Below, in pieces: positions 1 through 64,000 of a stretch of 64,000 bases of DNA. This stretch comes from Sphingobium sp. Cam5-1 (GTDB lineage Bacteria; Pseudomonadota; Alphaproteobacteria; Sphingomonadales; Sphingomonadaceae): contig NZ_CP065140.1 of the NCBI RefSeq assembly GCF_015693305.1, positions 124,001 to 188,000 on the forward strand, read 5' to 3'. Numbering within the stretch: position 1 is the stretch's first letter; each line of letters opens with the position of its first letter. The position numbers were made by a program, and so were the translations under genes. The notes beneath the pieces were generated by a model. That model had not been told where the DNA came from. It saw only the letters and a program-made list of their open reading frames with translations, and made no database searches.

Positions 1-641
1 TTCCGTGTTTCGCGCAGGATCTTAGCCCAGGGGTTCAGGTCGGGCTCGGCAATCTTCGTGAGGATATTGGTATCACGATGCAGGAATGGCGTGTCGCGGC
101 CGCGCACCAGCAGGCTCGTCTCGGACACATAGGTCCACGAACCATCGGCGTTGAAATCGACCTCTATCCTGTAGGAGTCGGTGCGGAATGCGAGTTCGAG
201 AAAGGTGGTCGAGCAGATGCCATATTCCGTCTGGCCACGCTCCGCCGTCAAGCTCAGCCGGGTCGCGTCCGGCGCGGCATGACCTGCGGCGATGGCGACC
301 TGGCCGCGCGGGATCGCCACGGTCTGCAGAATAAGGCCGGTGGCCGGCTCCCAAAGCCAATATCCAACCTGATCATGGAAGGCGATCTGGTCTTCCGGTG
401 TGTTGATATGAACATGATAACGCAAACCATAGAAGAGTTGCGGCCCATTGGTCTGCGCATCAATCGGCTGCATTTCGATGCGTTCATAATAGGCCCGCTG
501 CTCGGGCCCGTCCGCCTTGGGATTGAGGTCGACGCCCCGATGCCCTTCCCAGATGCCTGCCAGGCGGCGCAGCGGCCCAAGGTTGGCCAGCGTGTCCGAA
601 ACCGCGTCGGCTTCAGTGAAGATGTCATCCGGTATGTCCAT
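1..641 (-). CDS. Nitrobindin-like heme-binding beta-barrel protein (partial)
   Basis: The reading frame is open from the ATG at 641 to the left edge, so the C-terminus is missing. The start is preceded by AAGGGG about 8 nt upstream. The 213 visible residues include LRRLAGIWEGHRGVDLNP near the N-terminus, then YYERIEMQPID, FYGLRYHVHI and HDQVGYWLWEPATGLILQT. This pattern (G-x-W-x-G, then aromatic-rich strands) is that of the FABP-like/THAP4-type heme-binding beta-barrel family once called DUF1794. Family members bind heme in a small beta-barrel; a role in NO or peroxynitrite handling is known for eukaryotic and plant relatives but is only inference here. No signal peptide is seen, so it is probably cytoplasmic. 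It is not obviously in an operon with the next gene, 280 bp away. Confidence 0.7.
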   Translation of the reverse strand, partial: MDIPDDIFTEADAVSDTLANLGPLRRLAGIWEGHRGVDLNPKADGPEQRAYYERIEMQPIDAQTNGPQLFYGLRYHVHINTPEDQIAFHDQVGYWLWEPATGLILQTVAIPRGQVAIAAGHAAPDATRLSLTAERGQTEYGICSTTFLELAFRTDSYRIEVDFNADGSWTYVSETSLLVRGRDTPFLHRDTNILTKIAEPDLNPWAKILRETR

Positions 642-921
642 GGATGTTTCCCCTTGACTATATTATCCCGCCGCCTCGGCCTCGACACCTGCCACGATTG
701 GGCTGTTGGCCGTACGCGCCTATGGCCAGTGTGACCTGGAAGCTCCTGGCGGCCGCAATTTTTCCGGGATCAGCCGGTCAAGCCGACTGCACACCACCAT
801 CGACAAGTAACCGACATATCAATCCTCTGGCAACCTTCCGTCCACCGGCGTCCTGGCGAAGGAACCCGTTACCGGCACCGGAGGCGCGGGGCAGAGCGCG
901 ACCGTCAAAGGAGCGATGATG

Positions 922-2235
922 CTATGGGTGAGCCTTGTGTTCGGGACTGCTCTCGAAGCGGCGGGAAAGGCCGTGATAGAGGCGCTCCTTGCTGATCAGT
1001 TGAGCGGCGAAGTCGGCGATGAGCGCGGTCGCCAGAAGCGGCATCATCAGGCCGCGGCTCGCCGTCGTTTCCGAAATGATGATGACAGCCGTGAGCGGCG
1101 CCCGCACGACGCCCGTGAAATAGGCGACCATCCCCAGCAGGACGATCGCCCCGGCAGGATAGGCCGGGAACATGCTGCGGAGCACGTCGCCGATCCCCGC
1201 TCCTACGGACAGGGACGGCGCGAAAATACCTCCCGGGATCCCGGAAACCGCAGTGGCGAGTGTCGCCGCGAACTTCGCCGCCCCGAACCATATCGGCACG
1301 TCTGAGCCTGCGATGACAGCATGAGCGGTCTGATAGCCGGTCCCCCAGGTGAGGCCTGTGGCGGCGCCCAGGAGCGCCACTACCAGTCCGCATCCTGCCG
1401 CGAACCGCACCGGTCTTTCCCGCATCCAGCGTATCGGCGTCCTTGTCGAGCGTCCCATGCCCAGCATGAAGCGCGAGAAACAGGCTCCCGCCAGGCCGCC
1501 AATCACGCCGGCGACCGGAGCGGCCACAAGCGCCTCATGGACATTGAGCGTCTGCCGCATGACGCCAAAATAGACATAGTCGCCGGCAAGACCCAAACTC
1601 ACCATGCCCGCGATGAGTACAGCGGCCATCACCAGCAGGGCCATGCGCTGCTCATAGGCCGCCGCAAGCTCCTCGATGGCAAAGGCCACCCCGGCCAGAG
1701 GCGTATTGAACGCGGCGGCCACGCCTGCCGCGCCGCCCGCTATATAGACCGATGCCCGCAACGGAACCGACATCAGCCGATGCGCATAGGCCATGATCGT
1801 TGCAGAAATCTGGACGGTCGGACCCTCGCGCCCGACCGAGGCTCCCAGCAGCAGCCCCGCAATAGTCATGACCAGCTTCACGATGGCGGTCCGTGCCGAA
1901 ACCAGCCGGTTGAGCCCATGTTCGGGATCACGAGAGGCGGCCATCACTTGTGGAATGCCCGACCCCCTTGCCGCAGGCGCAAGCTTGCGGGTTGTCCAGA
2001 CGATAGCGGCAAAGCCCAATGGCGTCAGCAACAGATGTGCGGCCGGCCACCGCCTTGCCAGACCGACAAACATTTCGCTCGCCTCGTCCGCCAGACGCGC
2101 GAACAGCAAGGCGGCAAGGCCGGTGAGGACGGCGCCGCCCAAAATGGCGATGCGGCGGCGCCAAATCAGGGCCTCCGGGCCATGCCGCCGCAATAATATC
2201 CGCAAATGACGCAATGAAAGGCTGGTTCCTGGCAT
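922..2235 (-). CDS. ClC-family chloride channel/transporter
   Basis: A 437-residue polytopic membrane protein of the ClC family, which moves Cl- either as a channel or in exchange for H+. The selectivity-filter motifs are all present: GSGIP at residues 91-95, GREGP at 135-139 with the gating glutamate E137, GIFAP at 336-340, and a tyrosine near residue 420 in the position of the central tyrosine of E. coli ClcA. The IEE at 187-189 matches the segment carrying the proton glutamate of ClcA, which suggests an H+/Cl- antiporter rather than a channel; this is inferred from motif alignment. There is no C-terminal CBS domain. It lies just downstream of the BrkB gene on the same strand (64-nt gap). 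The acid-resistance role of E. coli ClC proteins may not apply. Confidence 0.9.
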   Translation of the reverse strand: MPGTSLSLRHLRILLRRHGPEALIWRRRIAILGGAVLTGLAALLFARLADEASEMFVGLARRWPAAHLLLTPLGFAAIVWTTRKLAPAARGSGIPQVMAASRDPEHGLNRLVSARTAIVKLVMTIAGLLLGASVGREGPTVQISATIMAYAHRLMSVPLRASVYIAGGAAGVAAAFNTPLAGVAFAIEELAAAYEQRMALLVMAAVLIAGMVSLGLAGDYVYFGVMRQTLNVHEALVAAPVAGVIGGLAGACFSRFMLGMGRSTRTPIRWMRERPVRFAAGCGLVVALLGAATGLTWGTGYQTAHAVIAGSDVPIWFGAAKFAATLATAVSGIPGGIFAPSLSVGAGIGDVLRSMFPAYPAGAIVLLGMVAYFTGVVRAPLTAVIIISETTASRGLMMPLLATALIADFAAQLISKERLYHGLSRRFESSPEHKAHP

Positions 2236-2298
2236 CGTTGTCCTTCGGCTGGTGCGCCGCCGAGCATTTCGGTCAGGCAGATGATGGGCGCATGCGCG

Positions 2299-3294
2299 TT
2301 AACGGGCATGCGCCCGTTGCTGGAACAGCGCGCGGGCGCCGTCCATCCCCGTGCCCGGTTGCCCGCCCCCTTCTGTGGGTTCCGCGCTCGTGTCGCATGG
2401 AGCCTGCCGCTCCATCTCGGCATTGATCAGGCCGCCAATCAATACGGCATAGGCGGAAACGAAGAGCCACATGAGGAGCACGACCACGGCGCCGAGCGAA
2501 CCGTAGGTAGCATCGTAATTGGCGAACCGGCTTGCATAAAGTCCAAAGCCGAGCGTCGCTGCGAGCCAGAGCAATGTTGCAAGACAGGAGCCAAGACTGA
2601 ACCATTGCCATCGGGCATCGGGCCTATCGGGCGCGAACCGGTACATGCCGCCGATGGCGAAGCTGCACAGGGATGCGGCGACAAGCCAGGTCAGCGCCTG
2701 CACAGCCGTCGCGCCAGCTGGCCCTATCCCTGCAACCAGCCCTTTGGCGAAGCTGAGCATCGAAGCGGCCGCAAGGCCGATGATGCCCACGAAGACCGCT
2801 GCACCGGCAAGCGCACTCGCAAGAAAGGTGTTTTTCAGGAACGACCGCCGGTCCTCCCGCTCATAGATTATGTTGAGCGATCCGATCATGGCGCCCGAGG
2901 CTCGGGACGCGCCGAAGATCGAGACCAGCAGCGCGACCAGCAGTCCAATTCCCTTCTTTTCCTGGGCGCTCGTCGTAAGCTGCGTGAGCTGCTCCTGGAT
3001 GAGCCGGGCGGCGTCGGCGGGCACGACGTCGAGAATGGTGCGCATATGCCTGGCGACCGTCGCGGGATCGGCAGCGAGGCCGTAGATCATGATGACCGCC
3101 GCCAGAAGCGGCACGAACGACAGGAAGACGTAGAAGGCGACACCGGCCGAGAGCAGCCCGAGATTGTGCCGTCCGTTGTTCACCCAGACGCGTTTGACGA
3201 TCGCCTTCCACGCCACCGCCTGCATTGGTCCCGATGTCCCGGGGGCAGCGCCTCTGTGCGCCGCGCGTCCCTGTTCTGACATAGACATGTCCAC
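2299..3294 (-). CDS. YihY/BrkB-type integral membrane protein
   Basis: A 331-residue membrane protein of the YihY/BrkB family, once misnamed ribonuclease BN. Residues around 26-60 carry the family's N-terminal signature (W...N..HNLGLLSAGVAFYVFLSFVPLLAA), followed by a GLL-ALLVSIFGASRASGAMIGSLNIIYERED block and four further hydrophobic segments. The C-terminal 40 residues are hydrophilic and Gly/Glu rich. Molecular function of the family is unresolved; BrkB of Bordetella is tied to serum resistance, which is not evidence for that role here. ATG at 3294 is used; several in-frame ATGs lie nearby (MDMSMSEQG), so the start could shift by a few codons. Confidence 0.85.
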   Translation of the reverse strand: MDMSMSEQGRAAHRGAAPGTSGPMQAVAWKAIVKRVWVNNGRHNLGLLSAGVAFYVFLSFVPLLAAVIMIYGLAADPATVARHMRTILDVVPADAARLIQEQLTQLTTSAQEKKGIGLLVALLVSIFGASRASGAMIGSLNIIYEREDRRSFLKNTFLASALAGAAVFVGIIGLAAASMLSFAKGLVAGIGPAGATAVQALTWLVAASLCSFAIGGMYRFAPDRPDARWQWFSLGSCLATLLWLAATLGFGLYASRFANYDATYGSLGAVVVLLMWLFVSAYAVLIGGLINAEMERQAPCDTSAEPTEGGGQPGTGMDGARALFQQRAHAR

Positions 3295-3313
3295 TTCAGT
3301 TCATGGTGGGAAC

Positions 3314-3339
3314 GGGGAGAAGGGCGAGGCCCCTTCTCC
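3314..3339. terminator. GC-rich hairpin between BrkB and EctR genes
   Basis: GGAGAAGGG (3316-3324) and CCCTTCTCC (3331-3339) form a 9-bp perfect stem with a 6-nt loop in the 59-bp gap between the end of the MarR gene and the BrkB start. No T-tract follows on the minus strand, so it is a weak intrinsic terminator at best, or an mRNA stabilising hairpin. Confidence 0.35.
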
Positions 3340-3353
3340 TGCGAAGGTTGCCC

Positions 3354-3842
3354 TCAGGAAGGTTCGGACCGGTCGATAAGACCGCTGTCTAGCAACGGGG
3401 CGGCATCGATATTCTGCGCATCCATCAGCATCGCCAACCGTTCGACGGCCGCAAGAATCATGGCCTGTTCCCATTGCGGCAGCTTTGCGAAGCGCTCGGT
3501 GAACGTGGTCTGCAGCAGGTCAGGCGCCTCCGCCAGAGCCTCGAGGCCCGGCGGCAGGGGCCGCAGAATGAACTGGCGCTTGTCCTTTTCGCTGCGCTGC
3601 CGCTGCACAAAGCCGAGTTGCTGAAGCCGGTCGACGATCGCGGTGATCGTGGCCTGACTGAATTTAAGGGCGGTGGCAATCGCGCTTGGGGTCGCCGAAT
3701 CGCGCGCCCCGATCTCGCGCAGGACAAGCCATTGCGAAGGCGTGAGGCCGGTCGTCGCGGCCAGCCGGCGGCTGCCGATTTCAGTGGCGCGCAGGACCCG
3801 GCGGAGGGCCCGAAGGGTGAGGACGGCAACTTCTGAACTCAT
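3354..3842 (-). CDS. ectR: MarR-family regulator, likely EctR
   Basis: A winged-helix MarR-type repressor. From the ATG at 3842 the 162-residue protein begins MSSEVAVLTLRALRRVLRATE and continues GLTPSQWLVLREIG, SAIATALKFSQATITAIVDRLQQLGFVQRQRSEKDKRQFILRPLP, which is the recognition helix and wing. The N-terminus fits the EctR1 group that represses ectABC operons in halotolerant proteobacteria. An in-frame ATG at 3947 would add 35 residues unlike the family, so the shorter form is preferred although no clear Shine-Dalgarno is visible. It diverges from ectA, the usual position for EctR, with about 190 bp between them. Control of the ect operon is inferred from position and family. Confidence 0.8.
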   Translation of the reverse strand: MSSEVAVLTLRALRRVLRATEIGSRRLAATTGLTPSQWLVLREIGARDSATPSAIATALKFSQATITAIVDRLQQLGFVQRQRSEKDKRQFILRPLPPGLEALAEAPDLLQTTFTERFAKLPQWEQAMILAAVERLAMLMDAQNIDAAPLLDSGLIDRSEPS

Positions 3843-3951
3843 GATGGAAACATAGGGAAAATGGCCTTTCCTGGCCAATCCCATCCTTTGCAAACCAAAG
3901 CAATTGATAAACTCCTTCATCGGCCAAAGGACCACTTCGTGCGCCAAAGGG

Positions 3952-3979
3952 TTGAAAATCGAGTCTAATGCGGTATCTT
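3952..3979 (+). promoter_or_regulatory. Candidate promoter of the ectoine operon
   Basis: TTGAAA (3952-3957) and TATCTT (3974-3979) are separated by 16 bp, a plausible sigma-70 type pair, about 60 bp upstream of the first possible ectA codons and inside the intergenic region shared with ectR. This is a visual match only; osmotic control would be expected here. Confidence 0.35.
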
Positions 3980-4036
3980 CCGCCTCAAGCCAAGAGAGGG
4001 GCGCCTGAAATACGAAGATTATACTTCGGGAGATGA

Positions 4037-4597
4037 ATTATCTTTGAGACACGGTCCGACGCGGCTTCATCGCCGCAGCGGAAGCGCGCGCGCCATCGCG
4101 ATGGCGCGATAGCGGAGATCCGGCTGCGTCTTCCCACAGCGGTTGACGGGCCCTTAGTCACGAAACTTGTTGCAAGCTGTCCTCCGCTCGACGTCAATTC
4201 CGCCTACTGCAACCTTTTGCAGTGCACGCATTTTGCGCAGAGCTGCATCATCGCGGAAAAAGCCGGCCAGGTGATCGGCTGGGTGTCGGGCTATCGACCG
4301 CCGTCCGAGCCAGAGAGTTTTTTCGTCTGGCAGGTCGCTGTCGCGCCCGCAGCGAGGGGGCAGGGACTGGCCGGACACATGATCGAGGCCTTGCTCGCGC
4401 GCCCGTCATCTGCAGAAGTCACCCATCTCATCACCACGGTGACGAATGATAATCAGGCATCTTGGGCTCTTTTCGAGGGGCTCGCGAACAGATGGCGCAC
4501 CAGGCTCGAGAGGAGCCCACTCTTCCACCAGCAAACGCATTTCGCCGGCGCGCATGCCACCGAATGGCTGGCGCGCATCGGCCCGCTCCCGCGCTGA
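4037..4597 (+). CDS. ectA: L-2,4-diaminobutyrate acetyltransferase
   Basis: GNAT-fold enzyme of ectoine synthesis; it acetylates L-2,4-diaminobutyrate with acetyl-CoA. The frame reads EIRLRLPTAVDG, then CPPLDVNSAYCNLLQCTHF, WQVAVAPAARGQGLAGHMI (acetyl-CoA-binding motif) and TTVTNDNQASWALF, all hallmark EctA segments, ending at 4597. The frame is open from 4037 (after a TGA), giving up to 186 residues, the usual EctA length. However, it contains no ATG, GTG or TTG before TTG 4217, which lies inside the conserved core and would remove about 60 residues. Candidate starts are ATT at 4037 (GGGAG 5-9 nt upstream) and CTG at 4124; a small frameshift relative to ATG 4033 or ATG 4101 is the alternative. 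The 5' end is therefore uncertain while the family call is firm. First gene of the ect operon. Confidence 0.85.
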   Translation: MIFETRSDAASSPQRKRARHRDGAIAEIRLRLPTAVDGPLVTKLVASCPPLDVNSAYCNLLQCTHFAQSCIIAEKAGQVIGWVSGYRPPSEPESFFVWQVAVAPAARGQGLAGHMIEALLARPSSAEVTHLITTVTNDNQASWALFEGLANRWRTRLERSPLFHQQTHFAGAHATEWLARIGPLPR

Positions 4598-4630
4598 CCG
4601 CGCGGCCATCCCTCAAGGAGAATTGGCGAC

Positions 4631-5938
4631 ATGATCACCACCCTTCCCCGGCCCACGGGCCGCAAACCCGATACCGCCATCTATGAGCGGCGCGAATCCG
4701 CCGTCCGCAGCTATGCGCGCGTCATGCCCCGGCAATTCAATCGCGCCGAGAATGTGTGGATGCACGATAATCAGGGTGGCCGTTATCTCGATTTCCTGTC
4801 CGGATGCTCCACGCTGAACTATGGCCACAACCATCCAGTGCTCAAGCAGGCGCTGCTCGACTATATCGCGGCCGACGGGATCGCGCATGGCCTCGACCTG
4901 CACACCGACGCCAAGGCGGAATTTCTGGAAACGCTGGAAAGCCTGATCCTCAAACCCCGCCGCCTCGACTATCGCGCGATGTTCACCGGGCCGACCGGCA
5001 CCAATGCGGTGGAGGCCGCAATCAAGCTCGCGCGCAAGGTGACGGGCCGCGAACTGGTGATCGCCTTCACCAACGGCTTTCATGGCATGACGCTGGGCGC
5101 GCTTGCCTGCACCGGCAATGCGGCCAAGCGCGGCGGCGCGGGCGTACCGCTCGCCCATGTCGCGCATGAACCTTATGACGGCTATCACGGACCGGAGGTA
5201 GACACCGCCGAGTTGCTGGAGCGGCGACTTTCCGATCCTTCGAGCGGCCTCGACGCCCCCGCCGCCATACTGGTGGAGACCGTGCAGGGCGAAGGCGGCC
5301 TCAACGCGGCATCACCCGAATGGCTGCGCAGGATCAACGCCATAGCCAAGCGGCACGGCGCATTGATGATCGTGGACGACATTCAGGCGGGTTGCGGCCG
5401 CACGGGAAGCTTTTTCAGCTTCGAGGGCATGGGCTTCACCCCCGATATCGTCACCATGGCCAAGTCACTGTCGGGCATGGGCCTGCCCTTCGCGCTCACG
5501 CTGTTCCGGCCTGAACTGGATCAATGGGCGCCGGGGGAACATAACGGCACTTTCCGCGGCAATAACCATGCCTTCGTCACCGCCAGCGCGGCGCTGCGCC
5601 ATTTCTGGAGCGACCGGCGATTTGAGCAGGACATCGCTCGTCGCGGCGCACTCGTTGCGCGACGGCTGGAGGCGATGGCGGCGCAGCATGGCCTGTCCAC
5701 CCGCGGCCGGGGCATGATGCGCGGCATCGATGTTGGGTCGGGCGATATCGCCGCCGCCGTCACCACCGCCTGCTTCGAGCGGGGCCTTATCATCGAAACC
5801 AGCGGAGCGCATGACGAAATCGTCAAGATCCTTGCCCCCCTCGTCATAGACGACGCCCAGCTTTCGGCCGGCATCGACATATTGGAAACGTGCATAGCCG
5901 AAGCATTGGGCGCTCCCTACGGCGTGGCGGCGGAATAA
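4631..5938 (+). CDS. ectB: Diaminobutyrate-2-oxoglutarate transaminase
   Basis: PLP-dependent class III aminotransferase that makes L-2,4-diaminobutyrate from aspartate-semialdehyde, the first committed step to ectoine. The 435 residues contain [12 protein letters not shown] near 58-69, the cofactor region [18 protein letters not shown] (146-163), [18 protein letters not shown] (248-265) and TMAKSLSG with the PLP lysine K278. An AAGGAG lies about 11 nt upstream of ATG 4631. The gene is 33 bp after ectA and 10 bp before ectC, with which it forms one operon. No ectoine-specific aspartokinase (ask) is present in the cluster. Confidence 0.97.
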
Positions 5939-5948
5939 AGGAGATATC

Positions 5949-6362
5949 ATGATCGTTCGCAAACTGCAGGACATCCGTAAATCGGACCGAAATGTGAAGT
6001 CGCAACAGTGGGAAAGCGCGCGCTTGCTGCTGAAGGACGACAATATGGGCTTTTCCTTCCACATCACGACCATGTATGCGGGTGAGGAAATCCACATGCA
6101 TTACCAGAACCATCTGGAAGCGGTGCTGGTGCTGAAGGGAAATGGCACCATCGAGGATCTGGGCACGGGCATCACGCACCAGCTTGCGTCGGGTGTCATG
6201 TATGCGCTCAACGCGCATGACAGGCACATTGTGCGCCCCACGACCGACATCCTGTGCGCCTGCGTATTCAACCCGCCGGTCACCGGCAGGGAAGTACATG
6301 ACGAGAACGGCACTTACCCGGCCGAAGCCGACATGATCCGCGCGTCTGCACTGAGTAATTGA
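5949..6362 (+). CDS. ectC: L-ectoine synthase
   Basis: Cupin-type hydro-lyase that cyclises N-gamma-acetyl-diaminobutyrate to ectoine. The 137-residue protein carries the metal-binding set E57, Y85 and H93 (in EAVLVLKG and [11 protein letters not shown]); I recall the same residue numbers for the Sphingopyxis alaskensis enzyme. It starts [16 protein letters not shown], typical of the family, and AAGGAG is well placed before ATG 5949. It is in the ect operon, 10 bp after ectB and 24 bp before the preferred ectD start. Confidence 0.97.
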
Positions 6363-6386
6363 CCGAAGATGAAAGGGGGCAGTCCC

Positions 6387-7322
6387 TTGCAAGACATCTA
6401 CCCATCCCGCCATGCCAAGATGGCGGAGTTTCTGCCGCGCCTCGATCCAGTCGTTCATAGCGCGTGGAGCAAGGACGCGCCAATCGGCAGGGACGAGGCC
6501 GCGCAGTTCGAGCGCGACGGCTATCTGGTACTGGAAAATCTGTTTTCCAGCGAGGAGATCGCATTCCTTCAGAGCGAGGCGGGCCAGCTTTTGTCGGACC
6601 CGGACGCGCTGGAGGATGAAACGGTGATCAGCGAACCGGGCAGCCGCGAAATCCGTTCGATCTTCCGCATTCACGCGCAAAGCCCGGTCATCGCGAGACT
6701 GGCCGCCGACAACAGGCTGGCGAGCGTCGCACGGTTTCTGTTGGGTGACGAGGTCTACATCCACCAGTCGCGCCTCAACTACAAGCCCGGCTTCCAGGGC
6801 AAGGAGTTCTACTGGCACAGCGATTTCGAGACCTGGCATGTCGAGGATGGGATGCCGCGCATGCGGGCCCTGTCCATGTCGGTATTGCTGGCGGAAAACA
6901 TGGCCCATAACGGGCCGCTGATGCTGATCCCCGGATCGCATCGCAGCTTCCTGACCTGCGTCGGGCAAACGCCCGAGGATCATTACCGCATGTCGCTCAA
7001 ACGGCAGGAATATGGCGTGCCGGACGAGGACAGCCTGGCCGAACTGGCGCACAGGCATGGCATCGTCGCGCCGACGGGCCAGCCAGGGTCGGTCGTGATT
7101 TTTGACTGCAACATCATGCACGGATCGAACGGCAATATCACTCCCTTCCCCCGGGCCAACGCCTTTCTGGTCTATAATGCCCTCAGCAACCGGCTCTGTG
7201 CACCTTTCGGGGTCGAAAAGCCGCGTCCGGAATTCATCGCAGCGCGAGGCGAGCTGCAGCCGATCGTGCCGGTATCAGGCTCTATGACCGAAAGGACGGG
7301 CATGCCAGGCCAGGCCGCTTAA
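6387..7322 (+). CDS. ectD: Ectoine 5-hydroxylase
   Basis: Non-heme Fe(II)/2-oxoglutarate dioxygenase of the PhyH superfamily that converts ectoine to 5-hydroxyectoine. I choose the TTG at 6387, giving a protein that starts MQDIYPSRHAK as EctD proteins do; AAAGGGGG lies 7 nt upstream. An in-frame ATG at 6369 would add six atypical residues and put that purine-rich site inside the gene. With the TTG start the iron ligands are H144, D146 (in YWHSDFETWHVEDG) and H245 (in CNIMHGSNGN), the same numbering I recall for the S. alaskensis enzyme. Length 311 residues. The ectRABCD arrangement indicates the host makes both ectoine and hydroxyectoine. Confidence 0.95.
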   Translation: MQDIYPSRHAKMAEFLPRLDPVVHSAWSKDAPIGRDEAAQFERDGYLVLENLFSSEEIAFLQSEAGQLLSDPDALEDETVISEPGSREIRSIFRIHAQSPVIARLAADNRLASVARFLLGDEVYIHQSRLNYKPGFQGKEFYWHSDFETWHVEDGMPRMRALSMSVLLAENMAHNGPLMLIPGSHRSFLTCVGQTPEDHYRMSLKRQEYGVPDEDSLAELAHRHGIVAPTGQPGSVVIFDCNIMHGSNGNITPFPRANAFLVYNALSNRLCAPFGVEKPRPEFIAARGELQPIVPVSGSMTERTGMPGQAA

Positions 7323-7328
7323 GACATA

Positions 7329-8576
7329 ATGTTCTTGGCCATCAAACCCGTCCGCAGCATTTTGCTGTCCATCTTCATGCTGATGGCGGGCAGCGGCTTT
7401 CTGGCGACGCTGATCAGCCTGCGGCTGAATCGGGCCGGCAGCGGCACGATGACGATCGGCATCGTCGCCACCGCTTATTTCGGCGGGCTGATCATCGGGT
7501 CGCTGCGCGCGGGAGGCGTGGTCCGGAGGGTGGGACACATCCGCGCCTTCGCTGCCTTCGTCGCGCTGCTGTCGGCGAGTACCCTGTCCTATGTGCTGCT
7601 GTCGCATCCGCTGTTCTGGATGCTGCTGCGGCTGGTCGACGGGATGTGCGTCGCGGGCGTGTTCGTGTGCCTTGAAAGCTGGCTTAACGACCGGGCGGAG
7701 CCGCAAATGCGCGGCAGCGTGCTGGCCGCCTATATGGTGGCGCTCTACTCCGGCCAGGCTATCGGCCAATTGCTGCTGGGGGCAAGCGGCGCCCTGCCGG
7801 CCATTCCATTCCAGCTTGCCTCCATCCTCATTTCGCTGGCGATCATCCCGCTGTGCCTCACGCGCAGTGCCGCACCTGCGCCAGTGGAGGCCAGCGCCTT
7901 TTCGATCCGGTCGCTGCTGGCGGCCTCGCCGCTCGGCGCCTGGGGCGCTGTCGCGACGGGCCTGATGCTGGGCGCATTTTATGGGCTGGCGGCCGTGCAT
8001 GTGAGACGGCTGGGTCTGGATCTGCCCGAAACCGCCAGGTTCATGATGTTCGTCATCCTGGGCGGCGTGGCGCTGCAATGGCCTTTGGGCCGGCTGTCGG
8101 ATCGACATGACCGCAGGCAGGTGATCATCGGCAGCTTCGCGGCGGCGGCGCTGGTCAGCATGGCGCTGTCGCTCGGCCAGGATGGCCTGTGGCTGACGGG
8201 CCTCGGCGCGCTGTTCGGGGGATTGAGCTTCGCGCTCTATCCGCTGTGCGTGGCCCATTGCAACGACCGGCTGCTGGAGACCGAGCGCGTGGCGGCAAGC
8301 GGACGGCTGGTGCTTCTCTATTCCCTCGGCGCAGCGCTCGGGCCGCTGCTGGCAGCCGGCGCCATGACCGCCTTTGGAACCGGCGGGTTGTTTCTCTTCA
8401 TCGCGCTGTGCGCCGGGCTCGCCATGACCGTCGGCTTGTGGCGCCAGCGCGCGTCCGAGCCGGTGCCGGTTAGATATCAGCAGGATTTCCAGGTCCTGCC
8501 CCGCACCACGCCCATGGCTTCGCTGCTCGATCCCAACAGCGCAGACGAGACGCTGACCCAAGGACAGACGACATGA
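7329..8576 (+). CDS. MFS transporter, YcaD-like (UMF2 group)
   Basis: A 415-residue twelve-helix major facilitator. Residues around 40-75 (IGIVATAYFGGLIIGSL, then RVGHIRAF) and the central GRLSDRHDRRQV block match E. coli YcaD and the group of putative MFS carriers with unknown substrate. Start ATG 7329 lies 6 bp after the ectD stop, and the 3' end overlaps the next gene by ATGA (8573-8576), so it is translationally linked to the ectoine operon. Import or export of ectoine, hydroxyectoine or another solute is an inference from this linkage. The hydrophilic tail of about 40 residues after the last helix has no recognised motif. Confidence 0.85.
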   Translation: MFLAIKPVRSILLSIFMLMAGSGFLATLISLRLNRAGSGTMTIGIVATAYFGGLIIGSLRAGGVVRRVGHIRAFAAFVALLSASTLSYVLLSHPLFWMLLRLVDGMCVAGVFVCLESWLNDRAEPQMRGSVLAAYMVALYSGQAIGQLLLGASGALPAIPFQLASILISLAIIPLCLTRSAAPAPVEASAFSIRSLLAASPLGAWGAVATGLMLGAFYGLAAVHVRRLGLDLPETARFMMFVILGGVALQWPLGRLSDRHDRRQVIIGSFAAAALVSMALSLGQDGLWLTGLGALFGGLSFALYPLCVAHCNDRLLETERVAASGRLVLLYSLGAALGPLLAAGAMTAFGTGGLFLFIALCAGLAMTVGLWRQRASEPVPVRYQQDFQVLPRTTPMASLLDPNSADETLTQGQTT

Positions 8577-9919
8577 CCGCGATTTCCAGTCACAGGACGG
8601 TAGCCGCCTCCCCCACGACGGCGGGCGACGTCACGTTGCGCCGCGCCATCGCCGCGTCGGCCATGGGCAATGCGACCGAATGGTTCGACTATGGCATCTA
8701 TGCCTATGGGGTCACCTATATTTCCGCAGCGCTCTTCCCGGGCCCCACGGACGAGGCCGTGCTGTTTGCACTGGCGACCTTCGCGATTTCCTTCCTGGTC
8801 CGGCCGCTGGGCGGGCTGTTCTGGGGGCCGCTGGGCGACCGCCTCGGACGCAAGTCGGTCCTGGCGCTCACCATATTGCTGATGTCCGGGGCAACGCTGT
8901 GCGTGGGGCTGATCCCGGATCATGCGAGCATCGGCCTATGGGCGCCGGCGCTGCTCATCGCGCTGCGCATGGTGCAGGGCTTTTCGACCGGCGGGGAGTA
9001 TGGCGGCGCCGCGACCTTCATGGCGGAATATGCGCCCGACGACCGGCGCGGCTTCTACGGCAGCTTTCTGGAGTTCGGGACGCTGGCGGGCTTTTCGCTC
9101 GGCGCAGCGCTGATGCTGGGTTTCTCTCTGATGCTGGGAGATACGGCGATGCACGCCTGGGGTTGGCGAATTCCTTTCCTGGTGGCGGCCCCCATGGGAC
9201 TGGTCGGCATGTATCTGCGCTCGAAGATGGAAGACACGCCGGTCTTCCGCGCGGCCGCGGCGCTGCATGATAGCGGCCCGCCCCCCTCACCCGGCCTGCC
9301 GTTGCTGGTGCGGCGGCACTGGCGGCCCATGCTGGTCGTCGGCGGGCTGGTCGTGGCGCTCAACGTCGTCAACTATACGCTGCTCAGCTATATGCCGACC
9401 TATCTGCAAAGGCGGATCGGCCTCACAAGCGATCAGGCGCTGATCGTACCGATCATCGGCATGCTGCTGATGATGGCGGCCCTGCCCTTTGCCGGGGCTC
9501 TGTCCGACCGGGTTGGGCGGCGAACGATGTGGCGGATGTCGCTTGTCGGCCTGCTGGTCGCGGTCGTGCCGCTCTACATGCTGATGGCGACCGGCCTGAT
9601 CGGCGCGATCACAGGATTCCTGTTGCTTGGCCTGCTTTATGTGCCGCAGCTTGCGACCATTTCGGCGACCTTCCCTGCATTGTTCCCGACACAGGTGCGC
9701 TTCGCGGGCTTCGCCATCGCCTACAATGTTTCCACGAGCATCTTCGGCGGGACCGCGCCGGCGATCGGCAGCGGCCTCATTGGCCTGACCGGCGACGAGC
9801 TGATGCCGGCCTATTATATGATCCTGGCCTGCATCGTCGGCTTGCTCGCGCTGCGCTTCATGCCCGAGACGGCGGGCCACTCGCTGCAAGACGATCCTTT
9901 CCAGGAGAAGCAGGCTTGA
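8573..9919 (+). CDS. MFS metabolite:H+ symporter, ProP-like
   Basis: A 448-residue MFS protein of the metabolite:H+ symporter subfamily. Signature segments are ASAMGNATEWFDYGIYAY (about 29-46), FLVRPLGGLFWGPLGDRLGRKSVL, QGFSTGGEYGGAATFMAEYAP and LPFAGALSDRVGRR. This subfamily includes E. coli ProP, which imports proline, betaine and ectoine under hyperosmotic stress. The C-terminal coiled coil that tunes E. coli ProP is absent; the protein ends soon after the last helix. Given its place in the ect operon, compatible-solute uptake is likely but the substrate is not shown by sequence. Its stop overlaps the next gene (TTGA, 9916-9919). Confidence 0.85.
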   Translation: MTAISSHRTVAASPTTAGDVTLRRAIAASAMGNATEWFDYGIYAYGVTYISAALFPGPTDEAVLFALATFAISFLVRPLGGLFWGPLGDRLGRKSVLALTILLMSGATLCVGLIPDHASIGLWAPALLIALRMVQGFSTGGEYGGAATFMAEYAPDDRRGFYGSFLEFGTLAGFSLGAALMLGFSLMLGDTAMHAWGWRIPFLVAAPMGLVGMYLRSKMEDTPVFRAAAALHDSGPPPSPGLPLLVRRHWRPMLVVGGLVVALNVVNYTLLSYMPTYLQRRIGLTSDQALIVPIIGMLLMMAALPFAGALSDRVGRRTMWRMSLVGLLVAVVPLYMLMATGLIGAITGFLLLGLLYVPQLATISATFPALFPTQVRFAGFAIAYNVSTSIFGGTAPAIGSGLIGLTGDELMPAYYMILACIVGLLALRFMPETAGHSLQDDPFQEKQA

Positions 9920-11163
9920 TCACCAATCTTCCGGTTTCCAACGACAGCATTTCGACGCTGACCCGCGGCTATGTCACCGAACCATGGATGCAGGGCGGCC
10001 TCGCATTCCTGCTGCTGATCCTGTTCGCCTGGGGCGCGAACTGGGTCGCCAAGCGGATCGTGCTGCGGCTTTTGCTACGCCTCCTTGGACAGCTGCCCTT
10101 TCATGTCGAGGCCAAGCATATCGGCGCGATCGTGGCACGGCTGTCGAACATCGTGCCCGCACTTATTATTCAAGGCGGCATCGGGGCAGTGCCGCACCTG
10201 CCCGTTGAGGCGGCAACATTCGTGCGCAGCCTTTGCACGGCATTCATCGTCCTGACCATCGCCGTCGCCCTCAATGGCTTCCTCGCGCTGCTCAACGATC
10301 TCTATCAGCGCCGCCCGGACGCCGCCCACCGGCCGATCAAGGGCTATGTGCAACTGGGCAAGCTGCTTGTCTACGCTGCGGCCGCGATCCTGATCATCGC
10401 AGCGCTCATGGACCAGTCGCCGCTCCTGTTGCTGTCTGGCCTTGGCGCCATGGCCGCAGTGCTGATGCTGGTATTCAAGGATACCATATTGTCGCTGGTC
10501 GCGTCGGTACAGATCGGGTCGAACGACATGATGCGCGTGGGCGACTGGATCGAGATGCCGCAGTTCAACGCCAATGGAGACGTCATCGACATCGCTCTGC
10601 ACACGGTCAAGGTCCAGAATTTCGACAAGACGATCACGACCATTCCCACGCACCGGCTGATTTCGGAGAGCTTCCGCAACTGGCGCGGCATGGCGGAGTC
10701 GGGTGGACGCCGCATCATGCGTTCACTGATGATCGACCAGGGCAGTGTCCGTTTTCTGGACGAGGACGACACGGACAGCATGGGCCGCTTCTCCGTGCTG
10801 CGGCCCTATCTGCAGTCCAAGCAGCGCGAAATCGAGCAGTGGAATGCCGAGCATGGAGCGCACGGCACGATCAATGGCAGGCGGCTGACCAACATCGGCA
10901 CCTTCCGCGCCTATGTGCTGGCCTATCTGCAATCGCGCCGCGACATCGCACAGGACAAGACCTTGCTCGTGCGCCAGCTCGCTCCGAGCGAAAACGGCCT
11001 TCCGCTTGAAATCTACGCCTTTGCAAACAGCACGATATGGGCAGAATATGAGGGAGCCCAGGCGGATATCTTCGATCATCTGCTCGCGATCCTCCCGGAA
11101 TTCGGGCTGCGACTGTTCCAGCGCCCCGCTGGCGCTGACCTGGCGGCAATGACAGCCGCGTAA
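9916..11163 (+). CDS. ybdG: YbdG-type mechanosensitive ion channel
   Basis: MscS-family channel of the YbdG (MscM) group. I use the TTG at 9916, with AGGAG about 8 nt upstream and a 4-nt overlap with the preceding gene; this yields 415 residues, the same length as E. coli YbdG. The core LLSGLGAMAAVLMLVFKDTIL (pore helix TM3), the beta domain with GDWIEMP, VKVQNFDKTITTIPTHRLI and the C-terminal LVRQLAPSENGLPLEIYAF and EYEGAQADIFDHLLAI follow YbdG closely. Such channels open under membrane tension and release solutes after hypo-osmotic shock, the logical counterpart of ectoine accumulation. It is the last gene of the putative seven-gene operon. Confidence 0.93.
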   Translation: MITNLPVSNDSISTLTRGYVTEPWMQGGLAFLLLILFAWGANWVAKRIVLRLLLRLLGQLPFHVEAKHIGAIVARLSNIVPALIIQGGIGAVPHLPVEAATFVRSLCTAFIVLTIAVALNGFLALLNDLYQRRPDAAHRPIKGYVQLGKLLVYAAAAILIIAALMDQSPLLLLSGLGAMAAVLMLVFKDTILSLVASVQIGSNDMMRVGDWIEMPQFNANGDVIDIALHTVKVQNFDKTITTIPTHRLISESFRNWRGMAESGGRRIMRSLMIDQGSVRFLDEDDTDSMGRFSVLRPYLQSKQREIEQWNAEHGAHGTINGRRLTNIGTFRAYVLAYLQSRRDIAQDKTLLVRQLAPSENGLPLEIYAFANSTIWAEYEGAQADIFDHLLAILPEFGLRLFQRPAGADLAAMTAA

Positions 11164-11299
11164 CTGTCGGGCCCACTGGCGGGAACCTGCATCGCACAGC
11201 CGGACGGCTCGTTCGCTCAAGGGTGAAATCAGCCTCGAACGGAACAGTATGGGTCCGTTTTCCGTTAGCCCTTCACCTTCCACATCGATGGGGTGCGCC

Positions 11300-13702
11300 A
11301 TGGCCGAGACTGTTCCGCCGACCAGAACCGGGTCGCGATGGGCGACAACGCTCATGGGAGGCCTGATCGGGATGATTGGCCTGGTCCTGACGATCGGCGG
11401 CGCATGGCTCCTCATCATCGGCGGATCGCCTTATTATCTGATCGCCGGCATGGGCATGCTCGTCTCGGGCTGGCTCTTGTACCAGCGGCGAATGACGGGT
11501 GCATGGCTTTACATGGCCATCGTTGGCGCGACGATCATCTGGGCATTGTGGGAGGTGGGCACGAATGGCTGGGCCCTCATCCCGCGCGTTATCGCACCCC
11601 TGGTGCTGCTGATCGGCGTGCTGCTCATCATGCCGCTGCTCTCGGTCCGCCCCGACCGGTGGAAGCTGGCGGGCGGAGCGATCGCCGGGATTATTCTGCT
11701 CACTGCCCTCACCGGCTTTACGCTGGCGCAGGTCAACGAGCCCAGGGCGCGGCTTGCTCTTCCCGTGCCTTCCACCGCTATGGCGGACCCCGCGCTCCTA
11801 CAGGCTGGCGCCGACTGGCCTGCCTATGGCGGATCATACAGTGCGCGGCGTTTCTCGCCTCTTGTCCAGATCACACCCGCCAATGTGTCAGCGCTCGAGC
11901 AGGTCTGGCTCACGCACACCGGCGATCTTCCCTCGCAAGCCGCCAAGAACACCTATGGTGCGGAGAACACGCCGCTGAAGATCGGCGATACGCTTTATGT
12001 CTGCACTCCCAAGAGCATCGTCATCGCGCTCGACCCGCGAACGGGGCGCCAACGCTGGCGCTTCGATCCGCGCGTGCCCGACACAGCCATCCCCTATACC
12101 GCCGCCTGCCGGGGCGTAAGCTATTATGCTGTTCCGCAGGCGCGGCCGGATCAGGATTGCGCCACGCGGATCATCTGGGGCACGCTGGATGCGCGCCTGT
12201 TTGCCATCGACGCGCTCACCGGCAAGCCATGTCAGGATTTTGGGTCGAACGGACAGGTAGACAGCAAGATTGGCATGGGCGAAACGCCTTCCGGCTATGT
12301 CTCGATCAATTCACCCCCCACGATCGTGCGGGGCGTGGTTGTGACTGGACATCAAGTGCTCGACGGACAGGACCGCTGGGCTCCTTCGGGCGTCATCCGG
12401 GGCTTCGATGCCATTACGGGCAAGCTGCGCTGGGCCTGGGACATGATGCATCCCGACTGGAACGGCTATCCTCCGCCTGGACAGACCTGGGCGCGCGGCA
12501 CACCCAATATGTGGACGATTGCCAGCGCCGATGAGACGCTTGGTCTTGTCTACCTTCCCATGGGCAATGCCGCAGCGGATTATTATAGTGGCCTGCGCCG
12601 AGCGCCTGAGAATTTCTATGCCACCTCGCTGGTGGCGCTGGACGTGAACACGGGCAAGCCGCGCTGGCGCTTCCAGGCGGTGCGCAAGGACGTGTGGGAT
12701 TATGACTTTGGCGCACAGGCGACGCTGGTCGACTATCGCGGTACACCCGCGCTGGTACTGCCGAGCAAGCAGGGAGACATCTATATTCTCGACCGGCGCA
12801 CGGGCAAGCCGCTGACGCCGGTCGGCGTGATGCGCGCGCCGGGCGGCGGCGTGGAGCCCGCCCAAAGGTCGCCTTTCCAAATCTATTCGCGTTGGCACAC
12901 GCTGCGCAAACCCGACCTGACCGAACGCGACATGTGGGGCATGTCGCCTGTCGACCAGTTGATCTGCCGGATCCAATTCCGGCAGGCAAGCTACAAGGGC
13001 TTTTTCACGCCACCGGAAAGCAGGCGGCGTTCGATAGAATATCCTGGCTATAATGGCGGCACAGACTGGGGCGGGATCGCGGTGGATCCGCGGCGCGGCG
13101 TGATCGTGGCAAATTATAACGACATGCCCAACTATGTCCGCCTAGTCCCGCGTGCAGAAGCCAACCGCAGGGGATGGGCGCCCCGTCAACAGGCGCGGGG
13201 CGATATCGGCGGGGCGGAAGGCGCGGGCGATCCGCAGGCGCATACCCCCTATGCGATTGACGTGAATGCCGGATGGCGCATGAAACTCACCGGCATGCTG
13301 TGCAAGCAGCCCCCTTATGGCGGCATCCGCGCGATCGACATGGCGAGCGGCCGCACCATCTGGGATCGTCCTTTCGGCACGGCCCGCACCAACGGCCCGT
13401 TCGGCATCCCATCGATGCTGCCGATGACTATCGGCACGCCTAACAATGGCGGCGCCGTCGTCACCGCGAGTGGTCTCATCTTCATCGCGGCGGCCACCGA
13501 TAATCTGATCCGCGCCATCGACCTGTCGACCGGCAAGACGCTGTGGCAACGCAAACTGCCAGCGGGCGGGCAGGCAACGCCGATGATCTATGAAGCGGCG
13601 GGGCGTGAATATGTCGTCATCTACGCGGGCGGCCACCATTTCATGGAGACGCCAGTGGGTGATGAGGTGATCGCCTATTCTCTCCCCCAGCCGGGCAGGT
13701 AA
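11300..13702 (+). CDS. gcd: Membrane-bound PQQ-dependent glucose dehydrogenase
   Basis: Quinoprotein that oxidises glucose to gluconolactone in the periplasm and passes electrons to ubiquinone. From ATG 11300 the protein has 800 residues, close to E. coli Gcd (796). Five N-terminal membrane helices (about residues 14-135, including GGAWLLIIGGSPYYLIAG and WALWEVG) are followed by an eight-bladed PQQ propeller with repeated G.TG..RW motifs, DWNGYPPPGQTWARGTPNMW and KDVWDYDFGAQ. A frame extension to 11249 is possible but unlike the family. PQQ synthesis genes are not in the window. It is in the same direction as ybdG with a 136-bp gap, so co-transcription is uncertain. Confidence 0.92.
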   Translation: MAETVPPTRTGSRWATTLMGGLIGMIGLVLTIGGAWLLIIGGSPYYLIAGMGMLVSGWLLYQRRMTGAWLYMAIVGATIIWALWEVGTNGWALIPRVIAPLVLLIGVLLIMPLLSVRPDRWKLAGGAIAGIILLTALTGFTLAQVNEPRARLALPVPSTAMADPALLQAGADWPAYGGSYSARRFSPLVQITPANVSALEQVWLTHTGDLPSQAAKNTYGAENTPLKIGDTLYVCTPKSIVIALDPRTGRQRWRFDPRVPDTAIPYTAACRGVSYYAVPQARPDQDCATRIIWGTLDARLFAIDALTGKPCQDFGSNGQVDSKIGMGETPSGYVSINSPPTIVRGVVVTGHQVLDGQDRWAPSGVIRGFDAITGKLRWAWDMMHPDWNGYPPPGQTWARGTPNMWTIASADETLGLVYLPMGNAAADYYSGLRRAPENFYATSLVALDVNTGKPRWRFQAVRKDVWDYDFGAQATLVDYRGTPALVLPSKQGDIYILDRRTGKPLTPVGVMRAPGGGVEPAQRSPFQIYSRWHTLRKPDLTERDMWGMSPVDQLICRIQFRQASYKGFFTPPESRRRSIEYPGYNGGTDWGGIAVDPRRGVIVANYNDMPNYVRLVPRAEANRRGWAPRQQARGDIGGAEGAGDPQAHTPYAIDVNAGWRMKLTGMLCKQPPYGGIRAIDMASGRTIWDRPFGTARTNGPFGIPSMLPMTIGTPNNGGAVVTASGLIFIAAATDNLIRAIDLSTGKTLWQRKLPAGGQATPMIYEAAGREYVVIYAGGHHFMETPVGDEVIAYSLPQPGR

Positions 13703-13898
13703 AGAGCACGGATGCCCGAGTGCGAATACGCGAATTTTCAGTAGGCTCCAAAGGCCGGATCGATGCCATGTCGGCAATACAGGGGTCTGCTGACGCCGAA
13801 CTTCATAGAGTCCTGGACGATTAGGTCTGCTTCATCGGTGGACCGGATCCACGCCGGCAGGCGAGTCAGGGCAAAAGCCAATCGCCCTTTCTCGAATG

Positions 13899-14096
13899 TC
13901 AGCAATGGCGCGGCGGCTGGTTAAGGCCGGGATTGTCAAACACCATGCCGCAATCGGCTTGAACGACAGCCTCTCGGATCAAGGGCGCGCCGCGTTCATA
14001 ACGAGCACGGACCTTTGCCTCCGGGACGATATGGCGCCCTCTTCGACCCTTGCTCCGACGCGGGCCACGCGGCGATGATCGATGAGGCGAAAAGTC
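13899..14096 (-). pseudogene. Remnant of a zeta-toxin-like kinase
   Basis: On the minus strand two frames together give RRVARVGARVEEG and then RHIVPEAKVRARYERG, IREAVVQADCGMVFDNPG, stop. This resembles the C-terminal part of zeta-toxin-like ATPases (family pattern RV..RV..GGH.VPE.K...RY.R......A...AD....FDN). The switch of frame at about 14040 and the lack of any Walker A or upstream part indicate a decayed gene. The surrounding 13703-14205 interval holds no other gene I can support. The call rests on recalled family pattern only. Confidence 0.4.
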
Positions 14097-14205
14097 GGAA
14101 GCAGCTCGTAACATGCAGGAACAGTCGTACCTTCCTATATGGTCGAGGCCCAAGCCGTCATTTGTACTTTTCCGCCTCACTACAATGAAGTGCGCAATGC
14201 CCGCC

Positions 14206-15531
14206 CTAAAAGGGGAAGAACCAGTGGATCGCGGCAACTGCGGCTATCCAGGTGATGAGGTTGAGCGGCAGGCCGACCTTGGTGAAGTCGAGATAGCTGT
14301 ACCCCGCCATCTGATAGACCAGCACATTGGTCTGATAGCCAAAAGGGGTGGCGAATGCCGCACTGCCAGCGATCATCACCGCCACGAGGAACGGGCGCGG
14401 GCTGACGCTCAGGCTCTCCGCCAGCGCCACCGCAATCGGCGTCACCAGGACTGCGACCGTCGCATTGGACAGCAGTTCGGTGAGTATGAGCGTCGCGCCA
14501 TAGAGCAGGATGAGAGCGGCCAGCGGACCGAACAGGCCTACCCGGCTGACGAGCGCATCGGTGGCCGAGGCGGCAAGTCCGGTCTGTTCAAGCGCGATGC
14601 CGATGACGACCATGCCCACGATCAGCATCAGGATCTCGGGCCGCAGGCCGCCATAGGCTTCCTCCGGGCCGATCACGCGCAAGAGGATCAGCAGCACCGC
14701 ACCCGCGAAGGCGGAGGCCGCAATGGGCGCGATGTTGAAGGCGGCGAGCGCAATGACACCGATGAAGATCGCTGTCGATACCAGCGCCCTGGTGGGTGAC
14801 AGCGGCCTTTGCACGGCAAAATCCTCAATATCGCCGACCGCATCTCCGGCAATGTCCAGATGGCTGACATGGTGCGGGAGTACGGCTTCCACCCGTTCAA
14901 GCGGAGCGGGTAAAGGCCGTGCAAGCAACCGCCCGGAAAAGAGGAAGAGGTAAAGACCTCCGGTTGCGGCGACGATCAGCCCCACCGGGGTGATCTCGAA
15001 GATGGAAAAGGGCGGCTGCCCCGAAGACCGGGCCATGTCGTCGACAAGGAGATTGGTCGAGGTGCCGATCAGCGTGCAGCAGCCGCCCAGCACCGCGACA
15101 TAGGAGAGCGGCATCAAAAATCGCTTGGGATCCAGCCTCAATGATTTCGCCACGTCCCGAACGACCGGCGCCGACAGCACGACGATGGGCGTGTTATTGA
15201 GAAATCCCGACGCGGCGCCACATAGCAGGATGAGGAGCCAGATGCCCAGCGCGCCGATGCGTCTGCATAACGCAACCGCCCTGGCGATCAGCAGGTCGAG
15301 CAACCCCGAGAGTTCCATCGCATGGGCAATGACGAAGAGCGAGGCGAGCGCTATGATCGCGGGGCTGCCGAATGCGCCCTGGACTTCGCTCGGGCGCACC
15401 GCGCCGGTGAGCAGCAGCAGCGCTGCCCCGGCAAGCGCGACCACATCGGCCCGTACCTTGTCCCAGATCAACGCGGCGATCACGCCGCCGAGCACGACCA
15501 GGGTAACAATTTGCGCAAGGGTCATCCCCAT
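14206..15531 (-). CDS. SLC13/DASS-family anion permease
   Basis: A 441-residue polytopic protein of the SLC13 (divalent anion:sodium symporter) family. The two hallmark signatures are present: GTSTNLLVDD near residue 158 and, in the second half, SAAFATPFGYQTNVLVYQMAGY. A hydrophilic linker of about 35 residues at 205-240 sits where many bacterial homologues carry two TrkA-C domains; those are missing here. Substrates of related proteins include sulfate, di- and tricarboxylates; none can be assigned from sequence. ATG at 15531 or 15525 are both possible starts. It stands alone, convergent with the gcd side. Confidence 0.8.
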   Translation of the reverse strand: MGMTLAQIVTLVVLGGVIAALIWDKVRADVVALAGAALLLLTGAVRPSEVQGAFGSPAIIALASLFVIAHAMELSGLLDLLIARAVALCRRIGALGIWLLILLCGAASGFLNNTPIVVLSAPVVRDVAKSLRLDPKRFLMPLSYVAVLGGCCTLIGTSTNLLVDDMARSSGQPPFSIFEITPVGLIVAATGGLYLFLFSGRLLARPLPAPLERVEAVLPHHVSHLDIAGDAVGDIEDFAVQRPLSPTRALVSTAIFIGVIALAAFNIAPIAASAFAGAVLLILLRVIGPEEAYGGLRPEILMLIVGMVVIGIALEQTGLAASATDALVSRVGLFGPLAALILLYGATLILTELLSNATVAVLVTPIAVALAESLSVSPRPFLVAVMIAGSAAFATPFGYQTNVLVYQMAGYSYLDFTKVGLPLNLITWIAAVAAIHWFFPF

Positions 15532-15637
15532 CGGCTAGCATAATGAGGCGGTCAACACAGGAAAAATGCGAAAAAATCTCGAAAATCCGGAAGCATAGGG
15601 GTCAATTTGCCCGGCGCGATCTGCTACGCCTGATCTC

Positions 15638-16495
15638 ATGGCAGAACAGAATTTCCGGTCGTCCGTCCTGGGCTGGCTGATCGCCGCCGCAGCGGGTTCC
15701 GCGCTCACCTTCCTCCTTGTCGCGAAGGAACCGGTGCGCGAGCCCGTCGAAAACAAGGCCGACGTCAAGGAAAGCAAGCCGGTCGCCCAAGCACCAAAAA
15801 TCCCGGTCATTCCGACGCCGCCGCCACCGCTGGACCGGGCCGCCCTGCTCGCCGCTGCGGCCCGCGCGGCGGACGCGGTAGCGAGCGGCGCCCCCCTGCC
15901 GCCGTCCAACGCTGCGCTCATCGGGCGCTCCTTCGTCCTGCGCATCGCCTTTGGCTGCGGGGAAGAAGGGCAGGATGAGACAGAACCGCAATCCTGGGCC
16001 GGCTGGACCTTCAATCCGAAGAGCCGCGCGCTGCGGTTGACGGCGCGGTCGACTGATCTTGCCGACGCGCAGTGGGTAAAGCCGCTTGCGGCCGGAATAG
16101 CCTTCGATGCGGTGGAAGGCTTCTGGATACAGCGCCCCTGGACCCGCGCGGACCAGTGCAGAGCTGAGGACGGAGGGCTGCCTCTCGCCGTGCCGAATGG
16201 CCCCGCGCAACGACTGGCGATCGCGCAATTCTACTCGCCCGAGGGATCCCGGACATTACGGCGGGGTGGGCGCCCCTATTCCTCCACTGTCAGGCTGGAA
16301 GAAGGGCGCCTCCCCTCCCCCCAAGGCTATCAGCTTCAGCTCGAAGGCAGGCTGGCCGGCTTTCCCGATGGGCAGCCGGTTCATTGTCTTCAGCAGAACC
16401 CTGCGTTCGATCCGCGCTGCCTGATCGCGGTCGAGTTTGAACGCGTGGCGTTCGTGCAGCCGGGCGTGGACGATCCGATCGTCGAGTGGCGCTAG
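15638..16495 (+). CDS. Single-pass membrane protein of unknown function
   Basis: A 285-residue protein with one N-terminal membrane helix (about residues 11-28), a Lys/Glu and then Pro-rich linker (VIPTPPPPLDR) and a globular domain with several Trp residues and two Cys pairs (FGCGEEG, QCRAEDG, HCLQQNPAFDPRC). The topology suggests a periplasmic domain anchored in the inner membrane. I do not recognise the family. Codon usage and length support a real gene. Its 3' end faces the minus-strand gene that ends at 16548, with a 52-bp gap. Confidence 0.6.
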   Translation: MAEQNFRSSVLGWLIAAAAGSALTFLLVAKEPVREPVENKADVKESKPVAQAPKIPVIPTPPPPLDRAALLAAAARAADAVASGAPLPPSNAALIGRSFVLRIAFGCGEEGQDETEPQSWAGWTFNPKSRALRLTARSTDLADAQWVKPLAAGIAFDAVEGFWIQRPWTRADQCRAEDGGLPLAVPNGPAQRLAIAQFYSPEGSRTLRRGGRPYSSTVRLEEGRLPSPQGYQLQLEGRLAGFPDGQPVHCLQQNPAFDPRCLIAVEFERVAFVQPGVDDPIVEWR

Positions 16496-16547
16496 CCAGA
16501 GCAAAAGCGCCGCAGCCTCCCGGCCACGACGCTTTGACTGGCTGACG

Positions 16548-17294
16548 TCAACCCGCGCTCGCGGACTGGGCAAGGACCTGCGCGGATGGCTTGTTGGCTG
16601 CGTCCACGCTGCCGTCCGCGATCATCGCCTTCGACATGGACGCAGCTTCGGCCTTGACCGCGGTATCCCCACTTGTCTGGCTGGCCCCGATCAAGGCGGC
16701 GAGAAGCAGGTTCCGGTTCACCGGATTGGCCTGTTCGGCGACAGCCTTGCGGGCGAGCGGAATGGCCTCGGCATAGAGCGGCGCGGCACCCGCCTTGTCC
16801 TGCTTGCCAAGCTTGAAATTGCCCACCTGGATGAGAATGCCCGTCAGCACGCCCCTGCTCTGCGCGTCAGTGGGCCTGGCGACCACGACCTTGCGCCAGT
16901 GGGGCAGACTCTCTTCATAGAGCGGCGCCACCGCGTCCAGCTTTTGCAGAGCAGCGTTGGCAGCTGCGGTCGCATAGAGCGCGTTGGCCAGGAAATTCAC
17001 GTTGTCGATCTTGTCCGGCTGGGTCTTGACCGCGTCGCGGATCGCCGGGAGAGCAGCATCATATTTGGCAAGGGCGGTAGCATTGTCGCCTTTTTGCTGC
17101 GCCTGCTGGCCAGCGGTGAAATCCGTGACCGCCTTGTTGAAGGCCATGATCTGCTCCTGGCTGAGCGCCGGCGCGGGAGAAGAAGCCGGCGCAGAAGCAG
17201 GCGGCTGCGCGGTTGCCGGAGCCGCAGCATTGTCCTGCGCCGCGGCGGGAACAGCCAGGCAAAGCGCAAACAGGGTGGGCAGGGCACGATACAT
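16548..17294 (-). CDS. Secreted TPR-like protein
   Basis: A 248-residue protein with a clear Sec signal peptide (MYRALPTLFALCLAVPAAAQ), an Ala/Pro-rich spacer to about residue 44 and an all-helical body with repeats of the form AL.KYDAALP..., YEESLPHWRKVV and YAEAIPLARKAV, spaced about 35-50 residues as in degenerate TPRs. It is probably a periplasmic protein-interaction scaffold. No enzymatic motif is seen and no operon partner is evident; the next gene on this strand starts at 17825. Confidence 0.6.
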   Translation of the reverse strand: MYRALPTLFALCLAVPAAAQDNAAAPATAQPPASAPASSPAPALSQEQIMAFNKAVTDFTAGQQAQQKGDNATALAKYDAALPAIRDAVKTQPDKIDNVNFLANALYATAAANAALQKLDAVAPLYEESLPHWRKVVVARPTDAQSRGVLTGILIQVGNFKLGKQDKAGAAPLYAEAIPLARKAVAEQANPVNRNLLLAALIGASQTSGDTAVKAEAASMSKAMIADGSVDAANKPSAQVLAQSASAG

Positions 17295-17369
17295 TGATTC
17301 TCTCCAGATAAAGGCCGGACCCCGGTTGGAATTGCCAGGATGCGGCGAGGGTTGCTTTGCAACTGAAAC

Positions 17370-17825
17370 TCAGGTGGCCAACAGCGTCATCGGTTCCGAA
17401 GGCGGAAATATGGCGTTGACCATCTGCACGTCCAAGGCGCCCAGACTATAAGGCTTCATCAGCATGGGTCCGTATCGGCGCAGATCGGCTGGCAGGTCGC
17501 CCGGATCGCAGCCGCCCGACGTGATCACTATCCGCATAGCGGGCCAACGAATGGAGACCTGCCGAACAAGATCAAAGCCGTTCAGTTCGCCCGGCATGTT
17601 CACGTCGGTAAACATCAGGTCGACCTTCCCGTCCAGCTGCTCAAGAAGGCCGAGCGCCTCTCCAGCGTCCTGTGCGGCAAAAACGGTGAATTCCTGTTCT
17701 ACCAGAAACTCGCACACATTCATGCTGACCAGCGCTTCATCCTCCACCACGAGGATGATGACGGGCCGCGGGAAACGGGGGCGCCCTGTCCTTTCTGCCA
17801 CGGTGATCGGCATGTTCGCGTTCAT
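17370..17825 (-). CDS. Stand-alone CheY-like response regulator
   Basis: A 151-residue single receiver domain: VVEDEALVS acidic pocket near residues 26-34, phospho-acceptor Asp in MFTDVNMPG, conserved T/S in IVITSGG and Lys in LMKPYS. There is no output domain, so it acts by protein contact or as a phosphate sink. Proteins of this kind are common in sphingomonads near histidine kinases, but no kinase lies next to it on the same strand. An in-frame ATG at codon 5 (MNANMP) makes the start uncertain by a few residues. Confidence 0.8.
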   Translation of the reverse strand: MNANMPITVAERTGRPRFPRPVIILVVEDEALVSMNVCEFLVEQEFTVFAAQDAGEALGLLEQLDGKVDLMFTDVNMPGELNGFDLVRQVSIRWPAMRIVITSGGCDPGDLPADLRRYGPMLMKPYSLGALDVQMVNAIFPPSEPMTLLAT

Positions 17826-18093
17826 GCCACCCTTGTGCAGCAGGGGCGGGCCATATCACCCGGATCGCGCATGGATGAGGTGCGGACGCTCAACTCCGCA
17901 GATAATTCGCCGTGCATGTTTTCCACTCATGATCGCCCGATCCTCCTTGAGCCGGGCGTTTCGCGGGACATATTTAGACAGGCATGATGAAACGGCGTTA
18001 TTATGACTTTTATATGCATGGACCATTCAGCCCCTGCCGGCTAAGCTGGGAAATGCCTCCTTTTTGCAGTCTGTTGACGGCGGCAATTGCGTG

Positions 18094-19605
18094 ATGGCGG
18101 GCGAACCACGTAGCGGCCTGGCGCATATGGGAGTAGAAGCCCGCACGCCAGGCTGGAGAATGATCCTTCTCGCCGCGCTCGTTGTCCTGCCGTCCTGGTT
18201 CCTCGCCATTTACGGGCAACCGGCGCTGGGCCGCGTGGCGGCGGCCTTGTTCTTTGTCCTGGGCGTGGTGATCTGCGGTGCACTGGGTGGACTGGGCGCA
18301 GCCCTCGCGGCGGCGACCGCCGCATTTCTGCTGTACAATTTCTATCTGGTCGAGCCAGTTTTCAGCTTCCGGATCTCGACCGGAAGGGACGTGATCCCAC
18401 TGCTGCTGTTTACCCTGTGCGCTGTCGTGGCCGGTGTCCTGGCAGCCCGGCTCAAGGACCGGGCGAACGCCGCAGACCACAGTAACCGGCAATTGCGCAG
18501 CTTGCTCGAAATCAGCCAATCGCTGCAATCGGCGCTCCGCGTCTCCGACATCGCCAAGGCGCTCGACGAGCACCTGTCCGGCGGCGCCGGCACGACAGCG
18601 ACGCTATTCCTCATCCGCGACGGATCTTTCGAAGAGGCCGAGCACGCGCGCGACGCCGACAGCCGGCTGCGGCTGGTCGGCGAGGCGAGGGAGACGCTGA
18701 GGAGTCCCCGCGAGACCGGTCCCTACACCCTATATCGACTGGACAGTACCGCAGGATTTGAAGGAGCCATTCTGTTCGAACATGGGTCCGCCCGGCGGCT
18801 CGACAGCGCCTTCATGTCCGCCCTTGCCAATCTGATTGCGCTGGCCGTTGAACGCGCCGCGCTCTCGGAGAGCAACAGCGAACGCCAGGCGCAGGCCCGA
18901 ACCGAGGAACTCAAGACGGCCTTGCTCTCGTCGGTCAGTCATGATTTCCGAACGCCCCTGACCGCGATCAGCGCGTCCGCGTCCAGCCTGATCGAGTTTC
19001 GCGAACAGCTTGAGCCTGCCGCGGCCGCCCGCCTGCTGCGCGGCATCGTCAGCGAATGCGATCGCCTCAACCGCTACACCTCCAATCTTCTGGAAATGAG
19101 CCGTCTCGAGGCGGGCCAGTCGCTCGCGCACAGGCAGACATTGAGCGTGGCGGATACGGTCAGCGCCATTGTCCAGAGAATGCGGCTCCGCGCCGGTCAG
19201 CGCCGGATCGAACGTCACTTGTGCGAGGAGGATCTGCTCGTGACGGTCGATGCGGCCATGTTCGAGCTCGTGCTCGTCAATGTGCTCGACAATGCGATCA
19301 CCTACAGCCAGGACGGGACGCGCATCCGCATTCATGTCCGCCGCGACAGCGACTATTGCGCCATTGCCGTGACCGATGAGGGGCACGGCATCCCGCAGGA
19401 AGACCTGCGCAAGATATTCACCCGTTTCTACCGGGTTTCCCGTCCCCGATCGTCGGCGCGCGGGAGCGGCCTTGGCCTTGCCATCGCGAAGGGTTTCGTA
19501 GAAGCGCTCGGCGGCCGGATCGGCGCAGCCTCGCCGGGCCTGGACGGCCGCGGCACAACGATCACCATCATGCTCCCCCTAGTCACAGAAGCCTCGTCCC
19601 CATGA
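18094..19605 (+). CDS. KdpD-like sensor kinase lacking the N-terminal Kdp domain
   Basis: A 503-residue sensor histidine kinase. Four membrane segments (about 22-110) form a DUF4118-type region (FYLVEPVFSFRIS), followed by a GAF-like segment, then the HisKA H-box VSHDFRTPLTAISASASSL, N-box LVNVLDNAITYS, and G boxes DEGHGI and GSGLGLAIAKG. This equals the C-terminal half of KdpD; the N-terminal KdpD and Usp domains (about 370 residues) are missing. Starts at TTG 18064 or ATG 18094 are possible; the latter is chosen. It overlaps the KdpE-like gene by ATGA. No kdpFABC K+ pump is in the window, so the target is unknown. Confidence 0.85.
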   Translation: MAGEPRSGLAHMGVEARTPGWRMILLAALVVLPSWFLAIYGQPALGRVAAALFFVLGVVICGALGGLGAALAAATAAFLLYNFYLVEPVFSFRISTGRDVIPLLLFTLCAVVAGVLAARLKDRANAADHSNRQLRSLLEISQSLQSALRVSDIAKALDEHLSGGAGTTATLFLIRDGSFEEAEHARDADSRLRLVGEARETLRSPRETGPYTLYRLDSTAGFEGAILFEHGSARRLDSAFMSALANLIALAVERAALSESNSERQAQARTEELKTALLSSVSHDFRTPLTAISASASSLIEFREQLEPAAAARLLRGIVSECDRLNRYTSNLLEMSRLEAGQSLAHRQTLSVADTVSAIVQRMRLRAGQRRIERHLCEEDLLVTVDAAMFELVLVNVLDNAITYSQDGTRIRIHVRRDSDYCAIAVTDEGHGIPQEDLRKIFTRFYRVSRPRSSARGSGLGLAIAKGFVEALGGRIGAASPGLDGRGTTITIMLPLVTEASSP

Positions 19606-20288
19606 CCGCCCTGCACATCCTCGTCGTCGACGACGAACCTTCGCTCATCGACGTGCTTCAGCCCGTTCTCGAAGCCGCCGGCTACCGCATCACCGCCGCG
19701 CCGGACGGACGCAGCGCCATGGCCGCTATCGAGGCTGTCGAGTTCGACCTCATATTGCTCGACCTGGGCTTGCCCGACATCGACGGCAAGTCGCTGCTTC
19801 AGCGCGTCCGCCTTGATCAGGAGGTTCCCATCATCGTAGTCTCGGCCCGCCATCAGGAGACCGAAAAGATCGCCGCCCTTGATGAGGGCGCCGACGATTA
19901 TGTGAACAAGCCTTTCGAGATCGGGGAATTGATGGCCCGCATCCGCGCGGCGGTTCGGCGCCATTCGCTATCCAGGGCGGACGCATCGACCTATTGCGCG
20001 GGCGGCCTGACGATCGACTTTCCGACACGCCGGGTGATGCTGTCAGGTGAGCCCGTCAAGCTGTCGCCCAAGGAATATGATCTGCTGCAGACCTTGGCGC
20101 GCAAGGCAGGACAGGTCGTCACCCACAAGCGGTTGCTGGCGGCAGGCTGGGGCGCCGAGACCACCGACACCCAATATCTGCGTGTCTATATCGGGCTTCT
20201 GCGCCAGAAGATCGAACAGGATCCTTCAGACCCCTGCCTTTTGCTGACCGAACCGGGCGTTGGGTATCGCTTGATCGCGGCCAGCTGA
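19602..20288 (+). CDS. KdpE-like OmpR-family response regulator
   Basis: A 228-residue two-domain regulator. The receiver has VDDEP at 10-14, phospho-Asp in LILLDLGLPD and KPF at about 105. The C-terminal winged helix shows LSPKEYDLLQTLARKAGQVVTHKRLL and YLRVYIGLLRQKIEQDP, very like KdpE. It is translationally coupled to the preceding kinase. It probably controls genes outside this window, as there is no K+ transport operon beside it. Confidence 0.88.
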   Translation: MTALHILVVDDEPSLIDVLQPVLEAAGYRITAAPDGRSAMAAIEAVEFDLILLDLGLPDIDGKSLLQRVRLDQEVPIIVVSARHQETEKIAALDEGADDYVNKPFEIGELMARIRAAVRRHSLSRADASTYCAGGLTIDFPTRRVMLSGEPVKLSPKEYDLLQTLARKAGQVVTHKRLLAAGWGAETTDTQYLRVYIGLLRQKIEQDPSDPCLLLTEPGVGYRLIAAS

Positions 20289-20325
20289 GCCGGGGAGCCC
20301 ATGGCAGGTGCGCCGTCCGATCCTG

Positions 20326-20574
20326 TCAGATGAGGACGGGCGTCGGTGGGAGAACCTCTGGCTTGCCGGCCTCGACAAGTTCATCGAGAAACGGATTGTC
20401 AGGCAGCCGCTGCCGCGCCATGCAGATCGCCTTGTCCACGAGCATCGCATAGAGTTGTTGCCGGACCCTGACGTCGGCGGTTTGACAATCGAGTTCAGCA
20501 AATCCTTCACGCAACTGATTTTCAACCAGTGTTTGGGCAGCGCGTACAGCGCGTGTTTCACGCCAGCTATTCAT
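20326..20574 (-). CDS. Small hypothetical protein
   Basis: An 82-residue frame, MNSWRETRAVRAAQTLVENQLREGF and later DKAICMARQRLPDNPFLDELVEAG, with protein-like composition and predicted helices. No family recognised and no strong ribosome site. It is convergent with the KdpE-like gene. An overlapping minus-strand frame (20226-20561) is less protein-like. It may be a real small gene. Confidence 0.4.
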   Translation of the reverse strand: MNSWRETRAVRAAQTLVENQLREGFAELDCQTADVRVRQQLYAMLVDKAICMARQRLPDNPFLDELVEAGKPEVLPPTPVLI

Positions 20575-20765
20575 GAAATGATTTTTCGCCCTTGCCAGGG
20601 TGTAGCGGACCGGAGTTTTTCCACATCTGTGCTCATTTCCTCGTCGGTCAGCCATTCCAGAAGAGTGGATAGCACAAACGTCCCGGGAGCGTTTTTATGC
20701 GATTTTTATTGTCGGGAAGGGATGGACTGTCTGGTTCAGAATGGATGAGACGCTTGGGCAGCCTC

Positions 20766-20800
20766 TTGATTGGCGCACAAACTGACGCTATATAGCGTCA
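20766..20800 (+). promoter_or_regulatory. Promoter with palindromic operator of the Xre/RES toxin-antitoxin operon
   Basis: TTGATT (20766-20771) and TATATA (20789-20794) are 17 bp apart. The -10 box is the centre of a perfect 18-bp palindrome TGACGCTATATAGCGTCA (20783-20800), and a further half-site TGCGTCA follows at 20808-20814. This is the layout expected for autorepression by the antitoxin, which starts 25 bp downstream. Confidence 0.7.
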
Positions 20801-20824
20801 TTATAGTTGCGTCAGGACGGTGAA

Positions 20825-21175
20825 ATGGGCCTGCTCGAATATGCCGATCACGGAATGTTTGCGCCGAGCAAGATCGCGGCGGCATTCCGCACAACAAGCG
20901 AAGAGGTCGCTCGTTCGGCCGGCTTGGGGCGCGACGCTGTCCAGCGCAAAGAACGCTTGCGCTCAGATAAGACTCAGCGCCGCTTGAGGGAGATGATCGA
21001 GGTGATTAGCAAGACCAGCCCTCGCTTCGGATCCCCGCTCATCGCTTACGCCTGGTACAGGTCTGAACCCTTGCCCGGATTTTCGGGGCAGACTGCCATG
21101 CAGCTTGTGCAGGATGGCAGGGCAAGCGAGGTGCTGGAATATGTCGACGCTGTCGATGCTGGCGTGTTCGCCTGA
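20825..21175 (+). CDS. Xre/MbcA/ParS-type antitoxin
   Basis: A 116-residue protein with an N-terminal helix-turn-helix region (FAPSKIAAAFRTTSEEVARSAGLGRDAVQRKERL) and a C-terminal DUF2384/MbcA-like toxin-binding domain (SGQTAMQLVQDGRASEVLEYVDAV). ATG 20825 is chosen because AGGACGG is well spaced before it; TTG 20807 would overlap the operator region. It lies 8 bp upstream of the RES gene, the standard antitoxin-first order. It should neutralise the toxin by direct binding and repress the operon. Confidence 0.85.
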   Translation: MGLLEYADHGMFAPSKIAAAFRTTSEEVARSAGLGRDAVQRKERLRSDKTQRRLREMIEVISKTSPRFGSPLIAYAWYRSEPLPGFSGQTAMQLVQDGRASEVLEYVDAVDAGVFA

Positions 21176-21183
21176 GTGTTTCC

Positions 21184-21684
21184 ATGCGCTACCAGGGCAA
21201 GCTCTACCGGGCGCTGAACCCGGTATATGCGCGCGAGCCACTGTCAGGCCGGGGCGCCGAGCTATATGGCGGCCGTTTCAATCCCAAGGGAACTCCCGCT
21301 CTCTACGGCGCAACCTCATTACAGACGGCCATTAGAGAAGCAAACCAGGTCGGCGATCTTCAACCGACGACGATTGTCTCCTATCATGCCGACCTCGAGA
21401 AGATCTTCGACGGGCGCGATCCCGCCGAACTCAGCAGATTTGGCATGAGCCCGGCCGGTCTATGCGATCCGACCTGGCGCGATCAAATGAAGAAGGCCGG
21501 AAAAGCCCAAAGCCAAATCTTCGCCGAAACCCTCATCGACGAGGGTTTCAATGGCTTGCTCGTGCGCAGCTTTGCTCGCGGGGCTACCGATGACGATATC
21601 AACCTCGTGCTTTGGAGGTGGGGCGACACCCCGCCCTCAAGAATCACGCTCATCGACGATGACGGACGTTTGGGCAAAAGCTGA
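21184..21684 (+). CDS. RES-domain toxin
   Basis: A 166-residue RES-family protein. The conserved residues that name the family are visible: R31 in LYGGRFNPKG, E52 in TAIREANQ and S129 in GLLVRSFARG, plus the tyrosine Y41. RES toxins act on NAD+ (hydrolysis or phosphorolysis) or ADP-ribosylate targets, and so arrest growth unless bound by their Xre antitoxin. Paired with the preceding antitoxin gene. On a plasmid-like replicon it would promote maintenance. All key residues are intact. Confidence 0.9.
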   Translation: MRYQGKLYRALNPVYAREPLSGRGAELYGGRFNPKGTPALYGATSLQTAIREANQVGDLQPTTIVSYHADLEKIFDGRDPAELSRFGMSPAGLCDPTWRDQMKKAGKAQSQIFAETLIDEGFNGLLVRSFARGATDDDINLVLWRWGDTPPSRITLIDDDGRLGKS

Positions 21685-21764
21685 ACTTTCGACCGAACGC
21701 GCCCTTGTCCGAGCTTTATCAGTGCGCCGCGCGCTCAGGCAACCGATCAAGGCGAAGGGTCGCA

Positions 21765-22823
21765 TCAGTCCGTCCTGACGATGGCGCGCGTGACATTGCC
21801 CATGAGCCGCATGCGCGCCGGGATCGGCAAGCGCGTGCTCGCGATCATCACCGCCACAGCATAACGATTTCCGTCGGGCGAGACGAGAATGCCGACATCA
21901 TTGTAGCCGGTCGCCAGATTGCCAAGTTCCTGGCCCGTCCCTGTCTTGTGCGCCAGCGTCCATCCCTTGCGAAGGCCCGAGCGCAATCGCTGCGGACCGG
22001 TTCTGCTGGCGCGCATCAGACCCAGGAGATGCCGGGTAGAGCGCCCGCTGAGCAACTTCCCCTGTTTCAACCGCATGAGACCAAATGTCACGCCATTGGC
22101 CGAAGCCCCGTCGTAGGGATCCGCCAGATAGCGCTTGAGCGCGCGGTTGCGCGCGGCAAAGGGCATCGCCGCGCGCGCTTTGAGAAAGCCCCATCCCCCT
22201 GCCCATTCGGGCCGCCACGTAAGCCCGGCCGTCTTTGCCTGCAGCTTGCGCTCGCCGGGGCCAAAGCCGACATCGTCCAGCCCCTTGCGCTTGAGCATCG
22301 CGCGGATCGCCTGAGGTCCGCCGACCTTCCAGAGCAGAACATCATTGCAACTGTTGGCGCTACGCGTCATCGCCAACTCCAGCAGCTTGCCGATCGTGGT
22401 CCGATAGCCCGCCTTGGTCACCAGGGAGCGAATGGGCTGGTGAAAGACAGTCAAATCGGACTTCTTCACCATCACAGGATCGGACAAGGACAATGTGCCA
22501 CGATCGACCGCATCCATGACGGCGATGGCAACCCATAATTTGCTGACGCTCTGCTGGGGCAGCATCCGCTCGGCGTTGAAGGAAACGGTCCAGCCCTCAT
22601 CCAGGTCGCGCACCGAAATGCCGACCTCTCCCTTGAACGATTGCCCCAGGCCTTCAACCGCGTTGAGAAGATCGGCGGGAGGCTGGGAGCGAGCCGCCTT
22701 CGTGGCATGTTTCACAGAAGCGGCATGGGCGGGAGCTGCAAGCAGGCCCGCCGGCGCGCAGCCGATGGACAACGACCATAGCAAGGAAGCCGCTAGAAAG
22801 CGGCGTGAACGGGCGACCGGCAA
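21765..22823 (-). CDS. Class A beta-lactamase-related serine hydrolase
   Basis: From TTG 22823 (AAAGGGG 6 nt upstream) the 352-residue protein has a signal peptide ending near AAPAHA (residue 34) and the class A motifs: S92-V-S-K95, S155-A-N157, a plausible general base E191 in ERKLQ (compare E-x-x-L-N) and K293-T-G-T. An in-frame ATG at 22907 would give a long charged N-terminus before the signal peptide. Between the E191 loop and the last sheet there are about 35 more residues than in TEM-like enzymes (around 200-240, Trp and Ala rich). It is likely a periplasmic serine beta-lactamase or a relative with altered substrates; activity cannot be judged from sequence. Confidence 0.8.
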   Translation of the reverse strand: MPVARSRRFLAASLLWSLSIGCAPAGLLAAPAHAASVKHATKAARSQPPADLLNAVEGLGQSFKGEVGISVRDLDEGWTVSFNAERMLPQQSVSKLWVAIAVMDAVDRGTLSLSDPVMVKKSDLTVFHQPIRSLVTKAGYRTTIGKLLELAMTRSANSCNDVLLWKVGGPQAIRAMLKRKGLDDVGFGPGERKLQAKTAGLTWRPEWAGGWGFLKARAAMPFAARNRALKRYLADPYDGASANGVTFGLMRLKQGKLLSGRSTRHLLGLMRASRTGPQRLRSGLRKGWTLAHKTGTGQELGNLATGYNDVGILVSPDGNRYAVAVMIASTRLPIPARMRLMGNVTRAIVRTD

Positions 22824-23041
22824 TGTGAACCCCTTTGCGGTACAGTGGAAGGAGCAAGGCCAGGAAAGCCGAACGGTTCGAACGGATCGCCGCCGATGAT
22901 GCTTCATCTGGCCGCAGCGACGCGGGAGACCTGATAAACCGGGACGCTGGCGTTTTTCAATGCCTTGGGGTAGGATATTTGCGACGAGGCCTGCGTCCGG
23001 TCATATCCGCCGAAATTCCATTCTTTGTTCAAGGATAGCTT

Positions 23042-23422
23042 ATGCACGCCATATTCTTCGCAGCCGCACCCCTGGCTTTTCTGGTAGCTGCCCCGGTCTC
23101 TGCCTCGAACCGCGGGCATAGCGCGCAAGAAGATCCAGCCGTCGGGCCCACACAATTCTCAGCTCGGCAAATTCATGCCTATGCCGCAGCCCTCCTGGAC
23201 ATTCAAAAGATGAGGCAAAGCCTGTCCGCCCAGGCCGCAAAGCTTGCACCTGAGCAGGCGGCGATCCTCAAGAACAAGGCGCAGTCCGAAATGATCGCCA
23301 TTGTGGAGCGGCATGGACTGGATCTGCCCGGCTTCAATGCGATCACGACAGAGGTCGAACGCCAACGGCGCCTCCGGCATGAGGTGAGGCAGCTCATGAT
23401 GGAACAACTTCTGTCCACCTGA
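23042..23422 (+). CDS. DUF4168-like secreted protein
   Basis: A 126-residue protein with a short signal peptide (MHAIFFAAAPLAFLVAAPVSA) and a helical body ending ...KAQSEMIAIVERHGLDLPGFNAITTEVERQRRLR. This matches the pattern of DUF4168 (helices followed by G-L-x-x-x-x-[FY]-N-x-I). AAGGA lies about 7 nt before ATG 23042. It is probably periplasmic; its function is unknown. Confidence 0.65.
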   Translation: MHAIFFAAAPLAFLVAAPVSASNRGHSAQEDPAVGPTQFSARQIHAYAAALLDIQKMRQSLSAQAAKLAPEQAAILKNKAQSEMIAIVERHGLDLPGFNAITTEVERQRRLRHEVRQLMMEQLLST

Positions 23423-23581
23423 TATGTGCGTCCGGCGTCTTGCCGCCAAGCAATCGGAAGGTTTCGATCGCTGCCGGCGAAACACAGGCCCTTTTCCAGC
23501 GATTTCCCGCGACCGGCTACTCGTCACCCGCTGGAAGGCCGTCAGAGGGCGAGCCGTTGCCTTTTATCCAAGGAGAAAGTC

Positions 23582-23959
23582 ATGAACCGCGCAGTCCTTC
23601 TCCTGGTTCTGGCGCTGGCGTTTCGGGCTACGCCCGGCAATGCCGCGCAGGGCACGAGAGACATACCGGCATTTTTCTCGGGCAACCAGTTGTTCGAGAT
23701 ATGTTCGAACCCCAATTACGGCCAATGCTCCATGTATGTGGCCGGCGTCATCGACGGCATTTTCTTTGCCGATGGGGAAGGTGGCCGACAATCGCTTTGC
23801 CGGGGCGAGATCACCAATCAGGCCGCGGCGGAACTGGTCCTGCACAGGCTGTCGGACGATGAAGCATTGCGGGCCTTATCGGCCGCAGCCGCTGTACGCG
23901 CGGCGATCGCCGACCGGTTGTCCTGTCAGGCCTCCCCTGCCCTTGCCGAACAGTCCTGA
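23582..23959 (+). CDS. Rap1a/Tai-like small secreted protein
   Basis: A 125-residue protein with a signal peptide (MNRAVLLLVLALAFRATPGNA) followed by NQLFEICSNPNYGQCSMYVAGVIDG, CRGEITNQAAAELVLHRL. The pattern L..[LI]C.......C..Y..G..DG...C resembles the Rap1a/Tai immunity-protein fold, in which paired cysteines stabilise a small helical periplasmic protein. Rap1a proteins neutralise T6SS amidases in Serratia, but many homologues stand alone and no T6SS effector is seen here, so an immunity role is not supported. AAGGAG precedes ATG 23582. Confidence 0.55.
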   Translation: MNRAVLLLVLALAFRATPGNAAQGTRDIPAFFSGNQLFEICSNPNYGQCSMYVAGVIDGIFFADGEGGRQSLCRGEITNQAAAELVLHRLSDDEALRALSAAAAVRAAIADRLSCQASPALAEQS

Positions 23960-24034
23960 GCGCAAGCGCTCGTCACCTGCAATTTCTGGAGAGAAACGGC
24001 ATTCACGCACAATCAACAAGAGGAGGAGCTGCAA

Positions 24035-24493
24035 ATGCGCTTTTTCATGTTGTCTGGACTGGCCATGCTGGCGGCCTGCAATCCTGATGACGTCAAGCCG
24101 TCCGTGGCGAACAATGCCGCGGGGAACGAAGAGCCTTCAGCCCAGGCTGCGCGCGAGCGGGCGGTTCCCGCTTTGCCCGCGGCAACGGCGCCTCCCACCA
24201 TCACCATGCCTGCGTTCGCGCCGCAATATCCAGCGTCGGTTATAACAGCGGTGAACAGCTCCGCTTCGGGACGAAACGTGCATGAAGTGACATTAGAAAC
24301 CCGGGATGACGCCTCGAGCATCATGGCGTTCTATCGGGACAAATTTATGGCCGGCGGCCTCAAGAAGACCTCGGATTTCCAGTCCGGCGGCACTGGCGTC
24401 CTGTCGGCGGCCGCCAAGGACAGAAAGGCCGCGATCGCGATAACGACGAGCGGTACGATGAATCGGGTGATCGTCACCTATTCCGGGGACTGA
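24035..24493 (+). CDS. Putative lipoprotein of unknown function
   Basis: A 152-residue protein whose N-terminus MRFFMLSGLAMLAACNPDD ends in a lipobox (L-A-A-C15), so it should be lipid-anchored. An Ala/Pro-rich linker (about 30-65) leads to a compact domain with VHEVTLETRDDASSIMAFYRDKFMAGGLKK and AAIAITTSGTMNRVIVTY, an alpha/beta pattern seen in many small periplasmic domains. GAGGAG lies upstream of ATG 24035. Function unknown. Confidence 0.65.
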   Translation: MRFFMLSGLAMLAACNPDDVKPSVANNAAGNEEPSAQAARERAVPALPAATAPPTITMPAFAPQYPASVITAVNSSASGRNVHEVTLETRDDASSIMAFYRDKFMAGGLKKTSDFQSGGTGVLSAAAKDRKAAIAITTSGTMNRVIVTYSGD

Positions 24494-24530
24494 CGAGAAG
24501 CCGGGCCGCAGACGGGGCCGCGCGGCCGCC

Positions 24531-26543
24531 TCATCCCGATGATGACTTACCCAGATATTCCGACAGCGGCGCCTTTGAGCCGTCAAACCGTGCATGGGCC
24601 GGGTTCATCGCCTCATAGACCACTGCATTTTCCAGCACGCGCTGTACATAATTTCTCGTCTCGAAGAGCGGGATCTGTTCGATCCATCGCAAGATGTCGG
24701 ATCCGGGCTTGCGGGGATCGCCATTGGCCCTGATCCAGCGGTTAACATTGCCCGGGCCCGCATTATACGCCGCCACGGCAAGCGGGTAGCTGCCTTTGAA
24801 ATAGCTCAGCATCCGCTGGAAATAGGACGAACCCAGAACGATATTGTAATCAGGCTCATCGAGTGAACTGGCCGCGTAGCGCATGCCCAGCTTCCCAGCC
24901 TGTTCACGGGCCGTACCAGGCATCAACTGCATGAGCCCCCGCGCCCCTGCGCGACTGACGATCTTCCGGTCGAACTGGCTCTCCTGGCGAGCGATGGCAT
25001 GTATCATGGTCCAGCTCTGCTTTGCCCGAGGGGGCACCGTGATGCGCGGGAAAGCGCTGCCCGCATAGCCCGAAAGACCATTCGAGGCCGCACGACGGCT
25101 GGCCATCACGCCCATGTCGGGCCGGCCGATTGTTTTCGCCAGTTCAACGGCAAGATAATAGTCCGCCGCACTATCTGCATCATTGGCGATGGCGCGGGCG
25201 AATTTGCTCTGATCCGCCCAATAGCCCATCTCTCCCAGCGCCTTGACGGCGCGTACCACTGATCGGTTCGCAAATGCGGTGCGCTGGGCGGTGGAGATCT
25301 TGATGGCATGGCCGGCCGCAGAAGGAGCCGGGATCGCTCGTCCCCGCCGTTCGAGGGCGAGCTGACCGTAAAACTGCCTCGGAAAGGCAGAGGCTTGCTC
25401 GAAAAAGCCGTTCGCGCGCGCGCTCTTGCCGGCCTGGAGCGCAGCGCGGCCGGCCCAATAAAAGCCCTTGGATCTGGTCTGGGGAGACTTGGCCGCCGCC
25501 GCATAGCGATGAAACATCCTCATCGCGTCCTTCGGCTTGCCGAGATTGTAAAAGGCGGTCATGCCCGCGAGCCAGGCAAGGCTGGTATAATCGTCACGCT
25601 CGCCAATCGGCCGGCCGCTGACATCTGTGCCGGTCATATAGGCGTCGTCGAGCTTGCTGGCGATCGCATAGGCGAAACTCCACTGGGCGTCCCTGGCAGC
25701 GCCTCGCGCGTGCGCCAGCAATGTCTCGTACCATTTCTCGGCGTTCCCAGGCCGACTGATCAGCACTGGCCGATTGGCGAGATATTGCCGCGCGGCGATC
25801 GCGTTGCCGCTGCCAAGCAACCAGTTCACCTTGTCGGCGATGTAACCGGCGTCCGCGACCCCCAGCCTTTCGGCTCGCTGCATGCGCGCGGCCGCATCTT
25901 TTCCCTTCCTGCGAAAAGCGATCCGCGCTTCGTAGACCGACCGCCGGGTCGCCGTGACATAGGCCAGCATGCGCTCTGCTCCCGCCAGGTCATTGCCCCA
26001 CAGCAGCATGTCAGCGCGCTGGTCGTGATCGGCCTTTGTCCAGCCGGATCCGAACAGCGACAAAAGCCGCGCTTCGTCATGAGGAGCAAGCGCGCCTCCC
26101 ACCCAGGCGCTCCGCGCCGCGATCCTGGCGTCATTCCTTCGCCCCGCGCGCATGAGCGCCATGGCATGGCGGGCATGGCCGGTCGCCGTGCGCGCAGGAT
26201 ATCGGGAGAAGAATGCGATGACCTGCTCTGGATCGTCTCTGTCAGGATCGATGCCGGCTTCCGCCAACCGGCGCATCCGGCTTTCGTCGGGCCAACCCGG
26301 ATTGGCCATGATGAAACGCGCATAGGCGGCAAACCCCAGGTCGTTGTTGCGTTGAAGCGCGCGCCACTGATCGATCGTGGCGACGATTGCGGCATCTCGC
26401 GCCACGCCGATGCGCCCCTGCGCCTGGCGCCAGGGGCTCGGTTGCTGGGACGATGCGGCGGGCGTCTTGGCAGCAAGTGCCGCCATTTCGCGGTCCGCGC
26501 TGGCGGTAAGGGCCAGGAGCAAAAAGGGGAGCGTGACAGCCAT
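24531..26543 (-). CDS. slt: Soluble lytic murein transglycosylase
   Basis: From ATG 26543 the 670-residue protein starts MAVTLPFLLLALTASA (signal peptide), continues with a long superhelical TPR-like region, and ends with an SLT domain: ARQESQFDRKIVSRAGARGLMQLMPGTA (catalytic Glu in QES), then YNIVLGSSYFQRML, PLAVAAYNAGPGNVNRWI and ETRNYVQRVLENAVVY. It cleaves peptidoglycan glycan strands to 1,6-anhydro products in the periplasm. An in-frame extension to 26615 has no signal-like character. It is convergent with the lipoprotein gene at 24035-24493 and divergent from rlpA. Confidence 0.9.
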   Translation of the reverse strand: MAVTLPFLLLALTASADREMAALAAKTPAASSQQPSPWRQAQGRIGVARDAAIVATIDQWRALQRNNDLGFAAYARFIMANPGWPDESRMRRLAEAGIDPDRDDPEQVIAFFSRYPARTATGHARHAMALMRAGRRNDARIAARSAWVGGALAPHDEARLLSLFGSGWTKADHDQRADMLLWGNDLAGAERMLAYVTATRRSVYEARIAFRRKGKDAAARMQRAERLGVADAGYIADKVNWLLGSGNAIAARQYLANRPVLISRPGNAEKWYETLLAHARGAARDAQWSFAYAIASKLDDAYMTGTDVSGRPIGERDDYTSLAWLAGMTAFYNLGKPKDAMRMFHRYAAAAKSPQTRSKGFYWAGRAALQAGKSARANGFFEQASAFPRQFYGQLALERRGRAIPAPSAAGHAIKISTAQRTAFANRSVVRAVKALGEMGYWADQSKFARAIANDADSAADYYLAVELAKTIGRPDMGVMASRRAASNGLSGYAGSAFPRITVPPRAKQSWTMIHAIARQESQFDRKIVSRAGARGLMQLMPGTAREQAGKLGMRYAASSLDEPDYNIVLGSSYFQRMLSYFKGSYPLAVAAYNAGPGNVNRWIRANGDPRKPGSDILRWIEQIPLFETRNYVQRVLENAVVYEAMNPAHARFDGSKAPLSEYLGKSSSG

Positions 26544-26618
26544 GACGGGATCTTCGAGGGCAGGTTGTCTGAGGAATGGGGCAGGTGACAGGTACGATAT
26601 CCTCGCCATCCGCATAGC

Positions 26619-26641
26619 GTTACTATAGCTTTCCTATGCGC
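26619..26641. repeat. 23-bp repeat, copy 1
   Basis: A 23-bp stretch starting GTTACTATAG and ending TTTCCTATGCGC recurs at 27932-27954 with one mismatch. This copy is 76 bp upstream of the minus-strand slt start and also between CGCATAG (26611-26617) and CTATGCG (26634-26640). It could be a shared regulatory element or promoter; its nature is unknown. Confidence 0.5.
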
Positions 26642-26798
26642 GCGGAAGGATCCGCGTCGCTCGAGGACCGATTGCCGTTCAACCAGACAAATATTCCATC
26701 AATGGGCCTGGCCGTGGCGGGTCACATCGCACGACGAATGCCCGCAAAGACATGGAAGGCGGGTTTTCCTGCCGCGGGGGTCAGGCTAAAGCCGACGC

Positions 26799-27389
26799 AT
26801 GAATCGCGGACTTTCGATCAGGTGCGGCTGTGTTCTGGCGGCGATGGGAATGCTTGCGGGCTGCGGCGGTGGAACCCGATATCGTCCCGTGAGCGACGTG
26901 CCGGTGCGTATCGGCAAACCCTATGTCGTGCGCGGGGCGACCTATGTGCCGGCTGCTGACCCCACATATGATTATCTGGGCTATGCCAGCTGGTATGGCA
27001 GCGAGAGCGGGAACCAGACAGCCAATGGTGAACGCTTCATTCCCAAGGCAGTAACGGCAGCCCACACGACGTTGCCGCTGCCAAGCTATGTCGAGGTAAC
27101 CGCGCTCGACACGGGCCGGACCATCCTCGTGCGGGTGAATGATCGGGGGCCGTTCGCAGGGCGGGGACGCATCATTGACCTGTCGCGTGGCGCGGCCGAA
27201 CAGCTGGGGATCAGAAGGCAGGGCTACGCGGCTGTGCGCGTTCGCCTGGTCGATCCGCCCGAGAGGGATCGCAGGGCGCTGCGTAAGGGAAAACGAGCGC
27301 CCGAACGCCCACAGGTGGATGAGCGGACCCTCGCCAGCTTACGGGCGCAATTGAGTGCCCGGCGCGAGGCCAGCTTGTCCACGGATTGA
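26799..27389 (+). CDS. rlpA: RlpA-family septal ring lytic transglycosylase
   Basis: A 196-residue lipoprotein: signal ends in the lipobox LAGC (Cys22). The double-psi beta-barrel domain shows YASWYGSESGNQTANGERF, AAHTTLPLPSYVEVTALDTGR, VRVNDRGPFAGRGRIIDLSRGAAEQLG, including the Glu and the D-R-G-P-F motif of RlpA enzymes that cleave denuded glycan strands at the septum. No C-terminal SPOR domain is present; the tail is basic and short. Start ATG 26799. It is divergent from slt. Confidence 0.9.
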   Translation: MNRGLSIRCGCVLAAMGMLAGCGGGTRYRPVSDVPVRIGKPYVVRGATYVPAADPTYDYLGYASWYGSESGNQTANGERFIPKAVTAAHTTLPLPSYVEVTALDTGRTILVRVNDRGPFAGRGRIIDLSRGAAEQLGIRRQGYAAVRVRLVDPPERDRRALRKGKRAPERPQVDERTLASLRAQLSARREASLSTD

Positions 27390-27429
27390 AACGTCGCGTC
27401 GTGTCGGGCCATAAATGCCCAGCTGCGCC

Positions 27430-27693
27430 TCAAGTAACGGACCTGGAGTCCGGATAGAGCTCGTACATCCGCGCCTGTTCGCGCATGCATTGCCGCTTCT
27501 CACGAACCTTGGCCTGCATATATTTTCGTTGATTGCCCTCGCGCGCCCAGGCTTTGGTAATCAGATGCTCATCGGCGCAACTCCTGCGCTGGCCATAAAT
27601 GTCCACCGACCGCCGGTATTTCTGTTCCAGGAGCTCGGCTTCACTTGGCCGGCACGCGCAGAGCGCCAGACAGAACAGTGCGGTCGCCTTCAT
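27430..27693 (-). CDS. Small putative lipoprotein
   Basis: An 87-residue frame beginning MKATALFCLALCACRPSEAE, with a lipobox-like L-C-A-C at residues 11-14. The rest is highly charged and helical with three further Cys (SCADEH, RQCMREQ). ATG 27693 is chosen because it starts the signal; the frame runs on upstream to 27978 without family character. Convergent with rlpA. No family recognised. Confidence 0.5.
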   Translation of the reverse strand: MKATALFCLALCACRPSEAELLEQKYRRSVDIYGQRRSCADEHLITKAWAREGNQRKYMQAKVREKRQCMREQARMYELYPDSRSVT

Positions 27694-27931
27694 CCACGCG
27701 CTGGCATCTGCCAGTCCTGACCTGCGGCCCTGACGGTCGAAACGCGCTCCAAGCGAAAATTTCCGCGCCACAGGCGGCGCGCTCCACTTCATGTCCTGGC
27801 CATTCGCAGGGGCGGTGGGGCATGGCGGGCGAGAAGACCAGAAGGGTGCATGATAGCCTTGGTCCGGAGCTCTACAACAGGTCGCATGGGGCTTGATTGC
27901 ATGGAAGCGATATCGCGACTGCCGGACGTGA

Positions 27932-27954
27932 GTTACTATGGCTTTCCTATGCGC
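27932..27954. repeat. 23-bp repeat, copy 2
   Basis: Second copy of the sequence at 26619-26641 (one mismatch, TATGG against TATAG). It lies in the 558-bp gap between the small lipoprotein start (27693) and the small gene at 28252. The rest of that gap (27694-28161) contains no gene I can support. Confidence 0.5.
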
Positions 27955-28161
27955 CTGGGCAAAACGCCGGAAGGACACAGCTGCTTCTCACCTGCGGCGA
28001 GGATATAGAGGCGCTCGCGCCGTCAATGCCCGCCCCGATCCACCGCCCCGCGAGCCGGATTTTTACGCAAAAGCCGATTTGCCTCCGCCCATCGGCCCCC
28101 TTTGCCCTCCTTTTCTCCGCAAAGGGATCCATAAATATTCGCAAAGCATCCGTGCAACGAC

Positions 28162-28177
28162 TTTGCGTATTCGCAAA
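28162..28177. promoter_or_regulatory. Palindromic element, TTTGCG-type, imperfect copy
   Basis: TTTGCGTATTCGCAAA, a near-perfect 16-bp palindrome, 75 bp upstream of the ATG at 28252. A half-site (ATTCGCAAAG) lies about 20 bp further upstream at 28137-28146. It belongs to the same family as the sites at 50293, 56311 and 59933. See findings. Confidence 0.5.
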
Positions 28178-28251
28178 AAAATGGCTGGACGTGAATCCTT
28201 GCCGATCCTCCCGGCATTGCATGAAAGGCCGTCAGGCTCCATAGCGGTCTC

Positions 28252-28437
28252 ATGACTGGGACCGCCACCGCCTTCTGCTCGATCCTGGAGCGCATCCCCC
28301 AATGGGTCCGCGATGATTTCGCGCGCAAGGACCCAGCGATTAGACAGCGGGCGGAAGAAACATTTGCAGCGATGCTCGTGATCGCTCTGGAACAATCCGC
28401 GCCAGAGGCGATGAGCAAGGAAATGCTCGGCAAATAG
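28252..28437 (+). CDS. Small cytoplasmic protein (DUF6771-like)
   Basis: A 61-residue protein, containing ILERIPQWVRDDFARKDPAIRQRAEETFAAMLV. I recall similar 60-70 residue proteins annotated as DUF6771 in sphingomonads; the similarity is from memory. It is predicted to be helical with no signal. Located 75 bp downstream of a palindromic element shared with three other loci, so it may be under common control. Confidence 0.55.
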   Translation: MTGTATAFCSILERIPQWVRDDFARKDPAIRQRAEETFAAMLVIALEQSAPEAMSKEMLGK

Positions 28438-28704
28438 CCGAGCTCCAACCCGGATCATATAGCAGGAATGATCCGCCTTTCCTCGAAATCGGAGTAAAGG
28501 CGCAATGGAGATGATCTTTTTGATCTGACCGCCGTTCCTTTCTCGAATGCTCGTCAGATGCTTCAATGCTCATCTTCGACGCCGTGGTCCCGAATCGCCG
28601 ACGCCGTCCGTCCCCGGGAAGAGCGAGCCGCCAAGCCGCGCCAGATGGCCCGCGCCGTTCGCCTCAAGCTTAGGACAGGACCACGTCATTGCAGCGATCA
28701 ATCA

Positions 28705-28953
28705 TCAGCGATTGAATATGGAGCTTGTAAGAAGTTGCCTGATGCTGCGCGCCTGAGCTAGCTTGGCAGGGTCGGACTGCATTTCAAGTTTCCTCGCCCA
28801 GCTTGCAAGCTCGTCGCGGACCTCGTCCTTGATACCCGGCGCGCGGCGCTCCAGTACCGTCAGCAACGCCATACCAGCTGTGAGCCCCCAGTCCATACTT
28901 GACGTCTGCGACCCGCTTGCCTGTCCAAGGCTCGACTTGATCCTTTCCCCCAT
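28705..28953 (-). CDS. Small hypothetical protein
   Basis: An 82-residue frame with MDWGLTAGMALLTVLERRAPGIKDEVRDELASWARKLEMQ, amphipathic and mostly helical, no signal or known domain. Protein-like composition and isolation between non-coding stretches support a gene, but no clear ribosome site was seen. Nothing else is supported between 28438 and 28704. Confidence 0.4.
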   Translation of the reverse strand: MGERIKSSLGQASGSQTSSMDWGLTAGMALLTVLERRAPGIKDEVRDELASWARKLEMQSDPAKLAQARSIRQLLTSSIFNR

Positions 28954-29496
28954 TTCTGGTGCTCCCTGCCTCTCCCGGATAAAGCCGGTGCCGTAATATC
29001 AAGTCGCGGACATGGTCAACGCCGCGCTTGCGCTCGTCCCAATCATGGACAGAAATGGCCGAAACAGCCTGCCGGCGACAGGCCGGACGGCAAATCGTCC
29101 CGGCGCCACGCAAACGCGATGACGCCGGGACCCCGACGCCGGCTTGCGACCCGAATGGCCTCGGGAATTCCGGCAAGGAAAAGGGCCTGAACCATGCCGG
29201 ATCCGGCCGCTCTATCCTTGTTTCGTCCGGGAGTCGAAAGAAACCGAATAGAAAGGTGAATATCGAGTATCACCCTGATATTGCGATTGCTTGACCGCAC
29301 AATCATCAAGGACGCAAATGAATATGCCGCATCGTCCAGCCTGGGGGCGGTGAAGGTACAAAAGGCTTGCCCATTGTGCGCAGGTCAGGGGAAACTGGAA
29401 ATGGTCTTGGCAAGATACTTGAGAAGATCGTCGAACGCTGCGGTCCCGGGTATTTTCCGGCTTTTATCGAGAAATCTCCGCTGTCAGACAAGCGGG
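28954..29496. other. Intergenic region without a supported gene
   Basis: About 540 bp upstream of the MASE1 kinase. The kinase frame is open through 29281-29496, and an ATG at 29401 (with a purine-rich GGGGAAACTGGAA ahead) could add 32 residues to it, but the encoded peptide is not membrane-like. No RNA gene or repeat is seen. Confidence 0.4.
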
Positions 29497-31107
29497 ATGA
29501 TGCATCGATCTTTTCCTGCTCCTGCCGCACAGCAACGCGCGTGGTCATGGCTGCCCGACCGGCAGGTCCTGTTGCTTCTTGGTCCCTACGCGGCGGGATT
29601 CGCGTTTACGCACTGGATCGCGGCAGCATGGGGCGGGACGGGCTTTTATTCACTCTGGTACCCTGCCGCCGGACTGCGCCTCGCCTTTTTGTGGCATGCC
29701 GGAGCTCGCCTTACGCCTTTCATTGCGATCGTTGAGATCCTCGTCGGCACGGCAAAGGGCCTTTTTTCACTTGGCGTGCCCGACTGGCCGCTAACCTTAT
29801 GGGGTATCGTTCGGCCGGTTTTCGCTTATGGCGCGACCGTCGCGGCGATCCGCTGGCTGGCGAGCGGGTCGCGGGCAAATGTGCTCGTCCCACCCATGCC
29901 GCTCGGCCTTGCAGCGGTGGCAGCGCCCAACGTGGCCGCGCTCTCTGCCTTGCCCGAGGCGCTGTGGCGTCCCGACCTGACCGGTGTGCAGGGCGTGCGG
30001 GACATGATCACGTCGCTGGCAGCCTTTGCCGTCGGCGATCTGTTGGGCGTGTTGATGCTCGCCCCGCCTTTGCTGTGGATCACGCAGATGTTCGCCCGTC
30101 GGCGCCGTCCCCGGCTGCGGATCGACACTGGCTGGTGGCCGGCGCTGGCCGAGAGCACTGCGCTGCTGCTGGGCGCTATTGGCCTTACCGAAATCCTCCG
30201 GCGCGTAGGCCTGGGCATGCAGCCCATGCCCGTCATCCTGGCCGTCGCATGGATCGGCCTGCGCTTCGGCCGGGCGCCTGTATGGCTTGCGTTGCTGGTT
30301 GTCACCCTGTTGATGCTGCCGCACACGGCACAGGGCATGACGACCGCAGCGCGTCTGGAACTGCATCTCAGCCTCGCGACGGTTGTCGTCGTCGGCTATC
30401 TCGCCGGTAGCTTTGCCGACGCCCAGCGACAGGCGCGCGTCGATGTCGAACGACGGGATCGCCTGCTCTTTCAGGCCGAACGGCTCAAGACATTGCGCGC
30501 CATGTCGGTCGCTGTGATCCATGAAGTCAGCCAGCCCTTGTCGACGCTGGCGATCGAGGCGAAGCATCTGCATGCCATCACGGGCGTTTCCGACCCTGAA
30601 ATCGCGCAAAGCGCCGCGCTGATAGACCGCAAGGCCGCAACCCTGTCGCATCTCGTGCGCCGGCTGCGTGGATATGGCGGCCGTGTGGTCGACGAACCCA
30701 CGCCGCTTCCCGTGTCGGCCTTGATCGAGAGCGTCGCTGCGCTCGTCGCGCCGGAAGCGAAGAGCCGAGGCATTACGCTCAAGGTCGCCCCTGTAGATCC
30801 CGACCTTGTCGTGCTCGCTCAGGAAGTCGAACTGGCGCAAGCTGTGGTTAATCTGCTTCACAACGCCATCCAGGCGGCGAGCGATGGAACGGTGCATCTC
30901 GCGGCGGCCCGGGAAGGCCCCCGCATACAGATTATCGTGACCAACCGCCATGGCGCGGACATAGCGCCCCATGGCGGCATGGGCGTGGGCACGCTGGTTG
31001 CCCGCGCCATTGTCGAGGCGCATGGTGGCGCCGTGTCGCGGAGCCTGACCCCCTATGGCGATGTGATCGCCACCATTTCTCTCCCCGCAATCGGAGAAAC
31101 GGCATGA
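29497..31107 (+). CDS. MASE1-domain sensor histidine kinase
   Basis: A 536-residue membrane kinase. Residues 20-305 form eight or so membrane segments with the MASE1 character (FYSLWYPAAGLRLAFLW; SALPEALW). The cytoplasmic part has an H-box AMSVAVIHEVSQPLSTLAIEAKHL (His in VIHEVSQP), an N-box ELAQAVVNLLHNAIQAASDG and a G-box-like GMGVGTLVARAIVEAHGG. The HE-x-S/N-QPL form is typical of the DctB/FixL-like HPK4 class. ATG 29497 or 29500 starts the conserved part. It overlaps the downstream regulator by ATGA (31104-31107), indicating a cognate pair. The ligand sensed by the membrane domain is unknown. Confidence 0.85.
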   Translation: MMHRSFPAPAAQQRAWSWLPDRQVLLLLGPYAAGFAFTHWIAAAWGGTGFYSLWYPAAGLRLAFLWHAGARLTPFIAIVEILVGTAKGLFSLGVPDWPLTLWGIVRPVFAYGATVAAIRWLASGSRANVLVPPMPLGLAAVAAPNVAALSALPEALWRPDLTGVQGVRDMITSLAAFAVGDLLGVLMLAPPLLWITQMFARRRRPRLRIDTGWWPALAESTALLLGAIGLTEILRRVGLGMQPMPVILAVAWIGLRFGRAPVWLALLVVTLLMLPHTAQGMTTAARLELHLSLATVVVVGYLAGSFADAQRQARVDVERRDRLLFQAERLKTLRAMSVAVIHEVSQPLSTLAIEAKHLHAITGVSDPEIAQSAALIDRKAATLSHLVRRLRGYGGRVVDEPTPLPVSALIESVAALVAPEAKSRGITLKVAPVDPDLVVLAQEVELAQAVVNLLHNAIQAASDGTVHLAAAREGPRIQIIVTNRHGADIAPHGGMGVGTLVARAIVEAHGGAVSRSLTPYGDVIATISLPAIGETA

Positions 31108-31688
31108 GGCCCGACGACGCAGCCAGGGTCTATGTGGTCGACGACGACCTCGATCTGGGGGCCAGCGTCGCCCGGCTGCTGCGGCGCCACGGCTTTGATG
31201 CCACCTCTTTTCTCGATCCGGCGCCGTTGCTTGACGTTCATGCCCGCGCCCCGGCCCATTGCATCGTGACAGACGTCATGATGGGCGATCTTGACGGCTT
31301 CACCTTCGCCGACCGGGTCAGGGAGCGTGATGCAGCGGTTTCGATCATTTTCATGACCGCCTGGCCAACGACAGCCAATGCAGTGGATTCGGTGCGGCGA
31401 TACGGAGGGCTCGACTATCTCGAAAAGCCACTCGACGAGGAACGGCTGCTCGCCGCCGTCCACGAGGGGGCTGGCTGGGCGAGGGAAAGGCGGCGGACTC
31501 TCGCGCGCACCGGCGCGCTTACGCCCCGCGAACGACAGATTTTCGAACTGCTCGTCCAGGGACACAGCAACAAGGCGATCGCAGCGTTGCTCGGTCTCAG
31601 CCCCAAGACAGTCGAGGATCACCGGGCGTCAATCATGGCCAAGACGGGCGCCAATGGTCTGGCGCAACTGATTGCATTGGCCCGGTAA
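31104..31688 (+). CDS. FixJ/NarL-type response regulator
   Basis: A 194-residue regulator. Receiver: VYVVDDDLDLG, phospho-Asp in CIVTDVMMGDLDG, T in FMTAW and K in YLEKPLDEE. Output: LuxR-type helix-turn-helix, LTPRERQIFELLVQGHSNKAIAALLGLSPKTVEDHRASIMAKTGA. Translationally coupled to the MASE1 kinase. Its target promoters are not evident in the window. Length and motifs are complete. Confidence 0.9.
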   Translation: MRPDDAARVYVVDDDLDLGASVARLLRRHGFDATSFLDPAPLLDVHARAPAHCIVTDVMMGDLDGFTFADRVRERDAAVSIIFMTAWPTTANAVDSVRRYGGLDYLEKPLDEERLLAAVHEGAGWARERRRTLARTGALTPRERQIFELLVQGHSNKAIAALLGLSPKTVEDHRASIMAKTGANGLAQLIALAR

Positions 31689-31880
31689 GGCGCAGACTTG
31701 CCCTGCCGAACCTTCTCGGACCGTTGATCGGCAAGCGCTGGCCCTCCGATGATGAGCGGACCTGAAGGCTCCGGGAAAAACCCGGATAGGCGCGGACATA
31801 TTTGTCGGCCACAGGATGAAACGCGACCCGAAGGAAGCTATTTCAGCTTTCTTTTACCTGACCCGGCCTGAACGGTCGGG

Positions 31881-32879
31881 TCATTTTCGCTGCCCCTCGA
31901 TTGAGGGCGGGTCTGCCGGCATGTCTCCGGGACGAACGCCCCTCCCCTGGCCCGATCGAGCACCCAGAATGATGCCTCCAAGGATCAAGGCCATTCCCGC
32001 CAGATGATAGCCATGCAGGGGTTCAGCAAGGAGAATGCTGGCCAGGCCAGCCCCGAACAAGGGCATCAAGGCAATGGTCTGGCCCGCTTTTGCAGCCCCT
32101 ATCGACGCCACGGCCGCATTGAACAGCATATAGGCAAGGAGCGAGGGCAGCGTCGCGACATAGACGAAGGCGCCGATCACCGGCCACGCCAGCTCGGGAA
32201 AGCCCTGGCCAAGCCATTCCGCCGCGGCCAGCGGGAGCATGCAGATGACGCCGATGAGGAAGGTGGCCTGGAGAAAACTCAGCGGATGAATTGGCGGTCG
32301 CAGGCGCAAGAGACTGGTATAGAGCGCCCAGGCGATCACGCCTCCCAGCACCAGGGCGTCCCCCAGGCCAAAACGCATCTCGATGAGCGTCCGCACATCG
32401 GCCTTGAGGATGACAAGCGCGACCCCAAGGGTCGACAGGCCTACCCCCGCCACCTGCCATGCCCGCGCCCGTTGCATGAAGATCAGCCGGTCGCCGAGCA
32501 ACACCATCGCGGGTATAGCGGCCTGGATCAGCAGGCCATTGGTTGCGCTCGTGTAACGGAGTCCGGCGTACAGGAAGGCGTTAAAGGCGCCTATGCCCAC
32601 GACGCCCAGCAGCAGGATGACGGGGAGACTCTGCCTGAGCCGCGCCCGATCGGCGACCATGGGCCGGCCAGCGAAAGGAAACAGGATGAGCGCGGCGCCG
32701 CTCCAGCGGACAAAAGCCAGCGTGAAGGGCGGGATCTGCTCGTGAACAGCCCGGCCGACAATGGAATTGCCGGCCCAAAGCAACATCACGATCATCAGTG
32801 CGCCATAGGCGGCCGCCTCACTCTTTCTTCCCACGGTTTGCTCCTCGGCCGGATAATTGCCGCCGGGATAGATTTTCAT
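31881..32879 (-). CDS. EamA/DMT-family transporter
   Basis: A 332-residue ten-helix drug/metabolite transporter with two EamA repeats: MLLWAGNSIVGRAVHEQIPPFTLAFVRW in the first half and SLLAYMLFNAAVASIGAAKAGQTIALMPLFGAGLA in the second. ATG 32879 (MKIYPGGNYPAEEQ) is preferred; the longer frame to 33104 overlaps the LysR gene and adds non-membrane sequence. Substrate unknown; relatives export amino acids or other small metabolites. It is downstream of the LysR gene on the same strand (67-bp gap). Confidence 0.85.
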   Translation of the reverse strand: MKIYPGGNYPAEEQTVGRKSEAAAYGALMIVMLLWAGNSIVGRAVHEQIPPFTLAFVRWSGAALILFPFAGRPMVADRARLRQSLPVILLLGVVGIGAFNAFLYAGLRYTSATNGLLIQAAIPAMVLLGDRLIFMQRARAWQVAGVGLSTLGVALVILKADVRTLIEMRFGLGDALVLGGVIAWALYTSLLRLRPPIHPLSFLQATFLIGVICMLPLAAAEWLGQGFPELAWPVIGAFVYVATLPSLLAYMLFNAAVASIGAAKAGQTIALMPLFGAGLASILLAEPLHGYHLAGMALILGGIILGARSGQGRGVRPGDMPADPPSIEGQRK

Positions 32880-32946
32880 AAGCGGACGATCCAGCAACAA
32901 AGGACATCCATGTCCTTGTTCGGTCCAGCGGGCCCTCCCGGCTGCC

Positions 32947-33846
32947 TCACAGGGAACCAGGATCGGTCCTGAAGCGTGCCGCAGCCCAGTCGAGGAACAG
33001 CCGCACGCGCGGCGAAAGCTGCCTGTTGGGCGGATAGAGCAAGGACACGGGCGCCGGTGGAACGGTGTAATCGGCGAGCAGCCGCACAAGGCGTCCTGCA
33101 TCAAGATCGCGCTGAATGTGGAACAGGGGAAGCTGGCCCAGTCCCAATCCGAGCAGGACCGCGCTGCGGAAGGTTTCCGTGCCTGTTACGACAAGGCGGG
33201 TTGGAACGTCGATCTGGGTTCGTGCGCCGGACTGCACAAATTCGAATGGCGTTTGGCGACCGCTGCTCATCGCCCGAATGCCCACGCCCTGATGATGCAC
33301 GAGGTCCCGAAGGACGTGCGGCCGACCGTGGCGGTCAAGATAGGCTGGCGCTGCGCATGTGACGCGTTCCAATGTCGTCACCGTTCGGGCGACAAGCTCA
33401 CTGTCGGGCGACACGCCATAGCGCAGCACGCAATCGACGCCTTCACGCACCATATCAACCCAGCGGTCGCCCTCGCTCAAGGAGAGTTCGATCTGCGGAT
33501 GCCTGTCTAAAAAGTCCGGCAGGCCTGGCATCAGGAAATGCCGTGCAATCGTGCCTTGCACCTCCACGCGCAGCATGCCCTGAGGAGACGCGCCGAGAAA
33601 GGCCCCCTCAGCATCCTCGATATCGTCCAGGATGGCAAGGCAACGGCGATAATAGGCCTCACCATCGAGCGTTGGGCGAACTGTTCGCGTGGTGCGCTGG
33701 AGCAGGCGCACGCCGAGCCGCGATTCCAGCTGCCGAACGATTTGGCTGGCTGTCGATCGCGGCAAGTCGAGATCCTGGGCCGCCCGGGTGAAGCTGCGCC
33801 GATCCACAATCCGCACGAAAAGGCGCATCGCATCAATCCGGTCCAT
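32947..33846 (-). CDS. LysR-family regulator (CrgA subgroup)
   Basis: A 299-residue LysR-type regulator. The winged HTH reads MDRIDAMRLFVRIVDRRSFTRAAQDLDLPRSTASQIVRQLESRLGVRLLQRTTRTVRPTLDG, the form typical of the CrgA-like group, followed by a substrate-binding domain. It diverges from the SDR gene (122-bp intergenic), the classical arrangement for a LysR that controls its divergent neighbour. The inducer is unknown. Confidence 0.9.
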   Translation of the reverse strand: MDRIDAMRLFVRIVDRRSFTRAAQDLDLPRSTASQIVRQLESRLGVRLLQRTTRTVRPTLDGEAYYRRCLAILDDIEDAEGAFLGASPQGMLRVEVQGTIARHFLMPGLPDFLDRHPQIELSLSEGDRWVDMVREGVDCVLRYGVSPDSELVARTVTTLERVTCAAPAYLDRHGRPHVLRDLVHHQGVGIRAMSSGRQTPFEFVQSGARTQIDVPTRLVVTGTETFRSAVLLGLGLGQLPLFHIQRDLDAGRLVRLLADYTVPPAPVSLLYPPNRQLSPRVRLFLDWAAARFRTDPGSL

Positions 33847-33968
33847 GGCGCGTCCATTGTTCCGATTTTTCGTACAGTGATGCCATTTCTAGCGACATTA
33901 TCCCCTCTGCTCCAGCGCCTATATGCAGATTCGCCCCTGGCAGACCTGACAATTTCCGGAGAAAACAG

Positions 33969-34709
33969 ATGAGTGAAGATCAAACGAGGATCGCCATCGT
34001 GACCGGCGCCTCGCGCGGCATAGGAGCTGCGATCGCGCGCAGATTGGCGGCCGACGGCCTCAGGGTGATCGTCAATTATGCAAGCGGCGCCCAGGACGCA
34101 GAGCAGCTGGTGGGGGCAATCGAGGCGGCTGGCGGCAAGGCCACGCCCGCTCAGGCGGACATAAGCGACGCAGCCGCAGTGGCGCGCATGTTCGATTCGA
34201 CGCAGGCCGCATTCGGCGGCGTCGATATAGTGGTCAACAATGCCGGCATCATGCGCCTCGCGAGCGTCGCGCAGAGTGATGACGCGCTGTTCGACGCGCA
34301 GGTCGCGATCAACCTCAAAGGCAGCTTCAACATGATGCGCGAAGCGGCAAGGCGCCTGCGCCAGGGGGGACGGATCATCAATCTCTCCTCGAGCGTGGTA
34401 GGTCTCTATCAAGCGCGCTATGCGGTCTACGCCGCCACCAAGGCCGGGGTCGAGGCGATGACCCATGTGATGGCGAAGGAGCTTCGCGGTCGGAACATCA
34501 CGGTCAATGCGGTCGCCCCCGGCCCTACGGCAACCGACCTGTTTCTCGATGGGAAGCCCCAGGATGCGATCGACGCCCTGGCCAGTCTCTCCCCGCTTGA
34601 ACGGCTGGGCCAGCCTGAGGATATTGCGGCCTCGGTGGCGTTCCTTGCCGGACCCGATGGCGGCTGGATCAATGGTCAGGTGTTGCGGGCGAACGGCGGC
34701 ATCGTCTGA
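33969..34709 (+). CDS. SDR-family oxidoreductase
   Basis: A 246-residue classical short-chain dehydrogenase/reductase. NAD(P)-binding TGASRGIG at 13-20, NNAG at about 91, catalytic Ser in INLSSSVVG, Y-x-x-x-K in YAATKAG, and the C-terminal GGWINGQVLRANGGIV. Basic residues after the glycine motif hint at NADPH preference, an inference. Its divergent LysR probably regulates it. Substrate cannot be named from sequence. Confidence 0.9.
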   Translation: MSEDQTRIAIVTGASRGIGAAIARRLAADGLRVIVNYASGAQDAEQLVGAIEAAGGKATPAQADISDAAAVARMFDSTQAAFGGVDIVVNNAGIMRLASVAQSDDALFDAQVAINLKGSFNMMREAARRLRQGGRIINLSSSVVGLYQARYAVYAATKAGVEAMTHVMAKELRGRNITVNAVAPGPTATDLFLDGKPQDAIDALASLSPLERLGQPEDIAASVAFLAGPDGGWINGQVLRANGGIV

Positions 34710-34737
34710 ACGCGGTCATGCGGGCGGCGGCAGGAAG

Positions 34738-34769
34738 GCCGTGCACGGCAGATGCCGCGCACGGCTTTT
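34738..34769 (+). terminator. Intrinsic terminator after the SDR gene
   Basis: GCCGTGC (34738-34744) pairs with GCACGGC (34759-34765) and is followed by TTTT (34766-34769), 29 bp after the SDR stop. Confidence 0.6.
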
Positions 34770-34810
34770 GGACAGGATGGCGCCTTTCGCACCGTGGCCC
34801 TGCTGCTTAG

Positions 34811-34836
34811 CCTCCATGCCGCTGCCGGCATGGAGG
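34811..34836. terminator. Hairpin between convergent SDR and catalase genes
   Basis: CCTCCATGCCG (34811-34821) and CGGCATGGAGG (34826-34836) form an 11-bp perfect stem with a 4-nt loop right after the catalase stop. There is no T-tract, so it may act as a 3'-end stabiliser or a weak bidirectional terminator. Confidence 0.45.
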
Positions 34837-34841
34837 TCGGT

Positions 34842-36305
34842 TCATCCCAGCGCTGCGGCCACACCCGCGCCATAAGCGGGATCGCAACGCATGCAGTTGT
34901 CGACATGGCGCTGTTTGATGAACCCGGGCGCATCGCCCAGCGCTCGCGCGGTATTGTCGAACAGGTGCTGTTGCTGCGCTGGCGTCATCTGCCGGAACAG
35001 CTTGCGAGGTTGGGTGAAATAATCATCGTCATCCTCGCGATAATTCCAGTGAGCGGCATCGCCGGAGATACGGAGCGGCGGCTCGGCGTAATCGGGCTGC
35101 TGCTGCCACTGGCCGAAGCTGTTCGGCTCATAGTGCGGCCGGCCGCCATAATTGCCGTCCATCCGCCCTGCGCCATCGCGATGGTTGCTGAACACCGGAC
35201 AGCGCGCGGCATTGACCGGGATCTGATGATAATTAACCCCCAGCCGGTAGCGCTGCGCATCGGCATAGTTGAACAGGCGCGCCTGAAGCATCCTGTCGGG
35301 CGAAACACCGATCCCGGGCACCAGATTTGACGGCGCGAAAGCCGACTGCTCGACATCGGCGAAGAAATTCTCCGGGTTCCGGTTCAGTTCGAACTCTCCG
35401 ACCTCGATCAGGGGATAATCCGCCTTGTACCATACCTTCGTCAGGTCAAACGGGTGGAAGCGGTAGGTCTCGGCCTCCGCCTCGGTCATGATCTGGACGA
35501 ACATCTTCCATCTGGGGAACTCGCGACGCTCGATCGCTTCATAAAGATCACGCTGATGTGATTCGCGATCACCGCCCACCAGAACCGCCGCCTCGGCGTC
35601 AGTGAGATTTTCTATGCCCTGCTGGCTCTTGAAGTGGAACTTCACCCAGAAGCGCTCGCCCGCTTCGTTCCAGAAGCTGTAGGTGTGGCTGCCAAAGCCA
35701 TGCATGTGCCGATAGCTTCTCGGGATGCCGCGCTCTGACATCACGATCGTCACCTGATGAAACGCTTCGGGCAAGAGAGTCCAGAAATCCCAATTGTTGG
35801 TGGCGCTGCGCAGATTGGTGCGGGGATCGCGCTTCACCGCCTTGTTGAGATCGGAAAACTTGCGGGGATCGCGCAGGAAGAAGACGGGCGTATTGTTGCC
35901 CACCATGTCCCAATTGCCCTCCTCGGTGTAAAATTTCAGGGCAAAGCCACGAATGTCGCGCTCGGCATCGGCTGCGCCACGTTCACCGGCAACAGTGGTG
36001 AAGCGGGCGAACATCTCGGTCTTCTTGCCGATTTCGCTGAAGATTTTCGCGCGCGTGTAGCGGGTGATGTCCTTGGTCACAGTGAAGGTGCCGAAAGCGC
36101 CCGATCCCTTGGCATGCATGCGCCGTTCAGGGATGACTTCGCGCACGAAATTGGCAAGCTTCTCGTTCAGCCACACGTCCTGCGCCAGCAGAGGGCCGCG
36201 CGGACCAGCGGTCAGGCTGTCCTGATTGTCAGGCACAGGTGCGCCAAATGCCGTGGTCAGTTGCGTCACGGGGCATTGGCCGGCGCTCGGATGTGTTTTG
36301 GCCAC
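34842..36305 (-). CDS. katA: Monofunctional heme catalase
   Basis: A 487-residue small-subunit catalase that breaks down hydrogen peroxide. Catalytic His in [14 protein letters not shown] (about residue 63), distal Asn in [12 protein letters not shown], and the heme-ligand Tyr in [14 protein letters not shown] are all present, as is the [11 protein letters not shown] block. The N-terminus [22 protein letters not shown] fits clade 3 catalases. Start ATG 36305. It appears monocistronic; the gene symbol is by family and the number of catalases in the genome is unknown. Confidence 0.93.
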
Positions 36306-36692
36306 TCTGCTCGTCCTCCTTTTGCAGGTTGAGGCCGATTATTACGGCAGCGCAATCCTTGTGTCCCCATCAAATAGCGCGTCATTGTAATCGGATCGGT
36401 CAATCTATTTCCGCTTGCCGGCAGAGACGGGCAACCAGCTGGTCGCTTCCATATTGCGCGCGATCCAGGCGGCTTGCGATTGGCGGGGTGGCCAACAAGG
36501 CCGGTGTCATGAACGTCAACGCGCCACCTCAGGATCATGAACCGCCCGGCCTCGAAATCGACTGCTGCATTCCGGTCACTTTGCGAAATTTGTCTAAGGC
36601 CCGATTGTCCCGGACGGGCATCTGGTTACTGTTCCAGCCAGAGAATGATGCAAGAGGGGGCACCGCATATCGTGCGGCCCGAGGAGCGGGGC
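36306..36692. other. Intergenic region upstream of catalase and AraC genes
   Basis: About 390 bp between divergent genes, expected to hold both promoters. The AraC frame is open back to ATG 36537 but its sequence there is Cys/Arg rich and not family-like. No repeat or operator stands out; I did not find a convincing OxyR-type site by eye. Confidence 0.4.
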
Positions 36693-37532
36693 ATGCGACT
36701 GGACTATTATATTCCTTCTCTCAAGCTGCAGCATCGATTGACCGCCCATGCCATTGTGGCCGAGGTGATCGCGCCGACCCTCGAAATTCTGCCGGCGATG
36801 CTCCCAAATCTCCATATCCGGCTGGCTGGAGCCAGCAGCTATGCCTTTGGCGGCCCGGTCATGCCTGCGCCCAGAGTGACCCTGCTTGGGCCAACGAGCG
36901 CGGCTTATGGGATGCACCTGGCGCCAGGGACCGAGATCGTGACAACGGGTCTGCTACCCCAGGGCTGGCTCACTTTCGTCGGAGCGCCCGCTGCGCAATT
37001 CAGCGATCGCATCATCGATGCCACCTCGATCTGGGGTGACTGCAAGATCGATCAGCTGTGTGACCGTTTGATGTGTGCGGCCAGCGACACGGCCAGGGTC
37101 GCGGTACTCGAATCATTCCTGCTCCAGGAAACACGCGATCTGTCCGACGTCACTCTGGCCAGAACCGCGACGATCGATCAATGGCTGGAGCGAAGCGCCG
37201 CACTCTCGCTCGATCTGCTGCGTGCGGAACTGGGCGTCAGCAACCGTCAAGCCGGCCGGTTGACGCTTGATCTTTATGGGGTCTCGCCAAAAACGCTGGC
37301 GATGAAATATCGCGCCTTGCGCGCCGCCGCGATCATGACCGCCCATGGCGAGGCGGGACTGGAACGGGCCTTGGAGCCATTTGCGGATCAGTCGCATCTG
37401 ATCCGCGATTTTCGGCGGTTTGTCGGCTGGACGCCGACCGCCTTCGCGCGCGACCGGCGGAACATCGCCTATGCCACGCTGGAAGGGCGAAGCCGAGCTG
37501 GCGCCGTGCGGCCCCTGTCGCTGCTCAGTTGA
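36693..37532 (+). CDS. AraC-family transcriptional regulator
   Basis: A 279-residue regulator with an N-terminal DUF6597/cupin-like sensor segment (MRLDYYIPSLKLQ; RLAGASSYAFGGPVMPAPRVTLLGP) and a C-terminal AraC HTH domain (LRAELGVSNRQAGRLTLDLYGVSPKTLAMKYRALRAA and DQSHLIRDFRRFVGWTPTAF). ATG 36693 is chosen because GAGGAG lies 6 nt upstream; earlier in-frame ATGs at 36645 and 36537 lack such a site. Target unknown; the catalase and the inhibitor genes are its neighbours. Confidence 0.8.
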   Translation: MRLDYYIPSLKLQHRLTAHAIVAEVIAPTLEILPAMLPNLHIRLAGASSYAFGGPVMPAPRVTLLGPTSAAYGMHLAPGTEIVTTGLLPQGWLTFVGAPAAQFSDRIIDATSIWGDCKIDQLCDRLMCAASDTARVAVLESFLLQETRDLSDVTLARTATIDQWLERSAALSLDLLRAELGVSNRQAGRLTLDLYGVSPKTLAMKYRALRAAAIMTAHGEAGLERALEPFADQSHLIRDFRRFVGWTPTAFARDRRNIAYATLEGRSRAGAVRPLSLLS

Positions 37533-37629
37533 TGTCCGGTTCGTTCAATACCGGAGCGATGATGAGCGGTATGGCGTGCCCTTCCGGGAGGGGGCATCAT
37601 TCTCTTTCCCGATAGCAGGGGGCTGTTGG

Positions 37630-38076
37630 ATGAGAAGCGCGTTCCTGGCGATTGCAGGCGGTTTGATAATTCTGTCGCCTGGTTGCGGCTCCTCGCCAAT
37701 CGCCGGCGAGAACCGGGCAGCCCAGCCCCAGGATATTTCGGGTGCAATCGCTCCCCTTCCGCGCGGCACGCATAGGTTGGAAGGCCGGATCGTTACCGTC
37801 CGCTTGCCCTATCGCGCCGCCGACAATCTGCTCTGGGCGTCAGCCACGGGCGTCATGGAAGCAGCTCCCTTCATGTTCCAGGATCTGGACATTCAACCCC
37901 GTGCCGGCCCTCAGGGCACGGATCTGGCGGTGTTCACCTACAAAGCCGACAAGCCCGGCACGGCGACGCTCGAATTCGGTCTCGTGCCTGTTGGCAAGAC
38001 GTTGCTGGGAAATGGGACAACCCGTTTCAGAGATGAACCGGCACGTCGCTACTCCGCGACGGTGACGGCGCAATGA
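37630..38076 (+). CDS. Secreted chagasin-like (I42) protease inhibitor candidate
   Basis: A 148-residue protein with a signal or lipoprotein-type N-terminus (MRSAFLAIAGGLIILSPGC, lipobox-like S-P-G-C). The domain RIVTVRLPYRAADNLLWASA, AVFTYKADKPGTATLEFGLVPVGKTLLG resembles I42/chagasin-like inhibitors of cysteine peptidases, which share an Ig-like fold with three binding loops. The canonical N-P-T-T-G-Y-x-W loop is altered (AADNLLW), so inhibitory activity is uncertain. It overlaps the next gene by ATGA (38073-38076). Confidence 0.5.
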   Translation: MRSAFLAIAGGLIILSPGCGSSPIAGENRAAQPQDISGAIAPLPRGTHRLEGRIVTVRLPYRAADNLLWASATGVMEAAPFMFQDLDIQPRAGPQGTDLAVFTYKADKPGTATLEFGLVPVGKTLLGNGTTRFRDEPARRYSATVTAQ

Positions 38077-38624
38077 GGGGCTATCGTCCCTGCCCTGTCG
38101 CCTCCCTCGGAGCCCTGTTCCTGACCATGGCGTCAGCCACCGTCCCTGCATACTCGGCCGACGACATGAACGCAGGGAACCATCCATCGTCTGCTGCGCG
38201 GAACGGCGATGGCTTGCCCGAAGCGCCAGACGCCAACGCGCGCCGGATAAAAGGCATCTACCAACTGGCCGAAGATCGTGAGGGCGGCCGCGCCTGCAGG
38301 ATCATTCTGACCGATGAGCGCACCATCGGAGGCTATGCGGCCCAGGCCAATCAAGCCTGCGTCGCCAAGTTCGCCCTGCCCTGGTATTGTGGCCATGGCG
38401 ACGCGACCGACATGGATAAAAATTGCGCACCCAGGCCGACGGAGGACGTCTTTGCGTGGTTCGTCGCGCCAGATGGCCAGATCGTTCTGATCGATGGCGC
38501 CCGGCAGCCATTGTTTCACCTGTCTCCCTTATCGGATGGCGTTTATTACGAACGACGGGATGGCAGCGTGGGACAGGAAAGCCTGAGCTTCTCCCGCGTC
38601 GATCCGGCTGACACCGACCGGTGA
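38073..38624 (+). CDS. Inh/AprI-like metalloprotease inhibitor candidate
   Basis: A 183-residue secreted protein: signal peptide to about SATVPAYSA, a spacer, then IKGIYQLAEDREGGRACRIILTDERTIGGYAAQANQAC, FAWFVAPDGQIVLIDGARQPLFHLSPLSDGVYY. The pattern [IG]-x-[WY]-x-L-x(4,6)-G-x-x-C-x-[IL]-x-L...GGY...C, then W.......[LIV]LID..G..L..L matches the beta-barrel Inh family that blocks serralysin-type metalloproteases. Four Cys are present in the domain rather than the usual two. It is translationally coupled to the I42-like gene. No target protease is in the window. Confidence 0.6.
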   Translation: MRGYRPCPVASLGALFLTMASATVPAYSADDMNAGNHPSSAARNGDGLPEAPDANARRIKGIYQLAEDREGGRACRIILTDERTIGGYAAQANQACVAKFALPWYCGHGDATDMDKNCAPRPTEDVFAWFVAPDGQIVLIDGARQPLFHLSPLSDGVYYERRDGSVGQESLSFSRVDPADTDR

Positions 38625-39296
38625 GCAAAGGGGCTTTGTGGGGCGGATTTGCGGCAAAGTCAGGCGGATCCCGGCTGCCGTTCAGGGCTGGCTGCGCGAA
38701 CTCATGATGGGGCCACCTGGCTGGATGGCCATCAATTCGCCGCCCTCAGTCATCTTCCAGGGCTTTCCATCCCAACGGGCTCAACAAGCCTCGCACCTGT
38801 CCGATGAGAATGTCAGCCTGCCCATGAAAATGCCAGCGGCGCATAAGGGCGTTGCGATGGCCATGGTTCGACAAAGGATCAATGGTCGCATCCACCCGCG
38901 TGCGGCGACAGGATCATAACGGCTGATGCCCGCCAACAGGAGGTCGCATGCAAGCGCAACTTCCCGGGCGATCTACGCGTCCTCACGCCCGCCGACGGAT
39001 CGGTGCGCAGCAGCGCGCCGAAAAGCATGCCAAAACTCCAGGAACGATAGTTCCAATGTCCAATTCGGACCATTTCGCCTTCCAGATAATATGGGCGCTG
39101 ACATCCATCTGCCCGACAAGAGCACAGCTGCTCTTTGGCCACACGGCGCAGAACGCCGAGATCCTCGAACCGGCGCCGGACACCTTCGCAGCGTCCTGTC
39201 CGTAAAGAAGGCTCGATGACGCTGCCGCGGCGCCTTAAGACGTTCACAACCTCATCCGTTCATAGGAGGAATGACAACACGGAAGGGCTGGCAATC
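38625..39296. other. Intergenic region without a supported gene
   Basis: About 670 bp. Short frames exist on both strands but none is protein-like. No RNA gene, repeat or mobile-element fragment is recognised. An AGGAGGA at 39264-39270 is followed by a nine-codon frame (ATG 39271) that ends just before the next gene start; this could be a leader peptide or chance. Confidence 0.35.
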
Positions 39297-39989
39297 ATGA
39301 CGTTCTTGCAGAATTATATCGCGAACATCGCCCACAAGCGTTCGGCGTTAATGAACATCTATGAAATCACCGACCTGTGGCCACGGCAAAATTCCGAACG
39401 GCATTGGATCGCCGGACAGGGTGCCTTCTACGGCGCAACCGCCGCATGCGCGGGGTTCATTCTCATAGGATTTTTCATGATCTTTTCCACGCCGATCCAC
39501 TCGATGTCCGACGAACTCGGCAGGGACCAGGTCATGGGGCTGGTCGTCGCGCTATTCTTTCTCTTCTGCTGGATCAGCATCTTCTGGCATCACCATTTTC
39601 TGAAAGCCAAGCTCGAAATCATCCGCTCGGCAAAAGCGCGCCTGGCACGCGATGCCGACCTGCACGACGAATATCTGGCGTGCGTTGAGCGAGCCGGGGC
39701 TGTCGCGATCGCTCATTCGCGCGCTGCAGCCGCAGCGCAGGAGGCCAGGAACGCCGTCCTCGAAGGACAGGCGATGCAGGCCCAGGTCCGCGCTGCAAAT
39801 GCACAGGAAGCAGCCGTGCGCAAGGATGAGGCGTCGCGGCTGTCGATTGCGGAACGGCATGCCCTCGCTGCCTCCATTCGCCACAACACGGAGACGGCCG
39901 AGCTCAATCGGCGCAAGGGTCTGAGCGGGGCGACGAACGCAGGTCGCGCAGCGGCGGATGCTGCCAAACTCGCGGGTGGACGTCGATAA
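39297..39989 (+). CDS. Two-helix membrane protein with long charged C-terminus
   Basis: A 230-residue protein from ATG 39297. Two membrane segments (about residues 46-66 and 79-99, the second ending in FCWISIFWHHHF) precede a long alanine-, arginine- and glutamine-rich region predicted to be a coiled coil (SRAAAAAQEARNAVLEGQAM, then RKDEASRLSIAERHAL). Topology suggests a membrane-anchored cytoplasmic coiled coil. I do not recognise a family. It is the last gene before the replication operon and points toward it. Confidence 0.55.
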   Translation: MTFLQNYIANIAHKRSALMNIYEITDLWPRQNSERHWIAGQGAFYGATAACAGFILIGFFMIFSTPIHSMSDELGRDQVMGLVVALFFLFCWISIFWHHHFLKAKLEIIRSAKARLARDADLHDEYLACVERAGAVAIAHSRAAAAAQEARNAVLEGQAMQAQVRAANAQEAAVRKDEASRLSIAERHALAASIRHNTETAELNRRKGLSGATNAGRAAADAAKLAGGRR

Positions 39990-40316
39990 GACCGTTGAAC
40001 AGCTCAAAAATTGCTGAGTGAGCGGAGAGCTTGACAGACGGAAGGAAGACCAGACCCAGCCAGGATACGGCTTGCGCTCACCATAATCTCGTGCCGTCCC
40101 TCGCACACCGCTGTTGATGGGTGCGTGTGCGGCTTCGAGACCAACCGGCAGCAAGCGCGTCGCTCGCTTGCCGCTCACCTCTTTCGCCTGGTAAGCGGCA
40201 GGACGGAAACGCTGCGATCGGTACCAGACGATGGGCGAGGACCATGCCGCTGTTTGTCTGCGACAGATGTCGAGAATCGTGCGCTGTCCTGATTTCTTGG
40301 CGCATTGCGGGAGAAT

Positions 40317-40346
40317 TTGACTAACCCTCCTGAATCGCCTTATATG
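40317..40346 (+). promoter_or_regulatory. Candidate promoter of the parA-parB-repA operon
   Basis: TTGACT (40317-40322) and TTATAT (40340-40345) are 17 bp apart, about 75 bp upstream of the parA start. It is the best sigma-70-like match in the 430-bp gap 39990-40419, which otherwise holds no gene. Confidence 0.5.
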
Positions 40347-40419
40347 TCCGGGCTTGCAGGCGAAATTCGGCCTTTTTTGACGAACCGACTATGGTAAACG
40401 AGAGCTTGGGGGGCGGGCC

Positions 40420-41616
40420 ATGTTGTCAGGCCAGATACTGGATACGATGATCAGCTCCTGCGAGAACGCGAAAACCGTTCTGCGCCGCGCCGCCATCGAC
40501 CCATCAGACCGCAAGACCCTCAACATCACCATGGGCGCCACGGTCGCTGCGGAGTTTCTCGGGCGAACTCCGGAGGCTCTCGCCAAGGCTGAAGCTCGCG
40601 GGCGCCTTCCCGCTCCAAAGGTTTCCAATAATGGCCGCCGCTTCTACACCGTAGAAGATCTGATCGCCATTCGCGAGACGCTCGGCATCAAGATGGGCAA
40701 GCTGCCCGACGAACGGGCGGTGGTTATCGCGGTTCAGAACTTCAAGGGCGGCGTGAGCAAGTCCACCACTTCGAAACATCTCGCCGATTATCTGGCGTTA
40801 CGCGGTTATCGCGTCCTCGTCGTCGACTGCGATCCCCAAGCCTCCATGAGCGTCATGTTCGACGTCGATCTGGAGGGACTGGTGGACGAGACGCATACAC
40901 TCTCCAATTTCCTGTCTCCCCGTATCGATGAGGCGGAGTCGTTCCGCAAGACCATCAGGCCCACGGCCTGGCCCAATATCGATATTTGCCCGGCGAATCT
41001 GGGATTGCAGGACACGGAATGGGAACTGACGGCGACGATCGAGGAAGGCCCTCAAGCGATCGCCGGGGCCTTCCGGATGCTGCGTATCGGATTGGAGGAA
41101 GTCCGCCGCGATTATGACGTGATCATTCTCGATCCGCCGCCCGCGATGGGCTTTCTAGGCGTCAATACCCTGAGCGCGGCGGACGGCCTCCTGATCCCCG
41201 TTCCTGCCCGCCAGCTTGATTATCTCTCCACCATTCATTTCATGCAGACCTGCCGGGAAGCGATGAGTCTGGTATCCAAGTTCGATGCGTCGATCGACTA
41301 TGGATTCATCCGCGTGGTTTGCACCATGTTTCAGCCGAACCGCACGAACGAAGCGCAGATGCTCCAGGTCATGGAAAAGACCTATGCGGGCCAGATGCTA
41401 TCCACTCCGATCCTGCTCTCGGAGGAAATAAAGAACGCCGGCATTGCAATGTCGTCGGTCTACGAAATCAACAAGCCCTATGGTTCGCATCAGACTTATA
41501 CGCGGTGCCGCAACAATCTCAATTCAGTCTTCCGCGAACTGGAAAAGGATATCTGCAAGCAGTGGCCGTCGCGTATCGTGCAGCTCGGCACTGATCGCCT
41601 GACGGAGGCAGCATGA
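40420..41616 (+). CDS. parA: ParA/RepA-like partition ATPase
   Basis: A 398-residue type Ia ParA. An N-terminal MerR-like HTH (ITMGATVAAEFLGRTPEAL...RRFYTVEDLIAIRETLG, about 36-90) precedes the deviant Walker A KGGVSKST (109-116), VLVVDCDPQAS (Walker A') and DVIILDPPPAMG (Walker B). It should drive plasmid segregation with ParB and autoregulate the operon through its HTH. ATG 40420 has a G-rich site upstream. It overlaps parB by ATGA. The large form with HTH is typical of plasmid and chromid partition loci, including repABC-like ones. Confidence 0.9.
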   Translation: MLSGQILDTMISSCENAKTVLRRAAIDPSDRKTLNITMGATVAAEFLGRTPEALAKAEARGRLPAPKVSNNGRRFYTVEDLIAIRETLGIKMGKLPDERAVVIAVQNFKGGVSKSTTSKHLADYLALRGYRVLVVDCDPQASMSVMFDVDLEGLVDETHTLSNFLSPRIDEAESFRKTIRPTAWPNIDICPANLGLQDTEWELTATIEEGPQAIAGAFRMLRIGLEEVRRDYDVIILDPPPAMGFLGVNTLSAADGLLIPVPARQLDYLSTIHFMQTCREAMSLVSKFDASIDYGFIRVVCTMFQPNRTNEAQMLQVMEKTYAGQMLSTPILLSEEIKNAGIAMSSVYEINKPYGSHQTYTRCRNNLNSVFRELEKDICKQWPSRIVQLGTDRLTEAA

Positions 41617-42671
41617 GCAGCGGAGCGGGACGACGCCGCAGTCTTTTGACAACTGCCATCGACAGCCTCGGCTCGCCGCCGGCGGTTTCCGAACCAGAGG
41701 CGCCGCATGCGGCACCGGCTGAACCATCTCGTCGCGAGCCTGCCGCCCCCTCCTTCCTGGAGAGGCGCGGGGTGGCCTTTGACGAGATCGCGCGCACCGT
41801 AAAGCGGCTGACCATCCGTGTACGGCCGGACGAATGCAGCGTGTGGCCGGGCAATGCGCGTGATTATGCCGGGCTTAGCTATGAGCGTTGCGCTTCCCTT
41901 ATCGACTCCATCAAGGAGGAGAATGGCAACCGGGAACCCGTGGTCGTCCGCCGGACGCCGGACGGTGAAAAGCCCTATGAACTGATCGTCGGGACCAGGC
42001 GCCATTTTTCGGTGTCATGGCTGCGCGAGAATAACCACGCCGAGATTGATCTCATCGCGCGCATTGAAACGCTTGACGATGAAGGCGCCTTCCGGCTCGC
42101 CGATATAGAGAACAGAGAGCGCGAGGACGTCACCGACCTTGAGCGAGCGCGCAATTATCTTCACGCGGTCGACGCCTATTATAACGGCATCCGCAGCCAT
42201 ATGGCCGATCGCCTCGCGATCGGGAAGCAGAACCTGCACAATCTGCTGCAGCTCGCCGAATTGCCCGACGATGTGGTGCGGGCATTCGCAGATCCGGCCG
42301 ATATCAAGGTTCGTCACGGCATGAAGCTGTCTCCCCTCCTCAAGCAACCAGGTTTGCGTGAAGCGATCCTGGAGGTCGCAAGAGAGATTACGCGCGAGCA
42401 AGGTGAACGGCGAACGGCGGGAGAGACTCCAATCGAAGGCCCGCAAGTCTTCCAGCGCCTTGCTTCGGCCAGTCCGGTAAGGCGGGAGCCCGCGCGCCGC
42501 GTGAAAGCCGCGGTCAATGCCCTGGACGGCGATCAGATCGGCATGATTGTCTCTGACACACGGGCGCGCGGAATTACGATCAACATCAATCCGCGAAGGC
42601 CGATCAACGTAGACGAAATTCTCTCGGCCCTGCGCCCGGTCATCGAGGCCGCGAAGTTCAGCAAAAAATAG
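41613..42671 (+). CDS. parB: ParB/RepB-like centromere-binding protein
   Basis: A 352-residue ParB. The CTPase/N-terminal domain shows SLIDSIKEENGNREPVVVRR, LIVGTRRHFSVSWL (the G-x-R-R box) and AFRLADIENREREDVTDLERARNYL; the HTH region is SHMADRLAIGKQNLHNLLQLAELPDDV. A basic, variable N-terminus of about 60 residues precedes it and a small C-terminal dimerisation segment follows. It pairs with the upstream ParA. The palindrome at 42704-42721 immediately downstream is a candidate binding site. Confidence 0.9.
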   Translation: MSSGAGRRRSLLTTAIDSLGSPPAVSEPEAPHAAPAEPSRREPAAPSFLERRGVAFDEIARTVKRLTIRVRPDECSVWPGNARDYAGLSYERCASLIDSIKEENGNREPVVVRRTPDGEKPYELIVGTRRHFSVSWLRENNHAEIDLIARIETLDDEGAFRLADIENREREDVTDLERARNYLHAVDAYYNGIRSHMADRLAIGKQNLHNLLQLAELPDDVVRAFADPADIKVRHGMKLSPLLKQPGLREAILEVAREITREQGERRTAGETPIEGPQVFQRLASASPVRREPARRVKAAVNALDGDQIGMIVSDTRARGITININPRRPINVDEILSALRPVIEAAKFSKK

Positions 42672-42703
42672 TTTTTTCGCGCTAAAACAATACCTTACTA
42701 ATC

Positions 42704-42721
42704 GGTAAAACATGTTTTACC
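42704..42721. promoter_or_regulatory. 18-bp palindrome upstream of repA (candidate parS or operator)
   Basis: GGTAAAACATGTTTTACC is a perfect palindrome in the 70-bp gap between parB and repA. Its 16-bp core GTAAAACATGTTTTAC recurs exactly at 44882-44897. Size and location fit a ParB centromere site or a repA operator. Confidence 0.55.
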
Positions 42722-42743
42722 AGACGCTATCCGGGGAATGGCA

Positions 42744-43868
42744 ATGGTTTCCAAGAAGGTCGGTCGAGACGACAGTCAGGTAGACCTGTTCCTCCCGCAG
42801 CTCACCGCCCTGCCCTTGCGCGATCAGCGCGAGACGATGGAGCGTCCCTTTTTCTCGCTTTCAAAACGCAAGCGCCTCAAGCCGATCGATTATGTAAGTC
42901 CCGACGGAAAGGTGACGGTTCACGTCAGCGCCAACTCGGAATATGGCCTTGCGACCATCTATGATCTGGACGTCCTGATTTATTGCGCCTCGGTCCTGAT
43001 CGAACACAAGAGGCGGGGTGTGAACGACATCCCCCAAACCCTTCACGTCGTCCCCTATGACATGCTTTCAACGCTCAAGCGTGATGTGGGCGGCAGGGCC
43101 TATGAATTGCTCGGCAATGCACTGGACCGCCTGCAGTCGACGACCGTCAAAACCAACATCCGCTCGGGCGATGCGGTGGAAACCACCTTTTCCTGGATCG
43201 ACAGCCACAGCCAGCTCAAGGACCGCAATGGGCAAGTGCGCGGGATGCGGATTACGCTGGCCAAATGGTTCTATGATGGCGTTCTCATGGAAGGCGGCGT
43301 ACTTGCCATCGATCCGGCCTATTTCTCGCTGACGGGTGGGCGAGAGCGCTGGCTTTATCGCGTAGCGCGCAAACATGCGGGCGGAGCCGGCCCTGACGGA
43401 TTCTCGATTTCCATGCCGACATTGTACGAGAAATCGGGCGCGGAGGGGGATTATCGTCGCTTCAAATTCGAGATGACGAAAATCGCACGAGAGAACAGTC
43501 TTCCTGGATATTCGCTGGAACTTCTTCAGCGCGATGGCGGCGAGCCGTTCCTTCGGATGGCCAAACGTGCTCTGGATGAAGTCCCCTCCCCCTCCCCTTC
43601 AAGCGGCTTCGCGCCCGCCGTTGACGCCTCGAAGCCCGGGACCGCCGCTGCCGAGGAAGAGCCCGTGAGTTTCCCCTTGCAGGGATCGATCGCCTTTGGT
43701 GCTTTTGGAGCGATTGCCCGGGCTAATCTTCCCTCGCCGCAGCGCGATCACGAGGCTGTTGCAAATGATTTCAGGAACTTCCTGAGATCGCGCGACATCG
43801 CTTTCGACGCCAGTAACATCACCCAGATTTTCGCGACCTTCTGCACCAAACAACGTTCCGCGATCTGA
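42744..43868 (+). CDS. repA: RPA-family replication initiator
   Basis: Replication initiator protein A family (PF10134-type), used by alphaproteobacterial plasmids. Recognised segments: QVDLFLPQLTALPLRDQRETMERPFFSLSKRKR, IDYVSPDGKVTVHVS, IYDLDVLIYCASVLIE, PYDMLSTLKRDVGGRAYELL and GGRERWLYRVARKHAG. ATG 42744 is preferred because GGGGA lies 6-7 nt upstream; ATG 42738 is too close to it. The protein (374 residues) ends in a Pro/Ala linker and a short conserved-looking tail. It probably binds the iterons found just downstream. It follows parA-parB in the same direction. Confidence 0.9.
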   Translation: MVSKKVGRDDSQVDLFLPQLTALPLRDQRETMERPFFSLSKRKRLKPIDYVSPDGKVTVHVSANSEYGLATIYDLDVLIYCASVLIEHKRRGVNDIPQTLHVVPYDMLSTLKRDVGGRAYELLGNALDRLQSTTVKTNIRSGDAVETTFSWIDSHSQLKDRNGQVRGMRITLAKWFYDGVLMEGGVLAIDPAYFSLTGGRERWLYRVARKHAGGAGPDGFSISMPTLYEKSGAEGDYRRFKFEMTKIARENSLPGYSLELLQRDGGEPFLRMAKRALDEVPSPSPSSGFAPAVDASKPGTAAAEEEPVSFPLQGSIAFGAFGAIARANLPSPQRDHEAVANDFRNFLRSRDIAFDASNITQIFATFCTKQRSAI

Positions 43869-43979
43869 CCTGTCCGTTCCGGGCAGGCCCCCTGCCCTGC
43901 CCTTCCGACTCTCCTTCATTCGATAGCCGCTTGGCCATCCTATTCCCGGGCAAGCTCCCAGGATGGCGGCGCACGGTGC

Positions 43980-45025
43980 GTTCCTGAAATACCGCGATCT
44001 GTCCACCGATCTCATGAAACCAAGTCCCGCTATGCTGGAACATCTGTTCAGCGTGGCATGGTCTCTCGCGGACCCGCGTCCCCGCCTACGGCCGCACGCT
44101 CTCCTCCCTTCCCTATTCGAACGGCACGCTGCGGCTAAGGCTGCGACAGTTGATTCATGGAAAAGGCGATCATGGGTCGATCCCCGGTGCTCACGCGGTT
44201 CAGAATCCGAAGGCCAGTCACCCACATGGGCCTGCGACCGGCTTCACGGCGTCCCCCCACGCCTGGAGGCGGGGCCGTTGGCTGCCAGGCCCGGTATTTC
44301 AGGAACAGCCAAGGCGACCCTCAGAAATGCGCACATTAGCGTGCTTGCTCCTGTCTGCGATCACTCGATCAGCGGGAATGCAGTCCGCCCAACTCACAAG
44401 CCGACCCGACAGGCTATGATCGGAAATGCTCCTGACAGAGCGGGACGTTCCTGAAGTACCGTCGATGGCCGCAGGCAAGGCGAGAATACTGCCCATCGCC
44501 CGACGCAGTCCAGGGCTAGCTACCGCCAGACCATGGGAGCGCCTGCACGAGTGCTCCGGCTTAAGGCGCATTGCCGCACAGCATCCTCCTGAGCTCTGCA
44601 ACCTGGCCGATCAACGCGGGATACGGTTACCCTGGCCCGCGTTCCTGAAATCCCGTGCTCAAGCGTGAGCTTCGCAGGGGGGCTGCCGCGCGCTGCCTAT
44701 CGAATGACCACCGAATATGCTTGGCACCGACGTGTTCCCGATATCCCGTGGAAAGAGCAAAGCGACACTAGTGCGATTCTTGGACGAACCCCTTTTGTGT
44801 CCGGCGCAAGACACGGATATACCGCGACATGCCATGATCGCATATGCTCTAAACCCCGGTTTTCCGGGCCTTTCCGGCAGAGTAAAACATGTTTTACTCA
44901 TTGTGGACGCCTCGGTCCCGCACGGGATTTCGGGAACAGGCCACGGGACTTCAGGAACCGAATCACGGTGCATTGGGAACGCGGACTTCGGGACATTGGG
45001 AACGAAGCGACGGGATTTTGGGAAC
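43980..45025. other. oriV: Iteron region, putative origin of replication
   Basis: Ten copies of a 15-bp iteron with consensus CGG[GT]A[TC]TTC[AG]GGAAC. Minus orientation: 43982-43996, 44447-44461, 44641-44655 and 44734-44748. Plus orientation: 44292-44306, 44923-44937, 44944-44958, 44966-44980, 44989-45003 and 45011-45025. The last five are in tandem with 21-23 bp periods, about two helical turns. The region 43869-45505 holds no credible gene. A relatively AT-rich stretch (about 45080-45112) follows and could be the unwinding element. No clear DnaA box was found by eye. Confidence 0.75.
44880..44899. promoter_or_regulatory. 20-bp palindrome inside the iteron region (candidate parS)
   Basis: GAGTAAAACATGTTTTACTC, a perfect 20-bp palindrome, 23 bp before the tandem iteron block. 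It shares the core GTAAAACATGTTTTAC with the site at 42704-42721. Confidence 0.6.
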
Positions 45026-45505
45026 GGGCCAAATCCGCGACTCGTGGAGAGTCAACGATTCGCGCTAGGAGTGGGCAGGCGTAACTCTTTATGGATTCTT
45101 TTAACGGATCTAAACCGCGCCTCTGGCGCATCCTCTTTTTTGAGTGATTGAACGGAACGTGAGAGAATGAGAGGGAGGAAGGACCCGGCACCCGACGGAA
45201 CGCACTATGTGGCGCCACAACCCGCCCCACCTGCATGAGAATCGGGAAAGCAGCAAGCTCTGCACGCCGCAAACGCAGTTCTCGCCAGGTGTCAGAAAAG
45301 GGATTCAGGCAGATGGCCTGACGATCATGGCCGCAACCGAGCGGCCATCGGCCTTCGAACTATTTGCAGCTGATCGGCGCGGAAGAAGGGCAGGGCTGGG
45401 AAGGGGAGCGATTCTTCGCGATGGAGCGAGAACTAACGGCGCAATGCCCCTAAATCGCCGTTCAAGCCCTGCTGAGAAGGCGTGAGGTCCCGGGGGTAAC
45501 TCGCC

Positions 45506-46564
45506 TCACTCCTCACCTCTTTTGCCGCTCACAGGGGCTGGTGCGCCCGTATCATCGCTCTCATCGTCCCAAATTGTGAGCTCAAAGATGTCAGCAGATG
45601 CCGGACGATGCGTTCTAGGCACAGCCTTCGGTCCGGACAAAGGCACCATGTAACTGCGGTAACTCGCCTGACCCGTCCTTTCGACGAGCAAGCCTTCCAG
45701 CTCCGCAGTCAGCAGAAGCTTGATGGCGCCAGCTGACGTCAGGCCCAGATGCCGGGCAACCTCACCGCTCGTAATGGCGGGCCGTGCCATGGCAAAGGAG
45801 AGCAGGTCCTTCAGCCGTCCTGGACGCCGGCGAACGGCGAGATGCATTCTCGCGCGGCGGGCAAAGCCCCGCAGCTGAACCTCGATCTGAAGATGGGCGT
45901 TGGCGCCCGCCGCGATCGCGTCGAGCCAAAGCCGATCCAGTTCGGTGTCTCTGGCGACTTTCCACCGTCCTCCAGCCAGTTTGAGACCCAGTGCGGTCAA
46001 CCCTCCCTGCGAGCCTTTCCATCGCCCGGGACCCCATCGATCGCCTACCAGAAGGCTGGCCACCACATCGCCTCGGCCGAGCGGAGAGTGTTGCCGCCAC
46101 AAAGCGGCGATCCGACCGGAATGGACGAGGGCAGGGGAGGGGGGTAAGGCCTTGCAGGCCTTGCTCCAGGCTTCGACCGCCGACGTCAGCTCCCATGCCT
46201 CACGGTGACCCAGGGCGTTCTGGCGCGGCTGCGTCATGTCCATGCCGAACCACTGCAGAAGGGCAGAAGCATCGGTGACGAGGGCATTGAGGGTGATCGG
46301 CATCCCGATCGCATGTTTCCAGTGCGTCAGGTCATACACGCTGGTCGTCAGTCGGCCTCGGCCGTCTATGACCACGGCTTCCTCGGGCAAGTCGGCCATG
46401 TCGATGGCGGCGAGAGCCTGTCGTTCGGATAGCGCGATGCGCGCTCTCAGGGGCTGGCGGACAGGACTGAGGCGAAGACGCTCCTCGAGCCGCGCCAATG
46501 CGGCCTGTGCTTCCGCATAGCAGACCATGAGCGATGGGCTGGGGAGGGGAGGGGGGATCGTCAT
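45506..46564 (-). CDS. DUF1612/HTH-domain protein
   Basis: A 352-residue protein of the DUF1612 plus helix-turn-helix type, common on rhizobial and sphingomonad plasmids. Seen: ALARLEERLRLSPVRQPLRARIALSERQALAAIDM near the N-terminus, DLTHWKHAIGMPITL, and a C-terminal HTH SGEVARHLGLTSAGAIKLLLTAELEGLLVERTGQASYRSYMVP. Presumably a DNA-binding plasmid protein; its exact role is unknown. ATG 46564 (AGCGAGG just ahead) or ATG 46606 may start it. It is convergent with the origin region. Confidence 0.7.
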   Translation of the reverse strand: MTIPPPLPSPSLMVCYAEAQAALARLEERLRLSPVRQPLRARIALSERQALAAIDMADLPEEAVVIDGRGRLTTSVYDLTHWKHAIGMPITLNALVTDASALLQWFGMDMTQPRQNALGHREAWELTSAVEAWSKACKALPPSPALVHSGRIAALWRQHSPLGRGDVVASLLVGDRWGPGRWKGSQGGLTALGLKLAGGRWKVARDTELDRLWLDAIAAGANAHLQIEVQLRGFARRARMHLAVRRRPGRLKDLLSFAMARPAITSGEVARHLGLTSAGAIKLLLTAELEGLLVERTGQASYRSYMVPLSGPKAVPRTHRPASADIFELTIWDDESDDTGAPAPVSGKRGEE

Positions 46565-46904
46565 GAACCTCGCTAACAGGCGTTCGGTCGGCGCCAATGT
46601 GATCATTTTTCAGGGCAGCAAGAAGATGAGCATTTTTGAACCGCGGAAGGCTGAAATTCAACTGAAAGCGGCCTTTAGAAAGTCCGTCACGATGCGGCTG
46701 GAGTCAGTCCCGCTGGCGCTTTGCTCGGACGATCGACGACCGCCGTCGCGATTATTTCCGTGGTGCCAACGAGCTGGGGTCTGTCGGCTTCGTGGTACTA
46801 AGGGCGCTCGGCCGTCCATAGTCGGCGCGGGTAGGCGCAGCGGAGGAGGCAGGGATGTGCCCCCTGGACGTGGTGCGGCGTCACTGTAGCGAAGCTGGCC
46901 GGAC

Positions 46905-47216
46905 GCGCGCTGGTTACGCGAGAAGAGCGCGGCGCGACAGGCCCGGCACAACGGGAGCGTCGGGCTGCGCATCCCCAAACTGCGCACCGGCAGCTATTTT
47001 CCTTGCTTGCGGGACCTGCACCATCTGGCGGAGAAGGCGCTGGCCGCGGCGATCCATATGGAGCATCTAAACGCGGGCAGTCGATGATCTGGTCAAAGCG
47101 CTCGGCATGAGCGGGCGCCGGTGGCGCCAGGAGATTGTGAAGGTCTTCCTTGATCGCCCGATCGAAGGCGGCTGACCCTATCTCTGGATCGATGTCACTT
47201 ACCTCAAGGGACGTTT
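46905..47216 (+). pseudogene. Degenerate IS256-family transposase fragment
   Basis: Three frames together give RAGYARRA, VGLRIPKLRTGSYFPC...HHLAEKALAAAIHMEHL, then VDDLVKALGMSG and FLDRPIEGG-stop-PYLWIDVTYLK. These are consecutive conserved segments of IS256-family transposases, broken by frameshifts, a probable internal deletion (between ALGMSG and FLDRP) and a TGA in place of the expected Trp codon. No terminal inverted repeats or intact copy were seen. Confidence 0.75.
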
Positions 47217-48312
47217 CCGGACTGAACGGACATCTTCCATCGCGAGCATCCGTCCCGCCTTTCCCCGGACTTGGGAACGTCGCCCATGCAAGATCCACGC
47301 TGGTGGGGCGCTGGAACACAGGAGTTTTCCCAATCGCGCGGCCTGATGTCTGCAGTTCACGTTCCCGCCCGGATCGCGGCCACGACCTGCCCTTTCCCTC
47401 CGCGTTATTCTCCGTTCCATCTTTCTATATCGTGTCCCCGCGGTGAGGGACGCACCAGCGCAGAACAATTGGCTTTCTATGATCCCTGGTTCAAGGCCAA
47501 TGTTGCCGAAGCAACATGCCTCCCCATCTCGCTCGAACATTGGCAATCTCACGCGGGTCCAGCAGCACGGATGTTCGTGGTTGATCGGCGGCTGACTTCA
47601 CTGGCTACACAATCCCCCGGGCGTCAAAGCCGAACTGTCGAGCTCCCCGGCGTGCCGCGTAGTCGAGCAATGTACCATGCTGGTCGGAGACGGCGGTGAG
47701 CTTCAGTCATGTCGCCAGCTCAGCAGCGTTTCATGACCGCCAGCCTTGACCGACGCCTTCCTGCCAGATGCCCACGCAGCCAGGGACGGTGTCCCCCATT
47801 TTTACATCCTGTCGAGGTAACGCCGATCCGCATGCTACCTTTCCTCGGATTGGTTGGCCCAGTTCACGCGCGAGGGGGAGAAGGGAACAAATCATGAATT
47901 ATCTCTAAAATCCCCTCAGAAGCCCGTGGAGCGCAATGAAGGGGTTAGATAGGGAAAGTATCGACAACCACCAAAAGTCCTTCTGAGAGAGCTTCTGAGC
48001 GCCTCGAATTTTTCCGCCCCTCACCGCATTTTTGCCCAATTGCCAGCCGACAAGATTGACTCACAAGGTCGTTCCAATCTCATCGGCCTGACACGAATCG
48101 CCATTGGCCCAATTTTGGGGTCTACTGCACATATTGGCAGGGACGATGGAATGCCGGCGCGAACATGGCGTCCCGCGCGGCAGGACATCCGCGTGACGGT
48201 CACCAGCCAGACGCGGGGGTAAGCTGCGCATGCGGACCCGATGCAATATCAACCAGGAAGGGGAGGGTGCCTCCGACGCAAGCGAACGGCATGCGCCATA
48301 GCTGTCGCACGG
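47217..48312. other. Non-coding or degenerate region
   Basis: About 1.1 kb with no credible gene. On the minus strand near 47590-47700 a frame reads KLTAVSDQHGTLLDYAARRG, stop, which has the flavour of a transposase remnant but cannot be assigned. The 46565-46904 stretch before the IS256 fragment is likewise without a gene. Confidence 0.35.
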
Positions 48313-48414
48313 GAGCATTTTCGAAACATGGGGTTGTCGCCTGCCGGCGTGGACCATGCGGAAGACAAGAGATAAGGAGAGCATGATCCCATTCAATCTG
48401 ATCGGACCATGCTC
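48313..48414. repeat. REP-like bipartite element, copy 1
   Basis: It begins GAGCATTTTC and ends with a 36-bp imperfect inverted repeat (48379-48414) bounded by GAGCATG and CATGCTC with TCTGATCGGAC inside. The 36-bp part is repeated at 58844-58879 with five mismatches, and GAGCATTTTC also precedes that copy at a similar distance. The element resembles the small intergenic palindromic repeats frequent in alphaproteobacteria. Confidence 0.6.
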
Positions 48415-48538
48415 TGGCCGCACCCATGGGATCAAGATCGCCATTCAAGCAACCAGCGTCATTGAATCATGCCAAAGCAACCGATTCGGTTCTTGTTACT
48501 GATGAAAGCTTTGGTAAATCAAGTAACCGTCTTTTCCA

Positions 48539-50290
48539 ATGGAAAGAAACAGGGCAATTTCGGTGCTCCCCGGCATCTCACGGGCAACTGGCCGCTTATC
48601 CGGGCAACAGAGGCCGGAAGGCGTAGTAAAACTCGTCTTGGTGATGATCCTTGCGATCGTCTTGCTGTTGCCCACCATCGCCCGCGCCCAGGGTGCACAG
48701 GCCGGCGTCAATGATTTGGGCAGCGCGCCCGTTATCGACCGCGACCGAACCGACCGGGTCGCGCCGCGTCTGGAGCAGGGGCCCGCCACTCCCGCGGCAT
48801 CCGCGCCATCGCCTCAAGTGGCGCCTGCGTCGCCTTCTGCTGCCAGCGTCCAGCTCGCCCGTGTGCGTTATGAAGGCTCCTCGCTCCGCCAGTCCGTCCT
48901 GGATGAAGCAGTCGCGCCGTTTATCGGTCACCCCCTGACTAACGCCACCTTGCAGGGGGTCGCCAACGCAGTGACCGCCGCCTACGGTCGAAGCGATATT
49001 GCTTTTTATGCTGTCTCGATCCCCGCCCAGGCGCCCGTGGGCGGCGAGATCAAAGTCAGGGTCGTTGAAGGGCGAATAAAAAATTATACGTTGAGCGGCA
49101 TCTCGCCTAGCGCCCCGGTGAAGTTGATCGGGGCCCATATGCAGCGTCTGATGCGCGAGGATCCACTGCGTAAATCCACGCTGGAACGCACTTTGTCACT
49201 GCTGCGCGATATCCCGGGGCAGACGGTCAATGTAGCTGTTCGCCAGATGCCAACGGCCGGTGATCTGATCCTCGATGTGATCGTCAAGCGTAAGCAACTC
49301 GATATTGGACTTACGATAGACAATAGCGGGGTAAGCAATGTCGTGGAGGGCGTCCAGGCGCAACTTTCGGTAGCGGCGCATGGACTTGTTCGCGAAGGCG
49401 ATAGTACAAGGGTTTCCGCTTATCTTCCCTTCTATCCGGATCGATATACATATTATTCGCTGAGCCACAGCACGCCATTGGGAAGCAATGGTCTGACTTT
49501 GTCCGCGAACTTCGCGCAGGTTAATACCAAGTCTCGGGGAACGCACATAAAAGGTGAGGCGACGCTCGCGGGGGTTTCCCTTACATATCCGATCATCCGA
49601 TCGTACAAGAAAAATCTGTCCGCAAGCCTGTCGCTCGATGGAATCAACAGCACCAATTATTATCTCGATACCGAGTTTGGTGATTATCGGTCCCGAGCGG
49701 TCCGAGCGGGGCTGTCATGGTCCGATGTGGGGCCCAAGAATGGCTATGCTGCATCTGCCGTGGTGAGCCAGGGGATCAACGCCATTGGCGCCAAAGCCTT
49801 TACCGGATTTTCGGAGATTAAATTTTCCAAGGTGAATATACAGGCAATAGCGGTTAAAACGCTATTGAATAACTTGACAGCAAAAGTGACTGTTAAAGGG
49901 CAATATTCCAAGGATAAGCTTCCGGTAACCGAGAGATTTTCCTTGGGGGGAAGGGGTGCCGGCATGGCTTATCGGATCGGTACCATAACATCCGATCAGG
50001 CACTTGCATCCAACCTGGAATTGAGCTGGTCGCTTCCGGCGAAGTCTCCGGTTTTGAAGGCGACATCCTTGTTCGCTTATGTGGATGGTGCAGTAGCCCA
50101 CGCTGTTGCGCGACCATATTATGGGATTGCTGCGCAGGATTATTCACTTGCATCGGCCGGCGGCGGCGTGCGCGTGGGCGTAGGGAAGGGCTGGCGCGCG
50201 AGCGCCGAAATTGCACTCCCGGTCAAGCGCCCTAACGACGCCTATAGCAGGAAGGCGCGCTTCTTCTTCGGGCTTGGTCGAGCGTTTTAG
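48539..50290 (+). CDS. TpsB/ShlB/FhaC-type outer-membrane transporter
   Basis: A two-partner secretion transporter of up to 583 residues. After a hydrophobic signal (LVLVMILAIVLLLPTIARAQ, about 32-51) and an Ala/Pro spacer comes a POTRA region (VRYEGSSLRQSVLDEAVAPFIGHPLTNATLQGVANAVTAAYGRSDI; IKVRVVEGRIKNYTL), a second POTRA-like stretch, and a 16-strand-type barrel (LTIDNSGV, VSAYLPFYPDRYTYYSLSHSTPLGSNGLTLS) with SLGGRGAGMAYR in place of the usual V-R-G-Y lid motif and a C-terminal Phe. The start is uncertain: ATG 48539 leaves about 30 residues before the signal, but later ATGs give too short a signal. It has lower GC than its surroundings. No TpsA exoprotein lies next to it. Confidence 0.85.
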   Translation: MERNRAISVLPGISRATGRLSGQQRPEGVVKLVLVMILAIVLLLPTIARAQGAQAGVNDLGSAPVIDRDRTDRVAPRLEQGPATPAASAPSPQVAPASPSAASVQLARVRYEGSSLRQSVLDEAVAPFIGHPLTNATLQGVANAVTAAYGRSDIAFYAVSIPAQAPVGGEIKVRVVEGRIKNYTLSGISPSAPVKLIGAHMQRLMREDPLRKSTLERTLSLLRDIPGQTVNVAVRQMPTAGDLILDVIVKRKQLDIGLTIDNSGVSNVVEGVQAQLSVAAHGLVREGDSTRVSAYLPFYPDRYTYYSLSHSTPLGSNGLTLSANFAQVNTKSRGTHIKGEATLAGVSLTYPIIRSYKKNLSASLSLDGINSTNYYLDTEFGDYRSRAVRAGLSWSDVGPKNGYAASAVVSQGINAIGAKAFTGFSEIKFSKVNIQAIAVKTLLNNLTAKVTVKGQYSKDKLPVTERFSLGGRGAGMAYRIGTITSDQALASNLELSWSLPAKSPVLKATSLFAYVDGAVAHAVARPYYGIAAQDYSLASAGGGVRVGVGKGWRASAEIALPVKRPNDAYSRKARFFFGLGRAF

Positions 50291-50292
50291 CG

Positions 50293-50312
50293 ATTTTGCG
50301 TATACGCAAAAT
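50293..50312. promoter_or_regulatory. Palindromic element, TTTTGCGTATACGCAAAA copy
   Basis: ATTTTGCGTATACGCAAAAT, a perfect 20-bp palindrome, directly after the TpsB stop and 67 bp upstream of the dioxygenase start. Its poly-T side is 5' on both strands, so it does not have the form of an intrinsic terminator. Confidence 0.6.
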
Positions 50313-50378
50313 TGGCCATTCACCAGATCCAAAGGTCCGGAACGGCGGGCGGTCTCTTCCAACGAAAGAAGTTTGGCT

Positions 50379-50939
50379 ATGAAGAATGTCTGGGAAGTGT
50401 GGCCGGCGATATTGTCACCTGCGGACTGTGACGCTGTTATCGAGAAGGCGGAGCAATATCCTGTGCAGTCCGCGACCGTTGGCTTTGACGAAGCGCAACG
50501 TGATGACCATGCTTACCGCAGCTCTACGATCCGCTGGCTGGATCCCGACATTGAGGCCGAACTCGTCAAGACATTGATGCGCTATGTTCATGCGTCGAAC
50601 AGGACCAATTTCGGCGTGGACATCGTGGCGCCGTTCGACCTGCAATACACGGAATATCACGGCACGGCGCACGGCAAATATGATTGGCATCATGACGTCT
50701 GGCTGGAATCCCCTCGGCCCTATGCACGTAAGCTGTCCTTCGTCGTCCAGCTCTCCGAACCGGAGGATTATGAGGGTGGGGCTTTTGAGTTTTTCGGCCT
50801 TCAGCAGCCCGGCGCTACCTTCGCTCCGCGCGGCAGCATGTTGATCTTTCCATCATTCCTGCAGCATCGTGTTCTCCCGGTGACGAAGGGTATTCGGCGT
50901 AGCCTTGTAAGCTGGGTCGAGGGGCCGCGATGGAGATGA
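50379..50939 (+). CDS. 2OG-Fe(II) oxygenase (PKHD/prolyl 4-hydroxylase type)
   Basis: A 186-residue dioxygenase. Iron ligands H and D in YDWHHDVWLE, distal His in FLQHRVLPVTKG and the 2-oxoglutarate Arg in GIRRSLVSWVEGP; also KLSFVVQLSEPEDYEGGAFEFF, FAPRGSMLIFPS. This is the double-stranded beta-helix of P4H/PKHD-type hydroxylases. ATG 50379 starts the conserved domain (GAAAGAAG upstream). A prolyl hydroxylase near a collagen-like Gly-Pro-x protein (52.6 kb) suggests a possible substrate link, but one is cytoplasmic and the other lipidated and exported, so this is speculation. Confidence 0.8.
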   Translation: MKNVWEVWPAILSPADCDAVIEKAEQYPVQSATVGFDEAQRDDHAYRSSTIRWLDPDIEAELVKTLMRYVHASNRTNFGVDIVAPFDLQYTEYHGTAHGKYDWHHDVWLESPRPYARKLSFVVQLSEPEDYEGGAFEFFGLQQPGATFAPRGSMLIFPSFLQHRVLPVTKGIRRSLVSWVEGPRWR

Positions 50940-51096
50940 GTGATCACGCGGTCCAAAACGATTTTGGATGGCGGTTGCCTGGCGGATCGTTGCCCGATCT
51001 GTAAGGGACAATTCGCGCCCGATCGCCGCGATCCCGCGCTTCTGATCGGCTGACGGGATTCTCCTATCTTTCCCCAATTTGCAGGCAGTGCAGCCA

Positions 51097-51612
51097 ATGT
51101 CACCATCGGCTCTTCCGTCGATCCCCTTGCTGAGCGGGGGCAGCTTATTGTGCCTGTTCATTCTGCTGGGCGCCGCAGTCTATTTCGACGTCTGTTTCCG
51201 GCGGATACCCAATGGTTTGTCCCTGCTGGCCGCCATTGCCGCGGTGCCCTATTGGATTGGGGTGTCGGGGGACGCTATGCCAGCCTCGATCGGACAACAA
51301 TTTCTCGTTCTGCTGGTCGCCACAGGGCCGTTGCTGCTGCTCTTTGCTGTGGGCGCCGTGGGGGGCGGAGACATCAAACTGCTCGGCGCGCTGCTATTGT
51401 GGATCCGTGCCGGAGACGTTGTTGGAATGATCGCAGTCATCATTCTTGCAGGAGGGGCGGTTGCCGCAGGGGCAGTGGCGCATGCGCTGTGGAGGCGAAG
51501 GCAATGGCGCGAAGCGACGGTGCCCTTCGGCGTTGCGATTGCCGCGGGCGCCATGCCGGTTCTGGCCGATGACCTCGTCTTCACGTTAAAGGCCGCGGGG
51601 GTTCTGGGCTGA
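51097..51612 (+). CDS. cpaA: A24-family prepilin peptidase (CpaA/TadV type)
   Basis: A 171-residue short prepilin peptidase with about six membrane helices. The two catalytic Asp are present: D in AVYFDVCFRRIPNGLS and D in GAVGGGDIKLLGALLLW. It removes the leader of Flp-type pilins and TadE/F pseudopilins, so it should process the Flp pilin encoded at 60766-60960. It is on the opposite strand and 9 kb from that cluster. Starts at ATG 51097 or TTG 51079 are possible; neither has a strong ribosome site. Confidence 0.85.
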   Translation: MSPSALPSIPLLSGGSLLCLFILLGAAVYFDVCFRRIPNGLSLLAAIAAVPYWIGVSGDAMPASIGQQFLVLLVATGPLLLLFAVGAVGGGDIKLLGALLLWIRAGDVVGMIAVIILAGGAVAAGAVAHALWRRRQWREATVPFGVAIAAGAMPVLADDLVFTLKAAGVLG

Positions 51613-52597
51613 AACAGCGACTTGGCGGTGGTTCGCCGCGGGAGCGCCCCCTTGGACCGGTCCCCGCGATCATTCTGCAGGTCGGGTTCCAAGAGTCCGG
51701 TGCACACCGGACCCAAATGCTTCCTCGCACCTGGCGACGTTCGGCTGAACATTGACCCGGTCATATACTCATATGGGCGCCACGGTCTGGCCTGCGCGCG
51801 GATGATATGAAGGGGTGGGGGACCTCGTTTCAGCGACCTCAATGGGGCGGCCCGGAGCAACCATGCATTCTGGTGTGGACGGTGCCGCTTGCCGAGCTGA
51901 AGATGCGCTAAAGGGGCTCCTCAGATCGCCTCCAAACCGCTCGTCAGGCAACGGCAATGAGACGGTGGTGGGCGCGGGGACAGGAAATGCCTGGCCGCCG
52001 ACGGTGCGGGTGGGGCCATGTCCAGCGTTCAGGATGGCTCCAGTACCGAAGCCTTATGCCGCTGTCTTGGCAGATGCGCGTGTCGCTCGGCAGTCGATGG
52101 GGAAGGGGCGGCATGAGTGGCATTCATCCAGACGAGCCATGGCGTTGGGCAATGACCATATATCGGGTTGGTCATGAAGGCGCAGATTCGTCAGCAGACG
52201 ATGCAGCCTATACCCGGACAGATCTTCGTTCCTGTCGCACACCCCCAATGCGCAGAGCTCAGGATCCTCAGCACGGCGGCGTGGCGTCGGCGGCGGTATT
52301 TGGACAGAAACAACCGATCCGGTTGTTTGGAGAATTGAGATCGCGACTTGAGCGGAAAGCTGCATTTGCGTAGCATTGAGCGAGAAGGCGATTGGATTTG
52401 CTGAGGAATGGGTGAATTTCGGAATATCGGTTAGTCTGTTGCGGATATTCAAGGCATGATATTGTCCGTCCAGATACGAGATAATGGCGTCCTGTAAGGG
52501 TTATGACCGCTTCGGTTTCTTCTGCTCGCTGACCGTGCGCCGGTTCGGGCTATTCGTCCCTCGTCGCGAGAGTCTCGCAATAACAGGGAGTACCCCA
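51613..52597. other. Long intergenic region without a supported gene
   Basis: About 985 bp upstream of the collagen-like gene. Several overlapping frames exist on both strands (for example 51815-52177 plus, 52054-52452 minus) but none has recognisable domains or a convincing start. The collagen gene frame is open back to 52484. No RNA, repeat or mobile fragment was identified. Confidence 0.35.
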
Positions 52598-54811
52598 ATG
52601 GCATTTCATGGATCGCTCCGTTCAGGACGGCGCTATCTCCTGTGCGCCACGGCCATTCCGCTTCTTCTCCTGGGGGCATGTGCCGATGGCGTCGGTTTCG
52701 ACATAGGCGCGGGCGGCGGACAAAATCCCTCCGGCCCCTCCGGCCCGGGTGGTCCAACCGGCCCCACTGACCCGAGTGGTCCTGGCGGTCCGACTGGTCC
52801 CGGTGGTCCGTCCGGCCCCACTGATCCGAGCGGCCCTGGGGGCCCGACTGGTCCTGGTGGTCCGACTGGTCCTGGTGGTCCGACTGGCCCTGGGGGCCCG
52901 ACCGGTCCTGGTGGCCCGACCGGCCCTGGTGGCCCGACCGGCCCTGGTGGCCCGACCGGCCCTGGTGGCCCGACCGGCCCTGGTGGCCCGACCGGTCCTG
53001 GCGGCCCGACCGGCCCTGGTGGCCCGACCGGCCCTGGTGGCCCGACCGGCCCTGGTGGCCCGACCGGTCCTGGCGGCCCGACCGGTCCTGGTGGCCCGAC
53101 CGGTCCTGGTGGTCCGACTGGTCCTGGCGGCCCGACCGGTCCTGGTGGCCCGACTGGCCCTGGTGGCCCGACTGGCCCCGGTGGTCCGACTGGCCCTGGT
53201 GGTCCGACTGGCCCCGGTGGCCCGACTGGCCCTGGTGGTCCAACCGGCCCGGGAGGACCTACTGGTCCATCCGCGCTTAACGGGCCGATCGTTGGTGGCA
53301 ATGTCGGAAATGTCACGGTTGGTGGTCCCAGCGGCTCCAGCACGCTGGTCGGCGTGAATGTGTTGCCGGGTTCGTCTTCATCGACAGGCGTTCTGGCGAC
53401 CGTCGATGTCCTGACCGACGAAGGCACCGTTGCGCAGGTCACACTGCCTACCACCACTGAGCAGGTCCAGCAGGGTCTCGCGCCGGTTGGCTCCTTGACG
53501 GGCGCACTGCTGGGGGATCAGGTGGGAGGTGCTGTAACACAGCTCACCAATGGTCTTTCACCTACCGTGGCGGCCGTCACATCGACCGTCGACCAGGTGA
53601 CTGGGCCGCTCCTCGATACCGTGAACGGTGTCCTGGCGCCGGTGACCGGGCAATTGATTGGCGACAACGGCGCTCTCGCACCGGTGACGGGGCTCGTCGA
53701 GAACCTGGTCGGCGGACTGACTGGCACATTGCCGGGGAGCCCAACCGATCCGGCGGGCACGCTCAATGGTCCCTTGATTGGTGCCAATGCCGGCGGCAAT
53801 TCGCTGACCGGGGCAAGCACCGCCGATACGCTGGCAGGAGTCAACCTGCTGAACCCGACGGGCGAAAATGCGGCCACGGGTCAGCTCGTCACGGTCGGCG
53901 TGCTCTCGCAGGGAACCATCGTCGATGTTGCGCTGCCAACCACCGCGGCAGGCGTTGAGGCGGGCCTTGCGCCCGTCGCCAACCTGACCGGAACATTGCT
54001 CGGCTCCCAGGTCGGAGCAACGGTCGGTCAGGTCACAACCGGTCTCGCGCCGGTCGCCGCCGCTGTCACATCGACTGTGGACGGCGTGGTCTCGCCGGTC
54101 CTTGACGCCGTCAACACCCTGGCTCCTGTCCTGAACGGCGCTACCGGCGGATCGCCGCTTGCACCCGTGACGGGTATCGTGGGCTCCGTCCTTGGCGGCG
54201 AGGGTGCTGGAACGGGATCGGTGCTTGCACCTGTGACGGGTGTCGTCAGTTCAGTCCTCGGAGGAGTTACGTCCGGCGGCGCGACTGGCGGTGTGCTTGC
54301 GCCCGTGACTGGCGTTGTTGACTCTGTCCTGGGGGGCGGAACGGGCGCCGGTTCGGTGCTTGCTCCGGTCACTGGAGTTGTAAACTCGGTCCTGGGCGGT
54401 GACGCCACTGGCGGGGCGGGCTCGGTCCTGGCACCTGTAACGGGGGTCGTGAACTCCGTCCTTGGTGGAGATGCCACCGGCGGTGCGGGCTCGGTCCTCG
54501 CCCCGGTCACCGGAGTTGTGAACTCGGTGCTGGGCGGTGGCGCGACAGGTGGAGCGGGCACCATTCTCGCCCCGGTCACTGGTCTCGTCAATTCAGTCGT
54601 CGGTGGCGCCACTGATGGTTCGGCCGGAGGCGTTCTGGCTCCGGTGACCGGCGTTGTCGGCTCTGTGCTGGGAGGAGGCACGGGCTCAGGCTCGGTTCTC
54701 GCTCCCGTAACGGGCGTCGTGAGTTCGGTGCTTGCACCGGTCACGGGCGGCAGCGGCACGGCTGCGCCGGTCACGGGCCTTCTCGGAGGTCTCCTCAAGG
54801 GAGGAAACTGA
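52598..54811 (+). CDS. Collagen-like repeat lipoprotein
   Basis: A 737-residue surface protein. From ATG 52598 (AGGGAG 7 nt upstream) the signal [19 protein letters not shown] leads to a lipobox L-L-G-A-C28. Residues about 46-224 are Gly-Pro-X triplets, mostly the six-residue unit GPGGPT. Two related modules follow (each GP[IL][IV]G..., TLVGVN or TLAGVN, V.LPTT, AVTSTVD), then about ten repeats of LAPVTGVV[ND]SVLGG to the end (about 520-735). The first part should form a triple helix. It is probably anchored in the outer membrane as an adhesin or matrix protein. No enzyme motif is seen. Confidence 0.85.
52757..53270 (+). repeat. 18-bp tandem repeat encoding Gly-Pro-Gly-Gly-Pro-Thr
   Basis: About 25 near-identical copies of an 18-bp unit of the type GGTGGCCCGACCGGCCCT with third-base variation, inside the collagen-like gene. 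Such an array is prone to slippage, so copy number may vary between isolates. Confidence 0.9.
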
Positions 54812-54992
54812 CATTGAGCGCCGTCCGGCCCTGCCCCAATTTTGGGCCGGACGATGCTCATGAGCCATCGCTGCTTCACGCAGACACAGCGGTGATGGCC
54901 GGGGGGCGAGGGGACAGGCGGGTCGCACTGTCCCCTCGGCCTTGAATTGGAAAGGCGATGATGATGTCGCAGTCTTGCATGAGGTGCGTAGT

Positions 54993-56297
54993 ATGAAAGC
55001 GGTCGAAAAGGAGAGCAGGCATTATCTCCTCACGGTTCGTCTGAATAATTATTCAGCACTCTGTGCAGCCTATGGCGACGAGTTGGCCAACAACGCTCTC
55101 AAGCATGTTCGAAGAAGTCTTGAGCGCCATCTCGGCAAGGTTCTGATCGCAGCGGTTGAGAGTGAGGCGCTGACAGTTCTGGCGGAAAACAGGCTCCTTG
55201 AGAGCTATTCCCCCGACGAATTGGTTGAAATACTCTGTTCCATCACAAGCGCCGAGCCCTTTCGCTGCGCCGATGTGGACGTCCTGCTTGACATATGCGC
55301 GGCCTACAGACCTGTCGATGCCTCGACGACCCCTGAGGACTTCGAGCGCCTCCTGGCCGAGGCTACTGCCGAACTGGAATTTGCCCATCCGCGTTCCATT
55401 GCTACCTGGCGTAGTATGTCGGCCAAGGAAGAGGCGCGTTACCGTGCGGACATGGCTCGCTCTGTCGCTTTGCTGAAAGCCATCAGGCGCCGGACAGCAT
55501 TTTTAGTATGGCGGCCGATCGCCGATCCCAACGACCGTGGCCGCATTCTCTATTATGACGGCAGATTGCGGCAGGCCAACGGAAGCGGTCAGCAGGTGGA
55601 ATGCGACACTGCGGTCACAGCATTTGAACGTCTTGGCCTCTCTCATATCATCGATCTCCAGCTTGTTTCCGACGTGCTGGACGAGCTACAGGCCGACCCT
55701 CTGGCGCGGTTGTCTATTCCGGTGTCCGCGAAGAGTCTGAGCGCCAGTCTCTTTGGCCGGGAAGCGGGATGGAATGAAATCTTCACGCGGTTGCATCGCG
55801 ATGCAGCGCTCGGTCCACGACTGATCCTGGAGGTCGCCGACACGAGTGACTTGCCTTCCGATATCGAGCTGGAGCCTTTTCTCGATCGGATTCGAGCCTT
55901 GGGCGTTCGCCTGGCCGTCGGCCGTTTCGGCGGTCTTGCATCGTCGATCGAGCAGCTTATCGGCATTGCGCCGGACATCATCAAGATCGACAGCGGCTTC
56001 CTCCATACCGCCCATCAGTCTGACAGAAGCCGTGCGCGTGTTGGCCCGTTGCTTGACCTCGCTCGGACTGTGGCGCGCATTGTCGTGCTTGATGGCGTTG
56101 CCTCGTCCTGGCACCTGTTGTTGGCGCTCGATGAAGCTGCTGAATGGGTGGCCGGATCCTATGTCGGCGGAACCAGTATTGGCCGCGACTGGGTCAAGGC
56201 CGATTATGGGGATGCAGTCGCAGGCCTGAGCAGCTTCAATCATGCCTTCGGCGATTATGGCAGCGGGCCGCGAAACGGGCATCACACGACACACTAG
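54993..56297 (+). CDS. Degenerate EAL-domain protein
   Basis: A 434-residue protein from ATG 54993 (GAGGTG upstream; TTG 54942 would add 17 residues). The N-terminal part (LLTVRLNNYSALCAAYGDEL...) looks like a shrunken GGDEF-like domain without the motif. The C-terminal half has the EAL fold: FLVWRPIADPNDRGRILYYDGRLR, LGPRLILEVADTSD, IRALGVRLAVGRFGGLAS, PDIIKIDSGFL, AGSYVGGTSIG. The catalytic E-A-L is replaced by Y-D-G and the usual D-D-F-G by V-G-R-F-G, so it is probably an inactive c-di-GMP receptor or regulator. It lies between two surface-protein genes on the same strand. Confidence 0.75.
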   Translation: MKAVEKESRHYLLTVRLNNYSALCAAYGDELANNALKHVRRSLERHLGKVLIAAVESEALTVLAENRLLESYSPDELVEILCSITSAEPFRCADVDVLLDICAAYRPVDASTTPEDFERLLAEATAELEFAHPRSIATWRSMSAKEEARYRADMARSVALLKAIRRRTAFLVWRPIADPNDRGRILYYDGRLRQANGSGQQVECDTAVTAFERLGLSHIIDLQLVSDVLDELQADPLARLSIPVSAKSLSASLFGREAGWNEIFTRLHRDAALGPRLILEVADTSDLPSDIELEPFLDRIRALGVRLAVGRFGGLASSIEQLIGIAPDIIKIDSGFLHTAHQSDRSRARVGPLLDLARTVARIVVLDGVASSWHLLLALDEAAEWVAGSYVGGTSIGRDWVKADYGDAVAGLSSFNHAFGDYGSGPRNGHHTTH

Positions 56298-56304
56298 TTT
56301 TTTA

Positions 56305-56336
56305 GGGGCATTTTTGCGTTTACGCAAAAATGCCCC
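56305..56336. promoter_or_regulatory. Extended palindromic element, TTTTTGCG-TTTA-CGCAAAAA copy
   Basis: A 32-bp inverted repeat with 15-bp arms: GGGGCATTTTTGCGT (56305-56319) and the matching ACGCAAAAATGCCCC (56322-56336). It contains the same TTTTTGCG/CGCAAAAA core as the sites at 50293 and 59933 and is 74 bp upstream of the barrel-protein start. It could also serve as a 3' hairpin for the EAL gene, but no T-tract follows. Confidence 0.55.
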
Positions 56337-56409
56337 TCCGACCGGCAGGATCGCCCGCGATGTGCAAGGCGATCAGCATAAAGAATAGAAGAAAAGGGGA
56401 TCAGACCCA

Positions 56410-57639
56410 ATGTTCAAGGCAGAGACGACATTCAGGCGGTTCATGCAGAAGGGCCTGATGGCCGCCGCGTTGCTGGGTGCGGCGGGCATGACGGCAGCCC
56501 ATGCCGCGCCCTATGGTCCTTATGCAAGCACGCCAGGGGAGGCCTCGCTGGGCTCTTCGCTTGATTCAGCAACTACCGCTCCGGTAGGCGATCGCGCGGC
56601 GATGCTGCAATCTCTCGACGCTCTTCCCACCGCTGCAGAGCGTGCAGATGCGCTGGGGCAGTTGTCGGCGCGTAGCTATTCCCTCTTACCCCGCCTTTCG
56701 ATCCAGTCCATGGACTCGGCTGATCGCGAAATCCGCAGCTATCTTGTCGAGCGGCGCAATATCGCTTCGAGCGCGAGCGCGGATGTGCCGGTCCGCGGCG
56801 ATCGCACCATCAACATGATGCTGGTGGGGGGGCTGAAGCAGGCGACCTACAAGGGCCGGGTCGACCGGCCGGAAGCGAAGAGTGATTCACGTTCGGTCCG
56901 CTTCGCCATCGATGTGAGCCCGATTGAGAATCTCATCGTCGGTGCGACCCTGGGGATCGACGGAATCGATGCGAAGCTGGACTCAGGACAGAAGCCCCGG
57001 ATCACGGCGTTCAATACGAACATCGGACCCTATGCGAGCTTCAATAACGGCAAATTCTACATCGACGCGACGGCGGGCTATAATTTCTCCGAGTTCAAGC
57101 TGCGGCGCCAGGTCGGCTGGACGGGCTTTTCCGACAGGATGCGCGCCAATGTCGATGGCGATGGCTGGCATGCGACAACGGAAGTGGGCGCCATGCTCCG
57201 CGCCGCCAATATCAAGCTGCAGCCCTTTGTCGGCCTGCAATATCGCTATGCCGACATTGGCGGCTTCATGGAAGGTGGCGGGGCCGCATCGCTCGAAGTT
57301 GCCAGCTATCGCACCAAGTCCCTGCGGGCGAGCGTCGGTGCGCGCGCGTCGGCCACGATCGACACGGGCCGCTGGGCGATCCGGCCGTCAGTAGAGGCTC
57401 AGTATCAGCGGGAACTTCGCAGCCAGCCCGACAGCCGCATCGAAGCCCGCTTCGTGGCCCGCGACCTCGACATCTTCACGCTCAATCCGACACGGCTGGC
57501 GCGCAATGCGGCGTTGCTGAGCGCAGGAGCGTCGGCGACCTATAACAGCCGCACGACCTTCCGGCTGGGCTATACGGGAGAATTGAGCTCGGATCGCAAT
57601 GTTCATGCGGCAGTTCTTTCGGTAAGCCGACGCTTCTGA
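56410..57639 (+). CDS. Autotransporter-type outer-membrane beta-barrel protein
   Basis: A 409-residue protein: signal peptide (KGLMAAALLGAAGMTAAHA), a short helical linker to about residue 130 (AMLQSLDALPTAAERADALGQLSARSYSLL) and a 12-strand-type autotransporter barrel (FAIDVSPIENLIVGATLGIDG; IGPYASFNNGKFYIDATAGYNFSEFKLRR; FVGLQYRYADIGGF) ending in the expected C-terminal Phe (SVSRRF). There is no passenger of significant size, so it may be a stand-alone porin-like or adhesive barrel. GAAAAGGGG lies upstream of ATG 56410. It is 74 bp after a palindromic element. Confidence 0.8.
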   Translation: MFKAETTFRRFMQKGLMAAALLGAAGMTAAHAAPYGPYASTPGEASLGSSLDSATTAPVGDRAAMLQSLDALPTAAERADALGQLSARSYSLLPRLSIQSMDSADREIRSYLVERRNIASSASADVPVRGDRTINMMLVGGLKQATYKGRVDRPEAKSDSRSVRFAIDVSPIENLIVGATLGIDGIDAKLDSGQKPRITAFNTNIGPYASFNNGKFYIDATAGYNFSEFKLRRQVGWTGFSDRMRANVDGDGWHATTEVGAMLRAANIKLQPFVGLQYRYADIGGFMEGGGAASLEVASYRTKSLRASVGARASATIDTGRWAIRPSVEAQYQRELRSQPDSRIEARFVARDLDIFTLNPTRLARNAALLSAGASATYNSRTTFRLGYTGELSSDRNVHAAVLSVSRRF

Positions 57640-57741
57640 TGGGGTGAGCGGGGCAAAAACAACCGAAGCGAACGCAATTGCGCGCGATGTATGCGCAATG
57701 TGGCGCTATGAGGCGGGGAAAGGCGATAGCGGGAGCGTTCC

Positions 57742-58779
57742 ATGGCTGGATTCATGAAGGACATATTGGAAACGCTCTCCTATGATCCGGCCCCCATGCG
57801 CCAGGTGGCAGCACGGGAGGACGCGCTGAGCCGTCTTGACCAGCGGCTTGCCAATGTCGCAGGGGCTGGATCCGATGGGCGTACTACCATCCGTATCCAG
57901 CCGGGCGAATGTGTCGTCTGGGATGGAAATCCGCGGGACCAGCCGGGTCTGACGGCGGAAAGCTGCCAGTCGCTGATCGAGTCCATAGCGCAGGAAGGGG
58001 GAAACCGGATCCCCGTGCTCGTCCGCATGAACGGGGCGGACGTGGATCGGCCTTATGAGCTGATCGTAGGCAGCCGGCGCCGCTTCGCGATTGACTGGCT
58101 CAACCATAATGGCCGCCCCGAACTGCGCCTGACGGCGCTGGTTGTTGATCTGTCCGACGAGGAGGCGTTCCGGCTCGCCGATATCGAGAATCGAGAGCGG
58201 GCAGACATCACCGAGCTCGACCGCGCGCGCAGCTATCAGGCTGCGGTGGATCGCTTCTACGGGGGCGTTCAGTCCCGCATGGCCAATGCGCTTAACCTTT
58301 CGAACAGTCAGTTGAGCCGTCTGCTCGCGCTTGCCCTGTTGCCCGAGGAAATCGTGGATGCGTTCGGTACGCGCGCGGAACTTCGGGTCAGGCATTCGGA
58401 AGTCCTGACACCGCTCCTCAAAAGGGTGGAGCAGCGCATGCGCATGCTGGCGGAGGCCCGGCGGATCTCCGCGGAGCAGCAGGAAAGGTCGGTCCAGGGG
58501 GATCGGCTGCTTGCACCGGCAACGGTTCTGGCGCGCCTGCGGGAATCGGTCGCCAGCCCTGGGCAGGATGAGCCGCGCGACATCGAGATCATTGCTGGAG
58601 GCGAACGGGTTGGACGCGCCAAGCCGGCAAGGGGCGGGGGCGTCCAGATCGATCTCAATGTGACCGAGGAGACGGATCTGGACGAACTGCTTTCCCGCCT
58701 TCGGGCCACGATCGTTGCCGCACGGGCTGGTGGAGGAGGAGAGGGAGAGCAGGTGGCCTCTGAAGAGGCGGCAGCCTAG
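57742..58779 (+). CDS. Second ParB-like protein without ParA partner
   Basis: A 345-residue ParB/RepB-family protein related along its length to the ParB at 41613-42671: ECVVWDGNPRDQPGLTAESCQSLIESIAQEGGNRIPVLVR, LIVGSRRRFAIDWL, AFRLADIENRERADITELDRARSYQAAVDRFYGGVQSRMANALNLSNSQLSRLLALALLP. No parA gene and no copy of the GTAAAACATGTTTTAC palindrome is next to it. It may be a nucleoid-type or regulatory ParB, a leftover from a fused replicon, or work with the ParA at 40.4 kb. It follows the barrel gene by about 100 bp. Confidence 0.85.
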   Translation: MAGFMKDILETLSYDPAPMRQVAAREDALSRLDQRLANVAGAGSDGRTTIRIQPGECVVWDGNPRDQPGLTAESCQSLIESIAQEGGNRIPVLVRMNGADVDRPYELIVGSRRRFAIDWLNHNGRPELRLTALVVDLSDEEAFRLADIENRERADITELDRARSYQAAVDRFYGGVQSRMANALNLSNSQLSRLLALALLPEEIVDAFGTRAELRVRHSEVLTPLLKRVEQRMRMLAEARRISAEQQERSVQGDRLLAPATVLARLRESVASPGQDEPRDIEIIAGGERVGRAKPARGGGVQIDLNVTEETDLDELLSRLRATIVAARAGGGGEGEQVASEEAAA

Positions 58780-58879
58780 AGCATTTTCCAGGCAGATGGC
58801 ATCATCTGCTGGCTCGCAAAATGCGGGAAACAGCAGGCAAATGGAGCATGGTCCGAGTCAGTCTGATCGGACGATGCTC
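58779..58879. repeat. REP-like bipartite element, copy 2
   Basis: Begins with GAGCATTTTCC right after the ParB stop and ends with the 36-bp inverted repeat at 58844-58879 (GAGCATG...TCTGATCGGAC...ATGCTC). It matches copy 1 at 48313-48414 in both ends, while the middle differs. It lies between convergent genes. Confidence 0.6.
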
Positions 58880-58903
58880 TACCTCCGCTCGATGGCGGCC
58901 CTA

Positions 58904-59839
58904 TCATTTCGTCTGCCCGCTGAGATGATCCAGGATGACCTGCTCGACATCGGGACTGATGAGCAGAAAATCGCGCCGGCCATCCTTGTCGTCGGGTATG
59001 CGGCAGAGGACCTCATTCTTGACCATTCGGTTGATCAACCGAAGGGCAGTCGTCGTTGGCATGCCCGATGCGATGCAGGCGCTTGAAACAGAGACGGTGC
59101 GTCCTTCGAACTTCGCGAGCAGAAGGTCGAGCAGCATGTGCCAGGCCGGGTCGCCGAAAATCTCGCCGCCGATCAGTTCCCGCCTTTTGAGTTCCGCGCG
59201 CAATTGCGCGCGGATATAGTCTGCGTCAATGGGCACCGCACGGCCGTGGGCCTGGACGGGATCGTCCATTTGTTGCGCGAGGCGTTGCAGTTCGGAACTC
59301 AGTGAGGAGATCTTGTTGAGGAGCGTGGAGCGGCTGGCAGGGGTGTCGTGAAGGCCGCTGACGCGCAGGATGGATCGCCTGAGGTCGTCCCTGCTGACCG
59401 GTTTCTGCAGGAAATCCGCGATAGAGGCGCGCATCGCGCCGACGGCGACATCGACTGTCGCATGGCCGGTGACCATGATGAAGCGCAGGCTCCGATCCTC
59501 TTCCTCGGCCCGGGAAGTCAGTTCCTGAACCAGGGCAAGGCCGTCGCAGTCAGGCATGCTGTAGTCGACGATGACAAGTGAGATGTGTTCGTCGTGCATA
59601 TGGACGAGGGCCTCTTCGGCCGAGCAGGCGCTGACCGATGGATAACCAAGCATATCGAGCATGAAGGCGCACTCGGAGGCCCACTCACGATCGTCATCGA
59701 CGATCATCACGGTGCCGATATGCGGAAGCTGCGCCTTGGCGCTATCAGGCAGGCCCAGATCCTCCAGCCGCGCACGTGGCACAGGCCTTTCTTTAGCCTC
59801 CCATCCATTCATCCGGATGTTCATTTCTGTAAGCCCCAT
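58904..59839 (-). CDS. Response regulator with MarR-like winged helix
   Basis: A regulator of up to 311 residues. Receiver domain: TVMIVDDDREWASEC (about 43-57), phospho-Asp in LVIVDYSMPDCDG, T in IMVTGHAT and K in FLQKPVSRDD, like NtrC/ActR receivers. A helical linker leads to a C-terminal winged helix, VSSACIASGMPTTTALRLINRMVKNEVLCRIPDDKDGRRDFLLISPD, with a MarR-like wing. Start is at ATG 59839, 59824 or 59812. It begins 12 nt after the stop of the peptidase-like gene on the same strand, so it may be the last gene of the Tad operon and its regulator. A palindromic element lies about 95-115 nt upstream, inside that gene. Confidence 0.8.
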   Translation of the reverse strand: MGLTEMNIRMNGWEAKERPVPRARLEDLGLPDSAKAQLPHIGTVMIVDDDREWASECAFMLDMLGYPSVSACSAEEALVHMHDEHISLVIVDYSMPDCDGLALVQELTSRAEEEDRSLRFIMVTGHATVDVAVGAMRASIADFLQKPVSRDDLRRSILRVSGLHDTPASRSTLLNKISSLSSELQRLAQQMDDPVQAHGRAVPIDADYIRAQLRAELKRRELIGGEIFGDPAWHMLLDLLLAKFEGRTVSVSSACIASGMPTTTALRLINRMVKNEVLCRIPDDKDGRRDFLLISPDVEQVILDHLSGQTK

Positions 59840-59851
59840 ACAGAAAGGTTA

Positions 59852-60313
59852 TCAAGTCGCCAAACCTTGATGAACCTGAACAATCAGAATTGCAATAGCT
59901 GCGATTGCTTCAGAATCGGGGCGCAATACTGCTTTTTTGCGTATACGCAAAAAAATGACCGAGATCACGAATAGTAGAATGGCCAACGAAAGCATGAGCA
60001 CTGCTCCAACAGGGCCAAGCCATGCAGCGCCGGCTGCCATAAGCTTGATTTGGCCGCCAGAAAGGAGGCGCAGCTTGCAGGTCCTGCGCATATAGGCGAT
60101 CGCGCCGGCAAGAAGGAGCAGAATGGCGATGCCTGCGGCAAGCGAGACGATCGCACCACCCAAGCCCCGAGAGGTCAAGGTGAAGGCGATGCCCGCCGCG
60201 CCGAGCAGGAGGTAGAGCCAGTTCGGAACATTACGCTGTTCCCACGCCAGGACGATGATGGGAAGCAGGATGAGAATGAGTGTGGAGATCGCGATAAGCT
60301 GCACGCCCGTCAT
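59852..60313 (-). CDS. Prepilin peptidase-like membrane protein lacking catalytic aspartates
   Basis: A 153-residue protein with about five membrane segments that resembles A24 prepilin peptidases: VLAWEQRNVPNWLYLLLG corresponds to the A-x-x-D-x-R-x-x-I-P-N region and LLSGGQIKLMAAGAAWLG to the G-x-G-D-x-K-L region. The two catalytic Asp appear as Glu (or absent) and Gln. It is therefore probably inactive as a peptidase and may have a structural or regulatory role in pilus biogenesis, the active enzyme being the one at 51097. The last 25 residues are encoded over the 59933-59954 palindrome (FLRIRKK). It abuts tadE. Confidence 0.6.
   Translation of the reverse strand: MTGVQLIAISTLILILLPIIVLAWEQRNVPNWLYLLLGAAGIAFTLTSRGLGGAIVSLAAGIAILLLLAGAIAYMRRTCKLRLLSGGQIKLMAAGAAWLGPVGAVLMLSLAILLFVISVIFLRIRKKAVLRPDSEAIAAIAILIVQVHQGLAT
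59933..59954. promoter_or_regulatory. Palindromic element, TTTTGCGTATACGCAAAA copy, longest perfect form
   Basis: A perfect 22-bp palindrome containing TTTTGCGTATACGCAAAA with two more T/A pairs at each end. It lies within the 3' end of the peptidase-like gene and about 95-115 nt upstream of the minus-strand response regulator. Confidence 0.6.
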
Positions 60314-60751
60314 TCAGTAGCTCCCGTTAGTAACGGTAGTCGTCGCACTGATGGGACTTGGTGGCATGGGTAGGAAGCTATAGTCGTAGAGGGCGCTTTC
60401 GCTGATGTTATAGGTAACTTTCACTTTGAAAGTTTCGACAGAATCTCCGGTCGTAGCCTCAACTTTTGCGCCTTCGCCTGCAGCCAGCAAAGGACCATAG
60501 GCATTGATCACCGCATCGGCGCGATTTTTCGCCAATTCTTCCCGTTGGGAGATGGAAATGCCAGCAACGGCGGCACGGGCGCCTTCTGCTGCAGCCTGTC
60601 TCACGCCCATTACGGCCGCAAAATAGAAGGAGTAGAGGACAATGATGAAAATGAGTGCGAACAACGCTGGAGCTATGAGAATGAACTCCAGCGCTGCCAT
60701 GCCCTTCTCGCAACGAAGAAGTCGTCCCGGAAGATGAGATTTTCTGCTCAC
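60314..60751 (-). CDS. TadE-like pseudopilin
   Basis: A 145-residue TadE/TadG-type protein: CEKGMAALEFILIAPALFALIFIIVLYSFYF (about 14-44) holds the processing site region (G-M-A-A-L-E) and the membrane helix, followed by GVRQAAAEGARAAVAG and a periplasmic domain. It is a minor pseudopilin of the Tad pilus system, probably cleaved by the CpaA peptidase. It sits between the flp pilin gene and the peptidase-like gene (0 bp gap to the latter). Confidence 0.8.
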   Translation of the reverse strand: MSRKSHLPGRLLRCEKGMAALEFILIAPALFALIFIIVLYSFYFAAVMGVRQAAAEGARAAVAGISISQREELAKNRADAVINAYGPLLAAGEGAKVEATTGDSVETFKVKVTYNISESALYDYSFLPMPPSPISATTTVTNGSY

Positions 60752-60765
60752 GAGAAGGCTCCTAC

Positions 60766-60960
60766 TTATCCGGCTGCCGGACCTGCCTGAATCTTGTCGA
60801 AGAGACCGCTCATCGTGTCTTGCAGGCCGGTCCGGAGGGTTGGCGTCAGCGCCAATATGGCGGCGACGAGAATGGCGCCCATAACGGCATATTCGATGGC
60901 CGCGAGGCCGCGCTCATCCTTTTTGAACCGTGCGATGAACTGACGCGCTGACTGCATCAT
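60766..60960 (-). CDS. flp: Flp/Fap pilin
   Basis: A 64-residue Flp-type pilin: MMQSARQFIARFKKDERGLAAIEYAVMGAILVAAIL. The cleavage motif G-L-A-A-I-E-Y with E5 and Y6 after the Gly is exact for Flp pilins, followed by the hydrophobic helix. ATG 60960 has AAGGAT upstream. It is the structural subunit of the Tad pilus used in surface attachment, processed by the prepilin peptidase and secreted by the Tad machinery of which tadC is visible at the right edge. Confidence 0.92.
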   Translation of the reverse strand: MMQSARQFIARFKKDERGLAAIEYAVMGAILVAAILALTPTLRTGLQDTMSGLFDKIQAGPAAG

Positions 60961-61039
60961 GATGGTTATCCTTCCAATAAGCCCCCTCATTGGATGGTCG
61001 ATCGGATGGGGCGTTAATCCCGATCGCCAATAGCGAAAT

Positions 61040-62917
61040 TTAGACGAGGACCGGAACCCCGCAGCGGGCACCTGTCACCCAAACTCGCGCATTCCCTAGC
61101 TCGAGGCCGAGTGCGGCGAGCAGATTGTCCAGGACGGGGCCTACAAGCCCGTCGAGCAGGCCGGTTAAAAGCGGCCTCAATAGGTTTCCGGCGAGCTGGA
61201 GAAGTGGCGTCAATATATTGAGCGAAATGCCAGCGACGCTCGGTTGGATGTCGAGGTTGGTGACGAGCGTGCTAATTGTTTGGCCGAGTAGAACCTTATT
61301 GCTTTTTGCATAGGGAGTGCCGGTGATTTCTGCGCTTTGCGCTGAGCCAGGCGTTCCAATTTGTGGATTGCCGCTGCCGCGAGGGCCAAAGGTCACCGTA
61401 GTGTCGCCGCCGGTAACTGGAAGAGCAACGGCTTTGGCCGTTATGCTGGTGAGGGGAATCCCCAGCAGCTTGGCATTGAGGATCGTTACGGGCGTGACGG
61501 CAGCGGGATCGATATAGGGCATGGTGTTGTTCACGGCATCTGCTCGCACCTCGCCGACATAGGCTGAGATCAGCGCCGGAGAAACGGTGACGTCAACCTG
61601 GGCGTCGCGGGCCTGTTCGCCTGTTTGCGCGCAGCGTATCTCCTTGATGGTCGCATTGCTATCTCCGATGCTGATGAGCACCGGGATGTCGTTTGCAAGG
61701 TCGATGCTGACGCCCAACAACCTGAGAATACCGAGGAGGCCGGAAGAAATGCCGGTATCGACAAGACGAACCTTCAACTGAAGGCGCGAGACGGAGGAGC
61801 TGACACTGGTTTCACCGGCAGGCCCAAAGGAGAAGCGGGGTCTGTTCGTCGGGGTGCTTCCTATGATGGTCAGTTTGACGGTGCTGTCGGGAAAGGCCGC
61901 GCCCGTTAAACTGGATAAGTCGAGGGAAGAAGCGCCCTTAACCTGCGCTGCATAGGTCAGGAGTTGATAGGCGTTCAGACCTGCGCGCAGCCCGGGTTGG
62001 GCGTTAGCCTCGCCAACAGGCATGTTCTTCCAGACACCAAGGCCAAACAGGCCATGCAGATCGATAACCCTATCGGCTGACACTGATCCTGCCAGGCTCG
62101 CGAGAGCCTGGGATGTTACGCCGTCGGAAGACGCTTGCGCCGCAGACAGGAGAAGATCCTTCATGCTGGCCTTTTCCTCCAGCACTCTCCCATAGGTGAT
62201 GTCGGCCTTGGTTCTGCCAACCCCATTCACAAGGCCCAGATTGACCGCCAGGCGATCGAAGAAATTGCCAGCATCGACATTATGCTGCATCATCGCGATG
62301 ACTTGCTCATCTGTGAGGGCAAGCGTTATGCCAAGAAGTTGGCCGAGCAGTTTGTTGACGCTCTGCAGGAGGCCCCCCACGAGCTTGGTGCCGTCTGTTC
62401 CAAGGATATTTCCCGTCGTGGCAATACCGGCTTCATCGAGACGGGCGGCCGTGGCAGTTGCGGCGAGCTTAGGAATGGGATTGAAGCTGCCAAGCACGTT
62501 GGTCAGGAAGCGCGTACTGTCTTTCGTGGCTGTGACGCGGACAGCATTGGCCTGGGGATCCGTTGAAATGGAACCGGGACAATTGGCCGTGGGCCCGATG
62601 AATCGCGCTTTGGGATCTGCGATATTCTGGTCAGCACAATAGCGCCCGAGTTTGACATCATTCGGGTTGATAAGTCCGGGAAAGCCATTTTTGCCGAGAT
62701 AGTTGTTGGCGCGATTATAGGCATCGTTCGGGTTGACTGCCGCGGCGAGCGCAGCGGCCTCCGTGGCGGTGCGGAGCTGTTGGTTCTGAACATAATAGAG
62801 CCCGACATCGAGTGCGAAACCGGCAGCCCCAATCAAGGGAACTGCAAGCGCTGCCACCATCGGGGTGACAGCAGCTCGCTCGTCGCGCCAGAATGCGAGG
62901 AGCCGCCGCCCCATCAT
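61040..62917 (-). CDS. TadG-like protein
   Basis: A 625-residue protein: WRDERAAVTPMVAALAVPLIGAAGFALDVGLYYVQNQQLRTATEAAALAAAV at the N-terminus is the TadG/Flp pilus-assembly (DUF2134-type) signature with one membrane helix. The remainder is a large periplasmic region rich in Ala, Gly, Leu and Val with no von Willebrand domain that I can see. ATG 62917 (MMGRRLL) overlaps the end of the preceding gene (TGA within ATGATG). The frame stays open upstream to 63493 but that part is antisense-like to real genes. It is part of the tad cluster. Confidence 0.75.
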   Translation of the reverse strand: MMGRRLLAFWRDERAAVTPMVAALAVPLIGAAGFALDVGLYYVQNQQLRTATEAAALAAAVNPNDAYNRANNYLGKNGFPGLINPNDVKLGRYCADQNIADPKARFIGPTANCPGSISTDPQANAVRVTATKDSTRFLTNVLGSFNPIPKLAATATAARLDEAGIATTGNILGTDGTKLVGGLLQSVNKLLGQLLGITLALTDEQVIAMMQHNVDAGNFFDRLAVNLGLVNGVGRTKADITYGRVLEEKASMKDLLLSAAQASSDGVTSQALASLAGSVSADRVIDLHGLFGLGVWKNMPVGEANAQPGLRAGLNAYQLLTYAAQVKGASSLDLSSLTGAAFPDSTVKLTIIGSTPTNRPRFSFGPAGETSVSSSVSRLQLKVRLVDTGISSGLLGILRLLGVSIDLANDIPVLISIGDSNATIKEIRCAQTGEQARDAQVDVTVSPALISAYVGEVRADAVNNTMPYIDPAAVTPVTILNAKLLGIPLTSITAKAVALPVTGGDTTVTFGPRGSGNPQIGTPGSAQSAEITGTPYAKSNKVLLGQTISTLVTNLDIQPSVAGISLNILTPLLQLAGNLLRPLLTGLLDGLVGPVLDNLLAALGLELGNARVWVTGARCGVPVLV

Positions 62918-63153
62918 CGGGCGTTCGATCCACCACTGGAATCCGGCTTCTCGAGCATCTTGCCGATCGACCCAAGATATCGCCTGTAGATGGCCTCCGC
63001 TGCTGAAGCCTCGAGGCGGATATCCTCCTCGGACCGCGGCTGCGCGCGCAATTGCCATTCGACGACCGACCGCGCCTCGCTCTCGATGGGCAAGGGGGCT
63101 GGCGGGGCAGGGGTTGCGGCCGGAGCAGCGGCGAGAATGAAAAGTGCCAGCAT
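62914..63153 (-). CDS. Small secreted protein in the tad cluster
   Basis: A 79-residue frame with a signal-like N-terminus MLALFILAAAPAATPAPPAP and a charged helical body (SVVEWQLRAQPRSEEDIRLEASAAEAIYRRYLG). It lies 3 bp after the TadD-like gene and overlaps the TadG-like gene by 4 bp, so it is well placed in the operon. No family recognised. Confidence 0.55.
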   Translation of the reverse strand: MLALFILAAAPAATPAPPAPLPIESEARSVVEWQLRAQPRSEEDIRLEASAAEAIYRRYLGSIGKMLEKPDSSGGSNAR

Positions 63154-63156
63154 GGA

Positions 63157-63825
63157 TCAGCTTCCTTTGCCTTGTGCTCGCGGGAGAGACAGGTGAATGC
63201 GTTCGACCTCGGCCAGGAGCGTCTTGCGCAGATTGGCACGGACGTCGGTATCGCGGATGCCCTGGAGGGCCCGGTTGGCCTCCGCGCGCTGACCGGCGGC
63301 GAGAAGGGCGAGAATGAGATTGTTGCGGATGACTTCGTCGCCAGGGGCCAGATCGGCAGCACCCTTCAGGGCATCGACCGCCTCGCTGTATCGTCCGACG
63401 CGTAGAAACGCATAGCCAAGGGCATTGCGAATGAAGGGATCTGCCGGGCGGGCTGTGCGTGCGGTCTGATAGTAAGCGGTTGCGCCGGTCCAATCATTCC
63501 CGGCGGCCGCGACATGGCCACGGACGGCGCTAACTGTACCATTCCGGTCGTCCGGAAGGGCCTGCGCCAAGGTGCCGGCTTCCTCGACTCTGCCGAGGTC
63601 AAGAAGGCTGTTCACGCGAAGGATGCGTGCTTCAAGGTCGTGGGGATAGCGCCGTTCGAAGTCATCGAGATAGGCGAGGGCTGCCCGGGGTCGACCATCG
63701 ATCCGTGCCTGTTGGATGAGCTGAAGGTAGAGCGGGCGGGTCGAAGGCACATCGTCTGGCGCCCGCGCTGCCTGGAGCGGCGCGCTTAGGGCGAGCGCAA
63801 GGATAGGAAGAATAGCGCCTTTCAT
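63157..63825 (-). CDS. tadD: TadD-like secreted TPR protein
   Basis: A 222-residue protein with a signal (MKGAILPILALALSAPLQA) and TPR motifs (AALAYLDDFERRYPHDLEARILRVNSLLDLGRVEEA; ATAYYQTARTARPADPFIRNALGYAFLRVGRYSEAVDALKGAADLAPGDEVIRNNLILALLAAGQ). TadD-type TPR proteins help assemble the Tad secretin. Its start codon overlaps the tadC stop by ATGA. The gene symbol is by position and type. Confidence 0.7.
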   Translation of the reverse strand: MKGAILPILALALSAPLQAARAPDDVPSTRPLYLQLIQQARIDGRPRAALAYLDDFERRYPHDLEARILRVNSLLDLGRVEEAGTLAQALPDDRNGTVSAVRGHVAAAGNDWTGATAYYQTARTARPADPFIRNALGYAFLRVGRYSEAVDALKGAADLAPGDEVIRNNLILALLAAGQRAEANRALQGIRDTDVRANLRKTLLAEVERIHLSLPRAQGKGS

Positions 63826-64000
63826 TGGTTCATGCCCCGCAACGTATCGAAGATTGTCACGACTGGTGGCCCGGCGAGGACGATGAAAAGCCCGGGCATG
63901 AAAAAGACGATCATGAGGACCACCATCTTGACGGTGATCTTGCCCATTGCCTCGCGTGCCCGCGCGACGCGCTGCTGGGTAAATTCCCGAATGAACTCCC
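63822..64000 (-). CDS. tadC: TadC-like inner-membrane protein (partial)
   Basis: The C-terminal 58 residues are visible, reading EFIREFTQQRVARAREAMGK and ITVKMVVLMIVFFMPGLF, then IVLAGPPVVTIFD; the rest lies beyond the right edge. The last membrane helix and the R-A-R-E-A-M-G-K segment before it are typical of TadC, a type II/IV secretion F-family platform protein. It overlaps tadD by ATGA, which places these genes in one tad operon reading leftward. Confidence 0.8.
   Translation of the reverse strand, partial: EFIREFTQQRVARAREAMGKITVKMVVLMIVFFMPGLFIVLAGPPVVTIFDTLRGMNQ

What the first reader, a model, noticed from the sequence alone, without database searches (positions are those of the whole stretch)
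28162..59954. Four dispersed copies of a TTTTGCGTATACGCAAAA palindrome, each upstream of a gene start
Sites: 28162-28177 (imperfect, TTTGCGTATTCGCAAA), 50293-50312 (20 bp perfect), 56305-56336 (extended, centre GTTTAC) and 59933-59954 (22 bp perfect). They lie about 67-115 bp upstream of four start codons: a small cytoplasmic protein, a 2OG-Fe dioxygenase, an outer-membrane barrel and a receiver/MarR-like regulator. One lies within coding sequence, so the position relative to starts seems kept even when it costs coding freedom. The T side is 5' on both strands, unlike intrinsic terminators. A shared operator for an unknown dimeric regulator is my inference; the regulator at 58904-59839, itself beside a site, is a candidate. 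Dispersed REP-like repeats are the alternative.
Basis: partly seen in the sequence, partly recalled or inferred. Interest (0 to 1): 0.7.

Follow-up and report, generated by a model that had tools for sequence, protein, structure and literature searches.

The report
Binding sites of an orphan ParB
The repeated palindrome is very probably the DNA landing site of a plasmid-segregation-type protein (ParB) that has no partner beside it and now appears to govern a block of cell-surface and pilus genes in sphingomonad bacteria.

Summary
The four palindromes are real (0.09 expected). The 4.37-Mb genome holds eight copies at up to 2 mismatches, five on the window's 351-kb replicon and three on the 1.02-Mb replicon, clustered around paralogous ParB-family genes (window 57742-58779; C2:849068-850096). 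In relatives the palindrome follows this orphan ParB: among 94 genomes of the genus it is in 15 of 17 with the ParB and 1 of 77 without. At the TpsB/2OG-Fe-oxygenase junction a perfect core stands in 20 of 23 loci while the rest of the spacer varies. An unbiased palindrome search ranks it first (22 of 24 loci; next unrelated 7). ParA-linked sister ParBs have sites of the same TTGC-N6-GCAA frame, with centres that vary with the recognition helix. The orphan has no adjacent ParA (0 of 21, against 50 of 50 controls). Best reading: parS-like loading sites of a VirB/KorB/BisD-type ParB clamp that regulates a surface-adhesion island. Binding, CTP use and regulation are inferred.

The parts
28162..28177 (.). 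palindrome copy 1 (centre TATT), 29.6 kb from the orphan parB; upstream of a 61-aa ORF (DUF6771 match below cut-off)
50293..50312 (.). palindrome copy 2, at the tpsB / 2OG-Fe oxygenase junction, just behind the tpsB stop
   Evidence: perfect core at the same junction in 20 of 23 loci
56304..56337 (.). palindrome copy 3 (core 56313-56328) inside a longer 16-bp-arm inverted repeat, upstream of the autotransporter gene
   Evidence: a site (up to 1 mismatch) upstream of the orthologous gene in 10 of 16 loci
59933..59954 (.). palindrome copy 4 in the 3' end of the A24 peptidase gene, upstream of the response regulator gene
   Evidence: sites in the same gene end in L081, L082, L084, L091, L096 (1 mismatch) and G291
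57742..58779 (+). orphan ParB-family protein, 345 aa (here called ParB2), proposed binder of all sites
48539..50290 (+). TpsB / ShlB-FhaC family outer-membrane transporter
   Evidence: PF03865, PF08479
50379..50939 (+). 2OG-Fe(II) oxygenase (PF13640, the prolyl-hydroxylase-like group by recall)
   Evidence: PF13640
52484..54811 (+). collagen-like (GGPTGP)n lipoprotein-like protein
   Evidence: translation; no Pfam match, weak SclB-type match below cut-off
54942..56297 (+). EAL-domain protein
   Evidence: PF00563
56410..57639 (+). autotransporter beta-barrel protein
   Evidence: PF03797
   Evidence: PF00072; PF12802 below cut-off
59852..60313 (-). A24 peptidase gene of the Tad cluster; contains site 4
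   Evidence: annotation of plasmid 3pYBL2-3
60314..63493 (-). Tad (Flp) pilus genes (TadE-like, TadG-like)
40420..43868 (+). the replicon's own parA - parB - repA locus (ParA 40420-41616, ParB1 41613-42671, RepA 42738-43868), for contrast
   Evidence: PF13614, PF18090, PF10134; annotated likewise in 3pYBL2-3

Best explanation
The palindrome (consensus TTTGCGTRYACGCAAA, usually with one more T and A outside) is the parS-like binding and loading site of ParB2 (57742-58779), an orphan ParB-family protein related to plasmid partition ParBs. Shown by comparison: site and protein are inherited together, the site sits at conserved places of one gene island, the protein has the ParB N domain with its nucleotide-pocket motifs, the HTH and a predicted C-terminal domain, and it has no adjacent ParA. 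Inferred: ParB2 dimers bind the site through the invariant recognition helix (SNSQLSR), close as CTP clamps and spread along the DNA, and in this way co-regulate (activate, or relieve silencing of) the surface-adhesion island: TpsB transporter, oxygenase, collagen-like protein, autotransporter, Tad pilus and its own gene. A VirB/KorB/BisD-like role is preferred to partition. The sign of regulation is not known.
For: Co-occurrence: 94 genus genomes, site in 15 of 17 with ParB2 and 1 of 77 without (Fisher 2e-14; related genomes, so not independent). Of the two exceptions with ParB2, G306 carries 1-mismatch sites at the same three island positions and G253 is seen on a 5.6-kb contig (L090). In 199 family genomes the site (<=1 mismatch) is in 3, all among the 4 with ParB2 above 50% identity. 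19 of 21 ParB2 loci and 0 of 58 other loci of the same search hold a perfect core; 2 of 58 hold one with 1 mismatch. Clustering: in 23 genomes 45 of 64 cores lie within 45 kb of ParB2, 20.8 against 0.18 per Mb; TRYA centres 30 near, 1 elsewhere. Junction: 20 of 23 perfect. Unbiased search: first, 22 of 24 loci. Homology of sites: ParA-linked ParBs have TTGC-N6-GCAA palindromes beside parB in 38 of 50 loci against 36 of 366 null windows; the recognition helix is invariant in 24 ParB2 and differs from ParA-linked ones. Orphan status. Not partition: two replicons of one cell share the site (G000; G291 identical site on C2 and C3); ParB2 lies on the rpoB-bearing 3.45-Mb contig in G061.
Against: No binding, expression or CTP data. 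Some copies behind parB lie between convergent genes and have no start downstream. At the tpsB/oxygenase junction the core is 14 to 68 nt from the oxygenase start, so a promoter would have to overlap it or lie inside tpsB. L099/G138 has a ParB2 (54%) and no site at all; L090 has no core at up to 1 mismatch in its 5.6 kb, only TTGC-GTGCTC-GCAA 117 bp before parB2. Ten of the 21 ParB2 loci have just one perfect core in the stretch held, so spreading or co-regulation is not forced by the anatomy. Sites before parB2 itself (8 of 28) are mostly imperfect. The response regulator, EAL and autotransporter genes are not in every island. The classical LGKGL ParA motif is absent in ParB2 but also in all 50 ParA-linked relatives, so loss of ParA contact is not shown by that test.
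Confidence: 0.75

Rival explanations
1. Second partition system: the palindromes are centromeres for ParB2, which borrows the ParA of the resident replicon to segregate plasmids or to position the island.
For: ParB2 is related to partition ParBs and its site has their frame; here both copies lie on secondary replicons; 3 of 21 loci have a ParA 4-6 kb away.
Against: An adjacent ParA in 0 of 21 loci against 50 of 50 controls; the three more distant ParAs have their own ParB. C2 and C3 share the site in one cell, whereas compatible RepABC replicons differ in their palindromes (passages of PMC5613091). Copy on the rpoB-bearing contig in G061. Sites lie at gene junctions up to 42 kb apart.
Confidence: 0.12
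2. Operator of a classical regulator other than ParB2 (for instance the receiver/MarR protein 58904-59839) that happens to travel with the island.
For: The sites are palindromic and several lie upstream of starts; the response regulator gene is beside one site.
Against: That gene is in 8 of 23 distinct genomes (9 with G210) while sites persist without it; in the own genome its only match at 1e-60 is on C3, yet C2 has sites and ParB2; the site frame matches that of sister ParBs. A further, unlisted regulator of the island was not searched for.
Confidence: 0.08
3. Nucleic-acid structure or dispersed repeat (REP-like element, RNA hairpin, bidirectional terminator).
For: Each copy can fold as an RNA hairpin; copy 3 strongly (-25.6 kcal/mol, z -6.4), the others weakly (z -1.6 to -1.7). 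Pairing 4 to 8 bases outside the core is 14-17 of 42, a little above the roughly 11 expected at this base composition.
Against: Only 8 copies in the genome, in two clusters; copies 2-4 are not among the 7 terminator-like sites; the would-be loop is constrained (T first 38, RY middle 38, A last 37 of 42) and pairing 2 and 3 bases outside the core is at chance (10 and 9 of 42); copies lie inside genes on either strand.
Confidence: 0.04

Closest known systems
VirB of the Shigella virulence plasmid (virS sites)
   Different: Different site, host class and target genes; VirB was not among the 15 PDB sequence hits at E<=0.1
KorB of plasmid RK2 (OB sites)
   Different: KorB works with KorA and (recalled) also serves partition with the ParA IncC; ParB2 has no adjacent ParA, and a KorA-like partner was not looked for. 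KorB too was not among the sequence hits
BisD of ICEclc (bisS boxes)
   Same: ParB-like protein that starts from boxes and co-activates promoters of one element (passage of PMC13393423)
   Different: Works with BisC; activates ICE genes, not adhesion genes. The primary paper (gkaf802) is not held and was not read
Noc of Bacillus (Noc-binding sites)
   Different: Noc sites are spread over the chromosome and it acts on cell division (recalled); here the sites keep to one island
ParA-linked plasmid ParB of alphaproteobacteria (TTGC-N6-GCAA palindromes)
   Same: Sister proteins (32-44% identical); same site frame
   Different: Different centre (CAATTG, ACCGGT, CCATGG, AGGCCT) and recognition helix; beside parA in 50 of 50

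Membership tests
ParB/RepB/Spo0J family protein | Family profile over its cut-off | tested here: met
   TIGR00180 99.2 bits, cut-off 58.45; PF18090 43.2, cut-off 27; PF02195 22.2 is below its 26.3
ParB/RepB/Spo0J family protein | Nucleotide-pocket motifs (GxRR and ENxxR boxes; motifs recalled) | tested here: met
   G110 R112 R113 and E149 N150 R151 R153 invariant in 34 of 34 aligned ParBs
ParB/RepB/Spo0J family protein | N domain, HTH domain, C-terminal dimer domain | tested here: met
   model pLDDT 85.4 with beta-beta-beta-alpha at 281-331; matches to Noc, ParB, KorB, SopB over the first two domains. The C-terminal part is hardly covered by the matches and dimerisation was not tested
ParABS partition system | parA beside parB | tested here: not met
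   0 of 21 ParB2 loci against 50 of 50 control loci (tblastn with the ParA of C3; control loci L152-L159 not tested)
ParABS partition system | Palindromic parS near parB | tested here: met
Orphan ParB clamp regulator (VirB/KorB/BisD kind) | ParB homologue outside a parAB operon | tested here: met
Orphan ParB clamp regulator (VirB/KorB/BisD kind) | Site-dependent, CTP-dependent DNA clamp | not testable with these tools
   needs biochemistry; pocket motifs kept
Orphan ParB clamp regulator (VirB/KorB/BisD kind) | Changes expression of genes near its sites | not testable with these tools
   no expression data; only positions
REP-like dispersed repeat | Many copies scattered over the genome | tested here: not met
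   8 copies in 4.37 Mb, two clusters
Intrinsic terminator | GC stem followed by a T run | tested here: not met
   copies 2-4 not among the 7 terminator-like sites in 49800-60400; copy 1 not scanned

The most novel reading that the evidence does not exclude
A surface island of sphingomonads carries its own ParB-derived master regulator: ParB2 clamps load at a handful of parS-like sites and act over tens of kilobases, and, because copies of the island on different replicons share one site, they form a regulatory network that couples the adhesion genes of two replicons in one cell. The clade-specific N-terminal amphipathic segment (motif in 24 of 24 ParB2, 0 of 50 relatives) might, as in Noc, also bring the island DNA to the membrane where its products are exported.
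Probability: 0.3. Interest if true: 0.8.

Novelty: new member of a known kind. Interest (0 to 1): 0.62.

Why it matters
Only very few orphan ParBs have been investigated (passage of PMC10770331). Here protein, site and candidate target genes are predicted together in about twenty genomes, so that one binding assay and one deletion would test them. The side result, a shared TTGC-N6-GCAA frame whose centre goes with residues of the recognition helix, gives a testable specificity code for a large group of plasmid ParBs and suggests how a segregation protein can turn into a regulator of another gene block.

Tried and rejected
Receiver/MarR protein as binder: rejected by distribution. REP-like repeat: rejected. 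RNA hairpin or terminator: disfavoured. Partition: disfavoured, kept as a rival. The PF02195 search of the own genome did not report the ParB2 genes; they were found by reading around the C2 sites. Chromosome check of G061 by 16S rRNA found nothing in either genome, the own one included, so it was uninformative; rpoB was used instead. Classical ParA motif: no discrimination. Promoter scan: no promoter-like match at copies 2-4; sigma-70 consensus only. G138/L099: no site near a 54% ParB2; its tpsB and oxygenase genes nearly abut. G061 has a second oxygenase gene (C1:2073733), and the only core of that genome lies at the first one. Cores far from ParB2 or on other contigs (19 of 64) mostly have other centres and are probably chance. 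Distal sites in G203, G206, G211 were looked at by eye only.

Literature: in the listings I saw no title or abstract start that names this ParB, this palindrome or this island in sphingomonads; only listings were seen for most. The exact-string search found 13 papers with one of five strings; the ten listed hold only the inner 10-mer, three were not shown. Only open-licence PMC full texts are held. Seen as passages: PMC12704722, PMC10770331, PMC11790492, PMC13393423, PMC5613091, PMC9025767. gkaf802 (BisD) is not held and was not read.

Limits of counts: genomes overlap and are related. In one search contig breaks hide true distances. One search examined 26 regions; 3 (L082, L086, L090) hold no tpsB/oxygenase pair; L085/L161 and L097/L098 are near copies. 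(helix key against centre, 49 of 56 agree) used one hand-picked site per locus and classes made after seeing the data, which leans towards agreement; 16 of 72 ParBs without a usable nearby site were left out (L086, L089, L095, L100, L101, L109, L118, L119, L122, L126, L146-L151), so it is descriptive. L099 was left out as the same contig as G138 (G138 is in 76 only); one search also lacks L161. Of the 58 control loci, the 8 weakest (L152-L159) are but not.

Full report
Observation. The four palindromes are at the stated coordinates; at up to 3 mismatches the window holds 4 against 0.09 expected. The window is C3:124001-188000 of a five-contig, 4,371,795-bp genome. The whole genome holds eight places at up to 2 mismatches: five on C3 (window 28162, 50295, 56313, 59936 and, outside, 70255) and three on C2 (845289, 848988, 850116); the reversed control pattern has one. 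The sites are therefore few and clustered.

What they surround. Around a ParB-like gene on C2 (C2:849068-850096) one site begins 80 bp before its first start codon, one about 20 bp behind its stop and one 3.8 kb upstream. Its 63% paralogue on C3 is window 57742-58779, between sites 3 and 4. Both replicons carry the same cassette: TpsB transporter, site, 2OG-Fe oxygenase, collagen-like protein, EAL-type protein, site, (autotransporter on C3), ParB2. On C3 the Tad pilus cluster follows and the fifth site lies 47 bp before its annotated cpaB start. Plasmid 3pYBL2-3 of Sphingobium sp. YBL2, whose ParB2, ParA and response regulator are identical, is annotated in the same way. C3 and C2 each have a separate partition locus: parA-parB-repA at window 40420-43868 and ParA, ParB and RepA matches at about C2:737.5-740.6 kb.

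Co-inheritance. In 199 genomes of the family the palindrome (up to 1 mismatch) occurs in 3; these are among the 4 genomes with a ParB2 above 50% identity (hypergeometric 3e-6), and the same 4 hold the oxygenase at E<=1e-45. The fourth, G138, has no site. In the 94 genomes held for the genus, the exact TTTGCGTNNACGCAAA is in 15 of 17 genomes with ParB2 and 1 of 77 without. Of the exceptions, G306 has one-mismatch sites at the same three island positions, G253 is seen on a 5.6-kb contig (L090), and the lone G196 site has another centre and none of the island genes within about 5 kb. A search of genome contigs gave 79 loci: 21 with ParB2 (54-72%) and 58 others (44% or less). A perfect core is in 19 of 21 and 0 of 58; 2 of 58 have a one-mismatch core. 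Over 23 whole genomes 45 of 64 cores lie within 45 kb of ParB2 (20.8 against 0.18 per Mb), and 30 of 31 TRYA-centred ones. G217 (= G138) has no core and G208 only a GC-centred one on another contig.

Position. Between tpsB and the oxygenase gene, the perfect core is present in 20 of 23 pairs; L087 has 11 of 12 core bases, L096 10 of 12, and in G138 the genes nearly abut and there is no site; the rest of the spacer differs between species. This holds also where the gene pair is turned relative to ParB2 (L092, L097, L098; weaker in L096). At up to 1 mismatch, sites also lie before the autotransporter gene in 10 of 16 loci, within 260 bp before parB2 in 8 of 28 (mostly imperfect) and within 420 bp behind it in 9 of 28. 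In the genome of L087 a core lies in the start of a cpaF-like gene of the Tad operon (gene name by eye).

Unbiased search. Of all 6-mer half-sites with gaps of 0 to 8, the one found in most ParB2 loci is TTTGCG-N4-CGCAAA, 22 of 24; the best unrelated one has 7. The 42 perfect-core sites give the consensus (T)TTTGCGTRYACGCAAA(A). The central four bases are constrained (T 38, RY 38, A 37 of 42); pairing 2 and 3 bases outside the core is at chance (10 and 9 of 42), and 4 to 8 bases outside it is 14-17 of 42, a little above the roughly 11 expected. On balance this fits a DNA site of about 18 bp better than an RNA stem.

Origin of the site. The same unbiased search on 50 ParA-linked ParB loci finds a palindrome of the frame TTGC-N6-GCAA. 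Such a palindrome with a largely self-complementary centre lies near parB in 38 of 50 loci against 36 of 366 other windows. The ParB2 site is TTGC-GTRYAC-GCAA, the same frame with another centre. Centres go with residues of the recognition helix: NSQ with GT..AC, [ED]S with ACCGGT, [ED][AGTV] with CARYTG, [QP][PA] with CCRYGG, [KQ]S with AG..CT, 49 of 56 (descriptive, see limits). The helix SNSQLSR is invariant in 24 ParB2. This is the strongest link between protein and site.

Mechanism. Two functions are possible for such a pair. Partition is disfavoured: no own ParA, a copy on a main chromosome, and the same site on two replicons of one cell (C2 and C3 here; identical TTTGCGTATACGCAAA on both in G291), while palindromes of compatible RepABC replicons differ (passages of PMC5613091). 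Regulation is preferred: the sites keep to one island of surface genes and often to the front of transcription units, and the described ParB-type proteins VirB, KorB and BisD act on gene expression (passages of PMC10770331, PMC11790492, PMC13393423, PMC12704722). Since such proteins load at a site and slide, a fixed distance to the start is not expected, which fits the varying distances and the copies behind parB. Whether ParB2 activates or represses cannot be told. MucR-family genes (silencers in this class, recalled) lie near the island on 3pYBL2-3 and pSRL2, so anti-silencing is a possibility only.

The sites and the idea of a shared operator stand; the receiver/MarR protein is in 8 of 23 distinct genomes (9 with G210) and cannot be the common binder; REP-like repeats are excluded.

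Confidence. That ParB2 binds the palindrome: about 0.93. That its main role is regulation of the island: about 0.75. Nothing here was tested at the bench.

Noticed in passing
window 50379-50939 and 52484-54811; G061 C1:2073733 (L198): A prolyl-hydroxylase-like 2OG-Fe oxygenase lies in one cassette with a collagen-like GGPTGP-repeat protein on C3 and C2; a second oxygenase paralogue in G061 lies beside another, PF01391-positive collagen-like protein. Possible bacterial collagen hydroxylation pair.
   Followed up: partly
L102-L145, beside parB: ParA-linked plasmid ParBs, mostly of alphaproteobacteria, carry palindromes TTGC-N6-GCAA whose centre goes with the recognition helix.
   Followed up: partly
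window 56304-56337: Site 3 is embedded in a longer perfect inverted repeat (AGGGGCAT arms) not seen at the other three window sites; very stable as RNA.
   Followed up: no
L185:5577 and L188:5663: A core with centre TGAA lies between a fumarylacetoacetase-like and a formate-dehydrogenase-gamma-like gene (names by eye) in two Sphingobium genomes, far from ParB2.
   Followed up: no
L186:6398 and L187:7446 (G203 C19): Two TGTA-centred cores about 37 kb and 20 kb from ParB2, one about 60 bp before an ORF start: possible further targets.
   Followed up: no
L183:5671 and 7085-10003 (G206 C22): A core inside a multicopper-oxidase-like gene (name by eye), 1.4 kb before a TPS-domain adhesin gene (PF05860), a possible cargo of a TpsB transporter.
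   Followed up: partly
L160:38955-39470; L161:4160-5029: MucR-family regulator genes near the island on two Sphingobium plasmids.
   Followed up: no
G061 C1:522279: Besides its exact site G061 has TTTTGCGATACGCAAAA, a palindrome with the same half-sites and a shorter centre.
   Followed up: no
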